Source: an uncultured Kordia sp.
GTDB lineage: Bacteria; Bacteroidota; Bacteroidia; Flavobacteriales; Flavobacteriaceae
Assembly: GCF_947489565.1 (NCBI RefSeq)
Contig: NZ_CANLEA010000026.1
Location: 1-64,000, forward strand
Direction of reading: 5' to 3'
Length of the DNA: 64,000 bases
Below, in pieces: positions 1 to 64,000 of the stretch (the stretch's first letter is position 1; every line of letters begins with the position of its first letter). Position numbers and translations under genes: made by a program. The notes under the pieces were generated by a model. It was not told the origin of the DNA, did not search any database, and was given only the letters and a program-made list of their open reading frames with translations.

Positions 1-230
1 TGTATCGAGAAGTACTTCTAAATTAGTAGTTGCGTTGGTGATATCAGAGTAGATCTCGATACAGAATTCTTCCAGAACTCCACTCGATCTGACGCGATAT
101 GCTTCTAATTAATTTTAATTCTGATTCAGAAGACTTCAATCAAGATCTCCAGAAATTTTATTCATTCTTACTTCTGTGATATTGCAGTTGTAGTTTGTAA
201 CTTTTCTTTATTTAATCACACATATATAGT
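1..230. repeat. Repeat-derived non-coding stretch
   Basis: No gene is seen. The first 20 bases hold one arm of a dispersed inverted repeat (core CGAGAAGTACTTC) that recurs near 16.55, 38.5 and 39.9 kb. A second partial arm (CTCGATACA) lies near 55. The end of the stretch (about 190-205, TAGTTTGTAACTTTT) is shared with bases 537-551 and so belongs to the duplicated upstream region of the two small ORFs that follow. Confidence 0.5.
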
Positions 231-476
231 ATGAAAAAAATTTATTTTCTTATTTGACTCATTATTTTTGTTGTACTAATACGTGTTTACAGAAGTACAA
301 GCATTGAGATTGTTGTATATCTTCAAAAATTCGAAATTATACATATGAGTTATGACCGTATGTATTCTTTAGCTACTTTAATTAGTGTACTGTTATCGTT
401 ATTAACTTCACTATTCGTTTATTATCTTATTACTTCTTTTATCAAAATATTTAGCAATGAAGAAGCTGAATTTTAA
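231..476 (+). pseudogene. Small membrane ORF with in-frame TGA, copy 1
   Basis: An ATG at 231 opens a frame that meets TGA at codon 9 (255-257) and then stays open to TAA at 474-476, 82 codons in all. Read through the TGA it gives a short N-terminal hydrophobic segment (LI-TGA-LIIFVVLI), a polar middle and a second hydrophobic segment near the C-terminus. The next ORF (577-798) is a diverged paralogue with the TGA at the same codon and with matching residues on both sides of it. No in-frame ATG, GTG or TTG lies just after the TGA; the first is an ATG in the middle of the ORF. It could be a decayed gene, a read-through product, or a shorter protein. I do not recognise the family. Confidence 0.45.
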
Positions 477-576
477 ACGATTCTAAGTGTATTCATTTTA
501 AACGTCACTTCGAGTCTTTTTTTGATATTGAAACTCTAGTTTGTAACTTTTTATCATTACACAATACAGATATTAT

Positions 577-798
577 ATGACACATTTCTTTCCGCTTATT
601 TGACTAATTATTTTTTTAATTCTTGTAATTATATACACGCGTACAAGTAGCAAAACTATTGTTTATAGAGAATTCCATTTAAGAATTGACATTCATATGA
701 TGAAATGGTTCCTTATTATTCTTAGTATTTTTTTGGTTATCGTGATAATACTATTGATTGAATATTGTATCGAAAAGTTTACTACTAAAGAATCTTAA
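577..798 (+). pseudogene. Small membrane ORF with in-frame TGA, copy 2
   Basis: Paralogue of the preceding ORF: ATG at 577, TGA at codon 9 (601-603), then open to TAA at 796-798 (74 codons). The context LI-TGA-LIIF is identical to copy 1, and later positions align (YxRTS, IVY, IHM, then a hydrophobic helix). Both TGA codons are followed by CT (TGACTC and TGACTA), a context known to favour read-through in other systems. The rest of the sequence has drifted, so the shared TGA is not simply due to a very recent duplication. Function unknown. Confidence 0.45.
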
Positions 799-869
799 TT
801 GTCATTCCTGCGAAGGCGGGAATCCATCTAGTTTCAAATTGGATTCCGCAATAAATGCGGAATGACAAT
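798..869. repeat. Inverted repeat, possible terminator
   Basis: Arms ATTGTCATTCC and GGAATGACAAT enclose a second pair (GGAATCCA / TGGATTCC), so the segment can fold into a long hairpin. It sits between the stop of the second small ORF and the stop of aat, which is transcribed towards it, and could end transcription from both sides. Its GTCATTCC...GGAATGAC arms look like the dispersed repeats common in this lineage. Confidence 0.5.
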
Positions 870-888
870 GTAATACTAAACATGAAGT

Positions 889-1518
889 TTACAAATACGA
901 CAAAAACACTTCTCTAGGGACTTCATACGCACCTAAACTTGCCAAATGGTTGGTATGCATCTGACAATCGATGATTTGACAACCATTGTCTTTTAATCGT
1001 TGCACCAAATGAATAAAACCAAATTTGCTCGCATTACTTTCAAAAGCAAACATACTTTCACCACAAAAAACATGTCCTAAATTCACGCCGTATACACCGC
1101 CAACCAACATATGATCGCGCCACACTTCTACGGAAGTGATATGTCCCATTTTATACAATTCAATATACGCTTCCTCCATTTCGGTTGTAATCCAAGTATC
1201 CTCTTGTCCAGGACGATGAATGAGTGCACAAGCACGAATTACCTGTTCAAAAGCAGTATTATACGTTACAGAGAACGTTTCTCGTCGCAACAATTGCTTC
1301 ATGCTTTTAGAGATTTTTAAATCCTCTGGAAACAATACCATTCGTGGATCGGGCGACCACCAAACAATAGGTTCGTCTTCGCTGTACCAAGGGAAAATTC
1401 CGCTTTGATATGCCAATAATAATCGCGCTGGTTTCAAATCGCCACCAATGGCCAAAATACCTTCTGGTAAGGTTTCTGAAACTGGAGGAAACACGATATC
1501 TTCTGTTAAAAAGTACAT
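889..1518 (-). CDS. aat: Leucyl/phenylalanyl-tRNA--protein transferase
   Basis: Adds Leu or Phe from aminoacyl-tRNA to the N-terminus of proteins that begin with Arg or Lys, marking them for ClpS/ClpAP degradation (N-degron pathway); cytosolic. The 209-residue product has the family hallmarks: FPPVSETLPEGILAIGGDL at the N-terminus, FPWYSEDEPIVWWSPDPR at about residues 42-59, GGVYGVNLGHVFCGESMFA in the catalytic core and MHTNHLASLGAYEVPR near the end. Length is slightly below that of the enterobacterial enzyme (about 234), typical for Bacteroidota. It ends next to an inverted repeat and is monocistronic as far as can be seen. Confidence 0.95.
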   Translation of the reverse strand: MYFLTEDIVFPPVSETLPEGILAIGGDLKPARLLLAYQSGIFPWYSEDEPIVWWSPDPRMVLFPEDLKISKSMKQLLRRETFSVTYNTAFEQVIRACALIHRPGQEDTWITTEMEEAYIELYKMGHITSVEVWRDHMLVGGVYGVNLGHVFCGESMFAFESNASKFGFIHLVQRLKDNGCQIIDCQMHTNHLASLGAYEVPREVFLSYL

Positions 1519-1684
1519 TTAATTGTTGTTTTCTGAGGATTCATGCGAGAAAAGAAATAGTAATTCTTTGATTTTTAGTATTTTTTCGCCAAATTTGTAT
1601 TTAGTCTAAATACGTCTAAACGTTTATTTTTCATCATTGCTTTTTGAATTAGTGTATGAAGACTAAAGCCTAAAACCACAATAT

Positions 1685-1712
1685 TAAGTCCCGTTTTTCG
1701 GGACTTTTTTTA
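1685..1712. terminator. Hairpin with T-run after the transporter gene
   Basis: AAGTCCCG-TTTTT-CGGGACTT forms a strong stem directly after the stop codon of the fatty acid transporter. Its seven-T tract lies on the plus-strand side; the minus-strand side has only TTAATATT. It probably ends the minus-strand transporter transcript, but by its T-run it would work better for a plus-strand transcript, of which no gene is visible between 1519 and 1684. Confidence 0.55.
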
Positions 1713-3101
1713 TAGCAATAGCAAGCCTAAAACATATACTAAGATACCAACCAACATTAAAATGATGGTATACGGTAGTATTTCTTTTGCTTTTAATCGT
1801 GTAATACCTAATAATGGCAATGCCCAAAATGGCTGCAACATATTTGTGATTTGATCTCCATAGGATAAAGCCATCACTGCTTTTTGCAACGGAACACCTA
1901 ATTCTATAGCAGATTGGACGACGATTGGACCTTGCATTGCCCATTGTCCACCACCACTTGGCACAAATATATTGACCAATCCTGCACTAAAAAATGTGTA
2001 AATTGGCAAGGTAGTTTCATTGGCAACTGCAACAAAACTATCTGAGATCATTCCGACCATTCCTGAACTTTTCATGATTCCCATGATTCCGAAATACAAT
2101 GGAAATTGAATTAATATTCCCGAAGTTCCTTTAATGGCTTCTTCTACTGCATTGAGGAAGCTTTTGAAATTTCCATGCAATACAATTGCCAAACCTAACA
2201 TGAAAAAATTAAGCATGTTTGGCGAAATTTTTATTGCGGATAGTGAACTTAAGTTTTTTGCATATTGAATAAAAAATACGATCAAAAGTAATATTCCAAA
2301 AGCAATGGCAAATACTGAAGAATGATCTAATTTATCAGCTCCTTCTATATCCTGTTTTTCTTTTTTGTTGAATTGATATTTTGGCAGATTCAATTTTGTA
2401 GGTACTGCTTTTTTAGAAAGTAGCGTTAATGTCAAAGGAATCAGCACGAGTAAAATTCCAAATAAAAGTAAATTCCACCAACTAAAAATAGTACTGCTTG
2501 ACGTGATGACTTCTGGAATTTCACCAAACTGATCTACTGATAATACACCATTCATCATTTCATGCAAATGTCCTTGTTCTGCCACTTTTGAAGGTGCCGA
2601 ACCACTAATTCCGCCATGCCAAATCATGAGTCCAACATATCCTGCTGCACCCACCAATGGATAATTGATCGGAATTCCATTTTCCTGTGCATGTTCGCCC
2701 ACTTTTCTAGCTAGAATGGCACCAAATATCAAACCCAATCCCCAATTAAAAAATGCTACAATCATCGTAGTCACACTCACTAGCACAACCGCATTTGTTG
2801 TATTCGTGACCGATTTTGTCAGCATAACAATCAGCGAATTCATAGGTTTACTCAGCACCAATACGTGTCCGAGTACGAGAATCAGCATCATTTGATAGGC
2901 GAATACTAGCAAGCCTGAATTCCAAATTCCATCTTCCCAAAACGACAATACCTGTACTAGATGATCAAAAGTACTAGCACTTTCAGGTCTTGTAAAAAAT
3001 GTTGCCAAAACAATGGTAAGTAGTGTCAATAATACCGCAATCGTAAACGGCGACGGTAAATACTTCTTAAAAATAGTTTCGATGGCTTTGGTAATGCGCA
3101 T
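1710..3101 (-). CDS. Short-chain fatty acid transporter, AtoE family
   Basis: Predicted inner-membrane permease for short-chain fatty acids such as butyrate or acetoacetate. The 463-residue protein matches the length of the AtoE/TIGR00366 family and shows about a dozen hydrophobic segments, the N-terminal LPSPFTIAVLLTLLTI, and the conserved signature FVPSGGGQWAMQGPIVV (about residues 384-400), followed by GDQITNMLQPFWALPLLGI. It is transcribed alone, between aat and a repeat-rich region. Assignment to the family is firm; the actual substrate cannot be told from sequence. Confidence 0.88.
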   Translation of the reverse strand: MRITKAIETIFKKYLPSPFTIAVLLTLLTIVLATFFTRPESASTFDHLVQVLSFWEDGIWNSGLLVFAYQMMLILVLGHVLVLSKPMNSLIVMLTKSVTNTTNAVVLVSVTTMIVAFFNWGLGLIFGAILARKVGEHAQENGIPINYPLVGAAGYVGLMIWHGGISGSAPSKVAEQGHLHEMMNGVLSVDQFGEIPEVITSSSTIFSWWNLLLFGILLVLIPLTLTLLSKKAVPTKLNLPKYQFNKKEKQDIEGADKLDHSSVFAIAFGILLLIVFFIQYAKNLSSLSAIKISPNMLNFFMLGLAIVLHGNFKSFLNAVEEAIKGTSGILIQFPLYFGIMGIMKSSGMVGMISDSFVAVANETTLPIYTFFSAGLVNIFVPSGGGQWAMQGPIVVQSAIELGVPLQKAVMALSYGDQITNMLQPFWALPLLGITRLKAKEILPYTIILMLVGILVYVLGLLLL

Positions 3102-3476
3102 GGTTGATTTTTGTGTGAATTTACGAAAAATTTAGACCGCTTCGCTGTTAGACTTGTTCCTGCGGAGGCAGGAATCGCTTAGACGCGCTTCCACTTTTAG
3201 ATTGTTAGACTTCTTTGATTCGTCATTGCGAGGAAGTATGACGAAGTAATCTGTTTGTAGTTATACTCAAATTCTTTTTTGAAACGAACAGATTGGCACA
3301 AGTTTTTTTAAAACTTTCGCGAGGACGTTTCTAAAGTTTAAAAAAGAAATTTACTATATCTTATCCAAAACATTTTTATATTCAAAAAATCATTTTCCTG
3401 AGTGGAGTTAATCGTTTTTCATCATCAACAGGATTTACACATAATCCAATTTTATAAAATGGAATTATAATTCTCG
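3102..3476. repeat. Intergenic region with a long dispersed repeat
   Basis: No gene is seen. Bases about 3205-3345 are a diverged copy of 7012-7135: both contain TTAGACTTCTTTGA, CGTCATTRCGAGGAAG, TGACGAAGTAATCTGTTT, then a TTTTTGAAAC block and an AAAACTT...GACGTTT block in the same order. The first 100 bases (CGCTTCGCTGTTAGACTTG, TCCTGCGGAGGCAGGA) resemble the repeats at 40.0-40.15 kb. Near 3449-3462 lies an isolated TTTTATAAAATGGAA, similar to the element before the GG-leader peptides but with no peptide behind it. Confidence 0.6.
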
Positions 3477-3974
3477 TTAAACCTTCCAATAGTTAAATGC
3501 AATGAAAGTAATTCCTAAAATGAAAGAAATAATAAATAGTAAAGGTATTACTATAGCTATATATTGATTAACATTACCTATGTTCCTTCTTTTACCTTCT
3601 AATTCTTTTTTGATAATCGGAAATACATGATTATCTCCTAGCTTATATAAAATTTTTAAGTTTATCATTAGCTTAGTATATACCCTGTAAATTGTAATAC
3701 TTATTAATATTGTTATTACTAATCCTAAAATTAAAATGATTAATTTATTTTCTTTTCCTTCTATAGTTGCGAAAGCTGTAATAAATAAAGAGTAAATTAC
3801 AATTAGAAAATTAAATCTATTAGCAAGTAAAGTTTCGATAAACTCTCTTTCTGTATAAAATGTCCAATCTGTATTTTTAAATTGAAATTCGTACGCATTT
3901 TTAATTTTTTCATTTGATAAATTATCTAAATCGTGTTTTGATTTTTTATCGGCATTAAGATTATTGTTTTCCAT
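3477..3974 (-). CDS. Hypothetical three-helix membrane protein
   Basis: I do not recognise this 165-residue protein. The first 50 residues are hydrophilic (DKKSKHDLDNLSNEKIKNAY), followed by hydrophobic segments at about 54-70 (FLIVIYSLFITAF), 76-98 (LIILILGLVITILISITIY) and 138-160 (YIAIVIPLLFIISFILGITF), with a charged loop between the last two. The gene is flanked by a repeat-bearing region on one side and a 350-base non-coding stretch on the other, and its base composition is more AT-rich than its neighbours, which fits an accessory gene. The start ATG is the first in frame. Function unknown. Confidence 0.6.
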   Translation of the reverse strand: MENNNLNADKKSKHDLDNLSNEKIKNAYEFQFKNTDWTFYTEREFIETLLANRFNFLIVIYSLFITAFATIEGKENKLIILILGLVITILISITIYRVYTKLMINLKILYKLGDNHVFPIIKKELEGKRRNIGNVNQYIAIVIPLLFIISFILGITFIAFNYWKV

Positions 3975-4269
3975 TATATTAAGATAGATATTTGTTTAAA
4001 AATGTAGTAAAAAATAACAAATTAACACTATTACATTCTTAGCGATATTTGCCAAACAATTACTAATTTACTTAAATTCATGCTACTCTTTTCTTCTAAT
4101 TGATTCAAATCAATTAAAGCATACTCTTCTGTAGTTTTTAAAACCCTGTTGTTGAAATTTGGGTAGTTTCTACTGTCTTTCTTTCATGTTCATTATTAAG
4201 AGTTTTTTTGTAATAATAATCAATAACCATAAGTTATTATTACGGTAAACCGTAACCTAAATTTATTGA
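3975..4269. other. AT-rich intergenic region without a gene
   Basis: No ORF with convincing coding character is seen on either strand. A TAATAATAATC...TTATTATTA pair and ACGGTAAACCGT (about 4241-4252, perfect palindrome) are visible; neither has a clear partner gene. The stretch separates the membrane protein gene from the terminator behind the DUF3127 gene. Confidence 0.4.
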
Positions 4270-4272
4270 AAC

Positions 4273-4309
4273 AAAAAAACCTCATAACATTCAGCTATGA
4301 GGTTTTTTA
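4273..4309. terminator. Bidirectional intrinsic terminator
   Basis: AAAAAACCTCATA-(loop)-TATGAGGTTTTTT folds into a perfect stem with A-run and T-run on either side. It lies 18 bases after the stop codon of the DUF3127 gene and ends the flavin reductase-DUF3127 transcript on the minus strand. Confidence 0.85.
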
Positions 4310-4326
4310 TAATTATTTCTAATTCC

Positions 4327-4707
4327 TTAAAAAGGCAAATCGTCGTGATCTTCTTCTTTGAAATCGTTTACGGGTTCAAATGCGTCTGCTGGTGGCACTG
4401 GTGGCATTCCTGCTGGCGCTTGTCCTTGTGGTTGTTCACTTTCAATTCTCCATCCTTGGATTGAGTTGAAATATTTTGTTTCTCCTTGCGGATTTACCCA
4501 TTCTCTACCACGTAAGTTGATACTGATTTTTACAGGTTGTCCTACTTGGAAATTATTTAATAAGTCCACTTTATCTTGTACAAATTCCACCATAATGTGT
4601 TGTGGATATTGCTCTTCTGTTGTTACGACAATTTCACGCTTTCTAAATCCGTTGTTTCCAAACGTTTGCGTTTGCCCGATCATTTTTACTTTTCCCTGTA
4701 CTTCCAT
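4327..4707 (-). CDS. DUF3127 protein with SSB-like acidic C-terminal tip
   Basis: A 126-residue protein of the DUF3127 family found across Bacteroidota. Residues 1-90 (from MEVQGKVKMIGQTQTF to IQGWRIE) form a compact beta-rich domain; then follows a Pro/Gln-rich linker (QPQGQAPAGMPPVPP) and the acidic tail EEDHDDLPF. The tail is nearly the same as the end of the true SSB at 42.05 kb (DDDLPF), which in SSB recruits repair and replication proteins. This makes a role at single-stranded nucleic acid plausible, by inference only. The start chosen is the ATG at 4705-4707, five bases after the stop of the flavin reductase; an upstream ATG would overlap that gene. The two form an operon. Confidence 0.8.
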   Translation of the reverse strand: MEVQGKVKMIGQTQTFGNNGFRKREIVVTTEEQYPQHIMVEFVQDKVDLLNNFQVGQPVKISINLRGREWVNPQGETKYFNSIQGWRIESEQPQGQAPAGMPPVPPADAFEPVNDFKEEDHDDLPF

Positions 4708-4712
4708 GTTAT

Positions 4713-5573
4713 TTATTTTGCTAATAAGATTTTCCAAGCAGTTTGCACATCTCCTTTGGCAAGAAACGCTTGTGCTGCTTTGTGATTTGTTTCTAATATA
4801 TCTGAAATCGTAATTTCAGTGGTTTGTTTAAATTCTTGTATTTCTGCTTCGGTTGGTAGTTTTTCTACATTTCCTAAGATTCCCAAATCATTTCCTGTCA
4901 AAACGGTACTTGTACGAATGTCTTCCGGGATTTGATCTACGCCAATACCCAACGTACTAATTGGTTTTGGAATTTCAAAGAAGCCATCGCGCGCTCTGCT
5001 GTAAAAGCTTCCTCCTGCTCTGGCAACCAAATCAATTTTGTAATGATCAATCGTTCCGCGATCATTCAACACGTCTTCATTGATATGTAATTTGACTACT
5101 TCACAAATGATTAAGTTTCCTGCGCCACCTTCATTTCCTAAAGAAACAACTTCCTTCACTTTACATTCAAATTGCGCAGGCGATTCTGCCACACGAAATG
5201 GTTTTACTTTTTCAGAAGGCAACATTGTCAATCCTGCTTTTTCAAACTCATTCACGCCAGCAGCATATTCTGTACTACTTAACGACATTTGTTGTACAAT
5301 GGCATGATTTACTACATTAATCACCACTTCTTTTGTGGCTAATGCATTTTCAAGTGTGTGCTTTGTAGTGTTGTTTCGAACTCTTCGCGCAGGCGAAAAA
5401 ATCATGATTGGCGGATTGGCACTAAATACATTAAAAAAGCTATATGGCGATAAGTTAGGATTTCCCTCAGCATCTATTGTACTTGCAAAAGCTATTGGTC
5501 TTGGTGCTACAGCACCTAACAAATATCCGTGAAGTTTAGCCGTTGGAATTTCTTTTGGATCTATTGATAGCAT
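4713..5573 (-). CDS. Flavin reductase family protein (split-barrel FMN-binding)
   Basis: A 286-residue protein of the flavin reductase-like family, whose FMN-binding split barrel covers about residues 10-210. Recognisable features are LLGAVAPRPIAFASTID with PNLSPYSFFNVFSANPP behind it, the pattern that shapes the FMN site, and EVVKLHINEDVLN near the end of the barrel. The C-terminal 70 residues are helical. Members reduce flavins with NAD(P)H or act as oxidoreductases; the substrate here is unknown. It is the first gene of a pair with the DUF3127 gene. A -7 promoter element (TAATTTTG) lies 20 bases before the ATG. Confidence 0.85.
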   Translation of the reverse strand: MLSIDPKEIPTAKLHGYLLGAVAPRPIAFASTIDAEGNPNLSPYSFFNVFSANPPIMIFSPARRVRNNTTKHTLENALATKEVVINVVNHAIVQQMSLSSTEYAAGVNEFEKAGLTMLPSEKVKPFRVAESPAQFECKVKEVVSLGNEGGAGNLIICEVVKLHINEDVLNDRGTIDHYKIDLVARAGGSFYSRARDGFFEIPKPISTLGIGVDQIPEDIRTSTVLTGNDLGILGNVEKLPTEAEIQEFKQTTEITISDILETNHKAAQAFLAKGDVQTAWKILLAK

Positions 5574-5592
5574 TCGAATGTTTTTAGTCTGG

Positions 5593-5600
5593 CAAAATTA
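5593..5600 (-). promoter_or_regulatory. Bacteroidota -7 promoter element before flavin reductase
   Basis: On the minus strand the bases read TAATTTTG, a full match to TAnnTTTG, ending 20 bases before the ATG of the flavin reductase gene. No clear TTTG is seen at the -33 distance. Confidence 0.4.
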
Positions 5601-5767
5601 ATGCAAAAAAGCGGAGCATACAATAATAGTTATCAACGCAAAAGCCGTGTTTTTAACATCTAAATTTCTATTTGGTGAGTTTTCTATTTTGTTGAGCTTC
5701 AAAAGTTCAACACAATCACAATAAAACTCCTGCTTTTCGTTTATATTAGTGGATTCAAAGTATTTGT

Positions 5768-6946
5768 ATGATTATAAAAAATAGACCTGTTCTTATTCGT
5801 TGGATATTGATTCTGACTTCTTTTGCCATTGTTTCAGGAATTTTATGGAATACCTATATTTTCTTTCAAGAATTTAAAAAGGATGAACGTGCTAAAATGG
5901 AGATTTGGGCTGCAGCACAGTCAGAAATAAATTTAAATATTGATTTGAACGAAGATATTGGGAATTTACCTTTAGATATTATCACTAAAGCGCAAGAGTA
6001 TACAAATCCTATGATCAAGAAAACTATCAAGGATGAAATTGAAGTTTTAAATATTGAAGAATCTAAAATTCAAGATACCTTATATATAAACAGGAAAATT
6101 AGACAATTTTCCAGAGAGAATAATCCAATAGACATTACTTATTTCGATACTATTTCAAAGAAGCAAGAGAGAGTTGCTACGCTATATTATGGGAATTCAG
6201 AAGCTTTAAACAAACTCAAATATTATCCGCTTGCCCTTTTATTAATTATTGTGTTGTTTGCAGGTGTTGCTTATTTCTTTTTTAGTGCTTCTAAAGCATC
6301 CGAACAGAATAAATTATGGGCAGGAATGGCCAAAGAAACTGCGCATCAAATTGGAACGCCACTTTCGTCTTTGGTTGGTTGGACCGAAATTTTAAAGACC
6401 GAAGCTGTCGATCCTGACTACATTAAAGAGATAGAAAAAGATATTGATCGTTTACAAACCATTACAGAACGTTTTTCTAAGATTGGTTCTATTCCAAAAT
6501 TAGAACGTTTAGATATTGTAAAAGAAACTAAAGATTCTTACGATTATTTGCTTTCGCGAACTTCTAAACTGGTTAACTTTACTTTTGAAGCACCCGAAAC
6601 GCCTATTTTTAGTGACATTAATGCGCAATTGTATAGCTGGACGATTGAGAATATGGTAAAAAATGCTATTGATGCTATGAAGGGAAAAGGCGATTTGAAA
6701 CTCGAAATTATTGCTGCAGATGCTTTTGTAAAAGTGCTCATTACCGATAACGGAAAGGGAATTCCAAAACGAAATTTTAAGAAGGTTTTCCAACCTGGAT
6801 TTACAAGTAAAAAACGTGGTTGGGGATTAGGATTATCGCTTGCTAAACGTATTGTTGAGAATTATCATAGCGGAAAAATCAAAGTATTAAAATCTGAACT
6901 TGGCAAAGGAACTACGATGCAGATTTCTTTGAAAACGGTTGGGTAG
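5768..6946 (+). CDS. Membrane sensor histidine kinase
   Basis: A 392-residue kinase: a transmembrane helix at about 10-30, an extracytoplasmic sensor region to about 155, a second helix at 157-177 (YPLALLLIIVLFAGVAYFFF), then the HisKA-type H-box KETAHQIGTPLSS with the phospho-acceptor His193, and the HATPase domain with N-box NMVKNAIDAM, G1 DNGKGIP and G2 GWGLGLSLAKRI. The kinase should autophosphorylate and pass phosphate to a response regulator, but no regulator gene lies beside it, so it is an orphan. The signal is unknown. A diverged repeat lies just downstream. Confidence 0.9.
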   Translation: MIIKNRPVLIRWILILTSFAIVSGILWNTYIFFQEFKKDERAKMEIWAAAQSEINLNIDLNEDIGNLPLDIITKAQEYTNPMIKKTIKDEIEVLNIEESKIQDTLYINRKIRQFSRENNPIDITYFDTISKKQERVATLYYGNSEALNKLKYYPLALLLIIVLFAGVAYFFFSASKASEQNKLWAGMAKETAHQIGTPLSSLVGWTEILKTEAVDPDYIKEIEKDIDRLQTITERFSKIGSIPKLERLDIVKETKDSYDYLLSRTSKLVNFTFEAPETPIFSDINAQLYSWTIENMVKNAIDAMKGKGDLKLEIIAADAFVKVLITDNGKGIPKRNFKKVFQPGFTSKKRGWGLGLSLAKRIVENYHSGKIKVLKSELGKGTTMQISLKTVG

Positions 6947-7146
6947 ATTTGTTAGACTCGTTATTACTCTTAGACTTGCGTTGCTTTTTAGATTTTTAGA
7001 TGCGCGTTGCTTTTAGACTTCTTTGACTCGTCATTACGAGGAAGCATGACGAAGTAATCTGTTTATAATCATATTCAAAATAATTTTTGAAACAAACAGG
7101 TTTTTTATAAAACTTCCACAAAGACGTTTTTGAATAAAAATAATAG
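6947..7146. repeat. Second copy of the dispersed repeat
   Basis: The stretch from about 7012 to 7135 matches 3205-3345: TTAGACTTCTTTGA, CGTCATTACGAGGAAG, TGACGAAGTAATCTGTTT and TTTTTGAAAC occur in the same order and spacing. Upstream (6950-7010) are short TTAGACT/GCGTTGC units like those at 40.0-40.15 kb. No coding potential is seen. Confidence 0.6.
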
Positions 7147-7536
7147 TTACAATTCCGCTTGAATTTTAGCTGCAACCGCTTTAAAATCTTCTGGTGTTAG
7201 TTGTTGACTGTTTCTGAAATTCATACTATCCATTCCATGCAACGGAATTAAATGTACATGTGTATGTGGCACTTCCAATCCGATCACAGTAATTCCTACA
7301 CGCAAACAAGGAATTGCTTTTTCAATGGCCATTCCAACTTTTCTGGAGAATTGCATTAATCCCATATAGGTTTCTTCAGGAAGATCGAAAATTTTATCAA
7401 CCTCAAGTTTTGGAATACACAATGTGTGACCAACTGCATTTGGGTTGATATCTAAAAAAGCATAGTAGTTTTCATCTTCTGCTATTTTATAAGAAGGAAT
7501 TTCTCCATTCACTATTTTGGTAAAAATCGAAGCCAT
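7147..7536 (-). CDS. HIT family protein (histidine triad hydrolase)
   Basis: A 129-residue histidine triad protein. The catalytic motif PHTHVHLIPLH (about residues 89-99) is the HxHxHxx signature; the N-terminal FTKIVNGEIPSYKIAEDE and FLDINPNAVGHTLCIPK are characteristic of the Hint/YcfF branch. Such enzymes hydrolyse nucleoside phosphoramidates and aminoacyl-adenylates. It lies directly downstream of greA on the same strand, separated by a terminator-like hairpin, an arrangement often seen in Flavobacteriia. Confidence 0.93.
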   Translation of the reverse strand: MASIFTKIVNGEIPSYKIAEDENYYAFLDINPNAVGHTLCIPKLEVDKIFDLPEETYMGLMQFSRKVGMAIEKAIPCLRVGITVIGLEVPHTHVHLIPLHGMDSMNFRNSQQLTPEDFKAVAAKIQAEL

Positions 7537-7590
7537 GTAAAGAAGTTTGTATGGTTGGTAAGATAAAAAAGTTCTTGCGTATTTATATAG

Positions 7591-7624
7591 AAAAATCCTT
7601 TTTTAACAAGTAAGAAAGGATTTT
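7591..7624 (-). terminator. Terminator after greA
   Basis: AAAATCCTTTC / GAAAGGATTTT type stem (AAAATCCTTT and AAAGGATTTT) lies 26 bases after the greA stop, with T-rich flank on the minus strand. It separates greA from the HIT gene. Confidence 0.7.
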
Positions 7625-7649
7625 AATGTATCATTATTTTCTTGAAATA

Positions 7650-8126
7650 TTAGCTACGTGTAATTTCTAAGACTTCAAATTTCATAATTCCGTTTGGTAC
7701 TTGCACATCTGCAATTTCACCAACAGATTTTCCAAGCAATCCTTTTCCAATAGGAGAAGTTACTGAAATTTTCCCTGCTGCTAAATCTGCTTCACTTTCC
7801 GCTACCAATGTATAGGTCATTTCCATACCATTGACAGTATTTTTGATACGTACTGTAGATAACACTAACACTTTAGAAGTATCTAATTGACTTTCATCAA
7901 TAATTCTTGCTGTAGATAAAACTGTTTCCATTTTTGAGATACGCATTTCTAACAATCCTTGTGCTTCTTTCGCTGCATCATACTCTGCATTCTCACTCAA
8001 ATCTCCTTTATCTCTAGCTTCTGCAATTGCTTGAGATGCTTTTGGTCGTTCTATATTTTTTAAGTGCTCTAATTCGTCTCTTAACTTTTTTAGTCCTTCT
8101 GCTGTATAATAAGATACTTTACTCAT
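7650..8126 (-). CDS. greA: Transcription elongation factor GreA
   Basis: GreA rescues backtracked RNA polymerase by stimulating cleavage of the extruded RNA 3' end. With the start at the ATG of 8124-8126 the protein has 158 residues, the usual GreA length. The N-terminal coiled coil (residues about 1-75) carries the tip acidic pair in DKGDLSENAEYDAAKE; the C-terminal FKBP-like domain contains SPIGKGLLGKSVGEIADVQVP. An upstream in-frame ATG at 8186 would add 20 residues not found in the family. A promoter element and a tight hairpin lie in the leader and may attenuate transcription. Confidence 0.96.
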   Translation of the reverse strand: MSKVSYYTAEGLKKLRDELEHLKNIERPKASQAIAEARDKGDLSENAEYDAAKEAQGLLEMRISKMETVLSTARIIDESQLDTSKVLVLSTVRIKNTVNGMEMTYTLVAESEADLAAGKISVTSPIGKGLLGKSVGEIADVQVPNGIMKFEVLEITRS

Positions 8127-8201
8127 AATTTCTTCGTTTTCTATATGTTCATAGATTTTGTTTTGCTTAACACACACAGATAACATGTATTAGTATAACG
8201 C

Positions 8202-8227
8202 AAAAAAATCCCATCAGAACGGGATTT
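8202..8227 (-). terminator. Intrinsic terminator in the greA leader (attenuator candidate)
   Basis: On the minus strand AAATCCC-GTTCTGAT-GGGATTT is followed by TTTT. It lies between the likely greA promoter (TATATTTG at 8234-8241) and the greA start codon, so most initiated transcripts would end before the gene unless the hairpin is bypassed. The T-run faces only the minus-strand direction, so it is not a terminator for the plus-strand genes that start at 8325. Confidence 0.6.
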
Positions 8228-8233
8228 GTTATA

Positions 8234-8241
8234 CAAATATA
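8234..8241 (-). promoter_or_regulatory. -7 promoter element for greA
   Basis: Minus-strand TATATTTG fits TAnnTTTG exactly. Initiation would fall near 8230, placing the first nucleotides of the transcript immediately before the leader terminator. A good TTTG at -33 was not found. Confidence 0.45.
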
Positions 8242-8324
8242 AGAAAATATTTAAAGTGCTTGTCTATGTTCGTTTTTAAAAAAATGATTTGCGTAAATTG
8301 CAGAACTTATTAAATTTTAAATAA

Positions 8325-8768
8325 ATGAAACGTTTTTTGATCGTATGTTGTGCTGTTGCATGTTTGTTATCATGTAAATCAGATGATGATGGAATAAATA
8401 ATAATCCTTTTATACCAAATGCTTTGGTGCAATTTCAGATAAATCTGAATTTACCACAATTTGACAATTTGCGTTTTGCTGGCGGATCTACTTATATTTC
8501 GAATGGCGGTGGCGTTCGTGGATTTTTTGTGTTCAATTTATCTGGTGATCAATTTTTTGCTTGGGAAGCAAGTTGTCCAAATCATGCGCCAAGCAATTGC
8601 TCTACAATGGACATTCAAGGTGTATTGGCAACCTGTTCATGCGAAGATTATGAATATAGTTTAGCGAATGGACAATTGTTAAATCCTGTAGAAGGAATGG
8701 ACAGTTATCCGATGGTTAATTACCGTGCAACAAAATCTGGTGATGTAATTACAGTTTCTAATAACTAA
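8325..8768 (+). CDS. Lipoprotein with Rieske-like Cys/His pattern
   Basis: A 147-residue exported lipoprotein: the signal ends in the lipobox LLSC (Cys17 region), followed by an Asp-rich stretch that fits surface or periplasmic retention. The middle and C-terminal part (FAWEASCPNHAPSNCSTM, then ATCSCEDYEYSLANGQLLNP) resembles the ligand loops and surrounding strands of Rieske-type proteins, with CPNH and CSC, but the canonical CxH...CxxH spacing is not present, so cluster binding is doubtful. A conserved small family in flavobacteria. It is followed after two bases by the next gene, so both are probably co-transcribed. Confidence 0.7.
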   Translation: MKRFLIVCCAVACLLSCKSDDDGINNNPFIPNALVQFQINLNLPQFDNLRFAGGSTYISNGGGVRGFFVFNLSGDQFFAWEASCPNHAPSNCSTMDIQGVLATCSCEDYEYSLANGQLLNPVEGMDSYPMVNYRATKSGDVITVSNN

Positions 8769-8769
8769 G

Positions 8770-9267
8770 ATGAAACGTTATTTCCTGCTTTTTTTAATTC
8801 TTCCAATGCTGGTGTTTTCACAAAGAAAGTACGACGTTATTGATAGTATTCACTCCAAAAGAATATGTATTGATTACCCTGGATTGGCTGAAATACCTTC
8901 CATTATTGAAGAATTTCAAAAATCAAAGTATGTATTTACAGGAAAAGTAATTGAAATTATCCGCAAAGAATCTATAAAAAAAATAGACTTTCAACCTGTA
9001 CAAAATTATTGGTATGTAATAGAAGTTACAGAACAATTTAAAGGAAAACCTCAAAAAAAGATTGAAGTCTATTCTAGGATGTTTAGCGGTGTTTCCCCTT
9101 TTCTTATGATAGGTAAAGAGTATTTAATTTATGCCAGATACATGCGAAAACAAACCCAAAAATTTTTTAAAAAACCTCAATACTTATTTTTTTACTGTGA
9201 TGCCATTTCCAAGCACGTTAAAGATGCTTCAGAAGATATTAAGCTCTTGCGAAAGCTAAAAAAGTGA
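8770..9267 (+). CDS. Secreted protein with TIMP/netrin-like pattern
   Basis: A 165-residue exported protein with a signal peptide (MKRYFLLFLILPMLVFSQ). The body has the order seen in bacterial TIMP/NTR-like OB-fold proteins: YVFTGKVIEI near residue 56, then WYVIEVTEQFKGKPQKKIEVYS, GVSPFLMIGKEYLIYAR, and a C-terminal helix with EDIKLLRKLKK. The cysteines usual in that family are largely absent. Assignment is by pattern only; function unknown. The stop codon lies inside the stem of the terminator that follows. Confidence 0.6.
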   Translation: MKRYFLLFLILPMLVFSQRKYDVIDSIHSKRICIDYPGLAEIPSIIEEFQKSKYVFTGKVIEIIRKESIKKIDFQPVQNYWYVIEVTEQFKGKPQKKIEVYSRMFSGVSPFLMIGKEYLIYARYMRKQTQKFFKKPQYLFFYCDAISKHVKDASEDIKLLRKLKK

Positions 9268-9289
9268 CCCTCTTACAGTCACTTTTTTA
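9258..9289 (+). terminator. Terminator after the 8.3-9.3 kb lipoprotein operon
   Basis: AAAAAGTGAC-(loop)-GTCACTTTTTT is a near-perfect stem with T-run; it includes the TGA stop of the upstream gene. Confidence 0.85.
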
Positions 9290-9325
9290 ATTTGTATCTA
9301 CATTATAGTTCTGCATATTTTCATT

Positions 9326-9496
9326 TTATCCATCACAATCATCGTCCATATTATTACAACTGTCATTTGGTGTTCTCCCCGCACGTCCTGCATTACGAGC
9401 TGTTCTGTAGGTATCAGAAGCTCCGCCATTGATAAAATTCATTCTACTTACGGTCATTTTTAGGAGTGCAAACTTGCTTAAATTTGATTTTTTCAT
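9326..9496 (-). CDS. GG-leader precursor peptide, lanthipeptide-like (A)
   Basis: A 56-residue peptide. Leader MKKSNLSKFALLKMTVSRMN runs to a Gly-Gly pair at 24-25, followed by a core rich in Arg, Asn and Asp with two Cys (DSCNNMDDDCDG at the end). The leader has the LxxxKxTVSxM pattern of the Bacteroidota class I lanthipeptide-type precursors. The TTTTATAAAA core of the element found before four other precursors lies at 9570-9579, 83 bases before this ATG. The core has few Ser/Thr near Cys, so lanthionine formation is uncertain. It forms a minus-strand pair with the next precursor. Confidence 0.65.
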   Translation of the reverse strand: MKKSNLSKFALLKMTVSRMNFINGGASDTYRTARNAGRAGRTPNDSCNNMDDDCDG

Positions 9497-9569
9497 AATG
9501 ATATTGTTTTGTTAATATGAAAACGAAATACGGCATTTTAGAGAAGTGAAAAAAGAGAAGTTAGTGCGT

Positions 9570-9579
9570 TTTTATAAAA
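9570..9579 (-). promoter_or_regulatory. TTTTATAAAA palindrome before precursor A
   Basis: Ten-base palindrome whose upstream edge lies 83 bases before the ATG of precursor A. The same core occurs 83-87 bases before precursors at 21387, 21721, 27195 and 27487. The flanking bases here differ (GTTTTATAAAAACGC against CTATTTTATAAAATGAA), so this is a weaker copy. Confidence 0.4.
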
Positions 9580-9590
9580 CATCAGACCTA

Positions 9591-9622
9591 AAAAAAGCGA
9601 CTCTTTCAAGTCGCTTTCTTTT
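9591..9622 (-). terminator. Terminator after precursor B
   Basis: AAAGCGACTTGAAAGAGTCGCTTT stem with T-run on the minus strand, directly after the stop of the precursor at 9626-9856. It is almost identical to the terminator at 9979-10006. Confidence 0.85.
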
Positions 9623-9625
9623 TAC

Positions 9626-9856
9626 TTATCTTTTACAGGCAACATTCCAAGACTCACAATCTCTTGTATGGTCACAAGTATCTGTAGGGCAATCGCAAGT
9701 TCCATATACCGCAGAACAAAATAATTTACTAGCTAAAGCTATTGTACCAATTACGCATCCTGCCATCGTGTCTCCTCCTTTTACATATTCTGGATTTTGA
9801 ATTTTAGAAATTTTCTTTTTATTGAGTTCCAGATTTTTAAGCGTCTTCTTTTTCAT
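9626..9856 (-). CDS. GG-leader precursor peptide, lanthipeptide-like (B)
   Basis: A 76-residue peptide with leader MKKKTLKNLELNKKKISKIQ and Gly-Gly at 27-28. The core begins with a hydrophobic, Ala/Ile-rich stretch (MAGCVIGTIALASKLFCSAV) and ends Cys-rich with Thr between cysteines (GTCDCPTDTCDHTRDCESWNVAC). The CPTDTC unit also occurs in precursor J at 60.5 kb. The leader fits the LxLxKxxISxI consensus of class I lanthipeptide-type precursors in Bacteroidota. No modifying enzyme lies nearby. Alternatives are a two-component-type bacteriocin or a signalling peptide released by a C39 peptidase exporter encoded elsewhere. Confidence 0.75.
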   Translation of the reverse strand: MKKKTLKNLELNKKKISKIQNPEYVKGGDTMAGCVIGTIALASKLFCSAVYGTCDCPTDTCDHTRDCESWNVACKR

Positions 9857-9978
9857 AATAATCTATGTTTTTTATGTTTAATTACTCAAAAATCAAATAA
9901 ATATCACACACCTACAATGCACATTTCAAATTCGTTAGACCTCATTTCATAAGTGTATATATGAAACCAACAATACTA

Positions 9979-10006
9979 AAAAAAGCGACTCTCTCAAGTC
10001 GCTTTT
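9979..10006 (-). terminator. Terminator after the TPP-controlled TonB receptor
   Basis: AAAGCGACTTGAGAGAGTCGCTTT stem with seven T on the minus strand, 25 bases after the receptor stop codon. Confidence 0.88.
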
Positions 10007-10030
10007 TAATATGGTAATGGTTGATGTTTC

Positions 10031-12421
10031 CTAGAATTTCAAAGTCATTCCAACTAAGAAGTTTCTAGTGGCTTGCGGATAGAATCCTGCGCCTTCAATG
10101 GTTGTGGTTGTTCCAGGGTTTGTCCATGTATCATCAAACGTAAAGAAATATCCGTTTGAGACGTATTCTACCCCAAAAATATTATTCACTAATCCTGTAA
10201 AAGTGATTGATTCAAAGATTGAATTTACTTTGATTTCATAGTTCAAGTTCAAATCATTGATAAAGTAGCTATCTAATTTTGAAACTTCCGAATCAATATT
10301 CCCCATATACTGCTCTCCTACGTATTTAGACAATAAGGATACTTGAAAACTACGAGATGGTGCATAACTCATGATATTTCCTGCAATGAAATTTGGAGAA
10401 AAAGAGATGTTCGTATTTCCTAAATCTACCAAGTTTCCATCTCTTGAAGTGATGAAATCTACATTTTTGTTAGCACTAATTGCCACATTTGGACGTATTG
10501 TAAATTGATCACTTAATTTTAAAGTTGCATCAATTTCCAATCCTAAACGGTAACTTTTTCCACTGTTTGTACGCAATGGCGTTCCTGTATCATCTATTGC
10601 TCCTGTTAATACCAATTGATCGTTGTATAACATATAATACGCATTTGTATTTACAGTGAAGTTTTCTCCGTTCCAACGCCAACCTAATTCGAAATCATCT
10701 AATTGTTCTGCCTTTACATTGTTGTTGTTTTCAAAATCACTTCTATTTGGTTCTCTATTCGCTCTTGCATAAGAGAAGTATAGACTGTTGTTATCATTCA
10801 CTCTATAGTTAATACCTGCTTTTGGATTAAAGAATGTGAAATCTTCATCAATATTAAAAGGTACTAAATCTGAGTTGATTCCATTCGTTTTATAGTTTAC
10901 TGTACGTAATTGTAAATCTCCAAAAAGACTTACTTTATCATTTACGCGAATGGTCGCTTTGGTAAAGAAACTTAATTCATTTTTCTTTCCTGTCCCATCA
11001 TAATAACGATCTCTAATTTCGCTATCACTTGCAAAACGTGCCCAAATTACTTCTCCAAAATGATCTCCTTCGTAGATTCCTAAAAAGGCACCAAAGTCCA
11101 TATCTAAATTGTTCTTTCTGTAGTTTGCATTTGCATTGATCACATAAAAATCATTGTCTAACCAACGTCTGCGGATTAAATCTGTTTCATTGATGGTGGT
11201 TCCATCAATCACAATTTCTTGAAAACCATATTCAGCAAAAGGTTCGTCTTCTTTGTATTGTTCAAAAAATCCTCGTCCTTGTGTGTAGTTTAAGCCAAGA
11301 TTTGTACTCCAGTTTTCTGAAATCTTTTCATTCCAGTGAAATTGATAGTGATCTTGTCGGTAGTTGTCTACTTCATTATCATGAAAACGAACATTTCCGT
11401 TTTCATCTGTAAATTGTCCTGAAGGATTGAAGGTACGATTGGTTTCTAGTGTTTGTCTGTCAATTCCGTTCCAAGCTTGATAGGTAATTTCATGTCCACC
11501 AAACGCCAAGGCTTTTATTAAAGTAGTTTCTGTTACATACGAACCTTGTAAAAAGTAGGCACTTAAGTCAGAACTCGCGCGATCAATATATCCATCTGAT
11601 TTTATTTTTGACAAACGACCTGCCAATTCAAAGTTATTTGCCAATTTTCCTGTACTGAATTTTACAGTATGTTTTCTGGTGTTGAAGCTTCCAAATGAAT
11701 TTGAAATTTCTCCGTTTGCTTCTTCCGAAACTGCATCTGTTAGTAAACTTAAACTTGCTCCAAAAGCTCCAGAACCATTTGTAGAAGTTCCAACTCCACG
11801 TTGCAACTGAATACTTTCTGTAGAAGAAGCTAAATCAGGCATGTTTACCCAAAAAGTTCCTTGACTTTCTGAATCATTGTATGGAATTCCATTAATCGTT
11901 ACGTTTACACGTGTTGCATCGCTACCACGCACACGAATTCCTGTGTATCCAACACCAGCACCAGCGTCAGAAGTTGTTACTACAGAAGGCATGAAGTTCA
12001 TTAAAATAGGTACATCTTGTCCTAAGTTACGTTCTGCAATTTCTTCTTTTTCTAAGTTTGAATGCGTAATTGGTGAATCAGCATTTACACGAACCGCTGA
12101 AATTAATACTGCATCTAAAGCTTCTTGCGAACTCGATAAAGTAAAGTTGAGCGTTGTGTTTCCGGTAATTGCCACATTTTTAGTGACCGATTTCATTCCT
12201 ACAAAAGAACAAACAATTTCAACATCTCCTTGAGAAACGCTCAAAGCATATTTCCCTTCGGAATCGGTTGTTGTTCCAATAGAAGCTCCTTTTAATACTA
12301 CGGTAGCTCCTAATAATGGTGTTCCTTTTTCATCAGAAACAGTTCCTGATAGTTTGAAATTTTGCGCCTGCATACTGACTGATAGTACGAAAAGGCATAA
12401 AAAAGCGAATAAATTCTTCAT
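10031..12421 (-). CDS. TonB-dependent receptor under TPP riboswitch control (thiamine uptake)
   Basis: A 796-residue outer-membrane receptor: signal peptide (residues 1-19, ending SMQAQ), a carboxypeptidase-regulatory-like beta-sandwich (about 22-105, LSGTVSDEKGTPLLGATVV), a plug domain (about 115-235, with GYTGIRVRGSDATRVNVTINGIPYNDSESQ) and a 22-strand barrel ending in the terminal Phe of GMTLKF. It takes up a large or scarce solute using TonB energy. The leader carries a TPP riboswitch, so the cargo is most likely thiamine, its phosphate or a precursor. Receptors of this kind regulated by TPP riboswitches are known from Bacteroidota. The PnuC-type transporter and NadR-like kinase 1-4 kb upstream on the same strand fit the same uptake route. 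Confidence 0.92.
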   Translation of the reverse strand: MKNLFAFLCLFVLSVSMQAQNFKLSGTVSDEKGTPLLGATVVLKGASIGTTTDSEGKYALSVSQGDVEIVCSFVGMKSVTKNVAITGNTTLNFTLSSSQEALDAVLISAVRVNADSPITHSNLEKEEIAERNLGQDVPILMNFMPSVVTTSDAGAGVGYTGIRVRGSDATRVNVTINGIPYNDSESQGTFWVNMPDLASSTESIQLQRGVGTSTNGSGAFGASLSLLTDAVSEEANGEISNSFGSFNTRKHTVKFSTGKLANNFELAGRLSKIKSDGYIDRASSDLSAYFLQGSYVTETTLIKALAFGGHEITYQAWNGIDRQTLETNRTFNPSGQFTDENGNVRFHDNEVDNYRQDHYQFHWNEKISENWSTNLGLNYTQGRGFFEQYKEDEPFAEYGFQEIVIDGTTINETDLIRRRWLDNDFYVINANANYRKNNLDMDFGAFLGIYEGDHFGEVIWARFASDSEIRDRYYDGTGKKNELSFFTKATIRVNDKVSLFGDLQLRTVNYKTNGINSDLVPFNIDEDFTFFNPKAGINYRVNDNNSLYFSYARANREPNRSDFENNNNVKAEQLDDFELGWRWNGENFTVNTNAYYMLYNDQLVLTGAIDDTGTPLRTNSGKSYRLGLEIDATLKLSDQFTIRPNVAISANKNVDFITSRDGNLVDLGNTNISFSPNFIAGNIMSYAPSRSFQVSLLSKYVGEQYMGNIDSEVSKLDSYFINDLNLNYEIKVNSIFESITFTGLVNNIFGVEYVSNGYFFTFDDTWTNPGTTTTIEGAGFYPQATRNFLVGMTLKF

Positions 12422-12513
12422 ATTCGTAATACGTTTTGTTACGAATAAAAGGGGTAATTATTCTAGTTAAAAAATTAAATATATGATGTTGACAGACTAT
12501 GACTGCCGGCATA

Positions 12514-12540
12514 CCAAATCTTATATTTATAAGAATTTGG
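12514..12540 (-). promoter_or_regulatory. Hairpin after the TPP aptamer (expression platform candidate)
   Basis: CCAAATTCTTATA and TATAAGATTTGG can pair with one bulged T, giving an AT-rich stem immediately after the aptamer on the minus strand. There is no T-run, so it is not a terminator; it may be part of the switch between ligand-free and ligand-bound folds, or control access to the start region about 90 bases on. Confidence 0.5.
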
Positions 12541-12542
12541 TC

Positions 12543-12622
12543 CTCCCTTGGCAGCATTACCTGCCCAGGTTCATTGGGTATAATCTCAGCGTTTTGAACA
12601 TGATTCAAATTGCACCCCTTTG
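12543..12622 (-). ncRNA. TPP riboswitch aptamer
   Basis: Read on the minus strand the segment shows the thi-box in order: AAAGGGGTGC, GCTGAGATTATACCC, GAACCTGGGCAGGTAATGC and GCCAAGGGA. CTGAGA and the GAACCTG...GGTAATGC block are the pyrimidine and pyrophosphate sensing parts of the aptamer. It lies about 120-200 bases before the ATG of a TonB-dependent receptor on the same strand, whose expression it should lower when thiamine pyrophosphate is plentiful. Confidence 0.95.
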
Positions 12623-12817
12623 AGATGCGGCAAAAATACACTAGTTTTTTTAAATTCCATAAGGTTTTTTAAACAATTAGCATCTCGCTTTCACACAAAG
12701 TACTCTCTTACTTTTACAAAAGAAGTTAAACAGTTTTAGTACGAAAATTTAACATTTTTAATGTGAAAATAAACTGAAAATCAGTAACTTTAGTATCTAA
12801 CCAAAAACTTTATAATC

Positions 12818-13045
12818 ATGAAAAAACAAAATTTTAAAAAGAAGCTAAGCTTAAAAACTACGCGAATCTCAAGTTTATCAAATAGTAATACTGTTTACGG
12901 AGGAAATATTCCGGTGAGATTTACCGATAATCCTTGTATTATCTCTGATGTTGACAATTGCACAACAAAACAAACACAAGCGATTCGTTGTGGTCATACT
13001 ATCGGAAATGGGCAAAACCCAGACGGAACTCCATGTACATTTTAA
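12818..13045 (+). CDS. GG-leader precursor peptide with CGHTIGNG core (C)
   Basis: A 75-residue peptide. Leader MKKQNFKKKLSLKTTRISSL with Gly-Gly at 28-29; core with four Cys ending RCGHTIGNGQNPDGTPCTF. The next gene (13236-13433) encodes a second peptide with an almost identical C-terminus (RCGHTIGNGQDENGNPCTY) but an unrelated first half of the core. Thr and Cys flank each other at NCTTKQT and PCT, compatible with lanthionine rings. The leader is of the class I lanthipeptide type of Bacteroidota. No maturation enzyme is encoded nearby. Confidence 0.8.
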   Translation: MKKQNFKKKLSLKTTRISSLSNSNTVYGGNIPVRFTDNPCIISDVDNCTTKQTQAIRCGHTIGNGQNPDGTPCTF

Positions 13046-13235
13046 TATATAGAGTCGTTTTTTAAAAGTATTTTTTAGTTGCATTGATAAAAGTTTTAAA
13101 CCACTTATTATCAATGCAATTTCTTTTTTGAAAGGTATTGAATTCTTCCTTTAATTATCGAATCATGGCTTACTTCCTTTTTATAAGCAGTTGAAATGTA
13201 GTTGTTTTACAGTCATAACACAAAACTTGTTTATT

Positions 13236-13433
13236 ATGAAAAAACAGAATTTAAACAGAAAATTGTCACTTAAGACTGCAAAGGTTTCAAAATTAGGAAA
13301 CACTTCGGAAATTATTGGTGGAGCAACTACTTTATGTTCATCAGTATTTTTATGTGAAATTACTCAGTATCACCGTTGTGGACATACAATTGGAAACGGG
13401 CAAGATGAAAACGGAAATCCTTGTACGTACTAA
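13236..13433 (+). CDS. GG-leader precursor peptide with CGHTIGNG core (D)
   Basis: A 65-residue peptide when started at the ATG of 13236, which gives the same MKKQN leader as its neighbours; the longer frame from 13191 adds a non-conserved extension. Leader MKKQNLNRKLSLKTAKVSKL, Gly-Gly at 28-29, core with TTLCSSVFLC followed by RCGHTIGNGQDENGNPCTY. The identical spacing of leader and GG and the shared C-terminus show that it is a paralogue of the peptide at 12818. Cys residues are flanked by Thr and Ser (TLCSS, PCT). Confidence 0.8.
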   Translation: MKKQNLNRKLSLKTAKVSKLGNTSEIIGGATTLCSSVFLCEITQYHRCGHTIGNGQDENGNPCTY

Positions 13434-13521
13434 TTTTTAGGGCTTAGGGGAAAGTACTGCTGGGAATAATCGACTCATGACAACGATTGTTCTCGGCATG
13501 CTTTCATGTTTAAAAATCAAT

Positions 13522-15069
13522 TTAAGTTACCTGATGTGTCGGTTTTAATAAGTCGTTTATGGTTTTTACAGGATTGAATGTTACCAAAGGAACCTCTACA
13601 AAAATGGTATTCCAAAATGCCATTCCTCCATTCCACAATCCTGGTAACTCTAAGGCTTTTATTTTTTTACCACTTTTTGATTTGGAAGCTATAAAGTATG
13701 ATTTACGATCTACAAATCGCGTGAGATCGTACTTGTTTCCATGATAATCTTTGACACCACAAACAATATCTACAGGATTAAAATGCGTGGCTAGCTTTTG
13801 AATGCTTTGATGGTATTCATTCTTTTTATCTATTTGAGCAGATTCTACAATTTGCAAAGAAATAGAACCATTTTCATGCTTTACCCAAAATGGACCGCCA
13901 CCAGGTTCACCTTCATTTTTTACCATGCCGCATACACGAATAGGTCTGTTTAATTTGTCAATGAGGTATTCTATTTGATATTTTTGCGAATATTTTTCAA
14001 ACTCTTCACTGATTTGAATATTGAGTTCTGTGAATAGAAAGTTTAAAATGGTATTTAATTCTTCATCAGAAACGCCATTGTGCAACATTTCCATGAATTT
14101 GAATGCTTTTTGCTGCACGGAAATGAGTTTTCCTGCAAGAATTTTTTTGTAACGCGATATTTCTTCCGAATAGGTATTTACGACCACATTGTCTATGTTT
14201 TTGATGAAAATTAAATCTGCATCCATTGCATTTAAATTCTCAATCAAAGCGCCATGTCCGCCGGGTCTGAAGACCAAGTTCCCTTCGGCATCTAAAATTG
14301 GTCTGTTTTTTGGATCAACAGCCACGGTATCGGTTTCTTCTAATTGATAGGAATAGGATATTTCAAAATCGCAGCCTGTTTTCTCTTTTATGTTTGGAAG
14401 AATGTTACGTTCTGTCTCTTTAAATTTATCGTAATGATGTTTGGAAATTGTAAAGTGCAACTTTGCTTTTCCGTTTCTACATGCATAGTTTGCCGCTTCA
14501 AATAAATGTTCTTGAAATGGCGTAGAAAGGTGATTTTTATATTTGTGAAAAGGCAATAGTCCTTTTGGATAATTTCCATAATTCAATCCGGTTTCTGCTA
14601 ATAAGGTATGTACAAAATCGCGGTTAAACTCGTCCGGTCTTTTAATTCGATCTAACGCTGTTTTATTCATGAGTTTTAAAACATCTTCATAGAAAGGAAA
14701 TTTTTCCAATCCGATAAAGAATAACCGAACTTCTGGTTCTTTTTCTTTATTTATGTAGGAGTTGATTGAATCTTTTTGGGGATTGTAATTCTCCAAAAAT
14801 TTGTACAAGAATTTAAACATTCGTGTTGCTGCTCCAGAAGCTGGCGTAAACTTGATAATTTCAAACCTTTGGTATTCGTCTTTATATGCTTTAATGTATG
14901 CTTCTTCTGTTGCTGCTGTTAGTTTTAAAATCCCTCGTTGTATACTGGCATGTTCTGTAATGTCTGTATACGGTATTTTTTTTTCAAATTTATCGAGTTG
15001 TTCTTCTACTTGAAGCAAAGTCAGTCCTTTTGCTTCTATTTGCTCTGTATGTTTTTTTGAGAAATTCAA
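13522..15069 (-). CDS. DUF4301 family protein
   Basis: A 515-residue cytosolic protein of the DUF4301 family of Bacteroidota. Visible features are TPASGAATRMFKFLYKFLE (about residues 77-95), RPGGHGALIENLNAMDADLIFIKNIDNVV, which resembles the nucleotide-sugar pyrophosphorylase type of fold, and CGMVKNEGEPGGGPFWVK. Its biochemical role is not known to me. The start is TTG at 15067-15069, which overlaps the TGA stop of the preceding kinase gene as TTGA; the next in-frame ATG is about 80 residues in and would remove conserved sequence. The overlap suggests translational coupling in a four-gene operon with the NadR-like kinase, PnuC and a thiamine-binding protein. Confidence 0.82.
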   Translation of the reverse strand: MNFSKKHTEQIEAKGLTLLQVEEQLDKFEKKIPYTDITEHASIQRGILKLTAATEEAYIKAYKDEYQRFEIIKFTPASGAATRMFKFLYKFLENYNPQKDSINSYINKEKEPEVRLFFIGLEKFPFYEDVLKLMNKTALDRIKRPDEFNRDFVHTLLAETGLNYGNYPKGLLPFHKYKNHLSTPFQEHLFEAANYACRNGKAKLHFTISKHHYDKFKETERNILPNIKEKTGCDFEISYSYQLEETDTVAVDPKNRPILDAEGNLVFRPGGHGALIENLNAMDADLIFIKNIDNVVVNTYSEEISRYKKILAGKLISVQQKAFKFMEMLHNGVSDEELNTILNFLFTELNIQISEEFEKYSQKYQIEYLIDKLNRPIRVCGMVKNEGEPGGGPFWVKHENGSISLQIVESAQIDKKNEYHQSIQKLATHFNPVDIVCGVKDYHGNKYDLTRFVDRKSYFIASKSKSGKKIKALELPGLWNGGMAFWNTIFVEVPLVTFNPVKTINDLLKPTHQVT

Positions 15070-15623
15070 TGTATTCTTAGCAGTTTTTCTATTGTTGCAA
15101 TGGCGGTTTGAAAACGTGTTTCCATATCTCCTTTTAGCAACAGGTAGGGTTGGTTATAGGTTTCTAAGGTCTGTTGAAATTCTAAAAAAGCCACTTCTCT
15201 TTTGTGAGGCAAATCGCGAATTCCATCAGCTTTCCAAGGCGTATCAATATAAGTTAAAAAATAGAAATTAGCCGTACTTTTTTCTACATATTTTTCTAGT
15301 GTTTTGCTTTTGAAGTCAGGATAATAGATTCGTGCATAGGTAAGCGTTTCTAAAATATCTGTATCGCAAATTAGCAGCGAAATTTTTTCAGATCTACACT
15401 CTAAACGCAATTGACCTTTAGCAATAGGAATTACATCTTCGGACGTTAGCGTTTCACCTTTTTGTTGCTTTTCTTCTGCATAGATACGCGCATATTCGGG
15501 CACATACGTTGCCTTATAGTGTGCCGCTAATTGTTTTGCAAGTGTCGTTTTTCCTGTAGATTCAGGACCAAACACTACGATTTTAAATCGGCTTCCGCTT
15601 TGTTCTTCAATATTTTTCTCCAT
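15066..15623 (-). CDS. NadR-like ATPase / vitamin kinase domain protein
   Basis: A 185-residue P-loop protein matching only the C-terminal kinase domain of NadR (ribosylnicotinamide kinase). The Walker A is FGPESTGKTTLAKQLA (about residues 17-32), followed by VPEYARIYAEE and the Walker B-like LLICDTDILET. The adenylyltransferase and DNA-binding domains of full NadR are absent. It is co-encoded with and overlaps the PnuC gene by 49 bases: PnuC-type channels work by facilitated diffusion and need a kinase to trap the substrate. The substrate may be nicotinamide riboside, or thiamine given the neighbours. The ATG at 15621-15623 gives the family N-terminus; an upstream frame start is not conserved. 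Confidence 0.82.
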   Translation of the reverse strand: MEKNIEEQSGSRFKIVVFGPESTGKTTLAKQLAAHYKATYVPEYARIYAEEKQQKGETLTSEDVIPIAKGQLRLECRSEKISLLICDTDILETLTYARIYYPDFKSKTLEKYVEKSTANFYFLTYIDTPWKADGIRDLPHKREVAFLEFQQTLETYNQPYLLLKGDMETRFQTAIATIEKLLRIH

Positions 15624-16282
15624 GCGATATATCCAAAGATGGCTAAAATTAAGAAAACTGCAAATTGTATTGCTGTAAAACCATATCCTTTTACAAAATA
15701 CAACGGAACAGATACGATATTTCCAAAAATCCAAAACATCCAATTCTCTATCTTTTTATTCGCCATCAGCCACATTCCTGAAAAGAAAATTCCTGTGGTA
15801 AATATGTCTAAGTATGGTGTAATTGTTCTTATTTCTTCGATAGATCCAAAGCTAGAAAATACCAAATCAATGGTTTCTGGAACATTTAAATGAATTTTTA
15901 TATCGCCCGTTTGTATGTATACTACATAAGTAAACGCTGCCGTGAATAAAAAGATTCCTACTGTGATTAGTTTTTCTGTGAAATTAGTTCGTGAAATTTC
16001 GAGCTTTACCTCATCTCGAATTCGCGTCCACATATACCAACCATAAATACTCATGATAGAGTAATATATATTGATGGCAGTGTCACCATATAAACCTCCG
16101 TTGTAACATAAATAAATATAGATTATGGTACTTACGATTCCTGTAGGATAGACCCAAATTTTTTCTTGTTTGGCAAACCAAACACTGGCAATTCCAAAAC
16201 ATGCAGCGATGAATTCGAGCATAATCATAAACCATGAAACGTTTGCGTACGGTTCTGTTAAAAAATCAAAAAACTGGCTCAT
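15575..16282 (-). CDS. PnuC/PnuT-type vitamin transporter
   Basis: A 235-residue inner-membrane protein with seven hydrophobic segments, the usual PnuC layout. Typical motifs are YYSIMSIYGWYMWTR in the middle and IENWMFWIFGNIVSVPLYF followed by GYGFTAIQFAVFLILAIFGY near the end. Family members carry nicotinamide riboside, riboflavin (PnuX) or thiamine (PnuT). Here the gene overlaps a thiamine-binding protein gene upstream (17 bases) and a NadR-like kinase gene downstream, and a TPP-riboswitch receptor lies on the same strand, so thiamine is a serious candidate; nicotinamide riboside is the alternative. Confidence 0.88.
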   Translation of the reverse strand: MSQFFDFLTEPYANVSWFMIMLEFIAACFGIASVWFAKQEKIWVYPTGIVSTIIYIYLCYNGGLYGDTAINIYYSIMSIYGWYMWTRIRDEVKLEISRTNFTEKLITVGIFLFTAAFTYVVYIQTGDIKIHLNVPETIDLVFSSFGSIEEIRTITPYLDIFTTGIFFSGMWLMANKKIENWMFWIFGNIVSVPLYFVKGYGFTAIQFAVFLILAIFGYIAWRKILKNKAEADLKS

Positions 16283-16526
16283 AGTTACTTCGGTCTGATT
16301 TTACAATTTTCATGGTTAGTAGAATGTTTTTTTCCTTTTCAAATGCTGTTTTCACTTCAGTGGTCAGTAGTTTCATGATTCCGTCATAATCACCATAAAT
16401 TTGTGTGCTTAGCGGATTTTCTAAAACTGTATATTCAGAAGCTCTTAGTTTTTTGATGAAGTTGATAATGGGCGTTTCAAAATCATCTTGTAAAGGTGTT
16501 AAGGTGAGTTCTACTGATATGTTCAT
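16266..16526 (-). CDS. MTH1187/YkoF-type thiamine-binding protein
   Basis: An 86-residue protein of the thiamine-binding (formerly DUF77) family. It has the ferredoxin-like beta-alpha-beta pattern: ISVELTLTPLQDDFETPIINF at the start, a strand with YTVLENPLSTQIYGDYD, and LLTMKIVKSDR at the end. Family members bind thiamine or a pyrimidine moiety in the cytosol. It is the first gene of the operon and its stop overlaps the PnuC start, which supports a thiamine role for the whole group. No second TPP riboswitch is seen before it. Confidence 0.8.
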   Translation of the reverse strand: MNISVELTLTPLQDDFETPIINFIKKLRASEYTVLENPLSTQIYGDYDGIMKLLTTEVKTAFEKEKNILLTMKIVKSDRSNYEPVF

Positions 16527-16553
16527 TTTTTAGGTGTTTGGTGTTTGGTGCTT

Positions 16554-16606
16554 CAAAGTACTTCTCGATACAATTTTCTATCGAAAATCATTCGAAGTGA
16601 CGTTTA
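16554..16606. repeat. Dispersed inverted repeat (CGAAGTGACG family)
   Basis: AAGTACTTCTCGATACA on one side and TCGAAGTGACGTTTA on the other frame a short inverted core (ATTTTCTATCGAAAAT). The same arms occur at 38513-38563 and 39903-39957, and partly at 1-20 and 500-516. Confidence 0.65.
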
Positions 16607-16661
16607 CGGTTCTATTTTCAGGTTTTTCTTTGATTGTAATTTAAAATTCAACATTTATAAT

Positions 16662-17387
16662 TTAACATTTCAATTCCAATAAAAATGCTTCATTTTCTTC
16701 AAAAGCAGTTCCGATAACAACCAAATCTGCACCAGCGTTATATGCTGCGTTGAGTTGACTTTTAGATCGGATTCCGCCACCAACAATCAATGGAATTTGC
16801 AGTTTGCTAGAAACTTTTTGTATGATTTCGGGTTTAACCGCTTTTTTCGCGCCACTTCCCGCTTCTAAATAAACTAATTGCTTTCCAGAAAATTGTCCTG
16901 CCAAGGCTGTATATAAAATTTCTTCGCTTTTATCTTGCGATATAGGTTTCGTTTCACTGACACGTTGTACAGCTGTTTCTACGCCACCATCAATTAAAAT
17001 ATATCCTGTAGGAATGATTTCTAAACTTGTATCCATCAATTTTTCTACAGATTGTACTTGTTGTTCTATTAAATACTTTGGATTTCGTCCAGAAAGCAAG
17101 GATAAAAATAAAATTCCGTCCGCAGCTTCTGTAATTTGCTCATGACTTCCGGGGAAAATCAACACGGGCAAATGTGTATGTTGTTTGATGGTTTGCACCA
17201 CTATTTCCATCTTTTTTTCGGCATCTGTACTTCCTCCCACAAACACATGTGTGATGATCGCTGCATGTACTTTTTTGAAAAAATCGGGAATATGATCAAT
17301 TTCAATCTTATCAGGATCAATCAATACTGCCAATAGTTTTTGATTGTCTTTTTTAGCTTGGATGATATGTTTGTACATCGTTTGCAT
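16662..17387 (-). CDS. Geranylgeranylglyceryl phosphate synthase family protein
   Basis: A 241-residue TIM-barrel enzyme of the GGGP synthase family (PcrB relatives), which joins a polyprenyl diphosphate to sn-glycerol-1-phosphate. Seen are AVLIDPDKIE near residue 20 (metal-binding Asp), FVGGSTDAEK, PVLIFPGSHEQI, LLSGRNPKYLIEQQV, PTGYILIDGG and the phosphate-binding IVGGGIRSKSQL at the end. Bacteroidota homologues are known and have GGGPS activity, but their physiological product is not settled. The gene follows the phosphopantetheinyl transferase gene by seven bases on the same strand. Confidence 0.9.
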   Translation of the reverse strand: MQTMYKHIIQAKKDNQKLLAVLIDPDKIEIDHIPDFFKKVHAAIITHVFVGGSTDAEKKMEIVVQTIKQHTHLPVLIFPGSHEQITEAADGILFLSLLSGRNPKYLIEQQVQSVEKLMDTSLEIIPTGYILIDGGVETAVQRVSETKPISQDKSEEILYTALAGQFSGKQLVYLEAGSGAKKAVKPEIIQKVSSKLQIPLIVGGGIRSKSQLNAAYNAGADLVVIGTAFEENEAFLLELKC

Positions 17388-17394
17388 GCTCTTC

Positions 17395-18033
17395 TTAACG
17401 ATTTTCTTCTAGTGCATATACACAGGTAAAACCTTCAAATTCTAAAAAATCTAATGCATACGTTGCCGTATTTTTTCCGTAAAAAACGGTTCCTTTTGTA
17501 TGAGAAGTTTCCATAGAAAAATCGTCAATATCAATATGTTTTAAAAAGCTGAGTCCTTTTTCGGCATACACTTTATAGATAGATTCTTTTCCGCCCCAAA
17601 CAATCGTTAATTTACGCACCAATGCTTCATGATTGGCAATCGTTTTATACTCTTCTAAAGGCGTAAATTTATGTGCAATACGCAATATTTTATCACGCTG
17701 TTTTTCGATATCAATTCCTACTGGAATAGTATCGCTTACAATGATTGCTGAAAATTGAAAGGAATGTGTAATTGAAATGTGTTTTCCATCTTTTAAATGT
17801 GGCTTTCCTACTTCATCATAATACAAGTCAAAATCAGTATATCCAAACTCTGCTAAGAGATGACGTACACTTAAAAAACCACGTTGATGAATTTCAGAAC
17901 GCATGCCATCTAATCGTTGTTGACAATGATTTGTGAGTTTTACAGTACTATTTAATGTTTCAAAAGACTCTTCTATCTTCCAAATCAGCACTTTAGTATG
18001 ATTATTTACTGTTATAGTTTTGTAAAGAGCCAT
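17395..18033 (-). CDS. 4'-phosphopantetheinyl transferase superfamily protein
   Basis: A 212-residue Sfp-type transferase, which moves the phosphopantetheine arm from CoA to a carrier protein. The conserved pieces are ISITHSF, VGIDIEKQRDKI (Mg-binding Asp and Glu) and IVWGGKESIYKVYAEKGLSF (WxxKExxxK). The length is in the range of the short Sfp type. It could serve fatty acid synthesis or a secondary metabolite; the window holds no polyketide or peptide synthetase. It starts an operon with the GGGPS gene and is divergent from ahcY. Confidence 0.9.
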   Translation of the reverse strand: MALYKTITVNNHTKVLIWKIEESFETLNSTVKLTNHCQQRLDGMRSEIHQRGFLSVRHLLAEFGYTDFDLYYDEVGKPHLKDGKHISITHSFQFSAIIVSDTIPVGIDIEKQRDKILRIAHKFTPLEEYKTIANHEALVRKLTIVWGGKESIYKVYAEKGLSFLKHIDIDDFSMETSHTKGTVFYGKNTATYALDFLEFEGFTCVYALEENR

Positions 18034-18053
18034 TATATTAAAAAGTTATTTAG

Positions 18054-18061
18054 TACCTTTG
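18054..18061 (+). promoter_or_regulatory. -7 promoter element for ahcY
   Basis: TACCTTTG fits TAnnTTTG and lies 110 bases before the ahcY start, giving a leader of about 105 bases. No convincing TTTG was seen at -33 and no known riboswitch fold was recognised in the leader. Confidence 0.4.
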
Positions 18062-18170
18062 CACTCGCAAACTTTTGACATGCAAATAGTATGGTAAAGT
18101 TGTGCAGCGAATTTAAACATATTTTAGGTCACAAACCATAATTTATTCAAACTATAAAAAAAGAAAAAGT

Positions 18171-19487
18171 ATGAGTACAAAATCAGTTCCTTACGTAGCA
18201 CATAAAGTTAAAGATATTTCTTTAGCAGCATGGGGAAGAAAAGAGATCGAGTTAGCTGAAGCTGAAATGCCAGGACTTATGAGTCTTCGTGAAGAATATA
18301 AAGAAGAGCAACCATTAAAAGGTGCTAGAATTGCAGGTTGTTTACACATGACAATTCAAACTGCTGTTTTAATTGAGACTTTAAAAGCATTAGGAGCAGA
18401 AGTTACTTGGAGTTCATGTAACATCTTCTCTACACAAGATCAAGCTGCTGCCGCGATTGCTGAAGCTGGAATTCCAGTATACGCTTGGAAAGGAATGAAC
18501 GAGGAAGAGTTTGACTGGTGTATTGAGCAAACATTATTCTTTGGAGAAGATCGTAAGCCTTTGAACATGATTTTAGATGATGGTGGAGATTTAACAAATA
18601 TGGTTTTAGATCGTTACCCTGAATTAGTAGAAGGAATTAACGGATTGTCTGAAGAAACTACTACTGGAGTTCACAGATTATATGAAAGAGTAAAGAATGG
18701 TACTTTACCAATGCCAGCTATCAACATTAATGATTCTGTAACAAAGTCTAAATTTGACAACAAGTACGGATGTAGAGAAAGCGCAGTAGATGCTATTCGT
18801 AGAGCTACTGACGTAATGTTAGCTGGAAAAAGAGTTGTTGTTTGTGGATACGGAGATGTTGGAAAAGGAACTGCTGCTTCTTTTAAAGGTGCTGGAAGTA
18901 TTGTAACAGTTACTGAAATTGATCCTATTTGTGCTTTACAAGCTGCAATGGACGGTTTTGAAGTGAAGAAATTAGAAACTGTTGTTGGAAATGCAGATGT
19001 TGTTATTACAACTACTGGAAACAAAGATATCGTTACTGGAAAGCATTTTGAAGCTATGAAAGACAAAACGATTGTTTGTAATATTGGACACTTTGACAAC
19101 GAAATCGCAGTTGCTTGGTTAAATGACAACCACGGAAACACGAAAGTAGAAATTAAGCCACAAGTTGATAAGTATACGGTAAACGGAAAAGATATCATCT
19201 TATTAGCTGAAGGTCGTTTGGTAAACTTAGGATGTGCAACAGGTCACCCAAGTTTTGTAATGAGTAACTCATTTACAAACCAAACATTAGCACAAATCGA
19301 GCTTTGGAACAATATTGACAAGTACGAAAATGATGTATACATGTTACCAAAACACTTAGATGAGAAAGTAGCACGTTTACACTTAGCTAAAATTGGAGTA
19401 GAGTTAGAAGAACTTTCTACAGATCAAGCTGATTATATTGGTGTAAAGGTTGAAGGACCTTTTAAGCCAGAATACTACAGATACTAA
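18171..19487 (+). CDS. ahcY: Adenosylhomocysteinase
   Basis: Hydrolyses S-adenosylhomocysteine to adenosine and homocysteine, clearing the inhibitor of methyltransferases and feeding the methionine cycle. The 438-residue protein contains the substrate-domain sequences [14 protein letters not shown] and [18 protein letters not shown], the NAD-binding motif [18 protein letters not shown] (about residues 226-243), NIGHFDNEI, and the conserved C-terminus KPEYYRY. It is monocistronic: a long leader precedes it and a strong terminator follows. Confidence 0.98.
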
Positions 19488-19509
19488 GAATTAGTTCTAA
19501 CACAATATA

Positions 19510-19546
19510 TAAAAGCCTTTTATCGTTTGATAAAAGGCTTTCTTTT
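19510..19546 (+). terminator. Terminator after ahcY
   Basis: AAAAGCCTTTTATC-GTTT-GATAAAAGGCTTT followed by CTTTTTTTC; strong stem 25 bases after the ahcY stop. Confidence 0.9.
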
Positions 19547-19625
19547 TTTCTTATCTTGAGAAACCAATAGTACAAGTTGACATTTAAGCAGCATAAGTTT
19601 TCCATCTTATTTAATCCATTACTCT

Positions 19626-21311
19626 ATGAATTTTGGTTCCCGATTTGTTTTTATCTTTCTTTTCTGTTGCATAAAGAGTCTTACAGCTCAACAAATAGAC
19701 TCCTTACGAACATTATCATATCAAGAATTAAAAAATCAACACAGAAATTTAGAATATACCAATCCTTCTGTAGCGCAAAAATATGCACAAGCACTTTTAT
19801 TGAAAGCAAAACAAGAAGGAAACGATCTTGAAAAAAATATAGCATACTTACTCAATGCTTCTTCCGAGAATTATTTTGGAAACATGGAAGCTTCAATGCA
19901 GTATATTGATTCCTGTATTTCGTATGCCAAAACACAGAAAAATTCTCCCTTATACATTCGTGCCTTAAGTCAAAAAGGAAAAACGTATTACCGATTTGGA
20001 AAATATACAGAAGCCACTAAAAATTATTTAAAGTTTGATTCTATAGCAACAGCAACCGAAAATGTACGCTATTTAATTTATGCAAATCAAGGAATTGGTT
20101 CTGTTAAAAATATTATGGGCGATCATAAAGGTGCTGTAGAATTATTCCTGAAGAATAAAGAAATCATCGCTCCGATTGTAGAAGAGAAAAAATACCACAC
20201 ACAATATTTAAATACCTTGATAGCGCTTTCTTCTGCATATACTTATTTTGATGTAGATGCTGCCGCCAGTTATTTACCTGAACTCAAAAAGATAAGTACT
20301 GATGAAAATGATATGGACGCGTTAAGTTATTATTTTTCACTACAAGGAATTGTAAATTACAAAAGAAAGGAATATGACAAAGCATTGACGGTTTTTCAAA
20401 AAGCAGATAGCTTAGTCTCTCTATTAGGAACAAAAAGAAGTTTATATCCTATTTATCGCTTTCGCGGGAAAACATATTACGAACAACAAAAGTTTCCAGA
20501 AGCGATTGTCACTTTTGAAGCGATTAAAACTCTACAACAAGAAATTGAATTTGACGATTTTAAATACCGAGAAGTCCTTTCACTATTAGCCAATAGTTAC
20601 GAACAAATTGATAGCACTAAAAAAGCATTGGAAAATTATCGTTTGGCGCATAATCTGTCTTATACAGATACCATTCAAGAAAGCATACGATATACCATTT
20701 TAAAGGAGTATGACAAAAAAACCTTGGAAGGAAAAATAGCATCTTTAGAAATTAAATCAACTCAAAAAGAACAGCAAAATACCTCCTTATGGTTTGTATC
20801 TGTCGGACTACTTTTAGCTTTGTTAATACTACTTTGGATTTACAAAAAACAACAGCACGACAATAAGAAGAAATTTGACGAGTTAGTCCAAAAATTAGCT
20901 GCAGAACCTGTTAAAACAGAAGCCACAGAATCATCTCAAAAATTTCAAATTTCGGACGAAAAGATTACCAAAATTTTAAACGGACTTCAAAAGTTCGAAA
21001 AATCGGAAGCGTTTTTACATCAAAACACAAGTTTGGTTACAGTCGCTAAAAAATTAAACACAAATACTACTTATTTGTCGCAAATCGTAAACGAACAAAA
21101 AGGAGTTACGTTTAAAAATTATATTACTGAATTACGTATTAATTATGTCCTACATAAATTGAAAAACGACAAGGTTTTAAGATCGTACAGTGTCAAAGCA
21201 ATTGCCAAAGAATTAGGTTTTAAAAGTGAAGGTGCTTTTTCAAGAGCTTTCAAAAAACAAACAGGTATTTATCCTTCATTTTTTATCAAAAATCTAACAT
21301 CTATTTCATAA
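19626..21311 (+). CDS. TPR sensor with transmembrane helix and AraC-type DNA-binding domain
   Basis: A 561-residue membrane-bound regulator. A signal-anchor (residues 1-21) leads into about nine TPR-like repeats in the periplasm (residues 30-370), then a transmembrane helix near 390-412 (WFVSVGLLLALLILLWIY), and a C-terminal AraC/XylS double helix-turn-helix (about 455-555: SLVTVAKKLNTNTTYLSQIV, then VKAIAKELGFKSEGAFSRAF). This design is common in Bacteroidota and lets an outside signal act directly on DNA. The stop codon lies inside the first copy of the 17-base element that precedes two GG-leader peptide genes, so this regulator is a candidate for controlling them. Confidence 0.85.
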   Translation: MNFGSRFVFIFLFCCIKSLTAQQIDSLRTLSYQELKNQHRNLEYTNPSVAQKYAQALLLKAKQEGNDLEKNIAYLLNASSENYFGNMEASMQYIDSCISYAKTQKNSPLYIRALSQKGKTYYRFGKYTEATKNYLKFDSIATATENVRYLIYANQGIGSVKNIMGDHKGAVELFLKNKEIIAPIVEEKKYHTQYLNTLIALSSAYTYFDVDAAASYLPELKKISTDENDMDALSYYFSLQGIVNYKRKEYDKALTVFQKADSLVSLLGTKRSLYPIYRFRGKTYYEQQKFPEAIVTFEAIKTLQQEIEFDDFKYREVLSLLANSYEQIDSTKKALENYRLAHNLSYTDTIQESIRYTILKEYDKKTLEGKIASLEIKSTQKEQQNTSLWFVSVGLLLALLILLWIYKKQQHDNKKKFDELVQKLAAEPVKTEATESSQKFQISDEKITKILNGLQKFEKSEAFLHQNTSLVTVAKKLNTNTTYLSQIVNEQKGVTFKNYITELRINYVLHKLKNDKVLRSYSVKAIAKELGFKSEGAFSRAFKKQTGIYPSFFIKNLTSIS

Positions 21312-21317
21312 AATGAA
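21301..21317 (+). promoter_or_regulatory. Shared 17-base element, copy 1
   Basis: CTATTTCATAAAATGAA, 86 bases before the ATG at 21387. It differs by one base from the copies at 21631, 27107 and 27398 and overlaps the stop codon of the AraC-type regulator gene. Confidence 0.6.
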
Positions 21318-21386
21318 TGCTTCTTTTTTTCGTTTGAGTCAAGCTATTATATATATTCGAAGAAAAACATTAACATTTATAACATT

Positions 21387-21614
21387 ATGAAAAAACAAAA
21401 ATTGACATTCGTTTCCCTTCAATTAAAAAAAGTAAATATTGCCAATTTAAATACGATTAAAGGAAGCGCAGACCACACAACATTGGAGCCAACTGAAAAC
21501 TCAATTTGTTGTACAGATCCGTTAACTTGTCATCCAACCTTAACCACTAGACCTGATAGTTTTTTTGATTTTACAGATGGTCCAAGATGTAAAGAAACTA
21601 ATCAAGCTGGATAA
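21387..21614 (+). CDS. GG-leader-type precursor peptide with TTRPDS motif (E)
   Basis: A 75-residue peptide. Leader MKKQKLTFVSLQLKKVNIAN with Gly-Ser at 26-27 in place of Gly-Gly; core with CCTDPLTCHPTLTTRPDSFF and a further Cys near the end. The motif C-H-x-T-x-TTRPDS is shared with the peptide at 27195, whose leader is also alike (FKKVxISNLN). The replacement of the second Gly may change or block leader removal. The shared 17-base element lies 86 bases upstream. It follows the AraC-type regulator and is the first of a tandem pair. Confidence 0.72.
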   Translation: MKKQKLTFVSLQLKKVNIANLNTIKGSADHTTLEPTENSICCTDPLTCHPTLTTRPDSFFDFTDGPRCKETNQAG

Positions 21615-21630
21615 ACTATTTGTTATACCT

Positions 21631-21647
21631 CTATTTTATAAAATGAA
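21631..21647 (+). promoter_or_regulatory. Shared 17-base element, copy 2
   Basis: CTATTTTATAAAATGAA, 90 bases before the ATG at 21721; contains the palindrome TTTTATAAAA. Confidence 0.6.
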
Positions 21648-21720
21648 TTTTACACGAGTTGTTTTCGCTAGAAATCCATTCTAATTTCATGATATTAATT
21701 AATTTTTCAAACATACTATT

Positions 21721-21894
21721 ATGAAAAAACAAAATGTGAAAAACTTAACCTTGAGCAAGAACACAATTTCAAAATTAATGACTCTTCAACTAACAGGAGG
21801 AGCAAATCATGTATCTGGAGTTATGTGTTCTCAATCGTGTGACCTTATTGACAAGAATACTGTTTTAATTTGTGTAACAGAAGCACGAAAATAA
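21721..21894 (+). CDS. GG-leader precursor peptide (F)
   Basis: A 57-residue peptide. Leader MKKQNVKNLTLSKNTISKLM with Gly-Gly at 26-27, core of 30 residues with three Cys (VMCSQSCDLI and LICVTEARK at the end), the first two flanked by Ser. The leader is a close fit to the LxLxKxxISxL consensus. A copy of the 17-base element lies 90 bases upstream and a long-stem terminator follows, so the gene can be expressed on its own or with the peptide at 21387. Confidence 0.75.
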   Translation: MKKQNVKNLTLSKNTISKLMTLQLTGGANHVSGVMCSQSCDLIDKNTVLICVTEARK

Positions 21895-21909
21895 AAAGGA
21901 TAACAGTAA

Positions 21910-21952
21910 AAATCATTGCCAAAATGCAATCATTTTGGTAATGATTTTACAC
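21910..21952 (+). terminator. Terminator after precursor F
   Basis: AAAATCATTGCCAAAATG-CAAT-CATTTTGGTAATGATTTT gives an 18-pair stem with one mismatch, followed by T-rich sequence. It also faces the stop of the LytTR regulator gene on the minus strand, so it may work in both directions. Confidence 0.8.
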
Positions 21953-21959
21953 AGAAAAT

Positions 21960-22715
21960 TTACATATCCAACCACTTTTTAAAATTGGTCGTACGTTCGC
22001 GAGAAACAATAATTTGTTCTTCTTTTGGTGAAGGATGTAATTTTAATAACAATCGACTGTTGAAGTAACTGTGAATTTCTTTGACCGCATTTACAGACAC
22101 CATATATTTTCGGTTGATGCGAAAGAAATGAATCGGATCTAAAATTTCTTCCAATTGATCAATAGTATATTCAATTGGACATTTTTGTCCGTTTTTTGTA
22201 TGAAGAAAAATAACACCTTCATCTGCCATAAAATAGGCAATATCTTCTACTTTATAGGTTTTAAATTGATTGCCTACTTTCACCATAAAACGACGTTTGT
22301 ATTCTTTTTTGAATAAATGACGAAGCGTATCAATATCTGCTGTGTTTTGCTGTCGACTATCTACTGTTTCTGTATACTTATTGAGTGCTTTTTTAAGTTC
22401 CGCTTTATCAATAGGTTTTAGCAAATAATCCAATCCGTTGTACTTAAAACCACGAATGGCATATTCGTTATACGCGGTAGTAAATATAATTGGCGGATGT
22501 TTTTCAAGTCGATCTATAATATCAAATCCATAGCCATCATTCAATTGAATGTCTAAAAAAATTAAATCGGGCAAGTCATTTCCTTGAAACCATTTATGTC
22601 CGCTTTCTACGGAAGAAAGTTGCGCCAAAATCTCACAATCAGGCGCCAACTCTTCAATGAGATTTCGCAATCTTCTGGAAGCTATATCTTCGTCTTCTAT
22701 AATTAAAGCTTTCAT
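21960..22715 (-). CDS. LytTR family response regulator
   Basis: A 251-residue regulator: receiver domain (residues 1-120) with the acidic pair EDED at 7-10, phospho-acceptor Asp55 in LIFLDIQLND and TTAYNEYAIRGFKYNGLDYLLKP; LytTR DNA-binding domain (about 145-250) with KVGNQFKTYKVEDIAYFMAD, INRKYMVSVNAV and VSRERTTNFKKWL. It is encoded three bases after its histidine kinase and should be phosphorylated by it. Matches to the LytTR recognition sequence lie in the divergent region at 23872-23976, in front of the kinase gene and of a TonB receptor gene. Confidence 0.94.
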   Translation of the reverse strand: MKALIIEDEDIASRRLRNLIEELAPDCEILAQLSSVESGHKWFQGNDLPDLIFLDIQLNDGYGFDIIDRLEKHPPIIFTTAYNEYAIRGFKYNGLDYLLKPIDKAELKKALNKYTETVDSRQQNTADIDTLRHLFKKEYKRRFMVKVGNQFKTYKVEDIAYFMADEGVIFLHTKNGQKCPIEYTIDQLEEILDPIHFFRINRKYMVSVNAVKEIHSYFNSRLLLKLHPSPKEEQIIVSRERTTNFKKWLDM

Positions 22716-22718
22716 AAA

Positions 22719-23807
22719 TTAGGGAGTTTCTGCTGGTACAACTTCTTTTTGTTCATTTATCAAATCGCTTGAAAGTAATGGCATGCTTACTTTAAATTGT
22801 TCTCCTGTATCTTCAATACGCACTTCTTTTTTGGTATAAAAAGTATATCTTTTTTTAATATTTGCCAGTCCTAATTGTGTAGATGCTTGCGAATCGGAAC
22901 GTTTTCTGATATTATTCTGAACAATGAGCGAATCTTCTTTTGTAAAAATATCTATTGTAATTGGTTGTTCTTTTGAATAATAATTATGTTTCAACGCATT
23001 CTCTACCAACATCTGAATCGACAAGGTTGGAATAACGTGTTTATGTGGTTTAGAATCGATGTTTGTATGAATCGCAATCGCGCCATCATGACGGACTTTC
23101 ATCATAAAGATAAAAGAATCTAAAAACTGTAGTTCCTTTTCTAGACTTACCAAATCACTTTCGCGATTGTCCAAAATATAGCGATAACAACTCGCCAAAC
23201 GCGACACAAAATCAGAAGCCAAATCGCGATCTTCATACATAAGTGAAGTCAGAGTATTTAAGCTATTAAACAGAAAGTGCGGACTTATCTGATTTTTCAA
23301 AGAATTGTACTTCGAAGTCATCATTTCTTTCTTCAATAACTGCAACGATGTTTCTATTTCTTTCTTTTCCTGTGTGGTTCTATAAAACTGATTAAATATG
23401 GTCAAGGAAGTAGTTAGCAAAGCTGCTCGCAAAAAATCTATTCGGAAACGCAGCCACGATTTTTCAAAGTTTAAATCGCAAACGCCGTCTATATGAAAAA
23501 TTCCAACATAATAAATAATAGCAGCCACAGGTAATACTATTGACAAGGTTACCAACAAAACTTTGATACTACTTGAAACCGTTACACTGGCAATAACAGT
23601 CGATTTTTTTTCACGACGTACCAACCAATCATTGATTTCCCAAGTAAGCATAAATAAAGTAAACGCAGAGAAATAATAAAAAATGGCCGTTTTGTTTATC
23701 ACTGACCTCATTTCGTCATGATCAATGGTTAGTTTTACCAATAGAAATACCACCGTGATCACCACAAAACGTATGAGTAACTTCTTTAAATATGCCTTTT
23801 TTATCAT
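22719..23807 (-). CDS. LytS-type sensor histidine kinase
   Basis: A 362-residue membrane kinase. Four hydrophobic segments occupy residues 1-150; then a coiled linker leads to the His_kinase domain with NQISPHFLFNSLNTLTSLMY (phospho-acceptor His) and a HATPase with PTLSIQMLVENALKH and QLGLANIKKRY. It partners the LytTR regulator encoded directly downstream. I start it at the ATG of 23805-23807; a TTG 12 bases upstream is possible. It lacks a periplasmic sensor domain, so the signal is probably sensed within the membrane. Confidence 0.92.
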   Translation of the reverse strand: MIKKAYLKKLLIRFVVITVVFLLVKLTIDHDEMRSVINKTAIFYYFSAFTLFMLTWEINDWLVRREKKSTVIASVTVSSSIKVLLVTLSIVLPVAAIIYYVGIFHIDGVCDLNFEKSWLRFRIDFLRAALLTTSLTIFNQFYRTTQEKKEIETSLQLLKKEMMTSKYNSLKNQISPHFLFNSLNTLTSLMYEDRDLASDFVSRLASCYRYILDNRESDLVSLEKELQFLDSFIFMMKVRHDGAIAIHTNIDSKPHKHVIPTLSIQMLVENALKHNYYSKEQPITIDIFTKEDSLIVQNNIRKRSDSQASTQLGLANIKKRYTFYTKKEVRIEDTGEQFKVSMPLLSSDLINEQKEVVPAETP

Positions 23808-23871
23808 TCGTTGTATCAACTTGTAATTTCAAATATAAGAAGATCTTGATCGGCACAACGGACTTCTTTGT

Positions 23872-23976
23872 TTGAACTGTCGAATAAAACCATGAACTGT
23901 CAAATTCAAACCTTCAATTGAAACTTCTCTTTTTTGAGTCAAAATTTACAATCAAACATTCTCAAAAACAGTTCAA
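23872..23976. promoter_or_regulatory. LytTR binding-site cluster between divergent genes
   Basis: Three matches to the LytTR site [TA][AC][CA]GTTN[AG][TG] lie here. Minus strand ACAGTTCAT at 23892-23900 fits 9 of 9 positions; minus strand ACAGTTCAA at 23872-23880 and plus strand ACAGTTCAA at 23968-23976 fit 8 of 9. The first two are direct repeats 20 bases apart, about two helical turns, as usual for these dimeric regulators. The region lies between the LytS/LytTR operon and the TonB receptor at 24056. Confidence 0.55.
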
Positions 23977-24055
23977 TAGAAAATACCACAACTCAAGATT
24001 TCTTGATTTTAAGTATGATGAAATTCTGTCAAATTTGATCAAAAACTAAGAAATC

Positions 24056-26437
24056 ATGAATAAACTAACCATGCTATTTGTACTCTGCTGCACATTCAGT
24101 TTTGCACAAACGGGAATTATTAAAGGTCGAATTTTAGACAAACAATCCGAAACAGCATTGCCAGGCGCAACTATTGAATTACTAAATACAGAAAATCCTG
24201 TTGGCGTTACTACTGACATGAATGGATATTATACTATTGAAAATGTTCCTGTGGGACGACAAAGCGTTCGAGTAAGTTATGTTGGTTTTGAATCCATTAC
24301 CATTCCAAATATCGTAGTCACTACAGGGAAAGATGCCATTGTGAATGTAAGTTTGGAAGAAGCTTTTGATCAGTTGGATGCCGTTGTATTAGATTCGCCC
24401 ACAAATAAAGACCGAACCATTAATAAATTAGCTACGGTTTCTGCTCGTCAATTTAGTCTAGAAGAAGTGAACCGTTTTTCGGGAGGACGAAGCGATGTAG
24501 GTCGTTTAGCGGCTAATTTTGCCGGCGTTTCTGCTCCCGATGATAGTAGAAATGATATTGTTATTCGCGGAAATTCGCCCACAGGTTTATTATGGCGCTT
24601 GGAAGGAATTCCCATTCCGAGTCCAAACCACTACTCTACTTTAGGAACTACGGGCGGACCAGTTTCTGCACTGAATACAAACATGTTGAAAAATTCAGAT
24701 TTCTTAACTTCTGCCTTTCCTGCAGAATATGGAAATGCACTTGGTGGCGTGTTCGATTTAGGTTTCCGAAAAGGAAATATTGACAATTATGAATTTACGG
24801 CGCAAGTTGGTGCTTTTACAGGTGTTGAAGCGATGGCAGAAGGTCCATTGGGCAAAAAACAAGGTTCATTCTTAGTCGCAGCACGGTATTCACTTGTCGG
24901 ATTGTTAGGTGTTGGCGCAGGTGGAACTTCCGCTACACCAAATTACAGTGATATTTCTTTTAATATAGATTTTGGTACCGGGAAATTTGGAAACCTAAGC
25001 TTATTCGGAATTCTTGGAAACTCGGATATTGAATTTTTAGGTGATGATATTGATGAAGATGATTTGTTTTCTGCGGAAGATGAAAATTCCTTTGTGGAAT
25101 CTGGTTTTGGTGTCGTTGGATTGAATCACCGAGTAAATATTGGCAGTAAGAGTTATTTGAAAACCATTGCTTCACTTTCTACCTCAACCAATACGTTTGA
25201 ATCAGATCGTTTTATTGATAAAGATACGCCGCAAGAACGCACAATTCGCTATACGGAAGCAGACGATACACAAAGCAGATTTACCTTTTCTACACTTTTC
25301 AATAGTAAATTGAGCAATAAAATTACGCTGAGAACAGGTGTTTTATATGAAAATTTCAACATAGAATCTACTTTACGAGATCGTGAAGAACAACCAGACA
25401 ACAACAATGATGGCGATCCAGATTTGTTTACTTTCCGAAATACCGATGAACGTTTTGGTTTGTGGCAACCTTATATTCAAGGACAGTTTCGATTGACTAA
25501 AAAGTTAACGTTAAATGCAGGTTTGCATGCACAATACACCAATTTAAACGATCAATTTGTTATAGAACCCAGAACAGCTTTGCGTTATAAAATTGCGCCA
25601 AAACACAGTTTAAATTTTGGTTTCGGAATTCACCATCAGCAAGCGCCTTTGCCATTATTATTCTTAAATGAAGAAATTAATGGCGAATTAGTGCAGTCTA
25701 ATATTAATTTAGATTTTACACGAAGTGCACATTATGTTGTAGGTTATGACGTGAAAATTGCCAAAGGTTGGCGTGGAAAATTAGAAGTGTATTATCAAGA
25801 TATTGACAATGCTGCGGTAGAACCTTTTCCATCTAGTTATTCTTCTTTAACGGAAGGAACTGATTTTGTATTTGACAACAATCGTGTTTCGTTGACCAAT
25901 GATGGAACTGGATACAATCAAGGATTAGAGTTAACGCTTGAAAAATTCTTTAGTGATGGTTATTATGGATTATTGACCACTTCCCTTTTTGAAAGTAAAT
26001 ACAAAGGCAGCGATGGCATTGAACGCAACACACCTTTTAATAACGGATATGTATTTAATGTACTTGCTGGGCGCGAATTTGCTATTGGGCGCGAAAAGCA
26101 AAACGTATTGTTCTTTGATACGCGTGTTACGTTTGCTGGCGGACGTTATTTTACACCTGTAGATTTGCAAGCATCGCAGCAAGCAGGTTTTGAAATCTTA
26201 CAAGAAGACATTGCTTTTAGTCAGCAATACAATGATTATTTCAGATGGGATGTAAAGTTCGGAATCAAAATCAATAGTAAGAAAAAGAAATTATCACATC
26301 AATTTTATGTGGATTTACAAAACGTGACCAATCAGGAAAATGTATTTGTTCGTCGTTACAATCGTTTGACCAATAATGTCGATCAAGTCAATCAGATTGG
26401 TTTCTTTCCAGATGTTGGATACAGATTACAGTTTTAA
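24056..26437 (+). CDS. TonB-dependent receptor, LytTR-linked
   Basis: A 793-residue outer-membrane receptor: signal peptide ending FSFAQ (residue 18), carboxypeptidase-like domain with GRILDKQSETALPGATIEL and a plug domain (about 120-230, NDIVIRGNSPTGLLWRLEGI), then a beta-barrel with an FPDVGYRLQF end. The plug region resembles receptors of the Bacteroidota type that lack a partner SusD lipoprotein; none is encoded here. It is divergent from the LytS/LytTR pair and has candidate LytTR sites upstream, so its cargo may be tied to that system. The cargo is unknown. A DinB-like gene follows and may be co-transcribed. Confidence 0.88.
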   Translation: MNKLTMLFVLCCTFSFAQTGIIKGRILDKQSETALPGATIELLNTENPVGVTTDMNGYYTIENVPVGRQSVRVSYVGFESITIPNIVVTTGKDAIVNVSLEEAFDQLDAVVLDSPTNKDRTINKLATVSARQFSLEEVNRFSGGRSDVGRLAANFAGVSAPDDSRNDIVIRGNSPTGLLWRLEGIPIPSPNHYSTLGTTGGPVSALNTNMLKNSDFLTSAFPAEYGNALGGVFDLGFRKGNIDNYEFTAQVGAFTGVEAMAEGPLGKKQGSFLVAARYSLVGLLGVGAGGTSATPNYSDISFNIDFGTGKFGNLSLFGILGNSDIEFLGDDIDEDDLFSAEDENSFVESGFGVVGLNHRVNIGSKSYLKTIASLSTSTNTFESDRFIDKDTPQERTIRYTEADDTQSRFTFSTLFNSKLSNKITLRTGVLYENFNIESTLRDREEQPDNNNDGDPDLFTFRNTDERFGLWQPYIQGQFRLTKKLTLNAGLHAQYTNLNDQFVIEPRTALRYKIAPKHSLNFGFGIHHQQAPLPLLFLNEEINGELVQSNINLDFTRSAHYVVGYDVKIAKGWRGKLEVYYQDIDNAAVEPFPSSYSSLTEGTDFVFDNNRVSLTNDGTGYNQGLELTLEKFFSDGYYGLLTTSLFESKYKGSDGIERNTPFNNGYVFNVLAGREFAIGREKQNVLFFDTRVTFAGGRYFTPVDLQASQQAGFEILQEDIAFSQQYNDYFRWDVKFGIKINSKKKKLSHQFYVDLQNVTNQENVFVRRYNRLTNNVDQVNQIGFFPDVGYRLQF

Positions 26438-26523
26438 TAGTTCGTTTATTGAATTCAATTCTTGGAAACGCCTTGTTCACTGTAAAGCAGGACGTTTTCT
26501 TAACCATTTTAAAAACTAACATT

Positions 26524-27066
26524 ATGAAAAGACGCATTCTTTTAGTCCCACTGGCAATCATCATTTTTTTATTCATCCTTATAAAAGTCCAAATGAACGC
26601 ATCCAATCCTGAAGTATTACTTCCTCAATTATCAGAAATAGAACGTAACATAGAATATAGAGATGTCAAAAATTCAACGGTTTCCAAAGCAGATGTGGCT
26701 TGGCATTTGGATCATATATTGAAAACCATCAACAGACTCACAGAAACACTTGAAAGTTCTGATCCGGAAGTCTATGAGAGTTCTTTCAATGTCCCACGAA
26801 TTATGTCGTTAACTGCAGGATTCATTCCACGTGGAAAAGCAGAATCGCCACAAAGTGTACGTCCGCCAGAAATCATTGTCACAGATGATATCTTAAAACA
26901 ATTGTTAGAAGCTCGAAAAAGCATAGACAAATTACAAAGCTTCGATGCGAATGTAAATTTTGATCATCCAGTTTTTGGGATGTTAGACAAAGCACAAACC
27001 ATTCGATTTTTGGAAGTACACACCAATCATCACTTAAAAATCGTAGCAGACATCCTGGAAGAATAA
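26524..27066 (+). CDS. DUF1569 / DinB-superfamily membrane-anchored protein
   Basis: A 180-residue protein started at the ATG of 26524, which follows an untranslated gap of 86 bases after the receptor gene. One N-terminal transmembrane helix (ILLVPLAIIIFLFILIKVQM) anchors a four-helix bundle of the DUF1569/DinB type. Candidate metal-ligand histidines are WHLDHIL near residue 60 and EVHTNHHLKIV near the C-terminus, the usual DinB positions. Enzymatic role unknown; relatives are thiol-dependent transferases or hydrolases. Its position behind the TonB receptor suggests joint expression. Confidence 0.78.
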   Translation: MKRRILLVPLAIIIFLFILIKVQMNASNPEVLLPQLSEIERNIEYRDVKNSTVSKADVAWHLDHILKTINRLTETLESSDPEVYESSFNVPRIMSLTAGFIPRGKAESPQSVRPPEIIVTDDILKQLLEARKSIDKLQSFDANVNFDHPVFGMLDKAQTIRFLEVHTNHHLKIVADILEE

Positions 27067-27106
27067 AACTGTATAAAAACACACTATTTTCTATAAAAAT
27101 TAGCCG

Positions 27107-27123
27107 CTATTTTATAAAATGAA
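27107..27123 (+). promoter_or_regulatory. Shared 17-base element, copy 3
   Basis: CTATTTTATAAAATGAA, 88 bases before the ATG at 27195; identical to copies 2 and 4. Confidence 0.6.
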
Positions 27124-27194
27124 CGCAGTTCTTGTTCTATCGAAACTAAGCATTTACATATCTTACCGAAGAAAATTATTAAAAACTATCTATT

Positions 27195-27371
27195 ATGAAA
27201 AAACAGAAAGTAACTTCACATGCTCTTACATTTAAAAAAGTATGTATCTCAAATTTGAATCGTATATGTGGTGGCACTAAAGATGAAGAGAAGGAAAAAG
27301 ACACTTACGAAGATACTTGTCATACAGTAACCACAAGGCCTGACAGCCTCATAAATGATCCTGGAGAGTAA
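27195..27371 (+). CDS. GG-leader precursor peptide with TTRPDS motif (G)
   Basis: A 58-residue peptide, too short for routine gene calling. Leader MKKQKVTSHALTFKKVCISN with Gly-Gly at 26-27; the core is very acidic and Lys-rich at first (TKDEEKEKDTYED) and then has TCHTVTTRPDSLINDPGE. The CHxxxTTRPDS motif is shared with the peptide at 21387, 5.8 kb away, although the rest of the cores differ. An unusual Cys occurs in the leader (Cys17) and just before GG (Cys25). A copy of the 17-base element lies 88 bases upstream. Confidence 0.72.
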   Translation: MKKQKVTSHALTFKKVCISNLNRICGGTKDEEKEKDTYEDTCHTVTTRPDSLINDPGE

Positions 27372-27397
27372 TTGATTTTACTACAAAAACACTACCG

Positions 27398-27414
27398 CTA
27401 TTTTATAAAATGAA
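27398..27414 (+). promoter_or_regulatory. Shared 17-base element, copy 4
   Basis: CTATTTTATAAAATGAA, 89 bases before the ATG at 27487; the match to copy 2 continues for four more bases (TTTT). Confidence 0.6.
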
Positions 27415-27486
27415 TTTTAGAATCATTGTGTTTAGATGATATGAATGCTAATTTCAGATTCCCTAATTAATTTAAAACCTAGAATC

Positions 27487-27672
27487 ATGAAAAAAGCAAA
27501 CATCAAGCTTAGTCTAAACAAAAAGAAAATTTCTAATTTAGAAGCACACACTATCGACGGAGGTGCAGCAACGAATCCTTATGCCAATGTTACGTGTTTT
27601 AGGTGTGACTACACAAAACCTAGAATGGGTTCTTGTTATTATAAGTGTAACCCTGCAAATCCTAGTGAATAA
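27487..27672 (+). CDS. GG-leader precursor peptide (H)
   Basis: A 61-residue peptide started at the ATG of 27487; a longer frame from 27445 would put the leader out of register with the family. Leader MKKANIKLSLNKKKISNLEA, Gly-Gly at 25-26, core with four Cys and many aromatic and basic residues (VTCFRCDYTKPRMGSCYYKC). CxxC and CxxxC spacings could also bind a metal or form disulfides instead of thioether rings. It is the second member of a tandem pair, preceded by its own 17-base element and followed by a terminator. Confidence 0.76.
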   Translation: MKKANIKLSLNKKKISNLEAHTIDGGAATNPYANVTCFRCDYTKPRMGSCYYKCNPANPSE

Positions 27673-27701
27673 AAAACTAGCTAAGTACAACCAAAAAATT
27701 G

Positions 27702-27740
27702 ACCGTTACTAAAATGATAGATTTTGGTAACGGTTTTTTT
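27702..27740 (+). terminator. Terminator after precursor H
   Basis: ACCGTTACTAAAAT-(GATAG)-ATTTTGGTAACGGT stem followed by seven T. Confidence 0.88.
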
Positions 27741-27824
27741 GTTGATTTTGAATGCGCTCTGTTACTTATAATTTGAAAGAAAAACTTCCACATAAAACGC
27801 TTCAATGCATGTATTAAGGTGTTT

Positions 27825-28580
27825 TTAATATCCTGTCACCAACAAACCTCTAGCGCCACGCATTCCGCATTTTTGATACTTGTGATAAGCTTTGGCAGCA
27901 CGTTCACGAATGGCAGCATCTGATTCGTTTAAAATCCAGCCATCAATTGCCCATTTTAAGGTATATGCTTCGGGCGACATCAATCCGGTAGACCAAACTA
28001 AAGGATTGGCGCCTGTTTGTTGTAAATAAGGCTTAAAATAGTCTTTACTAATGCATGCTAAAATAATAGCGTCGCGTTTCTTGGTGTTTTTTGGACTGAA
28101 CTTGTTAGATAAACTAAACTCCATCAAACCATCATGACCAACATATGCTACCAAATCTGAATTTCCTCCGAAGCTTAGCTTTTGATCGTTGACCGTAATT
28201 TCTGTGGGATTATCACCGCTACTCGCTTCCAAAAAGTCAATCGTAGTCTGTTTGATATATTTTCCATCATACGCATCGGCGAGCAAATACGTGTTTGACG
28301 TTTTGTGTTTGAACACGATACGTTCTAGTATTTTGGGATTATTCGATGGAATCGTCTTTACAAACTTCCAGTCTTTACTGCGTTTAAAATGTGTTTTCAC
28401 ACCATACAATGCGCCCCAATACAAATTTGTTCGTGGACTTTGCCCGTTTCCTAAAGCTTTCGGCACAGGGACAATTCCTTGATTTACATTATCGCACAAA
28501 GCCACAAAAACGTGAATTTTCTTTTGTCCAAAAACAGTAAAACTGATACAAAAAATCAGAATCGTAATTAGTTGTTTCAT
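27825..28580 (-). CDS. Secreted protein with possible caspase-like (clan CD) fold
   Basis: A 251-residue exported protein started at the ATG of 28578-28580, which is followed by a clean signal peptide (MKQLITILIFCISFTVFGQ). After residue 20 come KIHVFVALCDN, which looks like the first strand of a Rossmann-like sheet; a hydrophobic strand ending in AYVGHDGLMEF with His149; and a strand ending in AIILACISKDYF with Cys176. A His-Gly type turn followed about 27 residues later by hydrophobic-ACxS is the catalytic dyad layout of caspase/gingipain-like peptidases. SPEAYTLKWAIDGW behind it also fits that fold. This is inference; the family is otherwise unnamed to me. Divergent from the M3 peptidase gene. 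Confidence 0.6.
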   Translation of the reverse strand: MKQLITILIFCISFTVFGQKKIHVFVALCDNVNQGIVPVPKALGNGQSPRTNLYWGALYGVKTHFKRSKDWKFVKTIPSNNPKILERIVFKHKTSNTYLLADAYDGKYIKQTTIDFLEASSGDNPTEITVNDQKLSFGGNSDLVAYVGHDGLMEFSLSNKFSPKNTKKRDAIILACISKDYFKPYLQQTGANPLVWSTGLMSPEAYTLKWAIDGWILNESDAAIRERAAKAYHKYQKCGMRGARGLLVTGY

Positions 28581-28702
28581 AAAGTTTGGTTTTAGTGTGA
28601 ATGTACTTAATATAACGAAGAAAAGCACAAACTGGTATAGAACGTTAAAATCATTTATAAAATTCAAAAAAACAGTATCTTGTTAGTCAAATTATTTTAC
28701 AA

Positions 28703-30832
28703 ATGAAACGTATCTCAATAGCCATTACCTGTAGCATACTGTTCTTTGCTTCGTGCAAAGATGCTACACCCGAAAAAAAACCAGCATCTAAAATGACAGA
28801 CAATCCTTTGTTGACCGAATGGAATACGCCACACGGAGTGCCTCCATTCGATAAAATAAAAAGTAGCGATTATCTACCTGCTTTTAAAATTGCACTGAAA
28901 GAAAATCAGGATGAAATTACCGCAATTAGCGAAAGTACGGAAGCTCCAACTTTTAAAAACACCATTGAAGCTTTAGAGTTTAGCGGAAAGTATTTGAACA
29001 GATTGCAACGTATTTTTTATGCCGTAAACGGAGCAAATACAGATGATACTTTAAAAGCTGCCGCAAAGGAAATTACACCTGCAATGGCTGCTCATGGGGA
29101 TTTTGTCAACTTAAACGCTAAATTATACGAACGTGTAAAAGCAGTGTACGATCAAAAAGACAAACTCAACTTATCACCAGAAGAAACACGTTTATTGGAA
29201 GAAACTCACAAACGTTTTGTCCGTGCAGGAATCAGTTTAAAAGGAAAAGCACAAGATCGCTTGCGCGAAATCAACAAGCGATTGGCGAAATTAAGTGGTG
29301 ATTTTAGTGAAAACTTACTCGATGAGACCAACGCTTTCGAATATCATACAAAAGACAAAAAAGAACTTGGAAATCTTCCTGCTAGTTTAATTTCTTTAGC
29401 AACTAACGAAGCTAAGGAAAGAGAACATAAAGATGGATATTCGTTTACATTGCAACGCCCAAGCATTAATCCGTTTTTACAATCGTCTCCAAACAGAGAT
29501 GCTCGTAAAAAATTATTTGACGGATATGCAATGCGCGCCAATAATGATAATGACAGTGACAACAAAGCTATTTTAAGTGAAATGGCAACTTTGCGTTTGG
29601 AAAAAGCAAACCTATTAGGTTACGAATCGCATGCAGCGTATATTCTTTCTGATAATATGGCAGAAACGCCAGAAGCGGTATATGGTTTTATGGATAAATT
29701 ATGGCCTTCTGCATTAGCGATGGCAAAATCGGAACGTGAAGCGTTGGCTAAAAAGATGAAAAGTGAAGGTGTTTCAGGAACTTTTGCAGGAAGCGACTGG
29801 AGACATTATGTAGAAAAAGTTCGTAAAGAACGTTACAATTTTGACGAAGAAGAAACACGTCCGTATTTTGAAGTGAATGCCGTAAGAGATGGTGTTTTTG
29901 CTTTGGCGAAAGAACTTTTCGGATTAACTTTTAAAGAACGTAAAGATATTCCGAAATGGCATGAAGACCAGCAAGTATTTGAAGTATTAGAAGCTGATGG
30001 AAAGCACTTAGGAATTATTTATATGGATTTCTTTGCACGTCCAAGTAAACGTGGTGGTGCATGGATGAATGCCTTACGTAGTCAGATGAATGTGGACGGA
30101 ATGGTTACGCCAATTGTAACCAATAACTTTAATTATCCTGCTCCATCAGGAGATTCTCCATCATTATTATCGTTTACAGAAGCAGAAACTTTATTCCATG
30201 AATTTGGACATGCATTGCACGGATTATTCTCAAATGTAAAATACGAATCCTTATCAGGAACCAATGTGCCGAGAGATTTTGTTGAATTCCCATCGCAAGT
30301 AATGGAAAACTGGATGAGCGAACCACAAGTATTACGCATGTTTGCAAAGCATTACAAAACAGGCGAAGTTATCCCTGACGCAATGATTAAAAAGATGAAA
30401 GACGCCAATTCATTCAATGGTGGTTTTGCGACAGTTGAATATATGGCCGCAGCATATTTGGACATGGCTTGGCATTCTAAAACAAAGGATATTCCAACGG
30501 ATGTTAATACTTTTGAAAAGGAAGCAATGGACAAATTAGGCTTAATTGATGAAATTATTCCGCGATACAGAAGTACTTATTTTGGACATATATTTTCAAA
30601 CCCTGTAGGATATTCTTCTGGATATTACAGTTACTTATGGTCGGAAGTATTGGATGCAGATGCTTTCCAAGCGTTCAAAGAAACTGGAAATCTATTTGAT
30701 CCTGCAACAGCAAAACGTTACCGTAAAATGTTAAGTATGGGCGGTTCGCAGTTGGGAATGGACTTATATAAAGGATTCCGAGGTGCGGAACCAGAAATTG
30801 AACCTTTATTAAAGAAAAAAGGATTTAAATAA
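28703..30832 (+). CDS. M3 family metallopeptidase, Dcp type, lipoprotein
   Basis: A 709-residue zinc oligopeptidase similar to dipeptidyl carboxypeptidase Dcp. A signal with lipobox (FFASC, about residue 18) places it as a lipoprotein in the cell envelope. N-terminal helical region with NPLLTEWNTPHGVPPFDKIK, then the catalytic lobe with the zinc motif HEFGHALHG (residues 499-507) and the third ligand region PSQVMENWMSEPQ. The end has YSYLWSEVLDADAFQAF, typical of Dcp. It removes dipeptides from peptide C-termini, probably in nutrition. A terminator follows. Confidence 0.95.
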   Translation: MKRISIAITCSILFFASCKDATPEKKPASKMTDNPLLTEWNTPHGVPPFDKIKSSDYLPAFKIALKENQDEITAISESTEAPTFKNTIEALEFSGKYLNRLQRIFYAVNGANTDDTLKAAAKEITPAMAAHGDFVNLNAKLYERVKAVYDQKDKLNLSPEETRLLEETHKRFVRAGISLKGKAQDRLREINKRLAKLSGDFSENLLDETNAFEYHTKDKKELGNLPASLISLATNEAKEREHKDGYSFTLQRPSINPFLQSSPNRDARKKLFDGYAMRANNDNDSDNKAILSEMATLRLEKANLLGYESHAAYILSDNMAETPEAVYGFMDKLWPSALAMAKSEREALAKKMKSEGVSGTFAGSDWRHYVEKVRKERYNFDEEETRPYFEVNAVRDGVFALAKELFGLTFKERKDIPKWHEDQQVFEVLEADGKHLGIIYMDFFARPSKRGGAWMNALRSQMNVDGMVTPIVTNNFNYPAPSGDSPSLLSFTEAETLFHEFGHALHGLFSNVKYESLSGTNVPRDFVEFPSQVMENWMSEPQVLRMFAKHYKTGEVIPDAMIKKMKDANSFNGGFATVEYMAAAYLDMAWHSKTKDIPTDVNTFEKEAMDKLGLIDEIIPRYRSTYFGHIFSNPVGYSSGYYSYLWSEVLDADAFQAFKETGNLFDPATAKRYRKMLSMGGSQLGMDLYKGFRGAEPEIEPLLKKKGFK

Positions 30833-30862
30833 TACATCTTTTTTTACAATATAGTATTACAT

Positions 30863-30899
30863 AAAAATCTCTTAGAAATAAAACTCTAAGAGATTTTTT
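30863..30899. terminator. Bidirectional terminator
   Basis: AAAAATCTCTTAGA-(loop)-TCTAAGAGATTTTTT lies between the convergent M3 peptidase gene and the GG-leader precursor I and has A- and T-runs for both strands. Confidence 0.85.
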
Positions 30900-30913
30900 C
30901 ATATCAGATTTTC

Positions 30914-31120
30914 CTATCCGTCAAATACTCCTTTACAAGTTTCACCTCCACAAAGAGATCTATCACTATTACAATACTCATTACGAGTTCCTGTATTACA
31001 ACAGCCAGTTCCGCCTTGGCAGGGCGCTTCACAACTAACTCCTCCAACTAAAGAATTAGAATGCAAATTACTAATCATGCAATGCTTTAATGCTAACTTT
31101 TTAAATGTTCTTTTTTTCAT
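30914..31120 (-). CDS. GG-leader precursor peptide, Cys-rich (I)
   Basis: A 68-residue peptide started at the ATG of 31118-31120, giving leader MKKRTFKKLALKHCMISNLH and Gly-Gly at 26-27. The core has eight Cys in 40 residues (SCEAPCQGGTGCCNTGT, then YCNSDRSLCGGETCKGVFDG), with Ser or Thr beside most of them. The leader differs from the others in carrying His-Cys in place of the usual Lys-Asn. The 17-base element is not found upstream. Isolated between the M3 peptidase gene and rpmA. Confidence 0.75.
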   Translation of the reverse strand: MKKRTFKKLALKHCMISNLHSNSLVGGVSCEAPCQGGTGCCNTGTRNEYCNSDRSLCGGETCKGVFDG

Positions 31121-31243
31121 AATAATAGTATTTTTCATAAAATTATTGATACGATATTAAAACTTGCAGCATTTATGATTGCTTCTTGTACGTTTGTATA
31201 CATTAGGACATATTCACATCTTTTTTAAGGTGAAATATTTCCA

Positions 31244-31279
31244 TAAAAAAAGCCTGAACATAATGTTCAGGCTTTTTTA
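31244..31279 (-). terminator. Terminator after rplU-rpmA
   Basis: AAAAAAGCCTGAACATTATGTTCAGGCTTTTTTT on the minus strand, 21 bases after the rpmA stop. Confidence 0.9.
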
Positions 31280-31299
31280 ATTTCTCTTCAGAGTCTTAC

Positions 31300-31560
31300 T
31301 TACGCTTCGAAAGGTTCGATTGATACATAAGATCTGTTATTTGCTTTCTTTGTGAATTTCACAATACCATCTACTTTAGCATGTAATGTATGGTCTTTCC
31401 CCATATATACATTCTCTCCTGGATTGTGAGTAGTTCCTCTTTGTCTAACTAGTATGTTACCAGCAATTGCTGCTTGTCCACCAAAAATCTTAACTCCTAA
31501 TCGTTTCGATTCTGATTCTCTACCGTTTTTCGAACTACCAACTCCTTTTTTGTGAGCCAT
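31300..31560 (-). CDS. rpmA: 50S ribosomal protein L27
   Basis: An 86-residue bL27 with N-terminus [20 protein letters not shown], whose first residues reach toward the peptidyl transferase centre, then [23 protein letters not shown] and [12 protein letters not shown]. There is no N-terminal extension of the kind that is cleaved in Firmicutes. It follows rplU by 43 bases in the usual order and shares its promoter and terminator. Confidence 0.98.
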
Positions 31561-31603
31561 TTTCGTAAGGTTTTAAATTGTTATACTTAAGTGATTTTTG
31601 CAA

Positions 31604-32248
31604 TTATGCTTTACCACCATCTAATTCATCTTGCCATTTCTTTAACTCATCCCACTTTCCATCAGCAGCTAATTGAGCTTGTGCTGGCCAAGTATCAGTA
31701 ACGTGGTTTCCACGAACACCTGAAATGATTTCAGAAATTTTTGCTGGTTCAGTTTTCGCTAACTCAGCGAATGTTGAAATTCCAGCTTCTACTAAAGTAG
31801 ATGCAATCTTAGGACCAATTCCTTCAATTTTCTTTAAATCATCTGCTTTAGTTGTTGCTTTTTTAGCGGCAGGTTTTGCAGCTGGTTTAGCAACTTCTTT
31901 TTTAGCTTCTTTCTTTGGTGCTGCTTTTTTAGCTCCAGAAGCTACGATGTTTTCAATTACAATTTCTGTTAAAGATTGACGGTGACCATTCTTTACACGG
32001 TAACCTTTACGTCTTTTCTTCTTGAAAACAATCACTTTATCACCTTTAAGGTGCTTTAAAACTTTAGCCTCTACTGCGGCTCCGTTTATAGCTGGGGCGC
32101 CAATTGTAACTTGTCCGTTATCATCTAACAAAAGAACATTGTCGAAAGTCACTTGCTTTCCTTCTTCTGTAGCCAAACGATGAACAAATACTTTTTGGTC
32201 TTTCGCAACTTTAAATTGCTGCCCTGCTATCTCTACAATTGCATACAT
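31604..32248 (-). CDS. rplU: 50S ribosomal protein L21 with C-terminal helix-hairpin-helix extension
   Basis: Residues 1-103 are a normal bL21 (MYAIVEIAGQQFKVAKDQKV, later KRRKGYRVKNGHRQ). They are followed by an Ala/Lys-rich linker of about 35 residues (repeats of KKEAKKEVAKPAAKPAAKK) and a folded C-terminal part of about 75 residues starting DDLKKIEGIGPKIASTLVEA, a helix-hairpin-helix-type motif with GIGPKIA, then ELAKTEPAKISEIISG and a Trp-rich end. The extension doubles the protein and may bind rRNA or DNA. Extended L21 proteins occur in related flavobacteria. Start and operon with rpmA are clear; a consensus promoter lies 42 bases upstream. Confidence 0.95.
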   Translation of the reverse strand: MYAIVEIAGQQFKVAKDQKVFVHRLATEEGKQVTFDNVLLLDDNGQVTIGAPAINGAAVEAKVLKHLKGDKVIVFKKKRRKGYRVKNGHRQSLTEIVIENIVASGAKKAAPKKEAKKEVAKPAAKPAAKKATTKADDLKKIEGIGPKIASTLVEAGISTFAELAKTEPAKISEIISGVRGNHVTDTWPAQAQLAADGKWDELKKWQDELDGGKA

Positions 32249-32289
32249 AGCGTATCGTTTAATTAATTAATTTTATCCAAAAATGGACG

Positions 32290-32320
32290 CAAATATACAT
32301 CTAATTAATTAATCTACAAA
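32290..32320 (-). promoter_or_regulatory. Consensus Bacteroidota promoter for rplU-rpmA
   Basis: On the minus strand TTTG (32317-32320), a 19-base spacer and TATATTTG (32290-32297) give a complete -33/-7 promoter. It would start transcription about 35-38 bases before the rplU ATG. Confidence 0.75.
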
Positions 32321-32325
32321 TACTT

Positions 32326-32775
32326 CTATGGCAGTTTATTGCTAATATTCCAACTTGGCTTGAATTTTTGCATAAATAGCAGACTCAAAATAACTGTAGA
32401 AGCAAATCCTTCTATCAAAATAATGAAGAGTAAAAGTCCTGGTTCTGTAGCAACACTACCCAAACTCATTGCCATAATTTTTTCTCCAAATGCTACATCA
32501 ATATGAAAGATATAAATCGCCATAAAAAAGGTAAAAACTAAGGTGGCAATAAATCCGGAGAAAATGCCAGCTTTAAATCCTTCAAAATAATTAAAACTAA
32601 CGCCACTATCTTTCTTAGTATTTTTAATCACAGTGTAAATTCCATAAGCAACAATAACACCATTAAATAAACGCAGCCAAGGGTTTTCATGAAGACCGAA
32701 CATTCGTACAATTAAGAAGTATAGAATGAGTCCTAAAGCTATAAATCCACCGTATTTTACTATTTTCTTTTCCAT
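32326..32775 (-). CDS. DUF4199-type membrane protein
   Basis: A 149-residue inner-membrane protein with four hydrophobic helices: residues about 8-25 (YGGFIALGLILYFLIVRMF), 35-50, 65-90 (GFKAGIFSGFIATLVFTFFM) and 112-135 (LLLFIILIEGFASTVILSLL). The order of features and the length fit the DUF4199 proteins of Bacteroidota, though I am not certain of the family. The start is the ATG at 32773-32775; longer frames lack a second line of support. Function unknown. Divergent from the M16 peptidase operon. Confidence 0.6.
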   Translation of the reverse strand: MEKKIVKYGGFIALGLILYFLIVRMFGLHENPWLRLFNGVIVAYGIYTVIKNTKKDSGVSFNYFEGFKAGIFSGFIATLVFTFFMAIYIFHIDVAFGEKIMAMSLGSVATEPGLLLFIILIEGFASTVILSLLFMQKFKPSWNISNKLP

Positions 32776-32942
32776 AATTTTAAGGTTTTTTCGGTTAGTA
32801 AACATCTGATTTCCTTTAATATACGAAAAAATGAGCACCTTTTAAAATAAACATAAATTTAATAGTTTACTTGTGAGATGTAACAATTTTATAGAACTTG
32901 CGTCTGATCTAAAATAACTAAAAGTCAAAAAAGTTAAATGCA

Positions 32943-34271
32943 ATGAAAAAAAGACTATTTTCAATAGCTTCTTTAATGCTTATTGGTTTTATTGCCCAAG
33001 CACAAGAAGTTAAGTTTGAAGAATACGATTTAGACAACGGTCTACATGTAATTCTTCACCAAGACAATTCAGCTCCAGTTGTTACCACATCAGTTATGTA
33101 TCATGTTGGTGCTAAAGATGAAAATCCTGAGCGTACAGGATTTGCCCATTTCTTCGAACATCTTCTATTTGAAGGAACAAAAAATATTGGGCGTGGACAA
33201 TGGTTCAAAATTGTATCTTCTAATGGTGGAAGTAATAACGCAAACACAACAGACGACAGAACATATTATTATGAAGTATTCCCTTCTAACAATTTAGAAT
33301 TAGGATTGTGGATGGAATCAGAACGTATGTTGCATCCTGTAATCAACCAAATTGGTGTGGACACACAAAATGAGGTTGTAAAAGAAGAAAAAAGATTGCG
33401 TGTAGACAATCAGCCTTATGGACGTATTCTTGAAGAAGTAAAGAAACACATGTTTAAAAAGCATCCATACAAAGGAACTACGATTGGAAAAATGGCACAT
33501 TTAGATGCTGCTACTTTAGATGAGTTCTTAGCTTTTAACAAAAAATTCTACGTTCCTAACAATGCTACATTGGTTGTTGCTGGTGATTTTGATACTGCCA
33601 AAACTAAAAAAATGATCAAGGATTATTTTGGTGCTGTTCCAAGAGGAAAAGACATCGTTAGAAACTTCCCTAAAGAAGATCCTATCACAGAAGAATTCAG
33701 TGCAAAAGCATACGATCAAAACATTCAAATTCCTGCAATTATTGCAGCTTACAGAACTTCTTCTTTCAAAACAAGAGAAGCTAGAGTTTTAGATATGATT
33801 TCTACATATTTAAGTGGTGGAAAAAGCTCAAAATTATACAAAAGATTAGTAGAAGATAAGAAAATGGCATTGGCTGTACAAGCAGTGAATTTAAGCCAAG
33901 AAGACTACGGGACTTACGCTTTATTTGCGCTTCCATTAGGAAAAACTACGTTAGAAGACTTAGTAAAAGAAATGGACGACGAAATTAAAAAGCTTCAAAC
34001 AGAATTAATTTCAGAGAGAGATTACCAAAAACTTCAGAACAAATTCGAAAACAACTTTGTAAACTCTAACTCTAGTGTAGAAGGAATCGCAAATTCATTG
34101 GCTAGATATAATGTAATGTATGGCGATACAAACTTGATTAATACAGAGATTGATATTTACAGATCTATTACTAGAGAAGAAATTAGAGAGATAGCGAATA
34201 AGTATTTAAAAACAAACCAACGTTTACTTTTAGAATATTTACCTGCTGAGAAAACACAAGAAAAAAAATAA
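32943..34271 (+). CDS. M16 zinc peptidase, catalytic subunit
   Basis: A 442-residue exported peptidase of the pitrilysin/processing peptidase family. After a signal peptide (to about residue 21, AQAQ) comes the inverted zinc motif HFFEH at residues 69-73 with the distal Glu in TQNEVVKEEKRLRVDN, then the second half domain with FNKKFYVPNNATLVVAGDFD and LYKRLVEDKKMALA. It lies seven bases before a second M16 gene whose product lacks the zinc motif; such pairs form an active/inactive heterodimer. Likely periplasmic, degrading peptides. Confidence 0.93.
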   Translation: MKKRLFSIASLMLIGFIAQAQEVKFEEYDLDNGLHVILHQDNSAPVVTTSVMYHVGAKDENPERTGFAHFFEHLLFEGTKNIGRGQWFKIVSSNGGSNNANTTDDRTYYYEVFPSNNLELGLWMESERMLHPVINQIGVDTQNEVVKEEKRLRVDNQPYGRILEEVKKHMFKKHPYKGTTIGKMAHLDAATLDEFLAFNKKFYVPNNATLVVAGDFDTAKTKKMIKDYFGAVPRGKDIVRNFPKEDPITEEFSAKAYDQNIQIPAIIAAYRTSSFKTREARVLDMISTYLSGGKSSKLYKRLVEDKKMALAVQAVNLSQEDYGTYALFALPLGKTTLEDLVKEMDDEIKKLQTELISERDYQKLQNKFENNFVNSNSSVEGIANSLARYNVMYGDTNLINTEIDIYRSITREEIREIANKYLKTNQRLLLEYLPAEKTQEKK

Positions 34272-34278
34272 AAAAATC

Positions 34279-36369
34279 ATGAAAACAAAAATAGTTTCAC
34301 TCCTTGTATTGTTCCTAGCTTCGCTAACAATGCAGGCCCAAATTGACCGATCAAAGCAACCAAAAGCAGGTCCAGCTCCAAAAGTTAATATTGGAAAACC
34401 TAATACGTTTACGTTAAAGAACGGATTGACAGTAATGGTGGTTGAGAATAACAAATTACCACGTGTTTCTGCAAATTTAACAATTGATAACCCATTAATT
34501 TTAGAAGGAGAAAAAGCAGGATTGACAAGCTTTGTAAGTTCTATGTTAGGAAATGGTTCTACTTCAATCTCTAAAGACGATTTTAACGAAGAAGTTGATT
34601 ATTTAGGAGCTTCTTTAAATTTTGGTTCGCAGAGTGCTTTTGCAAACTCTTTATCAAAATACTTCCCAAGAATCATCGAATTAATGGCAGATGCTGGTTT
34701 AAACCCTAACTTCACACAAGAAGATTTAGACAGTGAACGTGCTAAGATTTTAGAAGGTATCAAATCTGATAAGAAGAATGTAACTGCTATTGCAGGTAGA
34801 GTACGATCAGTATTAGCGTATGGAGCAAATCATCCTTATGGAGAATATATTACAGAAGAATCTGTAAACAAAGTAACTCTTGATGATGTAAAAGCTTTCC
34901 ACAAAAAATACTTCAAACCTAATAATGCATATTTAATTATTATTGGTGATGTAAAAACGAAAGACGTAAAGAAATTAGTTAAGAAATACTTTAAAAAGTG
35001 GGAAAAAGGAGCAATTACTCCTGATACGTATGACACAGCATCAAACCCAACAGCTACAGAAGTAAACTTTATCAATGCAGACAATGCTGTACAATCTGAA
35101 TTAAGTATTCAGAACACGGTAAAGTTAACAATGAAAGACGAAGACTACTTCCCTGTTTTAATTGCCAACAATATCTTAGGTGGCGGTGGAGAAGCGCGTT
35201 TATTTAACAACTTACGTGAAGACAAAAAATTCACATACGGTTCATACTCAAGTATCGGAAATGATAGAAGAACTATTTCTACATTTAGAGCGACTGCTAG
35301 TGTACGTAATGCTGTAACGGATAGCGCTGTAGTTGAAATTTTAAAAGAAGTTAAAAAGATTTCTACAGAATTAGTTTCTGATGAAGAATTGAAAAATGTA
35401 AAAGCAAAATACGTTGGACGATTTGTAACTGGAATTGAGCGTCCATCAACTATTGCTAGATATGCATTAAACATTATTACAGAAGATCTTCCAAAAAATT
35501 TCTACGAAACATATCTTGAAAAAATTGAAGCAGTTACAAAAGAAGATGTATTAAGAGCTGCTAAGAAATACTTCTTAAATAACAAATTACGTATCGTAGT
35601 CACTGGAAAAGGAAGTGAAGTGGTTAGTGCTTTAGAAAACATGACGTTTGATGGGAAAAAAGTTCCTGTAAAATATTACGATCAATTTGGTGCACCAACT
35701 AAAAAGCCTGAATTCAAAAAGCCAATTCCTGCTGGTGTAACGGCACAATCTGTAGTTGATAACTATATCAAAGCTATTGGTGGGAAAGAAAAATTAATGA
35801 GCGTTACGACAATTGTACAGGAAATGGGAACTTCTTTCCAAGGAATGGACATGTCTATGATGATGAAGCAAAAAAGTCCAAACATGCTTGCAGTTGATAT
35901 GAGTATTGCAGGAATGGGATCTGTATTTAAGCAAGCTTTTGATAGCGAATCTGGATACATGGAGCAACAAGGTCAAAGAATGGATATGCCGAAAGATATG
36001 TTAGATGGTTTGAAAGCTAAAAAAGGATTATTCCCTGAATTACACTATAGCGACAGCAAACTTAGATTGGTAGGTATTGAATCTGTTGAAGGAAAAGATG
36101 CGTATGTAGTGGAAGTTGAAAGTGCTGATGGAGACAAAGTAAAGAACTACTATGATGTAGCTTCTGGTCTTAAAGTGAAAAAAGCTGAAACAGCTAAAGG
36201 TCCTGGAGGACAAGAAAGCGTACAAGAAACTGGTTACGGTGATTATAAAGATGTAGACGGTGTTAAATTCCCTTATAAAATGGTCTTACCTATGATGGGA
36301 CAAAAGGTAGAATTTACTACTGTAAATGCTAAAATAAACGCACCATTAACAAAGAAAGATTTTCAATAA
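34279..36369 (+). CDS. M16 family protein, non-catalytic subunit with LolA-like C-terminal domain
   Basis: A 696-residue exported protein. Residues 30-480 are an M16 pair of domains; at the zinc site position the sequence is LTSFVSSMLGNGSTSIS with no HxxEH, so it is inactive, while the R/Y substrate-binding part (GGGGEARLFNNLREDKKFTYG) is kept. From about 490 to 696 there is an extra domain (NYIKAIGGKEKLMSVTTIV through GDYKDVDGVKFPYKM) that resembles outer-membrane lipoprotein-sorting, LolA-like folds. It should pair with the active peptidase encoded directly upstream. A terminator follows. Confidence 0.9.
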   Translation: MKTKIVSLLVLFLASLTMQAQIDRSKQPKAGPAPKVNIGKPNTFTLKNGLTVMVVENNKLPRVSANLTIDNPLILEGEKAGLTSFVSSMLGNGSTSISKDDFNEEVDYLGASLNFGSQSAFANSLSKYFPRIIELMADAGLNPNFTQEDLDSERAKILEGIKSDKKNVTAIAGRVRSVLAYGANHPYGEYITEESVNKVTLDDVKAFHKKYFKPNNAYLIIIGDVKTKDVKKLVKKYFKKWEKGAITPDTYDTASNPTATEVNFINADNAVQSELSIQNTVKLTMKDEDYFPVLIANNILGGGGEARLFNNLREDKKFTYGSYSSIGNDRRTISTFRATASVRNAVTDSAVVEILKEVKKISTELVSDEELKNVKAKYVGRFVTGIERPSTIARYALNIITEDLPKNFYETYLEKIEAVTKEDVLRAAKKYFLNNKLRIVVTGKGSEVVSALENMTFDGKKVPVKYYDQFGAPTKKPEFKKPIPAGVTAQSVVDNYIKAIGGKEKLMSVTTIVQEMGTSFQGMDMSMMMKQKSPNMLAVDMSIAGMGSVFKQAFDSESGYMEQQGQRMDMPKDMLDGLKAKKGLFPELHYSDSKLRLVGIESVEGKDAYVVEVESADGDKVKNYYDVASGLKVKKAETAKGPGGQESVQETGYGDYKDVDGVKFPYKMVLPMMGQKVEFTTVNAKINAPLTKKDFQ

Positions 36370-36389
36370 ATCTGAATAAAATACTTTAC

Positions 36390-36427
36390 AAAAAGCCGAA
36401 AATCGCAATTGATTTTCGGCTTTTTTT
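36390..36427. terminator. Terminator between M16 operon and EamA gene
   Basis: AAAAAGCCGAAAATC-GCAATT-GATTTTCGGCTTTTTTT serves the plus-strand M16 operon; the A-run side also faces the end of the minus-strand EamA gene. Confidence 0.9.
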
Positions 36428-36434
36428 ATGATAA

Positions 36435-37322
36435 TTACTTTTCTTTTTGTTTCGCTTTCTTATTCACCAAATACACACCAAGCAGAATAATAACTCCGCC
36501 TAATACTTGGTAAGGACTCAGTTTTTCTCCGTCCAAAACACCCCAAAATATAGCCACAACTGGCATTGTATATGTTACTGAAGAAGCAAATACTGGACTG
36601 GAAATTTGCACCAATCTGCTATAAATAACTTTGGCAATGGCGGTTCCAAAGAAAGATAAAATGACCACATACCCTAAAGCTTTTTGCATGGCTTCATTAT
36701 GCCAAATATCATTGAAAAATCCTGTGAAAATTAAAATCAATAATGCTGGAATTACGATAATGACGAAGTTTCCAGTTACAATGGCGAGCGCATTTACATC
36801 ATTCAAATACTTTTTGATCATATTTACATTCAAACCATAACCAAGAGTTGCCATTAATACAAAAATACTATACCAATAGTTTTGACTTTCGTGAAAATTG
36901 GCACCTGCAATAATTAATACCAAAGCTCCAACCAAACCAATCAACACACCAAAAATTTGTCTTTTAGAAACTGCAACTCCAAACAACAACACTCCAAAAA
37001 CTACAGTATGTAACGGCGTTAATGAATTTAGCATACTAGTAACGCCACTATCTAACTGTTCTTGCGCTAAGGCGAATAAAAATACTGGAAATAACGATCC
37101 TGCCATAGCAGTCCAAAAAATCCATTTCCATTGCGATCGTTTGATGAGTTTTACTTTGTTCAATCCAACAGAAAAGAGAAAAATAGCTGTAACTGTAATA
37201 CGCAACGCGCCTACTTGAACAAAATCCAATCCTTTAATAGCTTGCTCAATCAAGATAAAAGAACTTCCCCAAATTAGGGACAATAAGGCAAGGTAGATCC
37301 ACTTTAATTTTGCGTTATCCAT
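36435..37322 (-). CDS. EamA/DMT family transporter
   Basis: A 295-residue inner-membrane protein with ten hydrophobic segments in two EamA repeats. The first repeat begins WIYLALLSLIWGSSFILIEQAI and contains the typical AQEQLDSGVTSMLNSLTPL; the second begins near NYWYSIFVLMATLGYGLN and contains ISSPVFASSVTYTMPVVAIFWG. Family members export metabolites such as amino acids. Started at the ATG of 37320-37322; the TTG upstream adds a non-conserved stretch. Substrate unknown. Confidence 0.9.
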   Translation of the reverse strand: MDNAKLKWIYLALLSLIWGSSFILIEQAIKGLDFVQVGALRITVTAIFLFSVGLNKVKLIKRSQWKWIFWTAMAGSLFPVFLFALAQEQLDSGVTSMLNSLTPLHTVVFGVLLFGVAVSKRQIFGVLIGLVGALVLIIAGANFHESQNYWYSIFVLMATLGYGLNVNMIKKYLNDVNALAIVTGNFVIIVIPALLILIFTGFFNDIWHNEAMQKALGYVVILSFFGTAIAKVIYSRLVQISSPVFASSVTYTMPVVAIFWGVLDGEKLSPYQVLGGVIILLGVYLVNKKAKQKEK

Positions 37323-37387
37323 AACTGTATTTCGTAAGATCACACAAAAGTCCGACAATTATTTCTAATATTTCATTCATATTTGTG

Positions 37388-37395
37388 TAATTTTG
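37388..37395 (+). promoter_or_regulatory. -7 promoter element before HMA protein gene
   Basis: TAATTTTG fits TAnnTTTG and lies 56 bases before the first ATG of the HMA-domain gene. Confidence 0.35.
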
Positions 37396-37450
37396 CAATG
37401 ACTTAATAGGTAAAAATTATATTGACTGTGTACGCAGTTATCAAATACAA

Positions 37451-38002
37451 ATGATGATGAAAAAAATACTATTCGTATGCGCAATGGCATTGGCTATTGT
37501 AAGTTGTAAAGACAATTCGACACCAAAAACAGTCTCAGTTGATACACAAACTAAAACTGTAACGAAAGAATCTAGCAAGCAAGATCTTGCAGCCAACTAT
37601 AACAAAGCAGAATTGAAAATTGAAGGCATGAGTTGTGCAATGAGTTGCGCAAAGCGTATCGAAGGGAAATTAGCTGCTATGGAAGGCGTAAAATCTGCCA
37701 AAGTAGATTTTGATCAGAAATTAGCAATGGTTGAATACAACGAAGCAAAAGTTGATTTTGACGCATTGACAAGCACCGTAACCAAAGTTGCTGGCGGTTA
37801 TAAAGTAGCCGACATAAAAAATGTAGCAGCGTTTTCTAAAAAATGTGGAACCGATTGCAAGAAAGAATGTTGTGCAAAGAAAGGCGAAACTAAAAAAGCT
37901 TGTGATGCAGACTGCAAGAAAGCATGTTGTGCAAAAAAAGAAACTGAAAAAGTAGCTTGTGCGGAAGATTGCAAAAAAGAATGCTGTACTAAAAAAGCAT
38001 AA
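37451..38002 (+). CDS. HMA-domain lipoprotein with repeated Cys-rich tail
   Basis: A 183-residue exported protein with lipobox-like AIVSCKD (about residue 19) and then an HMA metal-binding domain (residues about 56-120) whose site is GMSCAMSCAKRIEG, that is CxxxC in place of the usual CxxC. The last 55 residues consist of three repeats of C-x2-DCKKxCCxKK separated by Lys/Glu linkers, giving at least twelve Cys. It is likely a copper or similar soft-metal binding protein in the envelope. Three consecutive ATG codons make the exact start uncertain by two residues. The next two genes fit a metal-handling group. Confidence 0.8.
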   Translation: MMMKKILFVCAMALAIVSCKDNSTPKTVSVDTQTKTVTKESSKQDLAANYNKAELKIEGMSCAMSCAKRIEGKLAAMEGVKSAKVDFDQKLAMVEYNEAKVDFDALTSTVTKVAGGYKVADIKNVAAFSKKCGTDCKKECCAKKGETKKACDADCKKACCAKKETEKVACAEDCKKECCTKKA

Positions 38003-38026
38003 ATTTTACACAAAATAACAAACGTT

Positions 38027-38055
38027 AAAGTCGCCCATAATTGGCGACTTTTTTT
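38027..38055 (+). terminator. Terminator after HMA protein gene
   Basis: AAAGTCGCC-CATAATT-GGCGACTTT followed by TTTTTA. Confidence 0.85.
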
Positions 38056-38112
38056 ATGGTTTTATTTGATTCTAAAATTTCCTAAACTACCTTTGCAGCG
38101 ATTCTTCTGCAC

Positions 38113-38487
38113 GTGAAAACTATTTGGGCACATATCTTTATTTTACTATACATAACAGCCATGTTACGTCCTGTAATGCCTTTAGCAAACTATCTGATCA
38201 ATCAAGATTATATTGCTGAATTTTTATGTATTAATAAAGACAAACCTGAGCTGGAATGTAACGGAAAATGTTACTTGGCAGAACAACTAAAAAAAGCTTC
38301 TGAGGAAAAGGAAAAAAATCTACCTGCCATTGCCATGGAAGAATATCCTATCGGGATTATACTCCTGACTTCTTTTCAAACTATAGAAACTACTGAAACA
38401 CCTCAAAAAGCAAACTTTCACTATACGAACAGCTATACATTTTCGTATCTGAATTCGGTTTTTCATCCGCCAAGCTTTACTTCATAA
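38113..38487 (+). CDS. Hypothetical small membrane protein
   Basis: A 124-residue protein beginning with GTG, since the hydrophobic helix IWAHIFILLYITAMLRPVMP starts at once and the next Met lies inside it. After the helix come CINKDKPELECNGKCYLAEQL with three Cys, a Lys/Glu-rich helix and a second weak hydrophobic part (PIGIILLTSFQTI). A three-Cys CxnCNGKCYL motif of this kind is found in small flavobacterial proteins next to metal genes; the role is unknown. It lies between the HMA protein gene and the outer-membrane protein gene on the same strand. Confidence 0.65.
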   Translation: MKTIWAHIFILLYITAMLRPVMPLANYLINQDYIAEFLCINKDKPELECNGKCYLAEQLKKASEEKEKNLPAIAMEEYPIGIILLTSFQTIETTETPQKANFHYTNSYTFSYLNSVFHPPSFTS

Positions 38488-38790
38488 CATTTATAGTACA
38501 TTAGAAACCTTTGCGTCACTTCGAGTGAAATCTTATAAAGATTTTGTGTCGAGAAGTACTTTACACCTAACATTCTAGGATTTTAAAAGCTTTTCTAAAT
38601 CTGTTGAATCATCTCTTTGTTTGACCAAATTTCAAATGCATTATACATGTTAACTCCTAACTAATTTTCGCTTTTAGATGGCTTCCAAAACCATCCGAAA
38701 GCATTTACTATGAAGTAAAATCAAAACAATTTTATTGCACATTGTCATACAACAATCTCGTGTGCAATACCATATCTAATAAATACACAG
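38488..38790. repeat. Intergenic region with a dispersed inverted repeat
   Basis: No gene is seen. Bases 38513-38563 are a full copy of the inverted repeat: GCGTCACTTCGAGTG, a hairpin core AAATCTTATAAAGATTT, and TGTCGAGAAGTACTT. It matches 39903-39957 in reverse orientation, so the two copies flank the outer-membrane protein gene as inverted repeats. Confidence 0.65.
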
Positions 38791-39813
38791 ATGAAAAATA
38801 TATTAACTGCCATCTTATGGATCGCAGCAACATTCGCATACGCACAAGAAACAGAAGATACAACTACAAAATGGACAGGAAGCAGGCCTGATGGACATGC
38901 GCCAATTTCCGTAATGGGCGATCACACGCATGGAAAAGGCGAAATTATGTTTAGTTACCGTTATATGTATATGAACATGGAAGATTTGAATCGCGGAAGT
39001 GAAAATACTTCGTTTGCAGACGCATTATCTAACTATATGGTGACTCCGACAAAAATGCCAATGCAAATGCACATGTTGGGTGCAATGTACGCTCCTAGCG
39101 ACGATATAACCTTAATGGTGATGGCAAATTATTTGACAAGCGAAATGGATCATATAACTCGCATGGGCGGAACGTTTACGACAGAAGCTTCAGGTTTTGG
39201 AGATACAAAAGTAGCTGCGTTGTACAGAATCTTTAATAAAGACAAACAACAGTTACATGCACAAATTGGAGTTTCATTACCAACTGGAAGCATTGATGCA
39301 CAAGATGTAACGCCAGCTTCTGCTCCTAACGAAATTATTTTACCATATCCAATGCAGATTGGAAGCGGAACATTTGATGGAGAATTGGCGTTGACTTATT
39401 TAAAACAATGGAATAAATTTTCATTTGGAACGCAAGCACGAACTACACTGCGTTTTGGAAAAAACGACAATGACTATCGTTTAGGAAATCGTTACAGTGT
39501 GAACAATTGGGCAGCATTTACAGCTACAGAATGGTTGAGCTTTTCGGGAAGAGTTGAACTTGGCGCTATTGACAAAATTGAAGGTGCGAATCCAATACTA
39601 AATCCTATGATGGTAATTACAGCAGATACACAAAATTCAGGAATGACGTATGCAAATGCGGGACTTGGTTTCAACATATATGCGTTTAAAGGTTCGCTGA
39701 AAAATGTACGTTTCGGATTTGAAGCTTCCTTGCCAATCTTCCAAAATATGAACGGAATTCAATTGCGCAACAAAGAAACCCTTACGTTTGGATTGCAATA
39801 TGCATTCAAATAG
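38791..39813 (+). CDS. Met-rich outer-membrane beta-barrel protein (putative transporter)
   Basis: A 340-residue exported protein with signal peptide ending FAYAQ (residue 19). The N-terminal part is very rich in Met and His: DGHAPISVMGDHTHGKGE, FSYRYMYMNMEDL, TPTKMPMQMHMLGAMYAP. The rest alternates in the manner of a beta-barrel and ends LTFGLQYAFK, similar to the phenol-degradation meta-pathway type outer-membrane proteins. Together with the HMA lipoprotein upstream this points to copper or silver binding or export; inference. It has its own terminator. Confidence 0.72.
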   Translation: MKNILTAILWIAATFAYAQETEDTTTKWTGSRPDGHAPISVMGDHTHGKGEIMFSYRYMYMNMEDLNRGSENTSFADALSNYMVTPTKMPMQMHMLGAMYAPSDDITLMVMANYLTSEMDHITRMGGTFTTEASGFGDTKVAALYRIFNKDKQQLHAQIGVSLPTGSIDAQDVTPASAPNEIILPYPMQIGSGTFDGELALTYLKQWNKFSFGTQARTTLRFGKNDNDYRLGNRYSVNNWAAFTATEWLSFSGRVELGAIDKIEGANPILNPMMVITADTQNSGMTYANAGLGFNIYAFKGSLKNVRFGFEASLPIFQNMNGIQLRNKETLTFGLQYAFK

Positions 39814-39832
39814 TATTCTCTAAGTTTCTATT

Positions 39833-39870
39833 TAAAAATCCTCAATTAGTTATGATTGGGGATTTTTTCT
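39833..39870 (+). terminator. Terminator after Met-rich outer-membrane protein
   Basis: AAAAATCCTCAAT-(TAGTTATG)-ATTGGGGATTTTTT, one mismatch, with T-run. Confidence 0.78.
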
Positions 39871-40156
39871 TAAGACACAGATTACTTCCTTGTAATGACG
39901 AATCGAAGTACTTCTCGATACACAAAATCATAGATTTTGCACTCGAAGTGACGTTTGGAAATTTTAAATTATGAATGTTGAATTTTAAATGTAAAAGTAT
40001 ATTGAGAAACAACCTAATAGCGAAGCGTCTAAAAATCTAAGAGGCAAAGCCAAGTCTAACAATCTAATAGCGAAGCGATCTTGATTCTAACAGCGAAAGC
40101 GGTCTAAGAGATTCTCGCCTACGCGGGAACAAGTCTAATAGCAAAGCGCGTCTAAC
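39871..40156. repeat. Repeat-rich intergenic region
   Basis: No gene is seen. 39903-39957 is a copy of the CGAAGTACTTCTCGATACA / ACTCGAAGTGACGTTT inverted repeat. 40019-40155 is a run of short units of the type AGCGAAGCGTCTAA, CAAGTCTAACAATCTAATAG and ATTCTCGCCTACGCGGGAA, which resemble the units at 3.12-3.2 kb and 6.95-7.0 kb. Their closeness to the gldD stop suggests they lie in its 3' untranslated part. Confidence 0.6.
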
Positions 40157-40720
40157 TCAATTCTTCCATTCCAAAGATTCTATCAACTTACGAATGTCTT
40201 TTTTAATATAATTCACTGCTGGAAAAATAGAATCGTAATTTGGTTTTGCATTAAAGTATAACGAACCTGTTAAGAAATGTTTGGTACTATCAGTTACATA
40301 AAATTGTGCTTGTGATGCGGCGTTTCCAGAAACCTCATACACCATTCCATACACATTTTGTTCCTTATTGTCATACACAGTCGGATCAATAGCATCGGCT
40401 TTTACAGCATGCTCATAAGTAAGTTTTTGTACGTCTTCTAACAATTGATCTAAATTTCCATTGACTGGTACATACGATAAATGTAGCGTTCCGTTTAGCG
40501 CTGGATACTCTAGATTGATCCAACAATTGTTCTGCGGATCAATAAGTGCAAGTTCGTTTTTATCAAAAGCATATGGACAATCCGATTGCACTTTGCCATA
40601 TTTTGGCGCTGGATATTCCAAACTTAAAAAACCCTTTGGTTTCGGCAATACTTCGCCTTCACAGGAAACAAAAAGAATGCTCAATAATAAAAAGATGCTT
40701 ATGTATGGTGTTATTTTCAT
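40157..40720 (-). CDS. gldD: Gliding motility lipoprotein GldD
   Basis: A 187-residue lipoprotein (lipobox ILFVSC, Cys20) needed for gliding in Flavobacteriia. Recognisable stretches are GFLSLEYPAPKYG, CPYAFDKNE, CWINLEYPALNGTLHLSY and the end YIKKDIRKLIESLEWKN. The start overlaps the stop of gldE by four bases, the usual arrangement. The gene depends on the mutY-ssb-gldE-gldD transcript. Presence of gldD suggests gliding or T9SS-related capacity, though the other gld genes are not in the window. Confidence 0.95.
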   Translation of the reverse strand: MKITPYISIFLLLSILFVSCEGEVLPKPKGFLSLEYPAPKYGKVQSDCPYAFDKNELALIDPQNNCWINLEYPALNGTLHLSYVPVNGNLDQLLEDVQKLTYEHAVKADAIDPTVYDNKEQNVYGMVYEVSGNAASQAQFYVTDSTKHFLTGSLYFNAKPNYDSIFPAVNYIKKDIRKLIESLEWKN

Positions 40721-42027
40721 TCTTTCAGGGTTACTTTTACTTGTTTCAATCGTTTGTTGTCAATTACTTCCACAGTAAACGTATAATTACTAAAGTTTAT
40801 TTTATCTCTCACTTTTGGAAAGCCTCTAAAAATCTCTAACACAAAACCTGCAATCGTTTCCGATTCACCTTTATGCGATTCAAACTCCGAATTATCTTCC
40901 AATCCAATAATTTTGTAGAAATCTTTTAAATTCGTTTTCCCTTCAAAGACATAGTTTTTATCATCGATTTTGGAGTAATTGACATCTTCATCATCAAATT
41001 CATCACTAATATCTCCCACAATTTCTTCAATCACATCTTCCAAAGAAACCAAACCAGATGTTCCTCCATATTCATCAACCACAATAGCCAAGTGAATTTT
41101 CTTTTCTTGGAATTCACGTAATAAATCGTCTAACTTTTTATTTTCTGGAACAAAATACGCATCACGTAATAACTTTTCCCATTGAAAGTTTTTCGTATCA
41201 ATATGTGGAATCAAATCTTTTACATATAAAATTCCCGAAATATCATCCAAACTCTCTTTATATACGGGAATACGCGAATATCCTTTTTTGGTAATTTCAC
41301 TCAAAACCGCATCAAAGTCCATACCTTCTTTCAATGCAAAAACATCCATCCGTGGTTGCATTACTTGCTTGGTATCTGTATTTCCAAACGAGACTATTCC
41401 TTGTAAAATTTTCTGTTCTTCTTTGGTTGTTTCGTCTTCCGAAGTCAATTCTAACGCTTGCGATAATTGATCTACCGAAAGGTTGGATCGGCGTTTTCCA
41501 AGTTTATTCTGAATTAATCCAGACACATAACTCATCGGCATACTAATAGGCGCAAAAATTTTATCCAAAATATTCAATGGATACGCCATCATTGCTGAAA
41601 ACTTATGTTTATTTCGACTTGCATATACTTTTGGAAGAATTTCACCAAAAAGTAAAATTAAAAACGTAACAACACCAATTTTAATCACCAAACGAAACCA
41701 TTCTGGAGTAATTCCATCAAAAAACTTATCACTAATAGAAGCAAACAATAATACCGTTGCAATATTGATAAAGTTATTGGCAACTAAAATAGTTCCTAAT
41801 AATTTTCGAGGTTTCCGAAGTAATTTTGCAGCGAGTCGTAACCGTGCAGATTTAGATTCCTCAGCTTCGTTAATTTCCGTTTGAGATAATGAAAACAGCG
41901 CTACTTCTGCGCCAGAAATTAAGGCAGAGCAAAATAATAAGATACCAAAAAACACCATCTTAAAAATATCGAGTCCTTCAAGAGACGCTATAAAGATTAG
42001 TAAACTGGGTTCTGGATCCAAAATCAA
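40717..42027 (-). CDS. gldE: Gliding motility-associated protein GldE (CorC/HlyC type)
   Basis: A 436-residue membrane protein: DUF21/CNNM transmembrane domain (residues about 20-190, GAEVALFSLSQTEINEAEE), two CBS domains (about 205-330, with MQPRMDVFALKEGMDFDAV and ILYVKDLIPHID, IHLAIVVDEYGGTSGLVSLEDV) and a CorC/HlyC C-terminal domain ending VKVTLKE. It supports GldD in gliding and belongs to the magnesium/cobalt efflux family. It follows ssb by 21 bases. Confidence 0.94.
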   Translation of the reverse strand: MILDPEPSLLIFIASLEGLDIFKMVFFGILLFCSALISGAEVALFSLSQTEINEAEESKSARLRLAAKLLRKPRKLLGTILVANNFINIATVLLFASISDKFFDGITPEWFRLVIKIGVVTFLILLFGEILPKVYASRNKHKFSAMMAYPLNILDKIFAPISMPMSYVSGLIQNKLGKRRSNLSVDQLSQALELTSEDETTKEEQKILQGIVSFGNTDTKQVMQPRMDVFALKEGMDFDAVLSEITKKGYSRIPVYKESLDDISGILYVKDLIPHIDTKNFQWEKLLRDAYFVPENKKLDDLLREFQEKKIHLAIVVDEYGGTSGLVSLEDVIEEIVGDISDEFDDEDVNYSKIDDKNYVFEGKTNLKDFYKIIGLEDNSEFESHKGESETIAGFVLEIFRGFPKVRDKINFSNYTFTVEVIDNKRLKQVKVTLKE

Positions 42028-42048
42028 ACTTGATTAATTAAACTTCGA

Positions 42049-42537
42049 TTAAAATGGTAGATCATCGTCTTCTTCCACATGCGTTGCTTGCGGCGCTTGC
42101 TGTTGTGGTTGTTGTACTGGCTGTGCTGGTTGCACAGCTTGATGATTCGTAGTTGTATGTGCAGTAGTGTTTCCGGCCGCTGCATTGGATTGCGATTCTT
42201 GTTTGGTAGACAAAAATGTAAAGTCAGTCACTTGAATTTCCGTCGTATAACGCATTTGTCCATCTTCACCTTGCCATTGTCTATTTTTCAAACGACCTTC
42301 TACATATATTTTATCTCCCTTACTTAGATATTTTTCACAAATTTCGGCAGCTTTATTTCGTACTACAATATTGTGCCAATCTGTATTTACGACACGCTCG
42401 CCAGTTTGTTTATTTGTATATGAATCGTTGGTTGCTATCGGAAAACGACCAATACAACCGCCACCTTCAAAGTAGTGCATTTTTACCTCATCGCCCAAGT
42501 GTCCTATCAACATTACTTTATTTAGTGTTCCGCTCAT
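42049..42537 (-). CDS. ssb: Single-stranded DNA-binding protein
   Basis: A 162-residue SSB: N-terminal OB-fold to about residue 112 (GTLNKVMLIGHLGDEVKMHY, WHNIVVRNKAAEICEKYLSKGDKIYVEGRL), a Gln/Pro/Ala/Thr-rich linker and the acidic tip EEDDDLPF that binds partner proteins. It is encoded between mutY and gldE in the conserved flavobacterial order. The tail ends like that of the DUF3127 protein at 4.3 kb. Confidence 0.96.
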   Translation of the reverse strand: MSGTLNKVMLIGHLGDEVKMHYFEGGGCIGRFPIATNDSYTNKQTGERVVNTDWHNIVVRNKAAEICEKYLSKGDKIYVEGRLKNRQWQGEDGQMRYTTEIQVTDFTFLSTKQESQSNAAAGNTTAHTTTNHQAVQPAQPVQQPQQQAPQATHVEEDDDLPF

Positions 42538-42578
42538 GTTTTAAATTTATGTGTATTATCAAATGTACTAAAAAACCA

Positions 42579-43616
42579 TTAAAAATTGAATTCTTCAATG
42601 AAGTTTCCAATTAGAATTGGCACTGGATATTTTCGAATTTCCTGCAAAAGTATTCCATTTTTTAAATTATCGGCTGTTTCTACAATCCAAAATGTAGTAT
42701 GCAAGTGCTGATGTGATAGTTTATGGATTTTTTCTTTGAGATTAAATTGTGTGATTGAGAAGTTTTTTATTTGCACTAATTCTTCTATTTGCGATTGAAA
42801 TGACGTAATATCTTCAACGGCTTTTTCTGTTTCTAGTAATGGAAATTGAAACAATCCTTGCCAAATTCCTTTTCCTTTTCGTTCTTCTAGAAGTGTCTCT
42901 GTTTGATTTGAAACGACTACAAGATAATTGAACCAACGATGTTTTACCTTTGTCTTCTTCAACTTTACAGGCAACATCGTTACACGCTGTTGTTTTAAAC
43001 CTTCACAACTTTCATTTACAGGGCAAATAATACAATACGGACTTTGCGGTTTGCATTGCACAGCGCCAAACTCCATAATTGCTTGATTAAAATTGGCAGG
43101 ATCATTTGCATCAATCACTTCAAAAGCCAGTTCTTTAAACTTTTTAATGCCTTCTGTACTATTAATTGGTGTATCAATATTAAAGTAACGTGCTAAAACT
43201 CGGTATACATTTCCATCTACTACGGGCGCAACTTCATTAAAACAGATGGAAGCAATAGCACTTGCCGTATAATCACCAACACCTTTTAGCTTTAAAAGTT
43301 CTTTATAAGTACCTGGAAACTGTCCATTATAATTATTTACAATATCTTTTGCAGTGTAATGTAAATTTCGCGCACGTGAATAGTAGCCCAATCCTTGCCA
43401 TAACTTTAAGACGTATGATTCTTCGGCTTTCGCCAGATCGTACACAGTGGGAAATGCTTCCGTAAACTTCTCATAATAAGGCAATCCCTGTGCTACACGC
43501 GTTTGTTGCAGCATAATTTCTGACAGCCAAATTCGGTATGGATCTTTCGTTTTTCGCCATGGTAAATCGCGTTTATTTTGCCAATACCACTGTATAATTT
43601 CTTTAGAAAAGTTCAT
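42579..43616 (-). CDS. mutY: A/G-specific adenine glycosylase
   Basis: Removes adenine paired with 8-oxoguanine. The 345-residue protein shows WRKTKDPYRIWLSEIMLQQTR, the helix-hairpin-helix/GPD element LKGVGDYTASAIASICF with VDGNVYRVLARYF behind it, the [4Fe-4S] ligands C-x6-C-x2-C-x5-C in CKPQSPYCIICPVNESC, and a C-terminal NUDIX-like domain that reads 8-oxoG. Started at the ATG of 43614-43616; a TTG just upstream is less likely. First gene of mutY-ssb-gldE-gldD, divergent from the HU gene. Confidence 0.97.
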   Translation of the reverse strand: MNFSKEIIQWYWQNKRDLPWRKTKDPYRIWLSEIMLQQTRVAQGLPYYEKFTEAFPTVYDLAKAEESYVLKLWQGLGYYSRARNLHYTAKDIVNNYNGQFPGTYKELLKLKGVGDYTASAIASICFNEVAPVVDGNVYRVLARYFNIDTPINSTEGIKKFKELAFEVIDANDPANFNQAIMEFGAVQCKPQSPYCIICPVNESCEGLKQQRVTMLPVKLKKTKVKHRWFNYLVVVSNQTETLLEERKGKGIWQGLFQFPLLETEKAVEDITSFQSQIEELVQIKNFSITQFNLKEKIHKLSHQHLHTTFWIVETADNLKNGILLQEIRKYPVPILIGNFIEEFNF

Positions 43617-43633
43617 CAAATCAAAATAATACG

Positions 43634-43641
43634 CAAAAATA
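43634..43641 (-). promoter_or_regulatory. -7 promoter element for mutY operon
   Basis: Minus strand TATTTTTG fits TAnnTTTG, 18 bases before the mutY ATG. Confidence 0.4.
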
Positions 43642-43698
43642 AATGTTTATATCGTTAAATTTTAATCAATTAGAACATAAATATTATCTAATTAATTA

Positions 43699-43706
43699 TA
43701 TATTTG
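43699..43706 (+). promoter_or_regulatory. -7 promoter element for the HU gene
   Basis: TATATTTG fits TAnnTTTG and lies 42 bases before the HU ATG. Confidence 0.45.
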
Positions 43707-43747
43707 CATCCCTTAATTTTATAACGAAAAACAAAATATATATTAAA

Positions 43748-44038
43748 ATGACGAAAGCGGACATCGTAGCAAAGATTTCAGAAAAACTAGGAATGGAAAA
43801 GAGTGAAGTACAGGCAACTGTAGAAACTTTCATGGAAGAAGTGAAGAACTCATTAGAAGGAGGAGACAATGTTTACTTAAGAGGTTTTGGTAGCTTTATC
43901 ATCAAAACAAGAGCTGAAAAAACAGGAAGAAACATCTCTAAGAACACAACTATTAAAATTCCAGCACACAACATTCCTGCATTCAAGCCTGCAAAAATCT
44001 TTGTAGAAGGAGTGAAAGACAACGTTAAGGTAAAGTAA
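43748..44038 (+). CDS. HU family DNA-binding protein
   Basis: A 96-residue histone-like protein: MTKADIVAKISEKLGMEKSE forms the helical dimer part, and VYLRGFGSFIIKTRAEKTGRN leads to the DNA-binding beta arms, with IPAHNIPAFKPAKIFVEGVK at the end. The ATG at 43748 gives the family N-terminus; an upstream frame extension is non-coding. It bends and compacts DNA. The tiny basic protein gene at 44078 follows after 39 bases and is probably co-transcribed. Confidence 0.95.
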   Translation: MTKADIVAKISEKLGMEKSEVQATVETFMEEVKNSLEGGDNVYLRGFGSFIIKTRAEKTGRNISKNTTIKIPAHNIPAFKPAKIFVEGVKDNVKVK

Positions 44039-44077
44039 TTAAACGAATACAATTTATTAATTAAAACATAGAGCATT

Positions 44078-44167
44078 ATGCCAAGTGGTAAGAAAAGAAA
44101 AAGACACAAGGTGGCTACGCACAAGCGTAAAAAAAGAAGAAGAGCCAACCGTCACAAGAAGAAGTAG
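44078..44167 (+). CDS. Tiny basic ribosome-associated-type protein
   Basis: A 29-residue peptide, MPSGKKRKRHKVATHKRKKR followed by RRANRHKKK, with 20 Lys, Arg or His residues. The composition and length are those of very small ribosomal proteins. Such a peptide is conserved behind HU and before rng in flavobacteria; I recall that a small extra large-subunit protein (bL38) was seen in the Flavobacterium johnsoniae ribosome structure and this may be it, but the match is from memory. It is far below the length cut-off of routine annotation. Confidence 0.7.
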   Translation: MPSGKKRKRHKVATHKRKKRRRANRHKKK

Positions 44168-44227
44168 TTTGCAATAAACTACTTCTTTGTTTTATAATTA
44201 AAACAACAACGTTCTTTGAAAAAAATT

Positions 44228-44275
44228 ACATATTGAGGTAAGCACTTCTGTCTTGTGCTTACAATCTCAGTATGT
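44228..44275 (+). promoter_or_regulatory. Long hairpin in the leader of the RNase G gene
   Basis: GTAAGCAC-TTCTGTCTT-GTGCTTAC forms an eight-pair inner stem, extended outward by TGAG/CTCA and ACATA/TATGT with a small internal bulge. No T-run follows, so it is not a terminator. Two weaker pairs (AGGTA...TACCT and CCAT...ATGG) lie between it and the start codon at 44357. Leaders of this sort allow an RNase to control its own mRNA in E. coli. Confidence 0.5.
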
Positions 44276-44356
44276 ACATTTATTAGGTAAAAACAATACC
44301 TGTGAAAATTGTTTAATCCATCTGTACATTTATGTATGGATAAAAATTAAATCAGA

Positions 44357-45901
44357 GTGAATAAAGAATTAATAATTAGATCCAATTCCTCTGAAGTTGA
44401 TTTTGCCTTGCTAAAGGATGGAAAACTTATTGAATTACATAAGGAAGCAGACAATAATGATTTTGCAGTTGGAGACGTATTTCTTGCTAAAATAAGAAAA
44501 CCCGTTTCAGGACTCAATGCAGCTTTTGTAAATGTTGGCTATGAAAAAGATGCCTTTTTACATTATCATGACTTAGGTCCACAACTTCTTTCCTTATTAA
44601 AATTTATAAAACGTGTAAGCACAGGTAAATTAAAAGATTATACATTAAAAAACTTTCCGTTTGAATCTAATATTGACAAAAATGGTAGCATCATGGATGC
44701 CGTAAAAGCCAATCAATCAATATTAGTACAAATTGTGAAAGAGCCAATTTCGACCAAAGGTCCCAGAATTAGTTCTGAGCTTTCTATAGCAGGACGATAT
44801 ATTGTACTTGTTCCCTTTTCGGAACGCGTTTCTATATCGCAAAAAATAGAAAGTAAAGACGAGAAAGACCGATTAAAACGTTTGGTACTCAGTATCAAAC
44901 CTAAAGGTTTTGGCATTATTGTACGTACAGTAGCTGAAGGCAAAAAAGTAGCTGAATTGGACAAAGACTTACAAAATTTGTTGACAAAATGGTCGACAAT
45001 GTGTAAAAAATTGTATAAAGCAGAGCATCCGTCGAAAGTACTAAGTGAAATGAACAAAGCCTCTTCTATTTTGAGAGACATTTTTAATGAATCATTCACA
45101 GGAATTCAAGTCGATGATGAAGATCTTTATTACGAGATTAAAGAATATGTGCAGAAAATTGCACCTAAAAAAGAGTCTATCGTAAAATTGTACCAATCTA
45201 AAGTTCCTCTATTTGAAAAATATGGAGTTGAACGACAAATTAAAACCTCTTTTGGAAAAACAGTTTCCATGAGTAAAGGCGCTTATTTAGTAATAGAACA
45301 CACGGAAGCGTTGCATGTTATTGATGTAAACAGTGGAAACCGTTCTAACAAAGCCAAAACACAAGAGGACACTGCATTAGAAGTCAACCTAATTGCCGCA
45401 AAAGAAATTGCTAGGCAACTCCGATTACGCGATATGGGAGGAATTATCGTGATCGACTTTATCGATATGACCAATGCAGAACACCGAAGAACTCTATTTG
45501 ATCATTTGAAGACAGAAATGAAAGATGACAGAGCGAAACATAAAATATTACCTCCAAGTAAATTTGGTTTGGTACAAATTACGCGACAAAGAGTACGACC
45601 AGAAGTAAATATTAAGACACGAGAAGTAAATCCGAATGGAACTGGTAGCGAAGTGGAAGCACCTATTGTTCTCGTTGATAAAATTACAACTGATCTAGAA
45701 AGAATTTTAGCCAAAGATGGCTTCAACGGAGTTACGTTAAACACGCATCCTTTTATTGCGGCGTATCTCACAAAAGGATTTCCATCCATCCGTTTTAAAT
45801 GGTTTATGAATCATAAAAAATGGGTAAAAATATTACCAAGAGACGCTTACACGTATCTAGAATATCGTTTTAAAGATAAAAACGATGAAGTTTATAACTA
45901 A
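44357..45901 (+). CDS. rng: Ribonuclease E/G family protein
   Basis: A 514-residue endoribonuclease for rRNA and mRNA processing. The GTG start gives the conserved N-terminus NKELIIRSNSSEVDFALLKD. An S1 domain (about 38-125) has VGDVFLAKIRKPVSGLNAAFVNVGYEKDAFLHY; the catalytic part has VIDVNSGNRSNKAKTQEDTA and GGIIVIDFIDMTNAEHR with the metal-binding Asp residues. The zinc-link CPxCxG that joins subunits in E. coli enzymes is not visible: its position reads EVNPNGTGSEVEAP. The leader is highly structured. Confidence 0.94.
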   Translation: MNKELIIRSNSSEVDFALLKDGKLIELHKEADNNDFAVGDVFLAKIRKPVSGLNAAFVNVGYEKDAFLHYHDLGPQLLSLLKFIKRVSTGKLKDYTLKNFPFESNIDKNGSIMDAVKANQSILVQIVKEPISTKGPRISSELSIAGRYIVLVPFSERVSISQKIESKDEKDRLKRLVLSIKPKGFGIIVRTVAEGKKVAELDKDLQNLLTKWSTMCKKLYKAEHPSKVLSEMNKASSILRDIFNESFTGIQVDDEDLYYEIKEYVQKIAPKKESIVKLYQSKVPLFEKYGVERQIKTSFGKTVSMSKGAYLVIEHTEALHVIDVNSGNRSNKAKTQEDTALEVNLIAAKEIARQLRLRDMGGIIVIDFIDMTNAEHRRTLFDHLKTEMKDDRAKHKILPPSKFGLVQITRQRVRPEVNIKTREVNPNGTGSEVEAPIVLVDKITTDLERILAKDGFNGVTLNTHPFIAAYLTKGFPSIRFKWFMNHKKWVKILPRDAYTYLEYRFKDKNDEVYN

Positions 45902-45903
45902 TA

Positions 45904-45938
45904 AAAAGCGAACCTTTTCAGGTTCGCTTTTTTTATGA
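45904..45938 (+). terminator. Terminator after rng
   Basis: AAAAAGCGAACC-TTTTCA-GGTTCGCTTTTTTT, directly after the stop codon. Confidence 0.92.
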
Positions 45939-46000
45939 AAATAGAGCTTGTTCAAATTTGTATTATTTTTTGAATAAAACCCTGGTTTAAAAGCTTCTAA

Positions 46001-47266
46001 TTACAACGTATCAAGAGTTTCACGAATAGCCTGATATATTTGCTCCAATTGTGCATCTGAAGTGACGTATGGCGCTAAAATATAGATGGTATTTCCTAAT
46101 GGACGCAAACAAACACCTTTACTCATAAACGAATTGAATAATTGATCGCGTAAGTTTCCATAACGTTCCATCTCAATATTAAGATCAAGTGCAAAAATTT
46201 GTCCTTGCTGTCGCGTAGCAGCAACTTTTGGATGTTTCTTTATTTCCTGATCAAACTTTTTATGCGATACTTCTATTCGTTGCAAACTGGCTTGAATTTC
46301 TTCTGAACACAACAATTCAATTCCCGCAATAGCAGCACTACACGCTACAGGATTTCCCGAATATGTATGTCCGTGAAAGAATCCTTTTTTTATTTCGTCT
46401 GCATAAAAAGCATTGTATATTTTTTGACTACAACTCGTAATGGCCATCGGCACCATTCCCGCAGATAACGCTTTGGATAAGCAGATAATATCTGGTTTGG
46501 TTTCTATAAATTCTGATGCAAAGTTCTTTCCCGTTTTTCCAAAACCAGTCATAATTTCATCGGCAATGGTAACGACATTGTGTTTTTCTGCAATTTTTAA
46601 GATTTCATTGATATGCTCAGCTTTGTGTATTTGCATTGCCGCTGCACCTTGCACTAAAGGTTCATAAACGAAAGCTGCAACTTTATGTTCGGTAATTAGC
46701 TTTGTAAATAGTTCTTTTACTTCTTCTAAATTTTCAGCATTTGGCACAGGAATTCTGGCTACATCAATAAAAAAATCTTCAAATGGTCCGTTGTAGACAG
46801 ATAATCCTGAAACAGACATCGCTCCAAAAGTATCACCGTGAAAACCATTTTCTAAAGCAATGATTTTTCCTCGATGCTCTCCATTGTTAAAATGAAATTG
46901 TAGCGCCATTTTTATAGCAACATCAATAGCTGTAGAACCATTGTCTGAGAAGAATAGTTTTTCTTGATTTTCAGGCAGTATTTCAATCAATTTTTCAGAG
47001 AGTTCTACTGCTGGTTTATGCGTAAATCCTGTGAAAACTACATGATCCAAACGCTGCATTTGCGCATATACTTTGTCAATAATATATGGATTGCTATGTC
47101 CGTACACGCAGGTATACCAAGAGGCAATTCCATCAATATATTCATTACCATTTTCATCATACAAAACAGCTCCTTTTGCGCTGGTAATTGCAATATGATT
47201 TGGATGCGATTTGTGCTGCGTTAATGGATGCCAAAGGTGTTTTTTATCTCTTTCTTGTAAGCTCAT
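46001..47266 (-). CDS. bioA: Adenosylmethionine-8-amino-7-oxononanoate aminotransferase
   Basis: Converts KAPA to DAPA in biotin synthesis using S-adenosylmethionine. The 421-residue class III aminotransferase has HLWHPLTQHK at the start, GIASWYTCVYGHSNP, the PLP site with DEIMTGFGKTG and the Schiff-base Lys in CLSKALSAGMVP, and GHTYSGNPVACSAA. Its ATG shares one base with the bioD stop (TAATG), so the genes are translationally coupled. Last gene of the biotin operon. Confidence 0.97.
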   Translation of the reverse strand: MSLQERDKKHLWHPLTQHKSHPNHIAITSAKGAVLYDENGNEYIDGIASWYTCVYGHSNPYIIDKVYAQMQRLDHVVFTGFTHKPAVELSEKLIEILPENQEKLFFSDNGSTAIDVAIKMALQFHFNNGEHRGKIIALENGFHGDTFGAMSVSGLSVYNGPFEDFFIDVARIPVPNAENLEEVKELFTKLITEHKVAAFVYEPLVQGAAAMQIHKAEHINEILKIAEKHNVVTIADEIMTGFGKTGKNFASEFIETKPDIICLSKALSAGMVPMAITSCSQKIYNAFYADEIKKGFFHGHTYSGNPVACSAAIAGIELLCSEEIQASLQRIEVSHKKFDQEIKKHPKVAATRQQGQIFALDLNIEMERYGNLRDQLFNSFMSKGVCLRPLGNTIYILAPYVTSDAQLEQIYQAIRETLDTL

Positions 47267-47877
47267 TATAATTTTTCTTTGAATGTTTCCGCGTATTCGC
47301 GAATTACATTTTGATCAAAATACGGTTCTTCATCAATACGTCCAATCACTGGAATATTCGTCATTTTTTTGATGATTGCTTCTGTTGTTGAATGTGCTGC
47401 GCCACTGAAAATTAACGATACATTGAATCCTTTTTCTTTCAATAAATTTACCGTCAATAATGTATGATTGATACTTCCTAAGTAATGACGCGAAACCACA
47501 ATGACATGATATTCAGCTTTAATCACATCTAAAATAGTATGTTCATCATTTAACGGCACTAAAATTCCGCCTGCGCCTTCTATAACCAAATGATTGTCCG
47601 TTGCAGGTTCTTGAATGTCTTCTAATTTGATAGTAAGTTTATCAATTGCAGCAGCAGCATGCGGACTCATTGGTGTTTGAAGCGCATAACTATTTGGGTG
47701 AATTTTAGTCTTTTTGTTAGAAATATATCTTTCTATTTTATGACTGTCAGAATTGTGTAAATCTCCTGCTTGTACAGGTTTCCAGTAATCCGCCTGTAAA
47801 GCTTCTGTTATGATTGCTGAAGCCACTGTTTTCCCTACTTCTGTAGAGATTCCTGTGACAAATATTTTTTTTTGCAT
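47266..47877 (-). CDS. bioD: ATP-dependent dethiobiotin synthetase
   Basis: Closes the ureido ring of dethiobiotin from DAPA, CO2 and ATP. The 203-residue protein has the P-loop FVTGISTEVGKTVASAI (about residues 5-21), YWKPVQAG, SPHAAAAID and VIEGAGGILVPLND. It is coupled to bioA downstream and to the DUF2007 gene upstream (start and stop share one base). Confidence 0.97.
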   Translation of the reverse strand: MQKKIFVTGISTEVGKTVASAIITEALQADYWKPVQAGDLHNSDSHKIERYISNKKTKIHPNSYALQTPMSPHAAAAIDKLTIKLEDIQEPATDNHLVIEGAGGILVPLNDEHTILDVIKAEYHVIVVSRHYLGSINHTLLTVNLLKEKGFNVSLIFSGAAHSTTEAIIKKMTNIPVIGRIDEEPYFDQNVIREYAETFKEKL

Positions 47878-48266
47878 TAGTCTTTATTTGGTTTGAATAT
47901 TTCTCCACACATATTGCACAGGTATCTTTTTGGCTCAATGAATGGAAATAATAAGTATAGAAAACTTTTCTTTGGTGGCGCAATGAGCACTTTGTCTTCA
48001 TTACAACTAGGACAGATGATTCTATTTCTTTTTCGATCTACTTCATATTCGCGGAATTCGTTGTATAAGGCAATCGCAGCTTCTTTGTCTTGCAGATGCA
48101 CTTGTAATTTTACACCTCCGATAGCATTACTTATAAACGGATCTACATCTACGGTATATTGGTCTTTTAAGAATACTTCAATGCCTTGCGACATGAATTT
48201 CCCTTGCATTACTCGAGCTTCAGCTGTATATTCATAAGAGGCTACTGTATAGAAATCGTTTTTCAT
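47877..48266 (-). CDS. DUF2007 protein with C-terminal zinc ribbon
   Basis: A 129-residue protein. Residues 5-75 (FYTVASYEYTAEARVMQGKF through LQVHLQDKEAAIALY) are the DUF2007 putative signal-transducing domain; residues 85-125 hold CPSC and CNMC, a zinc ribbon, with a short hydrophobic stretch between them (FLYLLFPFIEP). It sits inside the biotin operon between bioF and bioD and overlaps both by 1-4 bases, so it is expressed with them. The role is unknown. Confidence 0.85.
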   Translation of the reverse strand: MKNDFYTVASYEYTAEARVMQGKFMSQGIEVFLKDQYTVDVDPFISNAIGGVKLQVHLQDKEAAIALYNEFREYEVDRKRNRIICPSCNEDKVLIAPPKKSFLYLLFPFIEPKRYLCNMCGEIFKPNKD

Positions 48267-49399
48267 GATTGTAGTGTTTGTAATGTGTTTATAACTGCTT
48301 TTATTTCTGTTTCCGTATTGTACGAATGTAAGCAGAAACGCAAGCGTTCTTTTCCTTTTGGAACTGTTGGTGACAGAATTGGCTTTACTTGAAATCCTTT
48401 TCCTTGAAGTATGTTTGCTACGTTTTTTACATTGTCATTTCCCGAAAGGACACAACAATGAATGGCTGCGTTTCCATCGATAAAATTTAAATTCTTTGTA
48501 GCTTTTTGAAAGCTATTTATATTATTGCGTAAACGTTGTATTTCTTTTGTTTGTAAAAGTTCTTCGTACGCTATTTTGATCGTAGCAACCGAATGTGGCG
48601 ACAATCCTGTAGTGTATATCAAACTTCTAGAAAAGTTGACCAAATAGCTTGTAAGCGTTTCACTTCCCACAATTACAGCGCCATGACAACCTAATGCTTT
48701 TCCAAACGTGTAGATTCTGGCAAATACTTCCTTTTCCAAGTTCAGTTCATGTAATAATCCTTGTCCATATTCACCAAAAACACCTAAAGCATGTGCTTCA
48801 TCTACCACAAGATAACTTTGTGCTGCTTTACAAAGTTGCACCAATGCTTTTAAGTCAGGCGAATCACCATCCATAGAAAATACAGATTCTGTGACTATAT
48901 AGATTGCTTGATCTATTGTGTTGGATTGTTGTAATTTTTGAATTTTCTCTTGTAAATCAACAAGATCATTATGCTTGAATTTGTATGATTTTGCATGACT
49001 CATGCCAATTCCGTCACGAATGGAAGCGTGAATAAATTCATCATATAATATGACATCTCCACGTTGTGGCACTGACGAAAAGAAACCAATATTGGCATCA
49101 TATCCAGAATTGAACAGTAATGCAGATTCACCATTATGAAATGTACATAGCTGCGTTTCTACTTCTTGATATAACTCATGGTTTCCGGAAAGCAATCGCG
49201 AACCTGTAGCGCCATTTTGCTTTAGATTTCGATCTAATAATAGCTGATGTGTTTTGTTGAAAATGCTTTCAGAAATAGCAAATCCGAGGTAATCATTCGA
49301 AGAAAAATCAATCTTATTTGTGGAAACAGGAAGTGTTCGCAAGCTATTATTTTGCGTGCGATCTTTTAATTTTGCTTGTATTTTTTTGGGTGTTTTCAT
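48263..49399 (-). CDS. bioF: 8-amino-7-oxononanoate synthase-type enzyme
   Basis: A 378-residue PLP-dependent alpha-oxoamine synthase. Features: IDFSSNDYLGFAISE at the start, GATGSRLLSGNHELYQEVE, VVDEAHALGVFGEYG and the PLP Lys region YTFGKALGCHGAVIVG. Makes KAPA from pimeloyl thioester and alanine, the first committed ring-building step. It is translated together with the DUF2007, bioD and bioA genes by short overlaps. Members of this superfamily differ in substrate, but the operon makes BioF firm. Confidence 0.95.
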   Translation of the reverse strand: MKTPKKIQAKLKDRTQNNSLRTLPVSTNKIDFSSNDYLGFAISESIFNKTHQLLLDRNLKQNGATGSRLLSGNHELYQEVETQLCTFHNGESALLFNSGYDANIGFFSSVPQRGDVILYDEFIHASIRDGIGMSHAKSYKFKHNDLVDLQEKIQKLQQSNTIDQAIYIVTESVFSMDGDSPDLKALVQLCKAAQSYLVVDEAHALGVFGEYGQGLLHELNLEKEVFARIYTFGKALGCHGAVIVGSETLTSYLVNFSRSLIYTTGLSPHSVATIKIAYEELLQTKEIQRLRNNINSFQKATKNLNFIDGNAAIHCCVLSGNDNVKNVANILQGKGFQVKPILSPTVPKGKERLRFCLHSYNTETEIKAVINTLQTLQS

Positions 49400-49899
49400 A
49401 CATCAATCCACTTAGAATCATTTGCCACAGTTGCATCTAATAAATCTAATTGTAATCGTTTTGCAAATTGTTTTCCAACTTTTAGTGCTTCTTGCTCATT
49501 GGATAAACGATAAATTTTAAAATGCTTGTTTCCAGCACACCATAAATTTACTTCATACAAGTGCATTTCTCTTTTAAATACAGAAATATATTCTAAAGCA
49601 GGTAATGGCTTCCATTTTCCCTTTTTGAAGATTAAAAAAGTATATTCATGTTTATATAGACTATTTTTAAAATCGAAATGATAGGACTGTAAGATTGAAT
49701 AATACAATGCTGGTCCTATAGCGTATATAGCAATTTCTATGTACGTAGCTCCTATTTTAAAATATCCTTTTTCGTAAGTATTGGTATAGTTATAAAATAA
49801 AAGAAAGATTGCCGTGAGTGAAGCAGCATAGCAAATAGCAGCAATTAGGTTCTGCCATAATGGTCTATTTCCTTGAGAAATTACAATTCCTTCTTTCAT
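49396..49899 (-). CDS. Hypothetical membrane protein, first gene of the biotin operon
   Basis: A 167-residue protein with two hydrophobic helices (about 15-38, WQNLIAAICYAASLTAIFLL, and 48-72, TYIEIAIYAIGPALYYSIL), then a PH-like soluble part with KYEYTFLIF-like strands (EYTFLIFKKGKWKPLPALE, LYEVNLWCAGNKHFKIY). Its stop overlaps the bioF start by four bases, so it belongs to the transcript, but no biotin function is known. A -7 element ends only five bases before the ATG, which would give a very short leader. Confidence 0.7.
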   Translation of the reverse strand: MKEGIVISQGNRPLWQNLIAAICYAASLTAIFLLFYNYTNTYEKGYFKIGATYIEIAIYAIGPALYYSILQSYHFDFKNSLYKHEYTFLIFKKGKWKPLPALEYISVFKREMHLYEVNLWCAGNKHFKIYRLSNEQEALKVGKQFAKRLQLDLLDATVANDSKWIDV

Positions 49900-49903
49900 A
49901 GCG

Positions 49904-49911
49904 CAAAAATA
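49904..49911 (-). promoter_or_regulatory. -7 promoter element before the biotin operon
   Basis: Minus strand TATTTTTG fits TAnnTTTG. Its last base is five bases from the ATG of 49897-49899, so the transcript would have almost no leader. No BirA-type operator was recognised. Confidence 0.35.
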
Positions 49912-49936
49912 CAGATTATTCTATGGAGATATAGGG

Positions 49937-50569
49937 TTATTTGATGGCAATTTTGTCTCCAAGAAATTTTGGTTGTTTTCCAATGACCAAGTCAATACAC
50001 ATAGCTACACGCGCAAAAGTTTCTCGCACTTTTACTTTAAAACCATTGCTTCCTCCTACATCTTTTGCATTGAATCCAACGGCATTGATTCCTTTGGCAT
50101 TTGCGATGGCAATAGCACGTTCATTATGAAATTGTTGCGAGATGATCGTTACACTTTCTTGTTGGAATATTTCTTTACAACGCACTACAGAATCCAGGGT
50201 TCGAAAGCCTGCATAGTCTAAAAATATTTTTTGCTCAGGAATTCCTGCTGCTACTAAATCTTCTTTAAAAGTTGTAGGTTCATCATAATATTTACTACCA
50301 TTATCGCCACTTACCAATATATATTCTATTTTTCCAGATTTGTACAATTGCACTGCTGCATTGATTCTGTATAAATAAAATAAATTGACTCTTCCGTTTC
50401 GGAGATATTTTGCTGTTCCAAGCAATAGTCCTACTTTATTTACGGGCATTTCAGAAACTTTATTGAATGTTTTTCCACTCGAACTAGCTTCTACATACAC
50501 ATTACAACTTATGATACCAATTACTAGTAATAACAGCATCCAAGCTCCTCGTTTTAACCATTTTTTCAT
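49937..50569 (-). CDS. SanA/YdcF-like DUF218 protein
   Basis: A 210-residue protein with an N-terminal transmembrane helix (WMLLLLVIGIISCNVYV) and a DUF218 domain in the periplasm: KVGLLLGTAKYLRNGRVNLFY at the start, YILVSGDNGSKYYDEPTTFKEDL, DYAGFRTLDSVVRCKEIF and TIISQQFHNERAIAIA. It matches SanA, which affects envelope permeability and vancomycin resistance at high temperature in E. coli. The catalytic role is not known. It lies on the same strand as the biotin operon but upstream of it with a separate start. Confidence 0.88.
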   Translation of the reverse strand: MKKWLKRGAWMLLLLVIGIISCNVYVEASSSGKTFNKVSEMPVNKVGLLLGTAKYLRNGRVNLFYLYRINAAVQLYKSGKIEYILVSGDNGSKYYDEPTTFKEDLVAAGIPEQKIFLDYAGFRTLDSVVRCKEIFQQESVTIISQQFHNERAIAIANAKGINAVGFNAKDVGGSNGFKVKVRETFARVAMCIDLVIGKQPKFLGDKIAIK

Positions 50570-50601
50570 TTGAAAATATCTCTAATTTTCTGTTTATATA
50601 T

Positions 50602-50633
50602 TAAAAAACCCTTTCAAATTGAAAGGGTTTTCA
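50602..50633 (-). terminator. Terminator after the first paralogous secreted protein gene
   Basis: AAAACCCTTTCAATTTGAAAGGGTTTTTT on the minus strand. Confidence 0.85.
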
Positions 50634-50653
50634 GTTTGTTTAGTTAGCTATTT

Positions 50654-51433
50654 TTAAATAGTATTTATATACTGAATTAATTTTTTCAGGCTCTTTTCTT
50701 TATTGAGTTTGATGCGATTCTCTTTGATGAATGCATTGATTTCATCTGCTTTGTCAGGAAATAATGCTAAGAGCGCTTTTTTCCTTTTTGGAAGCTTAAT
50801 AGCATGTCCATTGTGTGCTTTTTCAATAAAGAATTCGCAACGCATGTCTTTGAATTCTGTTGTAATAGAAGAAGCTGAATTTCCATAACTAGCTTTGTTA
50901 CGCTTCACCATTTTTTTACATTCTTTCTTGTATAACGAAATGTTGTCACTGTCTTCTAGACTAATATAGTACCCTAAATCGTTTTCTTTATCGCTATCAA
51001 TATTTTCTAAAACTCGGTACGTAATATTATTTGCATGTTGATTGATTACGTAGTTTTTCTTTTTAGAAATTATTAGAATGTCTTCTTTTTCTGCGCCTTT
51101 AACTTCCATTTCGTCCATTAGCGCGTTATAACGAACTAAGTATACTTTATTTACCGGAGCAATATTAGCAGTTGTAAATGACTCTTGCATATAAGGCGTT
51201 CCAAGAGTATTAGGTCCATAGACAACTCCTTGATTTCTAACAACCACTGAATTTAGGTCATTATCAAAATCCATAGAAGCTCTTAAAGCGAGATCAATAC
51301 CATCTGCAGGTGGTTTTTCTCCGTAGCTTCCGCCTTTACAATGTTGTGAAAATCCTTCAAAGCTTAGTAGTAAACAAAATACCATAAGGTATGTTAGCTT
51401 TTTGAATGTGGTTTTGGTGTGAATTGTTTTCAT
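50654..51433 (-). CDS. Secreted protein of unknown function, tandem family member 1
   Basis: A 259-residue exported protein with a signal peptide (LTYLMVFCLLLSFEGFSQ). It shares a layout with the two genes upstream: a pre-domain with GTPYMQESFTTANIAPVNKVY, a repeated-looking beta pattern (VRYNALMDEMEVKG, ILIISKKKNYVINQH, ITYRVLENIDSDKE, LGYYISL, ISLYKKE), then KLPKRKKALLALFP and a C-terminal basic helix ending LKKLIQYINTI. The family is not known to me. Each copy has its own terminator, so each is a separate unit. Confidence 0.72.
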   Translation of the reverse strand: MKTIHTKTTFKKLTYLMVFCLLLSFEGFSQHCKGGSYGEKPPADGIDLALRASMDFDNDLNSVVVRNQGVVYGPNTLGTPYMQESFTTANIAPVNKVYLVRYNALMDEMEVKGAEKEDILIISKKKNYVINQHANNITYRVLENIDSDKENDLGYYISLEDSDNISLYKKECKKMVKRNKASYGNSASSITTEFKDMRCEFFIEKAHNGHAIKLPKRKKALLALFPDKADEINAFIKENRIKLNKEKSLKKLIQYINTI

Positions 51434-51544
51434 AAATAATCTTTTTTTGGTTTAATGTTTATTTAAAGTTACAAAAAAATATGAGTGAGCGAAATTATTG
51501 AAGTATTTTTCACAAATAAGTATTTGATTTTGTTTTATTTACAT

Positions 51545-51580
51545 AAAAAAAGCATCAAACTTTAACGCTTGATGCTTTTA
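51545..51580 (-). terminator. Terminator after the second paralogous gene
   Basis: AAAGCATCAAGCGTTAAAG-TTTGATGCTTTTTTT on the minus strand. Confidence 0.85.
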
Positions 51581-51605
51581 TTATTTTGTATATGTAAGTA
51601 TCTAA

Positions 51606-52352
51606 TTACAATAAATTAACGTATGTAATTATTGCTTTCAAATCTTGATCTTTTGTCACTCTCAACTTATTTTCTTTCATAAATGCCTTTACAACATCTC
51701 TTTTATCTCCAAAAAGTTTTGCAACGCCTCTTCGTGTTCTAGGAAGTTTCTGAACATTTCCGCTACCATTAAATTCTACATAATATACAGTTTTCATTGG
51801 CTGAAATTCTGTAACAATTTCTGGTGCTGGCGTCATGTACGGAGTACTTTCCAAGCCAACTGCTAGCGTTTTAGCATTCTTTTTGTAAAGAGAAACATAA
51901 TCACTTTCCAATAAAACTTCATAATATCCTAAGAGGCTTTTGTCTTCTCTATCGTCTCCATCTAAAATTTTATAAATGGCCCCATTTTCAGTAAAGACAA
52001 TTTTATCCCTAAGGCGACTCTTATTTATCCAACCTTGTTTTTCTTCACTTTGCACTTCCATTTCATCAAGAAACGCATTGTAACGTGCTTTAACTTCTGT
52101 TTCAGTTGAGTCTACACCTATTACCGGACTAAACTCTTCATCAAAATACTGCGAACCTTCTGCAACTTCAATTAAGCTTTTATTCGGGTTTACATATCCG
52201 AGTCCAAATAATGGATTAAAGTGTGGTACAAGAAAAAATGTGAGTGTTGGTGTATTGTTTCGTTTTAACGTTATCGTTTGTTGCGAATACATGTTAGACA
52301 CGAATAACAACATTGCTACACTAAGGCAACTGGTTTTAAAAAATGATCTCAT
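51606..52352 (-). CDS. Secreted protein of unknown function, tandem family member 2
   Basis: A 248-residue exported protein with a signal ending SNMYSQQ. Compared with member 1 the N-terminal part has diverged (FLVPHFNPLFGLGYVNPNKS), while the later strands and the end (EVKARYNAFLDEMEVQS, LLGYYEVLLESDYVSLYKK, KLPRTRRGVAKLFGDKRDVV, DLKAIITYVNLL) keep the same order and spacing. This is the most diverged of the three. Function unknown. Confidence 0.72.
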   Translation of the reverse strand: MRSFFKTSCLSVAMLLFVSNMYSQQTITLKRNNTPTLTFFLVPHFNPLFGLGYVNPNKSLIEVAEGSQYFDEEFSPVIGVDSTETEVKARYNAFLDEMEVQSEEKQGWINKSRLRDKIVFTENGAIYKILDGDDREDKSLLGYYEVLLESDYVSLYKKNAKTLAVGLESTPYMTPAPEIVTEFQPMKTVYYVEFNGSGNVQKLPRTRRGVAKLFGDKRDVVKAFMKENKLRVTKDQDLKAIITYVNLL

Positions 52353-52459
52353 AGCTTTTGGTTTTAATTGTTAATATGTAAAAATATCTTACTTAAATAC
52401 CACAAAAACCTTACCAAATTTCATTTTTTAAAAAGCTTTTTTTAATTCAAAAGACTCTT

Positions 52460-53182
52460 TTACAATGAGTTGACATATCTAATCAATTTTACTAGATCTT
52501 TTTCTTTAGTAAGTTTGATTTTGTTTTCTTTGATAAAGGCTTTTACCTCTTTTTCTTTGCTAGCAAATAACTTGATTACAGATTTTTTCTTTCTTGGAAG
52601 TTTTACTGCAGTTCCATTATCACCATATTCTATATAGAACTCACTTTTTTGCTCTTTGTATTTTGCAGAAGTTCCTCCTAGATTCCCGTTATAAGCAGCC
52701 TGTTTTACTTCTACAAACTTTTTTCTATCCTTTCTATATAGTTTTACATTTTTTCCTTTAGTTAACTGTATATAGTATCCTAGCTTTTCATCTTTTTTAC
52801 TTTCAACATGCTCTAGAATTTTATAGGTAATATTCCCTTTATTCTGATTGATGATGTAGTTTTTGTTCGTCTTATTCATGATCAATGTATCATTCTTCTG
52901 AATAACTTCCATTACATCCAAAGCTACATTGTAACGCACCATAAACACTTTATCTATTGGCGAAATACTTGCTGAGTTGAAGGTTTCATCATAATAAGGT
53001 GTTCCTTCTATATTTGCAGCCAATACTCTTGCCATGTTTTTTTGAAGTATTGCTTGCGACGATAGATCATTATGGAACATTGACGCTTGCACTGCTTGTC
53101 TAGCTGTTTGAGAGAATCCTATAGTAGTTACTAAAATTAGACCACAAAGGGCTACTAATTTTTTCTTGATGGGTAATTTCAT
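52460..53182 (-). CDS. Secreted protein of unknown function, tandem family member 3
   Basis: A 240-residue exported protein with a signal ending TTIGFSQ. It is closest to member 1: ANIEGTPYYDETFNSASISP, VDKVFMVRYNVALDVMEVIQ-like strand, TNKNYIINQNKGNITYKILE, LGYYIQLTKGKNVKLYRKD, KLPRKKKSVIKLFASKEKEV and LVKLIRYVNSL. All three proteins have the motif IxxxNKxxx/VRYN...DxMEV. The function is unknown; the beta-rich secreted fold and basic C-terminal helix suggest a surface or envelope role. Confidence 0.72.
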   Translation of the reverse strand: MKLPIKKKLVALCGLILVTTIGFSQTARQAVQASMFHNDLSSQAILQKNMARVLAANIEGTPYYDETFNSASISPIDKVFMVRYNVALDVMEVIQKNDTLIMNKTNKNYIINQNKGNITYKILEHVESKKDEKLGYYIQLTKGKNVKLYRKDRKKFVEVKQAAYNGNLGGTSAKYKEQKSEFYIEYGDNGTAVKLPRKKKSVIKLFASKEKEVKAFIKENKIKLTKEKDLVKLIRYVNSL

Positions 53183-53313
53183 AACATTTTTCTTTTTATA
53201 CGTGAGTGAATTTACGAATAGAATCGTGTTGATTCCAAATTATTTATTCTTTTTTTAACAAGCATCAAATATCAGTCCATTTTTTAAATAGCATGATTTT
53301 TAGCTGTCTAGCA

Positions 53314-53349
53314 TAAAAAAAGCATCAAACTATATGTTTGATGCTTTTT
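53314..53349 (-). terminator. Terminator-like hairpin downstream of atpC
   Basis: AAAAGCATCAAACATATAGTTTGATGCTTTTTTT on the minus strand, 25 bases after the atpC stop; nearly the same arms as at 51545-51580. Confidence 0.88.
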
Positions 53350-53373
53350 GTATTTTGATGTGATTAGCAAAAG

Positions 53374-53649
53374 TTAGTCTGCCAATACAATGACTTTATT
53401 GTCTTTCATTTCAATAGTACCAGAACTGATCGTTAAGATCGTTTCTTTACCATCTTGTGTAAACTTATCAGCGATATCTTCATCGAGTGTAATATCTCCT
53501 TGAATTTTCACATTTCCTGCACCTAGCAATGATACGATTGGTGCGTGATTGTTTAACATTTGAAACTCTCCATTGATTCCTGGAACCGCTACCGAAGTAA
53601 CTTCTCCACTAAATAACATCGCTTCTGGTGTAACAATTTCTAAATACAT
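53374..53649 (-). CDS. atpC: ATP synthase F1 epsilon subunit (short form)
   Basis: A 91-residue epsilon subunit. It contains only the N-terminal beta-sandwich (MYLEIVTPEAMLFSGEVTSV, PGINGEFQMLNNHAPIVSLL, TISSGTIEMKDNKVIVLAD). The C-terminal two-helix domain (about 45 residues), which inhibits ATP hydrolysis in other bacteria, is missing. The stop is clean and followed by a terminator, so this is not a frameshift; short epsilon subunits are usual in this group. It follows atpD on the same strand. Confidence 0.93.
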   Translation of the reverse strand: MYLEIVTPEAMLFSGEVTSVAVPGINGEFQMLNNHAPIVSLLGAGNVKIQGDITLDEDIADKFTQDGKETILTISSGTIEMKDNKVIVLAD

Positions 53650-53734
53650 ATTTTTCTAGTATTGAGTTATGAGTATTGAGTCATGAGTTTTAGCAGTTAT
53701 TTCACCACTAATATCTCATTACTCACTACTTATA

Positions 53735-55246
<1,512 letters not shown>

Positions 55247-55328
55247 TTAAGTGTTTAATGTTTAGGTTATTAAATATCGAAAAATGAATTTCATATTTTA
55301 TGCTAAAACATGACCTTTTTTCGCGGTG

Positions 55329-55336
55329 CAAAGATA
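55329..55336 (-). promoter_or_regulatory. -7 promoter element for atpD-atpC
   Basis: Minus strand TATCTTTG fits TAnnTTTG, 86 bases before the atpD start codon. The DNA upstream of it is very AT-rich and shows no clear TTTG at -33. Confidence 0.5.
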
Positions 55337-55628
55337 TATTTTATTAATTAAAATAAGTAGTGTTTTGTAATGATTTTTAAGAATTCTCAAAAAAACTTCA
55401 TGAAGTCTTTGTTTTCTTGTGATTTTATTATTGCACAAAAAGAAAAACTATTGTTTTTGATGTTTTCGTCATCATACCTTTCTATTTTTTTTATATATTT
55501 CCTCTCAGCCTGAGCGGTTTTTACTCTTAACGCTGAGACAATAATTATAGAGTTCCCCCTTAAAATACTTTATTACTTATTAAAACAATCCTATTTACAA
55601 AATAACATAATATAGCGTTATTGATTGT
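55337..55628. other. Divergent intergenic region atpD / sigma factor
   Basis: No gene is seen. The middle (about 55500-55545, CTCTCAGCCTGAGCGG and TTAACGCTGAGA) holds two related CTCAGC/GCTGAG units that could pair; they lie upstream of the ECF sigma factor gene and could be part of its control region. No Bacteroidota -7 consensus was found on the plus strand. Confidence 0.35.
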
Positions 55629-56195
55629 ATGACATCTAAACAAAGTAATTTTTTAAGTATTCTTTCTAAGGGAAAAGAAGAAGATATTCTTGTTCTTTAT
55701 GAGGAAGTATTTCCGAAGGTATTGCACTTTATCACAACCAATAATGGACATATTAGTGATGCTGAAGATGTTTTTCAGAAAGCATTGCTTCAGATTATTG
55801 TTAGATATAGAAAAGAACCATTTACAATTAAAGCTTCTTTTGAGAATTATTTTTTTACAGTCTGTCGTAATTTGTGGAGACGCGAATTGAATAGCTCCAA
55901 ATTAAAAACACACCATCTTGAGACGATTGAAAATATAAGCAATCATGATGATTCAGCCTTTGCTATGGTAGAACAAGAACGCTACGAGTTGTTTCATGAA
56001 AAACTAGCGTTGCTTTCCGAGAATTGTAAAAATATTCTAGAACTGTTTTTCAAAAAAATACCGTATTCCACCATCATGCAAAAATTCCAATACAATTCTG
56101 AAAATGTAGTGCGACAACGTATTTTTAAATGTAAAAAACGACTTGTTGAACTTATAAAAAAAGATGCTAGATATAATGATTTAAAAGATATATGA
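55629..56195 (+). CDS. ECF-type RNA polymerase sigma factor
   Basis: A 188-residue sigma-70 family factor of the extracytoplasmic function type. Region 2 spans about residues 20-90 (VLYEEVFPKVLHFITTNNGH, DAEDVFQKALLQIIVRYRKE, FENYFFTVCRNLWRRELNSS) and region 4 about 125-185 (LALLSENCKNILELFFKKIP, YSTIMQKFQYNSENVVRQRI, CKKRLVELIKKD). It ends overlapping by four bases with the next gene (ATGA). Usually such factors are held by an anti-sigma protein; the next gene product is the candidate. Confidence 0.9.
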   Translation: MTSKQSNFLSILSKGKEEDILVLYEEVFPKVLHFITTNNGHISDAEDVFQKALLQIIVRYRKEPFTIKASFENYFFTVCRNLWRRELNSSKLKTHHLETIENISNHDDSAFAMVEQERYELFHEKLALLSENCKNILELFFKKIPYSTIMQKFQYNSENVVRQRIFKCKKRLVELIKKDARYNDLKDI

Positions 56196-56989
56196 TGGAA
56201 GATGATATACTCATAGAACGATATTTGAAAGGTACACTTTCCGAACAGGAAGAAATAGATTTTTTGAGCCGACTCAATACAGACACTTCTTTTAAAGAGC
56301 AAGTACAACTTGAACAACAAATGTTTACAGTTCTTGGCGATACGTATTGGAGTTTTGCCAGCAATCATACACATGAAAAAGTTGAAGCGTATAAAAAAAT
56401 GCTTGAAAGTGAAGAAACAAGCACATTGAAATCTACCATTTCAAACGCGAATGAAACTTATAAAAAGACACCTCAAAATCAATCTAATCAACCTGAAAGC
56501 AAACGTTCCATATTACATACTAAACTGATATTGCGCATTGCTGCTGTATTGATCATTTTCATTTCTATTCTTTGGTTTTACAGCAATGATAAAGTAGACT
56601 ACAAAGCTATTGCTACAAAAGCATGGAATAAGAATATTGGTTTAGATTTTACTGTAAGAAATGGCACTTCAAATAGTACCAAAGTTAGTTTAGCCAACGC
56701 TTTACAGTTTTATAACAATAAGAAATATGAGCAAGTGATAGCATCACTCAAAAAGTATACAACGACTTCTTCTCATTATAAAGACATTTTAGTCATACGT
56801 GCTGTAACACATTATAAACTAGGTAAAACCTCAATAGCACTTAAAACCCTGGACAGCTTGAAAACCTATGCTCCAGATATTGCGAAATGGTATAAAGGAT
56901 TGATTCATTTAGAAAATAACGAACTAGATAAAGCTTCTCAGTATATACAAATTCCCACAAAATCTAACCAAGACATTAAACTTAAATAA
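56192..56989 (+). CDS. Membrane-anchored anti-sigma-like protein with TPR-like outer part
   Basis: A 265-residue protein. The N-terminal 45 residues (IERYLKGTLSEQEEIDFLSR) look like the start of Bacteroidota anti-sigma/FecR-like proteins without zinc ligands; a transmembrane helix lies at about 112-133 (LILRIAAVLIIFISILWFY); the outer part (140-265) has helix pairs of the TPR kind (ALQFYNNKKYEQVIASLKKY, AVTHYKLGKTSIALKTLDSL). Translation is coupled to the sigma factor gene and the stop is two bases from the CHAT protease gene. A role in holding the sigma factor is inferred from position. Confidence 0.75.
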   Translation: MMEDDILIERYLKGTLSEQEEIDFLSRLNTDTSFKEQVQLEQQMFTVLGDTYWSFASNHTHEKVEAYKKMLESEETSTLKSTISNANETYKKTPQNQSNQPESKRSILHTKLILRIAAVLIIFISILWFYSNDKVDYKAIATKAWNKNIGLDFTVRNGTSNSTKVSLANALQFYNNKKYEQVIASLKKYTTTSSHYKDILVIRAVTHYKLGKTSIALKTLDSLKTYAPDIAKWYKGLIHLENNELDKASQYIQIPTKSNQDIKLK

Positions 56990-56991
56990 AC

Positions 56992-59900
56992 ATGAAAAAA
57001 GGTAGTTATTTTGTGTATGTTTTCCTTTTATTAGGATTGCCAATAATGTTATTCGCTCAAAAGGACTCAACAGCGCAAATACAATTAAATAAAGGACATG
57101 AATTGTTGTTTAATAGCAATTACACAGAAGCTTCTAAAGTGTTTGAAGAAGCATTGACTATAGCTACAAACACTGACGATACTTCAAAAATTGCTGCTGC
57201 TTATAATGGCTTATCAATGACAAGCAAGCGCAAATCAGATTTAAGATCCGCTTTCGAATATGCGCAAAAAGCACTGGAATATAGTAGAAAAGGAAAAGAA
57301 CAAAATACTAGAGAAGAAGCAAGTGCTTTGGAAAACCTCTCCATTGTTCAAAGTTTTATAGGAGACGTAGAGACTTCCCTTAAAAATAGTACGGCAGCTT
57401 TAGAAATTCGCTTGACATATTTTAAAGACGAGAAACTTGCTCTTGCACGCTCTTATTTCTACAATAGTATATCCTTACATGGAATTAGAAAGATTCCAGA
57501 AGCTCTTAAAAAACTAGATATTGCGCTGCAAATACAGACACCAGAAACTCCACAAAGCATCATTTTACATGCAGATATCTATCAAACGAAAGGACATATA
57601 TTTTATGATTTAGGAAAAAACAATCAAGCACTTACTCTTTTTGAAAAAACACTCCAATTGGCGCAAAAAGCACACGATACTAATAATCCATATTTTGGAA
57701 ATGTGTATAACGATATTGGCTTGATACATTCTATTAACGGACACTATCATGAAAGCATCAAGTATTATAAAAAAGCATTGAGTATTAGCATTCATAATTA
57801 CGGCATTGACAATCATGATCAGCAAGTACGCATTCACTTTAATATAGGCACATCTTATCATTTTCTAGACATCAAGGACAAAGCGCTGTTTCATACCAAC
57901 AAAACTTTAGAACTCGGCACTAAATTTTATGGACCTAATCATCCTTCAATGCATTATCCGTATAGTCAATTGGGGAATATTTATGGTGGCGAGAAAGGAA
58001 TTCCTTATCTGGAAAAGTCACTTGAAATTTGCTTAAACAGTCCCCAAATAAATTATGTCATCACTTCTTTTCAATATCAATATTTGGCCGTGCTCCATAA
58101 AGAAATTGAAGATTATGAAGCAGCACAAACCTATTTTCAAAAAGCATTAGATATTAGACTTAAGATTCATGGCAGGCAGAATGTCAACACGATTCGTTCA
58201 TTGAATAATATTGCAAAAATTCATCTCTTAAAAAAAGAGTTTCAAAAGGCGAATATTTTTAATGAAAGAGCACTGAAAAACAATCAACTTACGAATACAA
58301 ATTCTTCGAATCATTTGCCGTCAACCAATTATGTAAATAGTGATTTATTATTGGAGACTTTAAAAACGAAAGCTGATATCTTTTTGGCTCAATTTGAAGA
58401 GACGCATGAAAAAAAGTATTTGAAAGAAAGTATACGATATTACCGTGAAGCGGCTTCGTTTATTGATTTAGCTCGAAAATCGAAACGAAATCATGAGGAT
58501 AAAATGAAGTTTTCAGAAACCATTAAAGCAATTTATATTAAAAATACAGAAACTGCATTGTTGTTGGATGAACTTGAAAATTCGACTTCTTCCTTAGAAA
58601 ATTCATTTTATGCTTCCGAAAAAAGCAAAGCACATACATTGCGAGAATTGCTTCAACAAGCTGAACTTAAACGCAACTCAAATATACAGCCAACGATGAG
58701 CGATTTGGAACAAACTGTAAATACGGAGATTGCGATTTTACAATCGGAAATTTTAGAAGAAGTTTCTAAAGGAAATAGCGATTCTCTGAAGATTTATGAA
58801 TTGGAAGGAAGAGTTTTTGACTTGAACAAACGAAAAGATTCGCTTGAAAAACATATTGAAATTGCGTTTCCAAAATACTATAAATTAAAATATCAAAATA
58901 CGGCTATAGAGGTTTCTACAATCCAAGAAAAATTAAACAACAATACCACACTGATCGAATTTTTTAAAGAGAAAAATACCGTCTATATTTTTACGATCAC
59001 AAAACAATCATTCCATACAGAAAGAGTTCAAATAGACAATGTAGATTCCAAAATTACCGATTTAAACACTGCAATTATCCACAAAGATCAAGTTCAATTT
59101 CGCAAACATGCTTCCAACTTGTATCAAGAATTGATTGCGCCTGTAAAAAAACATATTGTAGGTGATGAATTGATTATTATTCCTGATGAATCTTTATGGC
59201 GGATTCCATTTGATTTATTATTGACAGAAACGTCTAAAAACGAAGAAAAGCCAGCTTATTTATTGTATGAGTATGCAATTAGCTATACAAATTCTGCAAG
59301 TTTATTTTTTGATGAATCTGAAAACATTCAAACTTCAAATTTCAAGAACGAATGTGCTGCTTTTTCATTTACAAGCACAGATACACTCCAAAAAAACAAC
59401 AACACAATTCGCTTGGAAGAATTGCGAAACTCTCAAATTGACTTGCCAGGCACACGCGAAGAGATTCAGAAAATATCAACTATTTTAGATGGTACTTATT
59501 TTTATGGAAATGCTGCCAATGAAATGAACTTCAAAAAATATGCAAATACTTCTAGAGTTTTGCATTTGGCGTTGCATGGTGATATTGATAACAATAATCC
59601 TGATAACTTGAAAATTTACTTTTCCGAAGGAAGCACTACAGAAGACGATATATTATTTAGTCATGAATTGTATTCAATGCACATTCCAGCAAATTTAGTA
59701 GTACTGAGCGCTTGCAACACAGGAAACGGCAAAGTAAATAGAGCAGAAGGAATTCAAAGTCTTGGAAATGCATTTCAATATGCCGGAGCAAAGAGTTTGT
59801 TGTTGAGTAGCTGGGAAATTTCAGATAAAACGACACCTGAAATTATGCGTCAATTTTATAAGAATATAAAAGAAGGCATGCCAAAACATAAAGCATTACA

Positions 59901-60090
59901 GCAAGCTAAAATAGATTTTCTACAAAATGCAGATACATTTGATGCCGCGCCTTTTTATTGGGGAAGTTTTTATTTGCTAGGAAACACACAACCCATTCAG
60001 TTTGAAACCTATAATTATACATATTGGCTCATAGGAATCAGTATATTTCTACTACTGTTATTTTTTATTCTTAAAAAGAAAAGGCGCTAA
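56992..60090 (+). CDS. TPR-CHAT protein (caspase-like peptidase domain)
   Basis: A 1032-residue exported, membrane-anchored protein. After a signal (MLFAQ, residue 23) come about ten TPR repeats (residues 30-430; for example NVYNDIGLIHSINGHYHESI), a helical linker to about 640 and a C-terminal CHAT domain (about 700-995). The catalytic pair is visible: His862 in VLHLALHGDID and Cys908 in LVVLSACNTGNGK, followed by GIQSLGNAFQYAGAKSLLLS. A C-terminal transmembrane helix (YWLIGISIFLLLLFFIL) ends in a basic KKKRR tail. CHAT is a caspase-like peptidase fold, and CHAT proteases in other systems cut a partner after activation. The sigma factor and anti-sigma-like genes upstream and the Cys-rich GG peptide downstream are candidate partners. 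Confidence 0.9.
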   Translation: MKKGSYFVYVFLLLGLPIMLFAQKDSTAQIQLNKGHELLFNSNYTEASKVFEEALTIATNTDDTSKIAAAYNGLSMTSKRKSDLRSAFEYAQKALEYSRKGKEQNTREEASALENLSIVQSFIGDVETSLKNSTAALEIRLTYFKDEKLALARSYFYNSISLHGIRKIPEALKKLDIALQIQTPETPQSIILHADIYQTKGHIFYDLGKNNQALTLFEKTLQLAQKAHDTNNPYFGNVYNDIGLIHSINGHYHESIKYYKKALSISIHNYGIDNHDQQVRIHFNIGTSYHFLDIKDKALFHTNKTLELGTKFYGPNHPSMHYPYSQLGNIYGGEKGIPYLEKSLEICLNSPQINYVITSFQYQYLAVLHKEIEDYEAAQTYFQKALDIRLKIHGRQNVNTIRSLNNIAKIHLLKKEFQKANIFNERALKNNQLTNTNSSNHLPSTNYVNSDLLLETLKTKADIFLAQFEETHEKKYLKESIRYYREAASFIDLARKSKRNHEDKMKFSETIKAIYIKNTETALLLDELENSTSSLENSFYASEKSKAHTLRELLQQAELKRNSNIQPTMSDLEQTVNTEIAILQSEILEEVSKGNSDSLKIYELEGRVFDLNKRKDSLEKHIEIAFPKYYKLKYQNTAIEVSTIQEKLNNNTTLIEFFKEKNTVYIFTITKQSFHTERVQIDNVDSKITDLNTAIIHKDQVQFRKHASNLYQELIAPVKKHIVGDELIIIPDESLWRIPFDLLLTETSKNEEKPAYLLYEYAISYTNSASLFFDESENIQTSNFKNECAAFSFTSTDTLQKNNNTIRLEELRNSQIDLPGTREEIQKISTILDGTYFYGNAANEMNFKKYANTSRVLHLALHGDIDNNNPDNLKIYFSEGSTTEDDILFSHELYSMHIPANLVVLSACNTGNGKVNRAEGIQSLGNAFQYAGAKSLLLSSWEISDKTTPEIMRQFYKNIKEGMPKHKALQQAKIDFLQNADTFDAAPFYWGSFYLLGNTQPIQFETYNYTYWLIGISIFLLLLFFILKKKRR

Positions 60091-60470
60091 TTTCAAACAG
60101 CTAAATATCAGTACTTTAAAAATTATTCACATTATTTTCTCAAAAAAAGTGAAAAATACTGGGTAACAAATCTCTTTTTTTGGAACTATAAGTTATGGGG
60201 AGTAACTGTTTTAAATTTAAAAATACGCTAATTGACAACAAATACTTCGTTATGCTTTGGCGTAAATTCAATTTGAATATCACTAGTTTTTACGACTTCT
60301 TCTTTAGAGCAAACATCACTATTCTCTCCTTATTTTCAATTCAAAACACAAAAGATACTTACATAAAAACCGATTGTTATCTTTTTAAAAATATTCTTTC
60401 GCGAAGAATAGACACAAAAGTGAGTGTCTTAAAATGTTCACTAAGGAATTAACTCTTACACATTTAAATT
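60091..60470. other. Intergenic region with two adjacent hairpins before precursor J
   Basis: No supported gene; an open frame at 60195-60452 has no recognisable features. 60393-60409 is an imperfect palindrome (ATTCTTTCGCGAAGAAT) and 60411-60428 pairs GACAC with GTGTC, both 45-80 bases before the ATG of precursor J. TTTTTAAAAA at 60382-60391 lies at a distance (89 bases) similar to that of the shared 17-base element but with other flanks. Confidence 0.45.
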
Positions 60471-60734
60471 ATGAAAAAAAGAAATCTTAAATCATTACGT
60501 CTTAACAAGAATACAGTTTCTAGTCTTAAATCAGAAAATGTTAAAGGTGGAGCAACACAGTCTTGTTTTATTGATGTGGATACAAATTGTGCAAAATCGG
60601 TAGGTTGCAACTTTACTGTTACCTGTCCAACAAATGCATGTCCAACTGACACATGCCCAACAAATACATGTCCTCCTCCAACAGCATTTACATGTATTTT
60701 AAGCATCTCTTGTCCTGCAAACGGAATTTGCTAA
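60471..60734 (+). CDS. GG-leader precursor peptide, Cys/Pro-rich (J)
   Basis: An 87-residue peptide. Leader MKKRNLKSLRLNKNTVSSLK with Gly-Gly at 26-27, then a core of 60 residues with eleven Cys, including near-repeats NACPTDTCPTNTCPPPTAFT. Thr next to Cys (TDTC, TNTC, TVTC) is compatible with many thioether rings, or the repeats could bind metal. The CPTDTC unit is shared with precursor B. The gene lies 380 bases after the CHAT protease gene on the same strand, so the peptide may be matured or released in connection with it; unproven. Confidence 0.78.
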   Translation: MKKRNLKSLRLNKNTVSSLKSENVKGGATQSCFIDVDTNCAKSVGCNFTVTCPTNACPTDTCPTNTCPPPTAFTCILSISCPANGIC

Positions 60735-60754
60735 TACTATTTCAAATTGAATAT

Positions 60755-60790
60755 TAAAAAAATAGGCTGCCCATTGGCAGCCTATTTTAT
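60755..60790. terminator. Terminator after precursor J
   Basis: AAAATAGGCTGCC-CATT-GGCAGCCTATTTT lies between the convergent precursor J gene and a TonB receptor gene and could serve both. Confidence 0.88.
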
Positions 60791-60811
60791 ATACATATAT
60801 TTTATATTTTC

Positions 60812-63655
60812 TTATTGGTTGATCACCCAAGAAATAAAGTATTGCGAACCAATAGTTCCTACTCCAGGTGCACTTACATATTCATGTCCTAAAACATTTG
60901 CCGCTCCTAGTTTGAATGTTGATTTCTTGTAACGGTAGTTAACTTGTACGTCAAATAATGAACGTGCTGTTACCATACCATCTGCAAACGTTGATTCCCA
61001 AAGGAAAGAATCGTTCCATCTCCAGTTTATATTAAATCCGAAGTTATCGAAAAGGTTTCTGTTTCCAAAAGAAGCTTTTACTTTATGCTCTGGCGTATTG
61101 AAATTTGTTTCAAAATCAGGATCGCTCGCTTGGTCAAAATCAAGTTTTGCGTATGTATAGTTGATTCCAAAATCATAATCTCCAAATACTTTCGTGTTTG
61201 CTCCAATTGCAACTCCATAAGAGTTGATATCAGCATTAGAGTTAGAGTATAATTGGAAAGGTGTAAAGTCACCATTAGCTGCCGCAATTAATGCATTTGG
61301 CGTTGGCGCTCCACCTACAGGAGTTAAATCTGTAATATCAGATAAATCTACATTACCATAGTTAGGAACAATTACTGTTCTGTTAGCAATGAAATCTTTG
61401 TATGCGTTGTAATATGCACTTACATCGATAGAAATATTATCATATACAATTCCACGATATCCTACTTCAAATGCAGACACTTGCTCTGGCTTTACAAACT
61501 CAACATTTGCTCTTTGTAACAATGCTGGGTTTGGCGCACCTGCTGCTGCACTGGCTCCAAATGCTTGGAAAGAAGACAATGTGTATGAATTGTTATACGC
61601 ATCGTTTCCTGTTAGAGTTACCGTTCTATCCAATCCAAATGCTTCCAATCCTGCTGGGAAGTTGTTTGTAATTGGTCTTGTTGTATAACGATCTAAGTTA
61701 TCTGGCGCCGATCCTACTAAGATTGCATTACCAACATCTAAACCAATATATTGATCTTGTGTTGTTGGATTACGGAAACCTGTTTGGAAAGAAGCTCTGA
61801 AATTGTGTTTTTTATCCTCATCTGGAGAATATACTAAAGATAATCTTGGAGAAACATTTCCATCAAAGTTCTGTGCTTTATCATAACGAATAGAACCTGT
61901 AAATTTCATTTTATCCTCCATGAATTTTTTCTGTACTTGCACGTACGCTCCATATTCATCATATCTAATTGGTCCATCAATATCAGTAAAGATAGTTCCT
62001 TGAGAATCTAATACGTACTCACGGTATGATCCACCAACTTGAATATCTGCTACATCAATTAAGTGAGAGAAGTTATAGTTTACATCTACGTGGTATAATT
62101 TCGTATTGTCAATAAATCTTGATCCTGTTAATAAGTCACCATCAGCAGTTACTGCATTTAAAGCATTTCTAAATCCTGATGTACCTGGCACTAAACGACC
62201 TGTATCTGCTAAACCTCTAGCAAATGCGTGTGCCACATTAGGATCACCTGGCGTAACACCCGGAATTGCTCCTGTGATTGCTCCTAAGTATCCTGTAGCG
62301 TATTCTGTAAACCATTGTTGATCTGACTTCCATCTTCTGTTGATGTTAATCGCAGTAAAACGCGTATCGTATGAATCTCCGGCTTTTTCAGCAGTTACAT
62401 ATCCACGAATAAAAAAGTTATCATTACGAACCTCTAATTTATGCTGTTGCATGAAGAAGTTTTTAATAGAATATCTGTTTGCTCCTTGATAGATTGTATT
62501 TCCACGACCTATTTTTGAATTCCAAATAACCGTAAAGTCATTTGCCCAAGGCTTATAGTGCAATGCTAAATCAGCTTTTACACTTTCTGCATCATAATCC
62601 ATTAAGTCACGCTCTTCATACCCTGTTCTCGAGATTGCTGCATTACCAAAAGTTCCTGCTGGCGCTCCTGCTAAAGAATCAAAATCTAATGTGGTAGAAA
62701 CTTCATCTCCATAAATATTTAATCCGTTATAATTAGGATCAGATGCTCTAGTTCCAGCAATAGCAGTTCCTGTAGCATTGTAGTTTGTATAATCTGTAGC
62801 AAACCATTCTGTACCATTAAGGAATGAGAAAGAAGCTTTTACGGCTACTTTATCACTAAAAGCATGTGCTGCTCTAAACCCAAAGTCTACAAAATTGTTA
62901 TCACCTGCATTTTCAGATGAAGTCATTCCTGTTTTTGCGTAAAAACTAACTCCTTGTTCTTTGAAAGGATCTTTACTACGCATAAACATAATTCCGTTAA
63001 AAGCATTCGCTCCGTATAATGCAGAAGATGCTCCAGGTAATAATTCTACTGTTGCAACATCTAATTCAGACATTCCTAGTAAATTTCCTAAGGCAAAGTT
63101 TAAGGCTGGCGAAGAATTGTCCATTCCATCTACCAATTGCATGAATCTTGTATTGGCAAATGTTGCGAAACCTCTTGTGTTGACAGATTTAAACGTTAAA
63201 CTGTTTGTATTCACATCAACACCTTTTAAGTTTTCTAAGGCATCATAATAATTTGGCGAAGATGCATTTTTGATGGCTCTAGCATCCATGCGTTCTACCG
63301 TTACTGGTGATTCTCGTATTCTCTCTGGCGTTCTCGAGGCTGAAAGAACGATTTCGTCCAACTCTGTTCCTTCTTTCAGAACAATAGTAACGTCTTCATT
63401 GTTTTTTGTAATTTCTACAGTTGCAGAATCAAATCCGATACTACTCGCTGTAATTTTGAAAGGTGGTTCTTGATTTACTACTAATTTGAATTTTCCATCA
63501 AAATCAGTACTAGTTCCAGTAGAAGATCCTACTACTAAAATGTTAACACCTGGGATTGGCATGTTATTGCCATCAACAACTTTTCCACTGATATTGGTTT
63601 GTGCAAATAGACTCGCACAAACCAACATAGCTAAAATTGATAGATATGCTCTCAT
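60812..63655 (-). CDS. TonB-dependent receptor
   Basis: A 947-residue outer-membrane receptor: signal peptide ending SLFAQ (residue 19), carboxypeptidase-like domain (ISGKVVDGNNMPIPGVNILV, about 22-95), plug domain (about 110-225, PNYYDALENLKGVDVNTNSL, FMQLVDGMDNSSPALNF, VELLPGASSALYGANAFNG) and a large barrel. It has no SusD partner next to it. Members of this form take up vitamins, metal chelates or oligosaccharides; the cargo is unknown. A standalone unit between the peptide and glmS. Confidence 0.92.
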   Translation of the reverse strand: MRAYLSILAMLVCASLFAQTNISGKVVDGNNMPIPGVNILVVGSSTGTSTDFDGKFKLVVNQEPPFKITASSIGFDSATVEITKNNEDVTIVLKEGTELDEIVLSASRTPERIRESPVTVERMDARAIKNASSPNYYDALENLKGVDVNTNSLTFKSVNTRGFATFANTRFMQLVDGMDNSSPALNFALGNLLGMSELDVATVELLPGASSALYGANAFNGIMFMRSKDPFKEQGVSFYAKTGMTSSENAGDNNFVDFGFRAAHAFSDKVAVKASFSFLNGTEWFATDYTNYNATGTAIAGTRASDPNYNGLNIYGDEVSTTLDFDSLAGAPAGTFGNAAISRTGYEERDLMDYDAESVKADLALHYKPWANDFTVIWNSKIGRGNTIYQGANRYSIKNFFMQQHKLEVRNDNFFIRGYVTAEKAGDSYDTRFTAININRRWKSDQQWFTEYATGYLGAITGAIPGVTPGDPNVAHAFARGLADTGRLVPGTSGFRNALNAVTADGDLLTGSRFIDNTKLYHVDVNYNFSHLIDVADIQVGGSYREYVLDSQGTIFTDIDGPIRYDEYGAYVQVQKKFMEDKMKFTGSIRYDKAQNFDGNVSPRLSLVYSPDEDKKHNFRASFQTGFRNPTTQDQYIGLDVGNAILVGSAPDNLDRYTTRPITNNFPAGLEAFGLDRTVTLTGNDAYNNSYTLSSFQAFGASAAAGAPNPALLQRANVEFVKPEQVSAFEVGYRGIVYDNISIDVSAYYNAYKDFIANRTVIVPNYGNVDLSDITDLTPVGGAPTPNALIAAANGDFTPFQLYSNSNADINSYGVAIGANTKVFGDYDFGINYTYAKLDFDQASDPDFETNFNTPEHKVKASFGNRNLFDNFGFNINWRWNDSFLWESTFADGMVTARSLFDVQVNYRYKKSTFKLGAANVLGHEYVSAPGVGTIGSQYFISWVINQ

Positions 63656-63735
63656 AAGTCTTTTTGGTTTAGTTATTATGAGAACAATATACGCTTTTTT
63701 AGGATATCCTTAAAAAAAGCGTTAATATTTTAAAG

Positions 63736-64000
63736 TTATTCTACCGTTACAGATTTTGCCAAGTTTCTTGGCTGATCTACATTGCAATCGCGCATTACTG
63801 CTATATAATACGACAATAATTGTAATGGAATCGTTGTTAATAAGGGAGTTAGCAACTCTAGTGTTTCAGGAATTTCAATCACATAATCAGCAATTTTCTT
63901 GATGCTTTTATCACCTTGCATTACGACTGCAATAATTTTTCCTTTTCTAGATTTTATCTCTTGAATATTACTTACTACTTTTTCGTAGTGTCCTTTACGA
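63736..64000 (-). CDS. glmS: Glutamine--fructose-6-phosphate aminotransferase, C-terminal end (partial)
   Basis: The last 87 codons are in the window; the gene continues beyond base 64000. The visible part belongs to the second SIS domain: GKIIAVVMQGDKSIKKIADY, IPETLELLTPLLTTIPLQLL and the highly conserved end DCNVDQPRNLAKSVTVE, in which the lysine and the final residues help form the fructose-6-phosphate site. It makes glucosamine-6-phosphate for peptidoglycan and lipopolysaccharide. Start and promoter lie outside. Confidence 0.95.
   Translation of the reverse strand, partial: RKGHYEKVVSNIQEIKSRKGKIIAVVMQGDKSIKKIADYVIEIPETLELLTPLLTTIPLQLLSYYIAVMRDCNVDQPRNLAKSVTVE

Follow-up and report, generated by a model that had tools for sequence, protein, structure and literature searches.

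The window, by which we mean the whole 64-kb stretch of Kordia DNA that was analysed, contains ten short ORFs with one type of leader, seven on the plus strand and three on the minus strand. The minus-strand ORFs are precursors 1 (9326..9496), 2 (9626..9856) and 9 (30914..31120), and those on the plus strand are precursors 3 (12818..13045), 4 (13236..13433), 5 (21387..21614), 6 (21721..21894), 7 (27195..27371), 8 (27487..27672) and 10 (60471..60734). Their translations agree with a preliminary description of this DNA, which had placed the ten ORFs at these positions and had reported GG in nine of them, GS in one, and Cys in all ten cores; the GS stands in precursor 5, and precursors 1 and 2, both with GG, have a core with two Cys and a Cys-rich core, respectively. 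Its statement that the cores mostly differ holds for most of them but not for two pairs with similar segments: RCGHTIGNGQxxxGxPCT is common to precursors 3 and 4, which end alike, and TxTTRPDS to precursors 5 ('...TLTTRPDS...') and 7 ('...TVTTRPDS...'). Precursor 5 is of a regulator-paired type and follows a plus-strand gene for a TPR-AraC regulator (19626..21311), its putative receptor, while precursor 7 has no adjoining regulator. Upstream of precursor 10 runs a series of a sigma-70 region 2 gene, a 265-aa ORF and a TPR-CHAT gene (55629-60090).

A leader regular expression, fitted post hoc to the ten leaders, finds the same ten ORFs in the window and nothing else, against a random expectation of 0.01 (the mean over 100 order-2 Markov sequences of equal composition; maximum 1). 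The curated cut-off (22 bits) of NCBIfam NF038153, lant_leader_L1a, is reached by none of the ten, the best scoring 17 bits; seven match it below that threshold at E<=1 and the other three not at all, and none of the ten has an NCBIfam match to Nif11. Pfam domains were searched in 12 window proteins. Genome-wide, all matches to the LanB N-domain (PF04738), C39 (PF03412) and LanC (PF05147) lie on other contigs, in line with the earlier remark that the window lacks these genes, and the ten ORFs thus do not share a cluster with LanB and LanC. That remark had extended to radical SAM genes, where it stands as far as the SPASM domain, the one searched for, which has no match on this contig.

Leader family and candidate modification genes

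The preliminary description had envisaged a large, diversified set of substrates, and the source genome bears this out with at least 269 leader-family ORFs, found on 34 contigs in the 1.15 Mb examined (18% of the genome). In a profile search, 150 matches were scored among 452 candidates. The members do not overlap, and no decoy passed E<0.01 with either leader profile. By estimate the genome total is about 335, so that this Kordia probably has a scattered peptide gene family of about three hundred members. Among 225 peptides, the LxLxKx5L motif occurs in 217 in its loose form, in 170 with [LFIM] at its end and in 119 in its strict form, and the leader ends in GG in 210, the others having AG, GA, GQ, GR or GS.

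A profile search for the LanB N-domain gave exactly one match in the source genome. It belongs to a cassette on another contig with LanB (Lant_dehydr_N, 500 bits), LanC (161 bits) and a separate Lant_dehydr_C gene (245 bits); three leader-family precursors and the genes for HlyD and a C39 ABC transporter come next in the run. The cassette LanC could be aligned with NisC across the AWCYG and CHG motifs, which contain the zinc ligands. A maturation and export system had been expected elsewhere in the genome, and the search for LanB/LanC, C39 and further leaders found all of them; the case in which no such enzyme exists anywhere does not arise.

When 199 genomes of the family were compared, leader matches occurred in 8 of 18 genomes with LanB and in 1 of 181 without it (G199; p=7e-9), 41 candidates having been scored in the two Kordia genomes and every listed candidate elsewhere; in the other 10 LanB-bearing genomes a profile built from Kordia matched no leader at E<=0.001. 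Of 20 named LanB loci, 19 include a leader-family precursor, and one adjoins the cassette in four non-Kordia genomes chosen among the LanB-bearing genomes with leader matches. LanB and LanC thus share a cluster with the three cassette precursors and with relatives in other genera. These genes, domains and associations are observed, and the single LanB, the leader family and the LanB co-occurrence support well the earlier suggestion of one trans-acting class I system with many substrates, whose action on the ten ORFs we infer from sequence.

The ten ORFs would then be class I (LanB/LanC-type) lanthipeptide precursors with a double-glycine leader, belonging to several hundred such precursors spread across the contigs of this Kordia. 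Enzymatic modification would most likely consist of dehydration and cyclisation in trans by the single cassette, with its LanB glutamylation domain, separate elimination domain and LanC, to which the common LxLxKx5L leader would direct the precursors; cutting after GG and secretion would fall to the C39 exporter.

The genome contains six LanC-like matches, and some precursors may therefore use LanC-nucleotidyltransferase or APH/HopA1/LanC modules instead. The substrates would then be split among several machines, the LanB cassette serving some and the latter modules (class V-like) others, all recruiting through the same leader. Three LanC-nucleotidyltransferase loci and one APH-HopA1-LanC locus, each with one adjoining leader-family precursor, speak for such a division, and the single LanB in the genome speaks against it; the family-wide association, computed for LanB, does not bear on these modules, and we regard the division as possible though doubtful. 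Maturation by radical SAM enzymes, sought through the SPASM domain, was also considered and rejected, the shortest distance between a listed leader-family ORF and one of the four SPASM matches in the genome being about 9.5 kb.

TPR-AraC regulators, paired peptides and inverted-repeat boxes

The picture of one system for many substrates is well supported and yet incomplete, since the first reading had missed the putative receptor-regulators that are paired with some of the peptides. The product of 19626..21311 has a signal peptide, a TPR domain, one TM helix at about residues 386-405 and an HTH_18 domain (domains by Pfam, the helix by hydropathy, together with a structure model), and it looks like a membrane receptor. 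It is one of 45 near-full-length TPR-AraC copies in the source genome (150 of 173 candidates were scored, and five partial copies were excluded from 50 matches). A leader-family peptide directly follows 41 of the 45 at E<0.01 and 43 at E<0.1; regulator gene and peptide gene thus adjoin as in a pheromone network, and secretion of the peptides is predicted. The paired peptide gene lies about 100 nt behind its TPR-AraC gene.

In a first control, none of 134 ORFs of at least 300 aa had such a peptide, but these came from tiles selected for the absence of listed hits, which biases them towards peptide-poor DNA, and a stricter control was therefore added. In all own-genome DNA examined, a peptide lies within 700 nt of 31 of 298 other ORFs of at least 300 aa (within 200 nt in 19 cases), compared with 38 of 40 TPR-AraC genes. 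In other genera, a paired peptide was found at 13 of 30 TPR-AraC loci (30 of 43 matches), L204, with a stop within the regulator, being entered as a miss.

Inverted-repeat boxes recur about 85 bp upstream of peptide genes, at a nearly fixed distance from the start codon. In the window, one box stands ahead of four of the ten precursors, in each case on the plus strand: CTATTTCATAAAATGAA (21301..21317) 86 bp ahead of the start codon (ATG) of precursor 5, and CTATTTTATAAAATGAA 90 bp before precursor 6 (21631..21647), 88 bp before precursor 7 (27107..27123) and 89 bp before precursor 8 (27398..27414). Upstream of leader peptides we counted 99 box copies against 6 for shuffled boxes, a copy matched by several boxes being counted repeatedly. 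TAnnTTTG, a common Bacteroidota promoter box, was not enriched ahead of peptide genes (30 of 225, compared with 37 of 217 controls). The adjacency and the common boxes are observed; judged from sequence, the box of precursors 5-8 is a predicted regulatory site common to signal and effector genes.

We propose that the peptides coded behind TPR-AraC genes are most likely the dedicated signals of those receptors. The predicted topology would put the TPR domain outside the inner membrane, where it would bind the mature peptide; the HTH, in the cytoplasm, would then work at the box that lies some 85 bp ahead of its own peptide gene and of effector-peptide genes nearby. One such regulon in the window would comprise the regulator (19626-21311), the signal peptide at 21387 and the peptides at 21721, 27195 and 27487. 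With some forty leader-family genes behind a sensor-regulator of their own, the genome points to a large network of signalling and effector peptides. A bolder version, in which about forty parallel pheromone channels each have their own TPR-AraC receptor, ligand and operator, and ligands and several hundred effectors pass through one LanB/LanC/C39 line, is tentative and in our eyes falls just short of an even call.

The TPR-AraC protein may instead be a local transcription factor that senses envelope stress or substrates, its neighbouring peptide being a regulated product and not a ligand, with the one class I machine still acting in trans. Adjacency and common boxes would appear identical in that case. 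TPR-AraC genes go with LanB, in line with our proposal, occurring in 17 of 18 LanB-bearing genomes compared with 29 of 181 without LanB (p=2e-11; counts and presence in the 199 genomes are lower bounds, as at most seven candidates were scored per genome), but their presence in those 29 genomes favours a local role, as do tandem TPR-AraC arrays in other genera whose members, where read, lack a paired peptide. The structure model (mean pLDDT 83, pTM 0.58) matched generic TPR superhelices in Foldseek, with LGN/Pins peptide complexes on top; such matches to a predicted model are compatible with peptide binding and are no evidence for it. Moreover, peptides exported through C39/HlyD are expected to end up beyond the outer membrane, so that one acting as ligand for a periplasmic TPR domain would need to re-enter. 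Against a merely local factor, the first peptide behind a regulator tends to a subtype of its own, which has fewer Cys and, in 12 of 19 cases compared with 28 of 206 others, I-A in place of I-S in the leader. In other Kordia, moreover, the core motif follows the regulator type, and regulators and cores are correlated (Mantel 0.35 for TPR and 0.30 for HTH), although shared descent may explain this, as duplication of whole modules can produce such a correlation. On balance we consider a purely local role unlikely.

Core composition and selection

Cys makes up 11.2% of core residues and 0.1% of leader residues in the 225 peptides; it is present in 221 cores and missing from four, and Ser plus Thr at least equal Cys in 221. 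Turnover of leader-family genes between Kordia species is rapid. This would fit the view that many of these scattered ORFs go unexpressed or are duplicates in decay that simply linger, but leaders and cores are under purifying selection (pN/pS 0.21 and 0.41, respectively, in 23 partly non-independent paralog pairs), boxes precede the start codons at a near-constant distance, and all 11 Kordia genomes searched retain between 86 and 147 scored members each; decay is thus quite improbable. Bacteroidetocin-like peptides are a family of secreted GG-leader peptides, and an origin of this kind, in which C39 cuts the GG leader and the Cys form disulfides with no lanthionine chemistry, would account for the leader, the C39 exporters and the Cys-rich cores, but it is more improbable still, given that the leader follows LanB across genomes and adjoins LanB/LanC in other genera, that the Cys count is odd in 105 of the 225 cores and that Thr is their most frequent residue.

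The reading as a whole, with class I precursors, one LanB/LanC/C39 line in trans and TPR-AraC receptors with their own signal peptides, is in our judgement probably correct, ligand binding, DNA binding and the biological role being its predicted elements.

Relation to known peptide systems

In the histidine-kinase pheromone control of bacteriocins, a GG-leader peptide is secreted and one exporter serves signal and effector; both features would recur in Kordia. RRNPP receptors use a TPR domain as peptide receptor, as the Kordia proteins putatively do. The putative Kordia receptor differs from both: it would be a one-component membrane protein, its TPR outside and its AraC-type HTH inside, unlike a kinase and unlike the cytoplasmic receptors of the RRNPP kind. 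We found no report of the regulator-peptide pairing in the literature, the closest being a survey with TPR genes in two Bacteroidales clusters.

The leader type and the RiPP richness of Kordia are already in print. The relevant passages of a 2020 survey (PMC7268733) describe Bacteroidetes class I precursors with LxLxKx5L leaders, many ending in GG and often with a C39 protease in the cluster, and thus resemble Kordia in leader motif, GG, C39 and LanB/LanC. That survey, as described there, covered precursors within seven genes of a LanC-domain protein, whereas the great majority of the Kordia leader-family ORFs lie nowhere near a LanB gene, and a TPR-AraC gene is paired with many of them. Passages of PMC11118758 put the number of RiPP precursors per Bacteroidota genome at up to 176, with Kordia as an example, note LanC with nucleotidyltransferase near Kordia precursors, and suggest that precursors lacking neighbours are served by ProcM-like or distant enzymes; the proposed assignment to a single LanB, the TPR-AraC pairing and the putative operator boxes do not appear in those passages. 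In the prochlorosin/SyncM systems of marine picocyanobacteria, one tolerant synthetase serves many precursors in trans, with up to 79 substrates for SyncM according to the passages concerned (PMC10783134, PMC9872173), and many prochlorosin-type precursor genes are placed far from their LanM (PMC7268733). The parallel that we infer for Kordia, with 269 ORFs and one LanB, differs from these accounts in that a class II LanM and Nif11 leaders are replaced by class I LanB/LanC, LxLxKx5L leaders and receptor-regulator pairs.

If this is true, a single class I dehydratase copes with hundreds of natural substrates; this would be useful in engineering and would extend the prochlorosin parallel to another enzyme class. 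The pairing with receptors gives part of a huge orphan peptide family a testable function, signalling, and through it membrane one-component peptide receptors would join the means by which Gram-negative cells communicate. Should the reading with forty channels hold, it would represent a class of peptide signalling new to Gram-negative bacteria and, to our knowledge, the largest substrate set for one lanthipeptide machine. The many peptide, receptor and box sets within one genome would constitute a natural experiment on the diversification of signalling specificity.

Leader-family precursors in the window and in the genome

Translation confirmed the ten short ORFs of the preliminary description (9326-9496, 9626-9856, 12818-13045, 13236-13433, 21387-21614, 21721-21894, 27195-27371, 27487-27672, 30914-31120 and 60471-60734, precursors 1 to 10), each opening with MKK and carrying a basic leader and, after the GG, a Cys-bearing core; the leader ends in GS in the ORF at 21387 and in GG in the other nine. 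A leader pattern fitted to these ORFs found exactly those ten in the window, against a mean of 0.01 in 100 simulated sequences. Several adjoin housekeeping-like genes, namely AhcY and an M3 peptidase (Pfam) and ribosomal proteins L21/L27 (by eye).

A profile built from the ten leaders found at least 150 matches in the window's own genome (6.42 Mb, 100 contigs; 150 scored of 452 first-look candidates) and, at E<=0.001, at least 86-147 per genome in all 11 Kordia genomes searched (at most 150 scored each). The 150 do not include any of the three precursors next to LanB, so such counts miss true members. With a refined profile, the fetched stretches yielded 225 leader-family peptides, the final iteration admitting no decoys at E<0.01. 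The suggestion that further leaders be sought in the genome proved fruitful: once stretches fetched later and another profile were added, the count of leader-family ORFs reached 269, spread over 34 contigs and 1,151,618 bases, with no overlapping members and no decoys with either profile, most stretches having been selected for holding a leader match or regulator. Twenty 20-kb control tiles, hand-picked without listed matches, held five leader-family ORFs, a density that over the unfetched 5.27 Mb would add about 66 for a total near 335 (Poisson about 290-420; the tiles are not random). PMC11118758 already describes Kordia as RiPP-rich and reports up to 176 precursors in one Bacteroidota genome.

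Among the 225 peptides the leader ends in GG in 210, and the LxLxKx5L pattern that PMC7268733 gives for Bacteroidetes class I precursors fits 217 loosely and 119 strictly; leaders of this type, together with GG and C39, were already published there. Cys makes up 0.1% of leaders versus 11.2% of cores, in which Thr is the commonest residue; 221 cores contain Cys, and its number is odd in 105. For 23 paralog pairs whose cores could be aligned (some pairs are interdependent), pN/pS was 0.21 for leaders and 0.41 for cores: genuine genes, with cores changing faster. When the M3 peptidase surroundings were compared in ten stretches fetched from other Kordia genomes (L166 begins at a contig end and gives the right side only), the flanking genes were mostly 80-98% identical and the peptide genes varied in number and sequence. 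At one of these loci (L170, Kordia genome G008) the M3 peptidase identity is just 48%, the TPR-AraC and TonB-linked receptor genes seem to be fragmented, and no paired peptide was found. The peptide neighbourhood of the window also encloses, at 21960-27066, a HK/LytTR pair, a TonB-linked receptor and DUF1569, a block not found in the same place in several other Kordia stretches and present in L168 and L171. Three tandem secreted proteins of 240-259 aa with alike C-termini, apparently related, are encoded at 50654-53182.

The LanB system and its candidate substrates

Candidate maturation and export genes, which the preliminary description supposed could lie elsewhere in the genome, were found by a whole-genome search on contig C2, where the only LanB N-domain match lies with LanC and a C39 ABC transporter. 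The cassette runs sigma-70 region 2, TPR protein, LanC, LanB N-domain and a separate Lant_dehydr_C, followed by TPR-AraC, three precursors and, on the minus strand, HlyD and the C39 ABC transporter. This LanB is 88-97% identical to LanB of eight named Kordia records, which points to Kordia as the genus, and has structure matches to NisB and other LanB over most of its length; their C-terminal part is matched by the first half of a 302-aa protein, which fits Pfam Lant_dehydr_C over its full length. The alignment of LanC with NisC covers the AWCYG and CHG motifs, which we take to be catalytic. The run leading to precursor 10 (55629-60090) comprises a sigma-70 region 2 gene, a 265-aa ORF and a TPR-CHAT protein, and on C2 a sigma/TPR-protein pair likewise stands 5' of LanC-LanB.

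Three further C39 matches occur elsewhere in the genome, as do five LanC-like matches in four loci beyond the cassette, each locus with one leader-family precursor. Three combine LanC-like gene(s) with a nucleotidyltransferase gene and no LanB (L158:8220-10550 on C27, L159:8449-10495 on C2 and L160:6800-10062 on C6), possibly an alternative activation chemistry; the fourth (L157:6181-9972 on C16) joins an APH-like kinase, a HopA1 family protein and LanC to a GG-leader precursor of the same family, presumably resembling class V lanthipeptide machinery. The LanC-nucleotidyltransferase pairing in Kordia is already published (PMC11118758).

LanB occurs in 18 of 199 family genomes and leader matches in nine, eight of which have LanB (p=7e-9); one LanB-negative genome has a leader match, and ten LanB-positive genomes gave none at E<=0.001 with the Kordia profile. 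In four non-Kordia genomes, chosen for leader matches, a leader-family precursor adjoins the LanB cassette. Among 20 named LanB loci, not chosen by leader, 19 have at least one leader-family precursor about 8 kb or less from LanB (Kordia, Lacinutrix, Leptobacterium, Psychroserpens, Aquimarina and an uncultured flavobacterium); the sole locus where none was found is an 8-kb Aminicenantes contig. Because of this family-wide association and the precursors at LanB loci, we regard the leader as that of the LanB system and the ten window peptides as likely trans substrates. Up to 79 substrates are modified by SyncM (PMC10783134, PMC9872173).

TPR-AraC regulators and their paired peptides

Directly 5' of precursor 5 lies a TPR-AraC gene (19626-21311, plus strand) whose product has a signal peptide, TPR repeats, a single TM segment near 386-405 and, at the C-terminus, an AraC-type HTH. 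It is among at least 50 matches in the genome (150 of 173 candidates scored), 45 of them near full length, and a same-strand leader-family ORF follows within 700 nt in 41 of these at E<0.01 (43 at E<0.1); the closest such ORF starts 55-165 nt past the aligned regulator end. None of the 134 tile ORFs of at least 300 aa had such an ORF behind it, the tiles being peptide-poor by choice. In fetched own-genome DNA, peptide-rich by choice, a limit of 700 nt gave one behind 31 of 298 other ORFs of that length and a limit of 200 nt behind 19, versus 38 of 40 TPR-AraC ORFs with either limit. Of 30 TPR-AraC loci fetched from other genera, 13 have a paired leader peptide, all nine matching genera being represented, and behind the other 17 none was found. 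TPR-AraC is present in at least 17 of 18 LanB-positive versus at least 29 of 181 LanB-negative genomes, and in 11 of the 18 its coordinates put it no more than 6 kb from LanB. In two tandem TPR-AraC arrays (G087:C1:1054560-1066642 and G112:C1:1594358-1603205), the sequence read downstream of three and four members, respectively, showed no leader peptide, and these regulators may have other partners.

The first peptide behind a regulator tends to be a distinct subtype: I-A replaces I-S in 12 of 19 versus 28 of 206 others, and core Cys is 7.3% versus 11.6%. Over all 82 regulator-peptide pairs there are 46 I-A and 29 I-S. In other Kordia, seven peptide-followed regulators 66-83% identical to that of the window precede (T/S)TRPDS cores, four with about 51% identity come before CPTTxxPR(T/A)D cores, and two more distant ones precede different cores. 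Regulator and core similarity correlate over the 82 pairs (Mantel 0.35), common ancestry of the modules being another explanation. Precursor 7 (27195-27371) has a receptor-type core as in precursor 5 and no adjoining regulator; it may have lost one in the window, since a peptide 66% identical to it in L163 directly follows a TPR-AraC gene.

As to precedent, a Kordia genome paper lists a lanthipeptide cluster along with other clusters, a Flavobacteriaceae survey features Kordia for other clusters, and a Bacteroidales RiPP survey notes TPR genes in two clusters with possible pheromone binding. No report of the TPR-AraC/lanthipeptide pairing or of the boxes described below was found in the accessible text of the open-licence literature.

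Inverted-repeat boxes and the proposed mechanism

A box, CTATTT(T/C)ATAAAATGAA, lies 86-90 bp upstream of the ATG of precursors 5, 6, 7 and 8. Allowing three mismatches, the window holds seven copies versus 2.2 expected, and the three exact and one single-mismatch copies are those at the four precursors; in several other Kordia, related peptides likewise have similar boxes upstream. Of 43 intervals between regulator and paired peptide, 25 contain an inverted repeat with at least 8 of 9 pairs, versus 37 of the 209 control regions examined; a perfect repeat occurs in 13 of the 43 versus 12 of the 209, and the repeat of the window's own pair scores only 7. Elsewhere in the fetched DNA, 99 of 438 copies of these inverted-repeat boxes lie upstream of leader peptides, versus 6 of 261 after shuffling, copies matching several boxes entering more than once.

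Gene content, adjacency, association and common boxes are observed, and from these we infer enzymatic, export, ligand and DNA-binding steps. We consider it quite probable that LanB and LanC modify the scattered precursors in trans, and that C39 would cleave them at the GG and export them. We incline, by a narrower measure, towards the regulator-paired peptides being putative ligands of the TPR domains of their own regulators; a difficulty for this receptor model is that the exported peptide would have to reach a periplasmic TPR domain. Binding of the HTH to the box would then bring signal and effector peptides under joint control.
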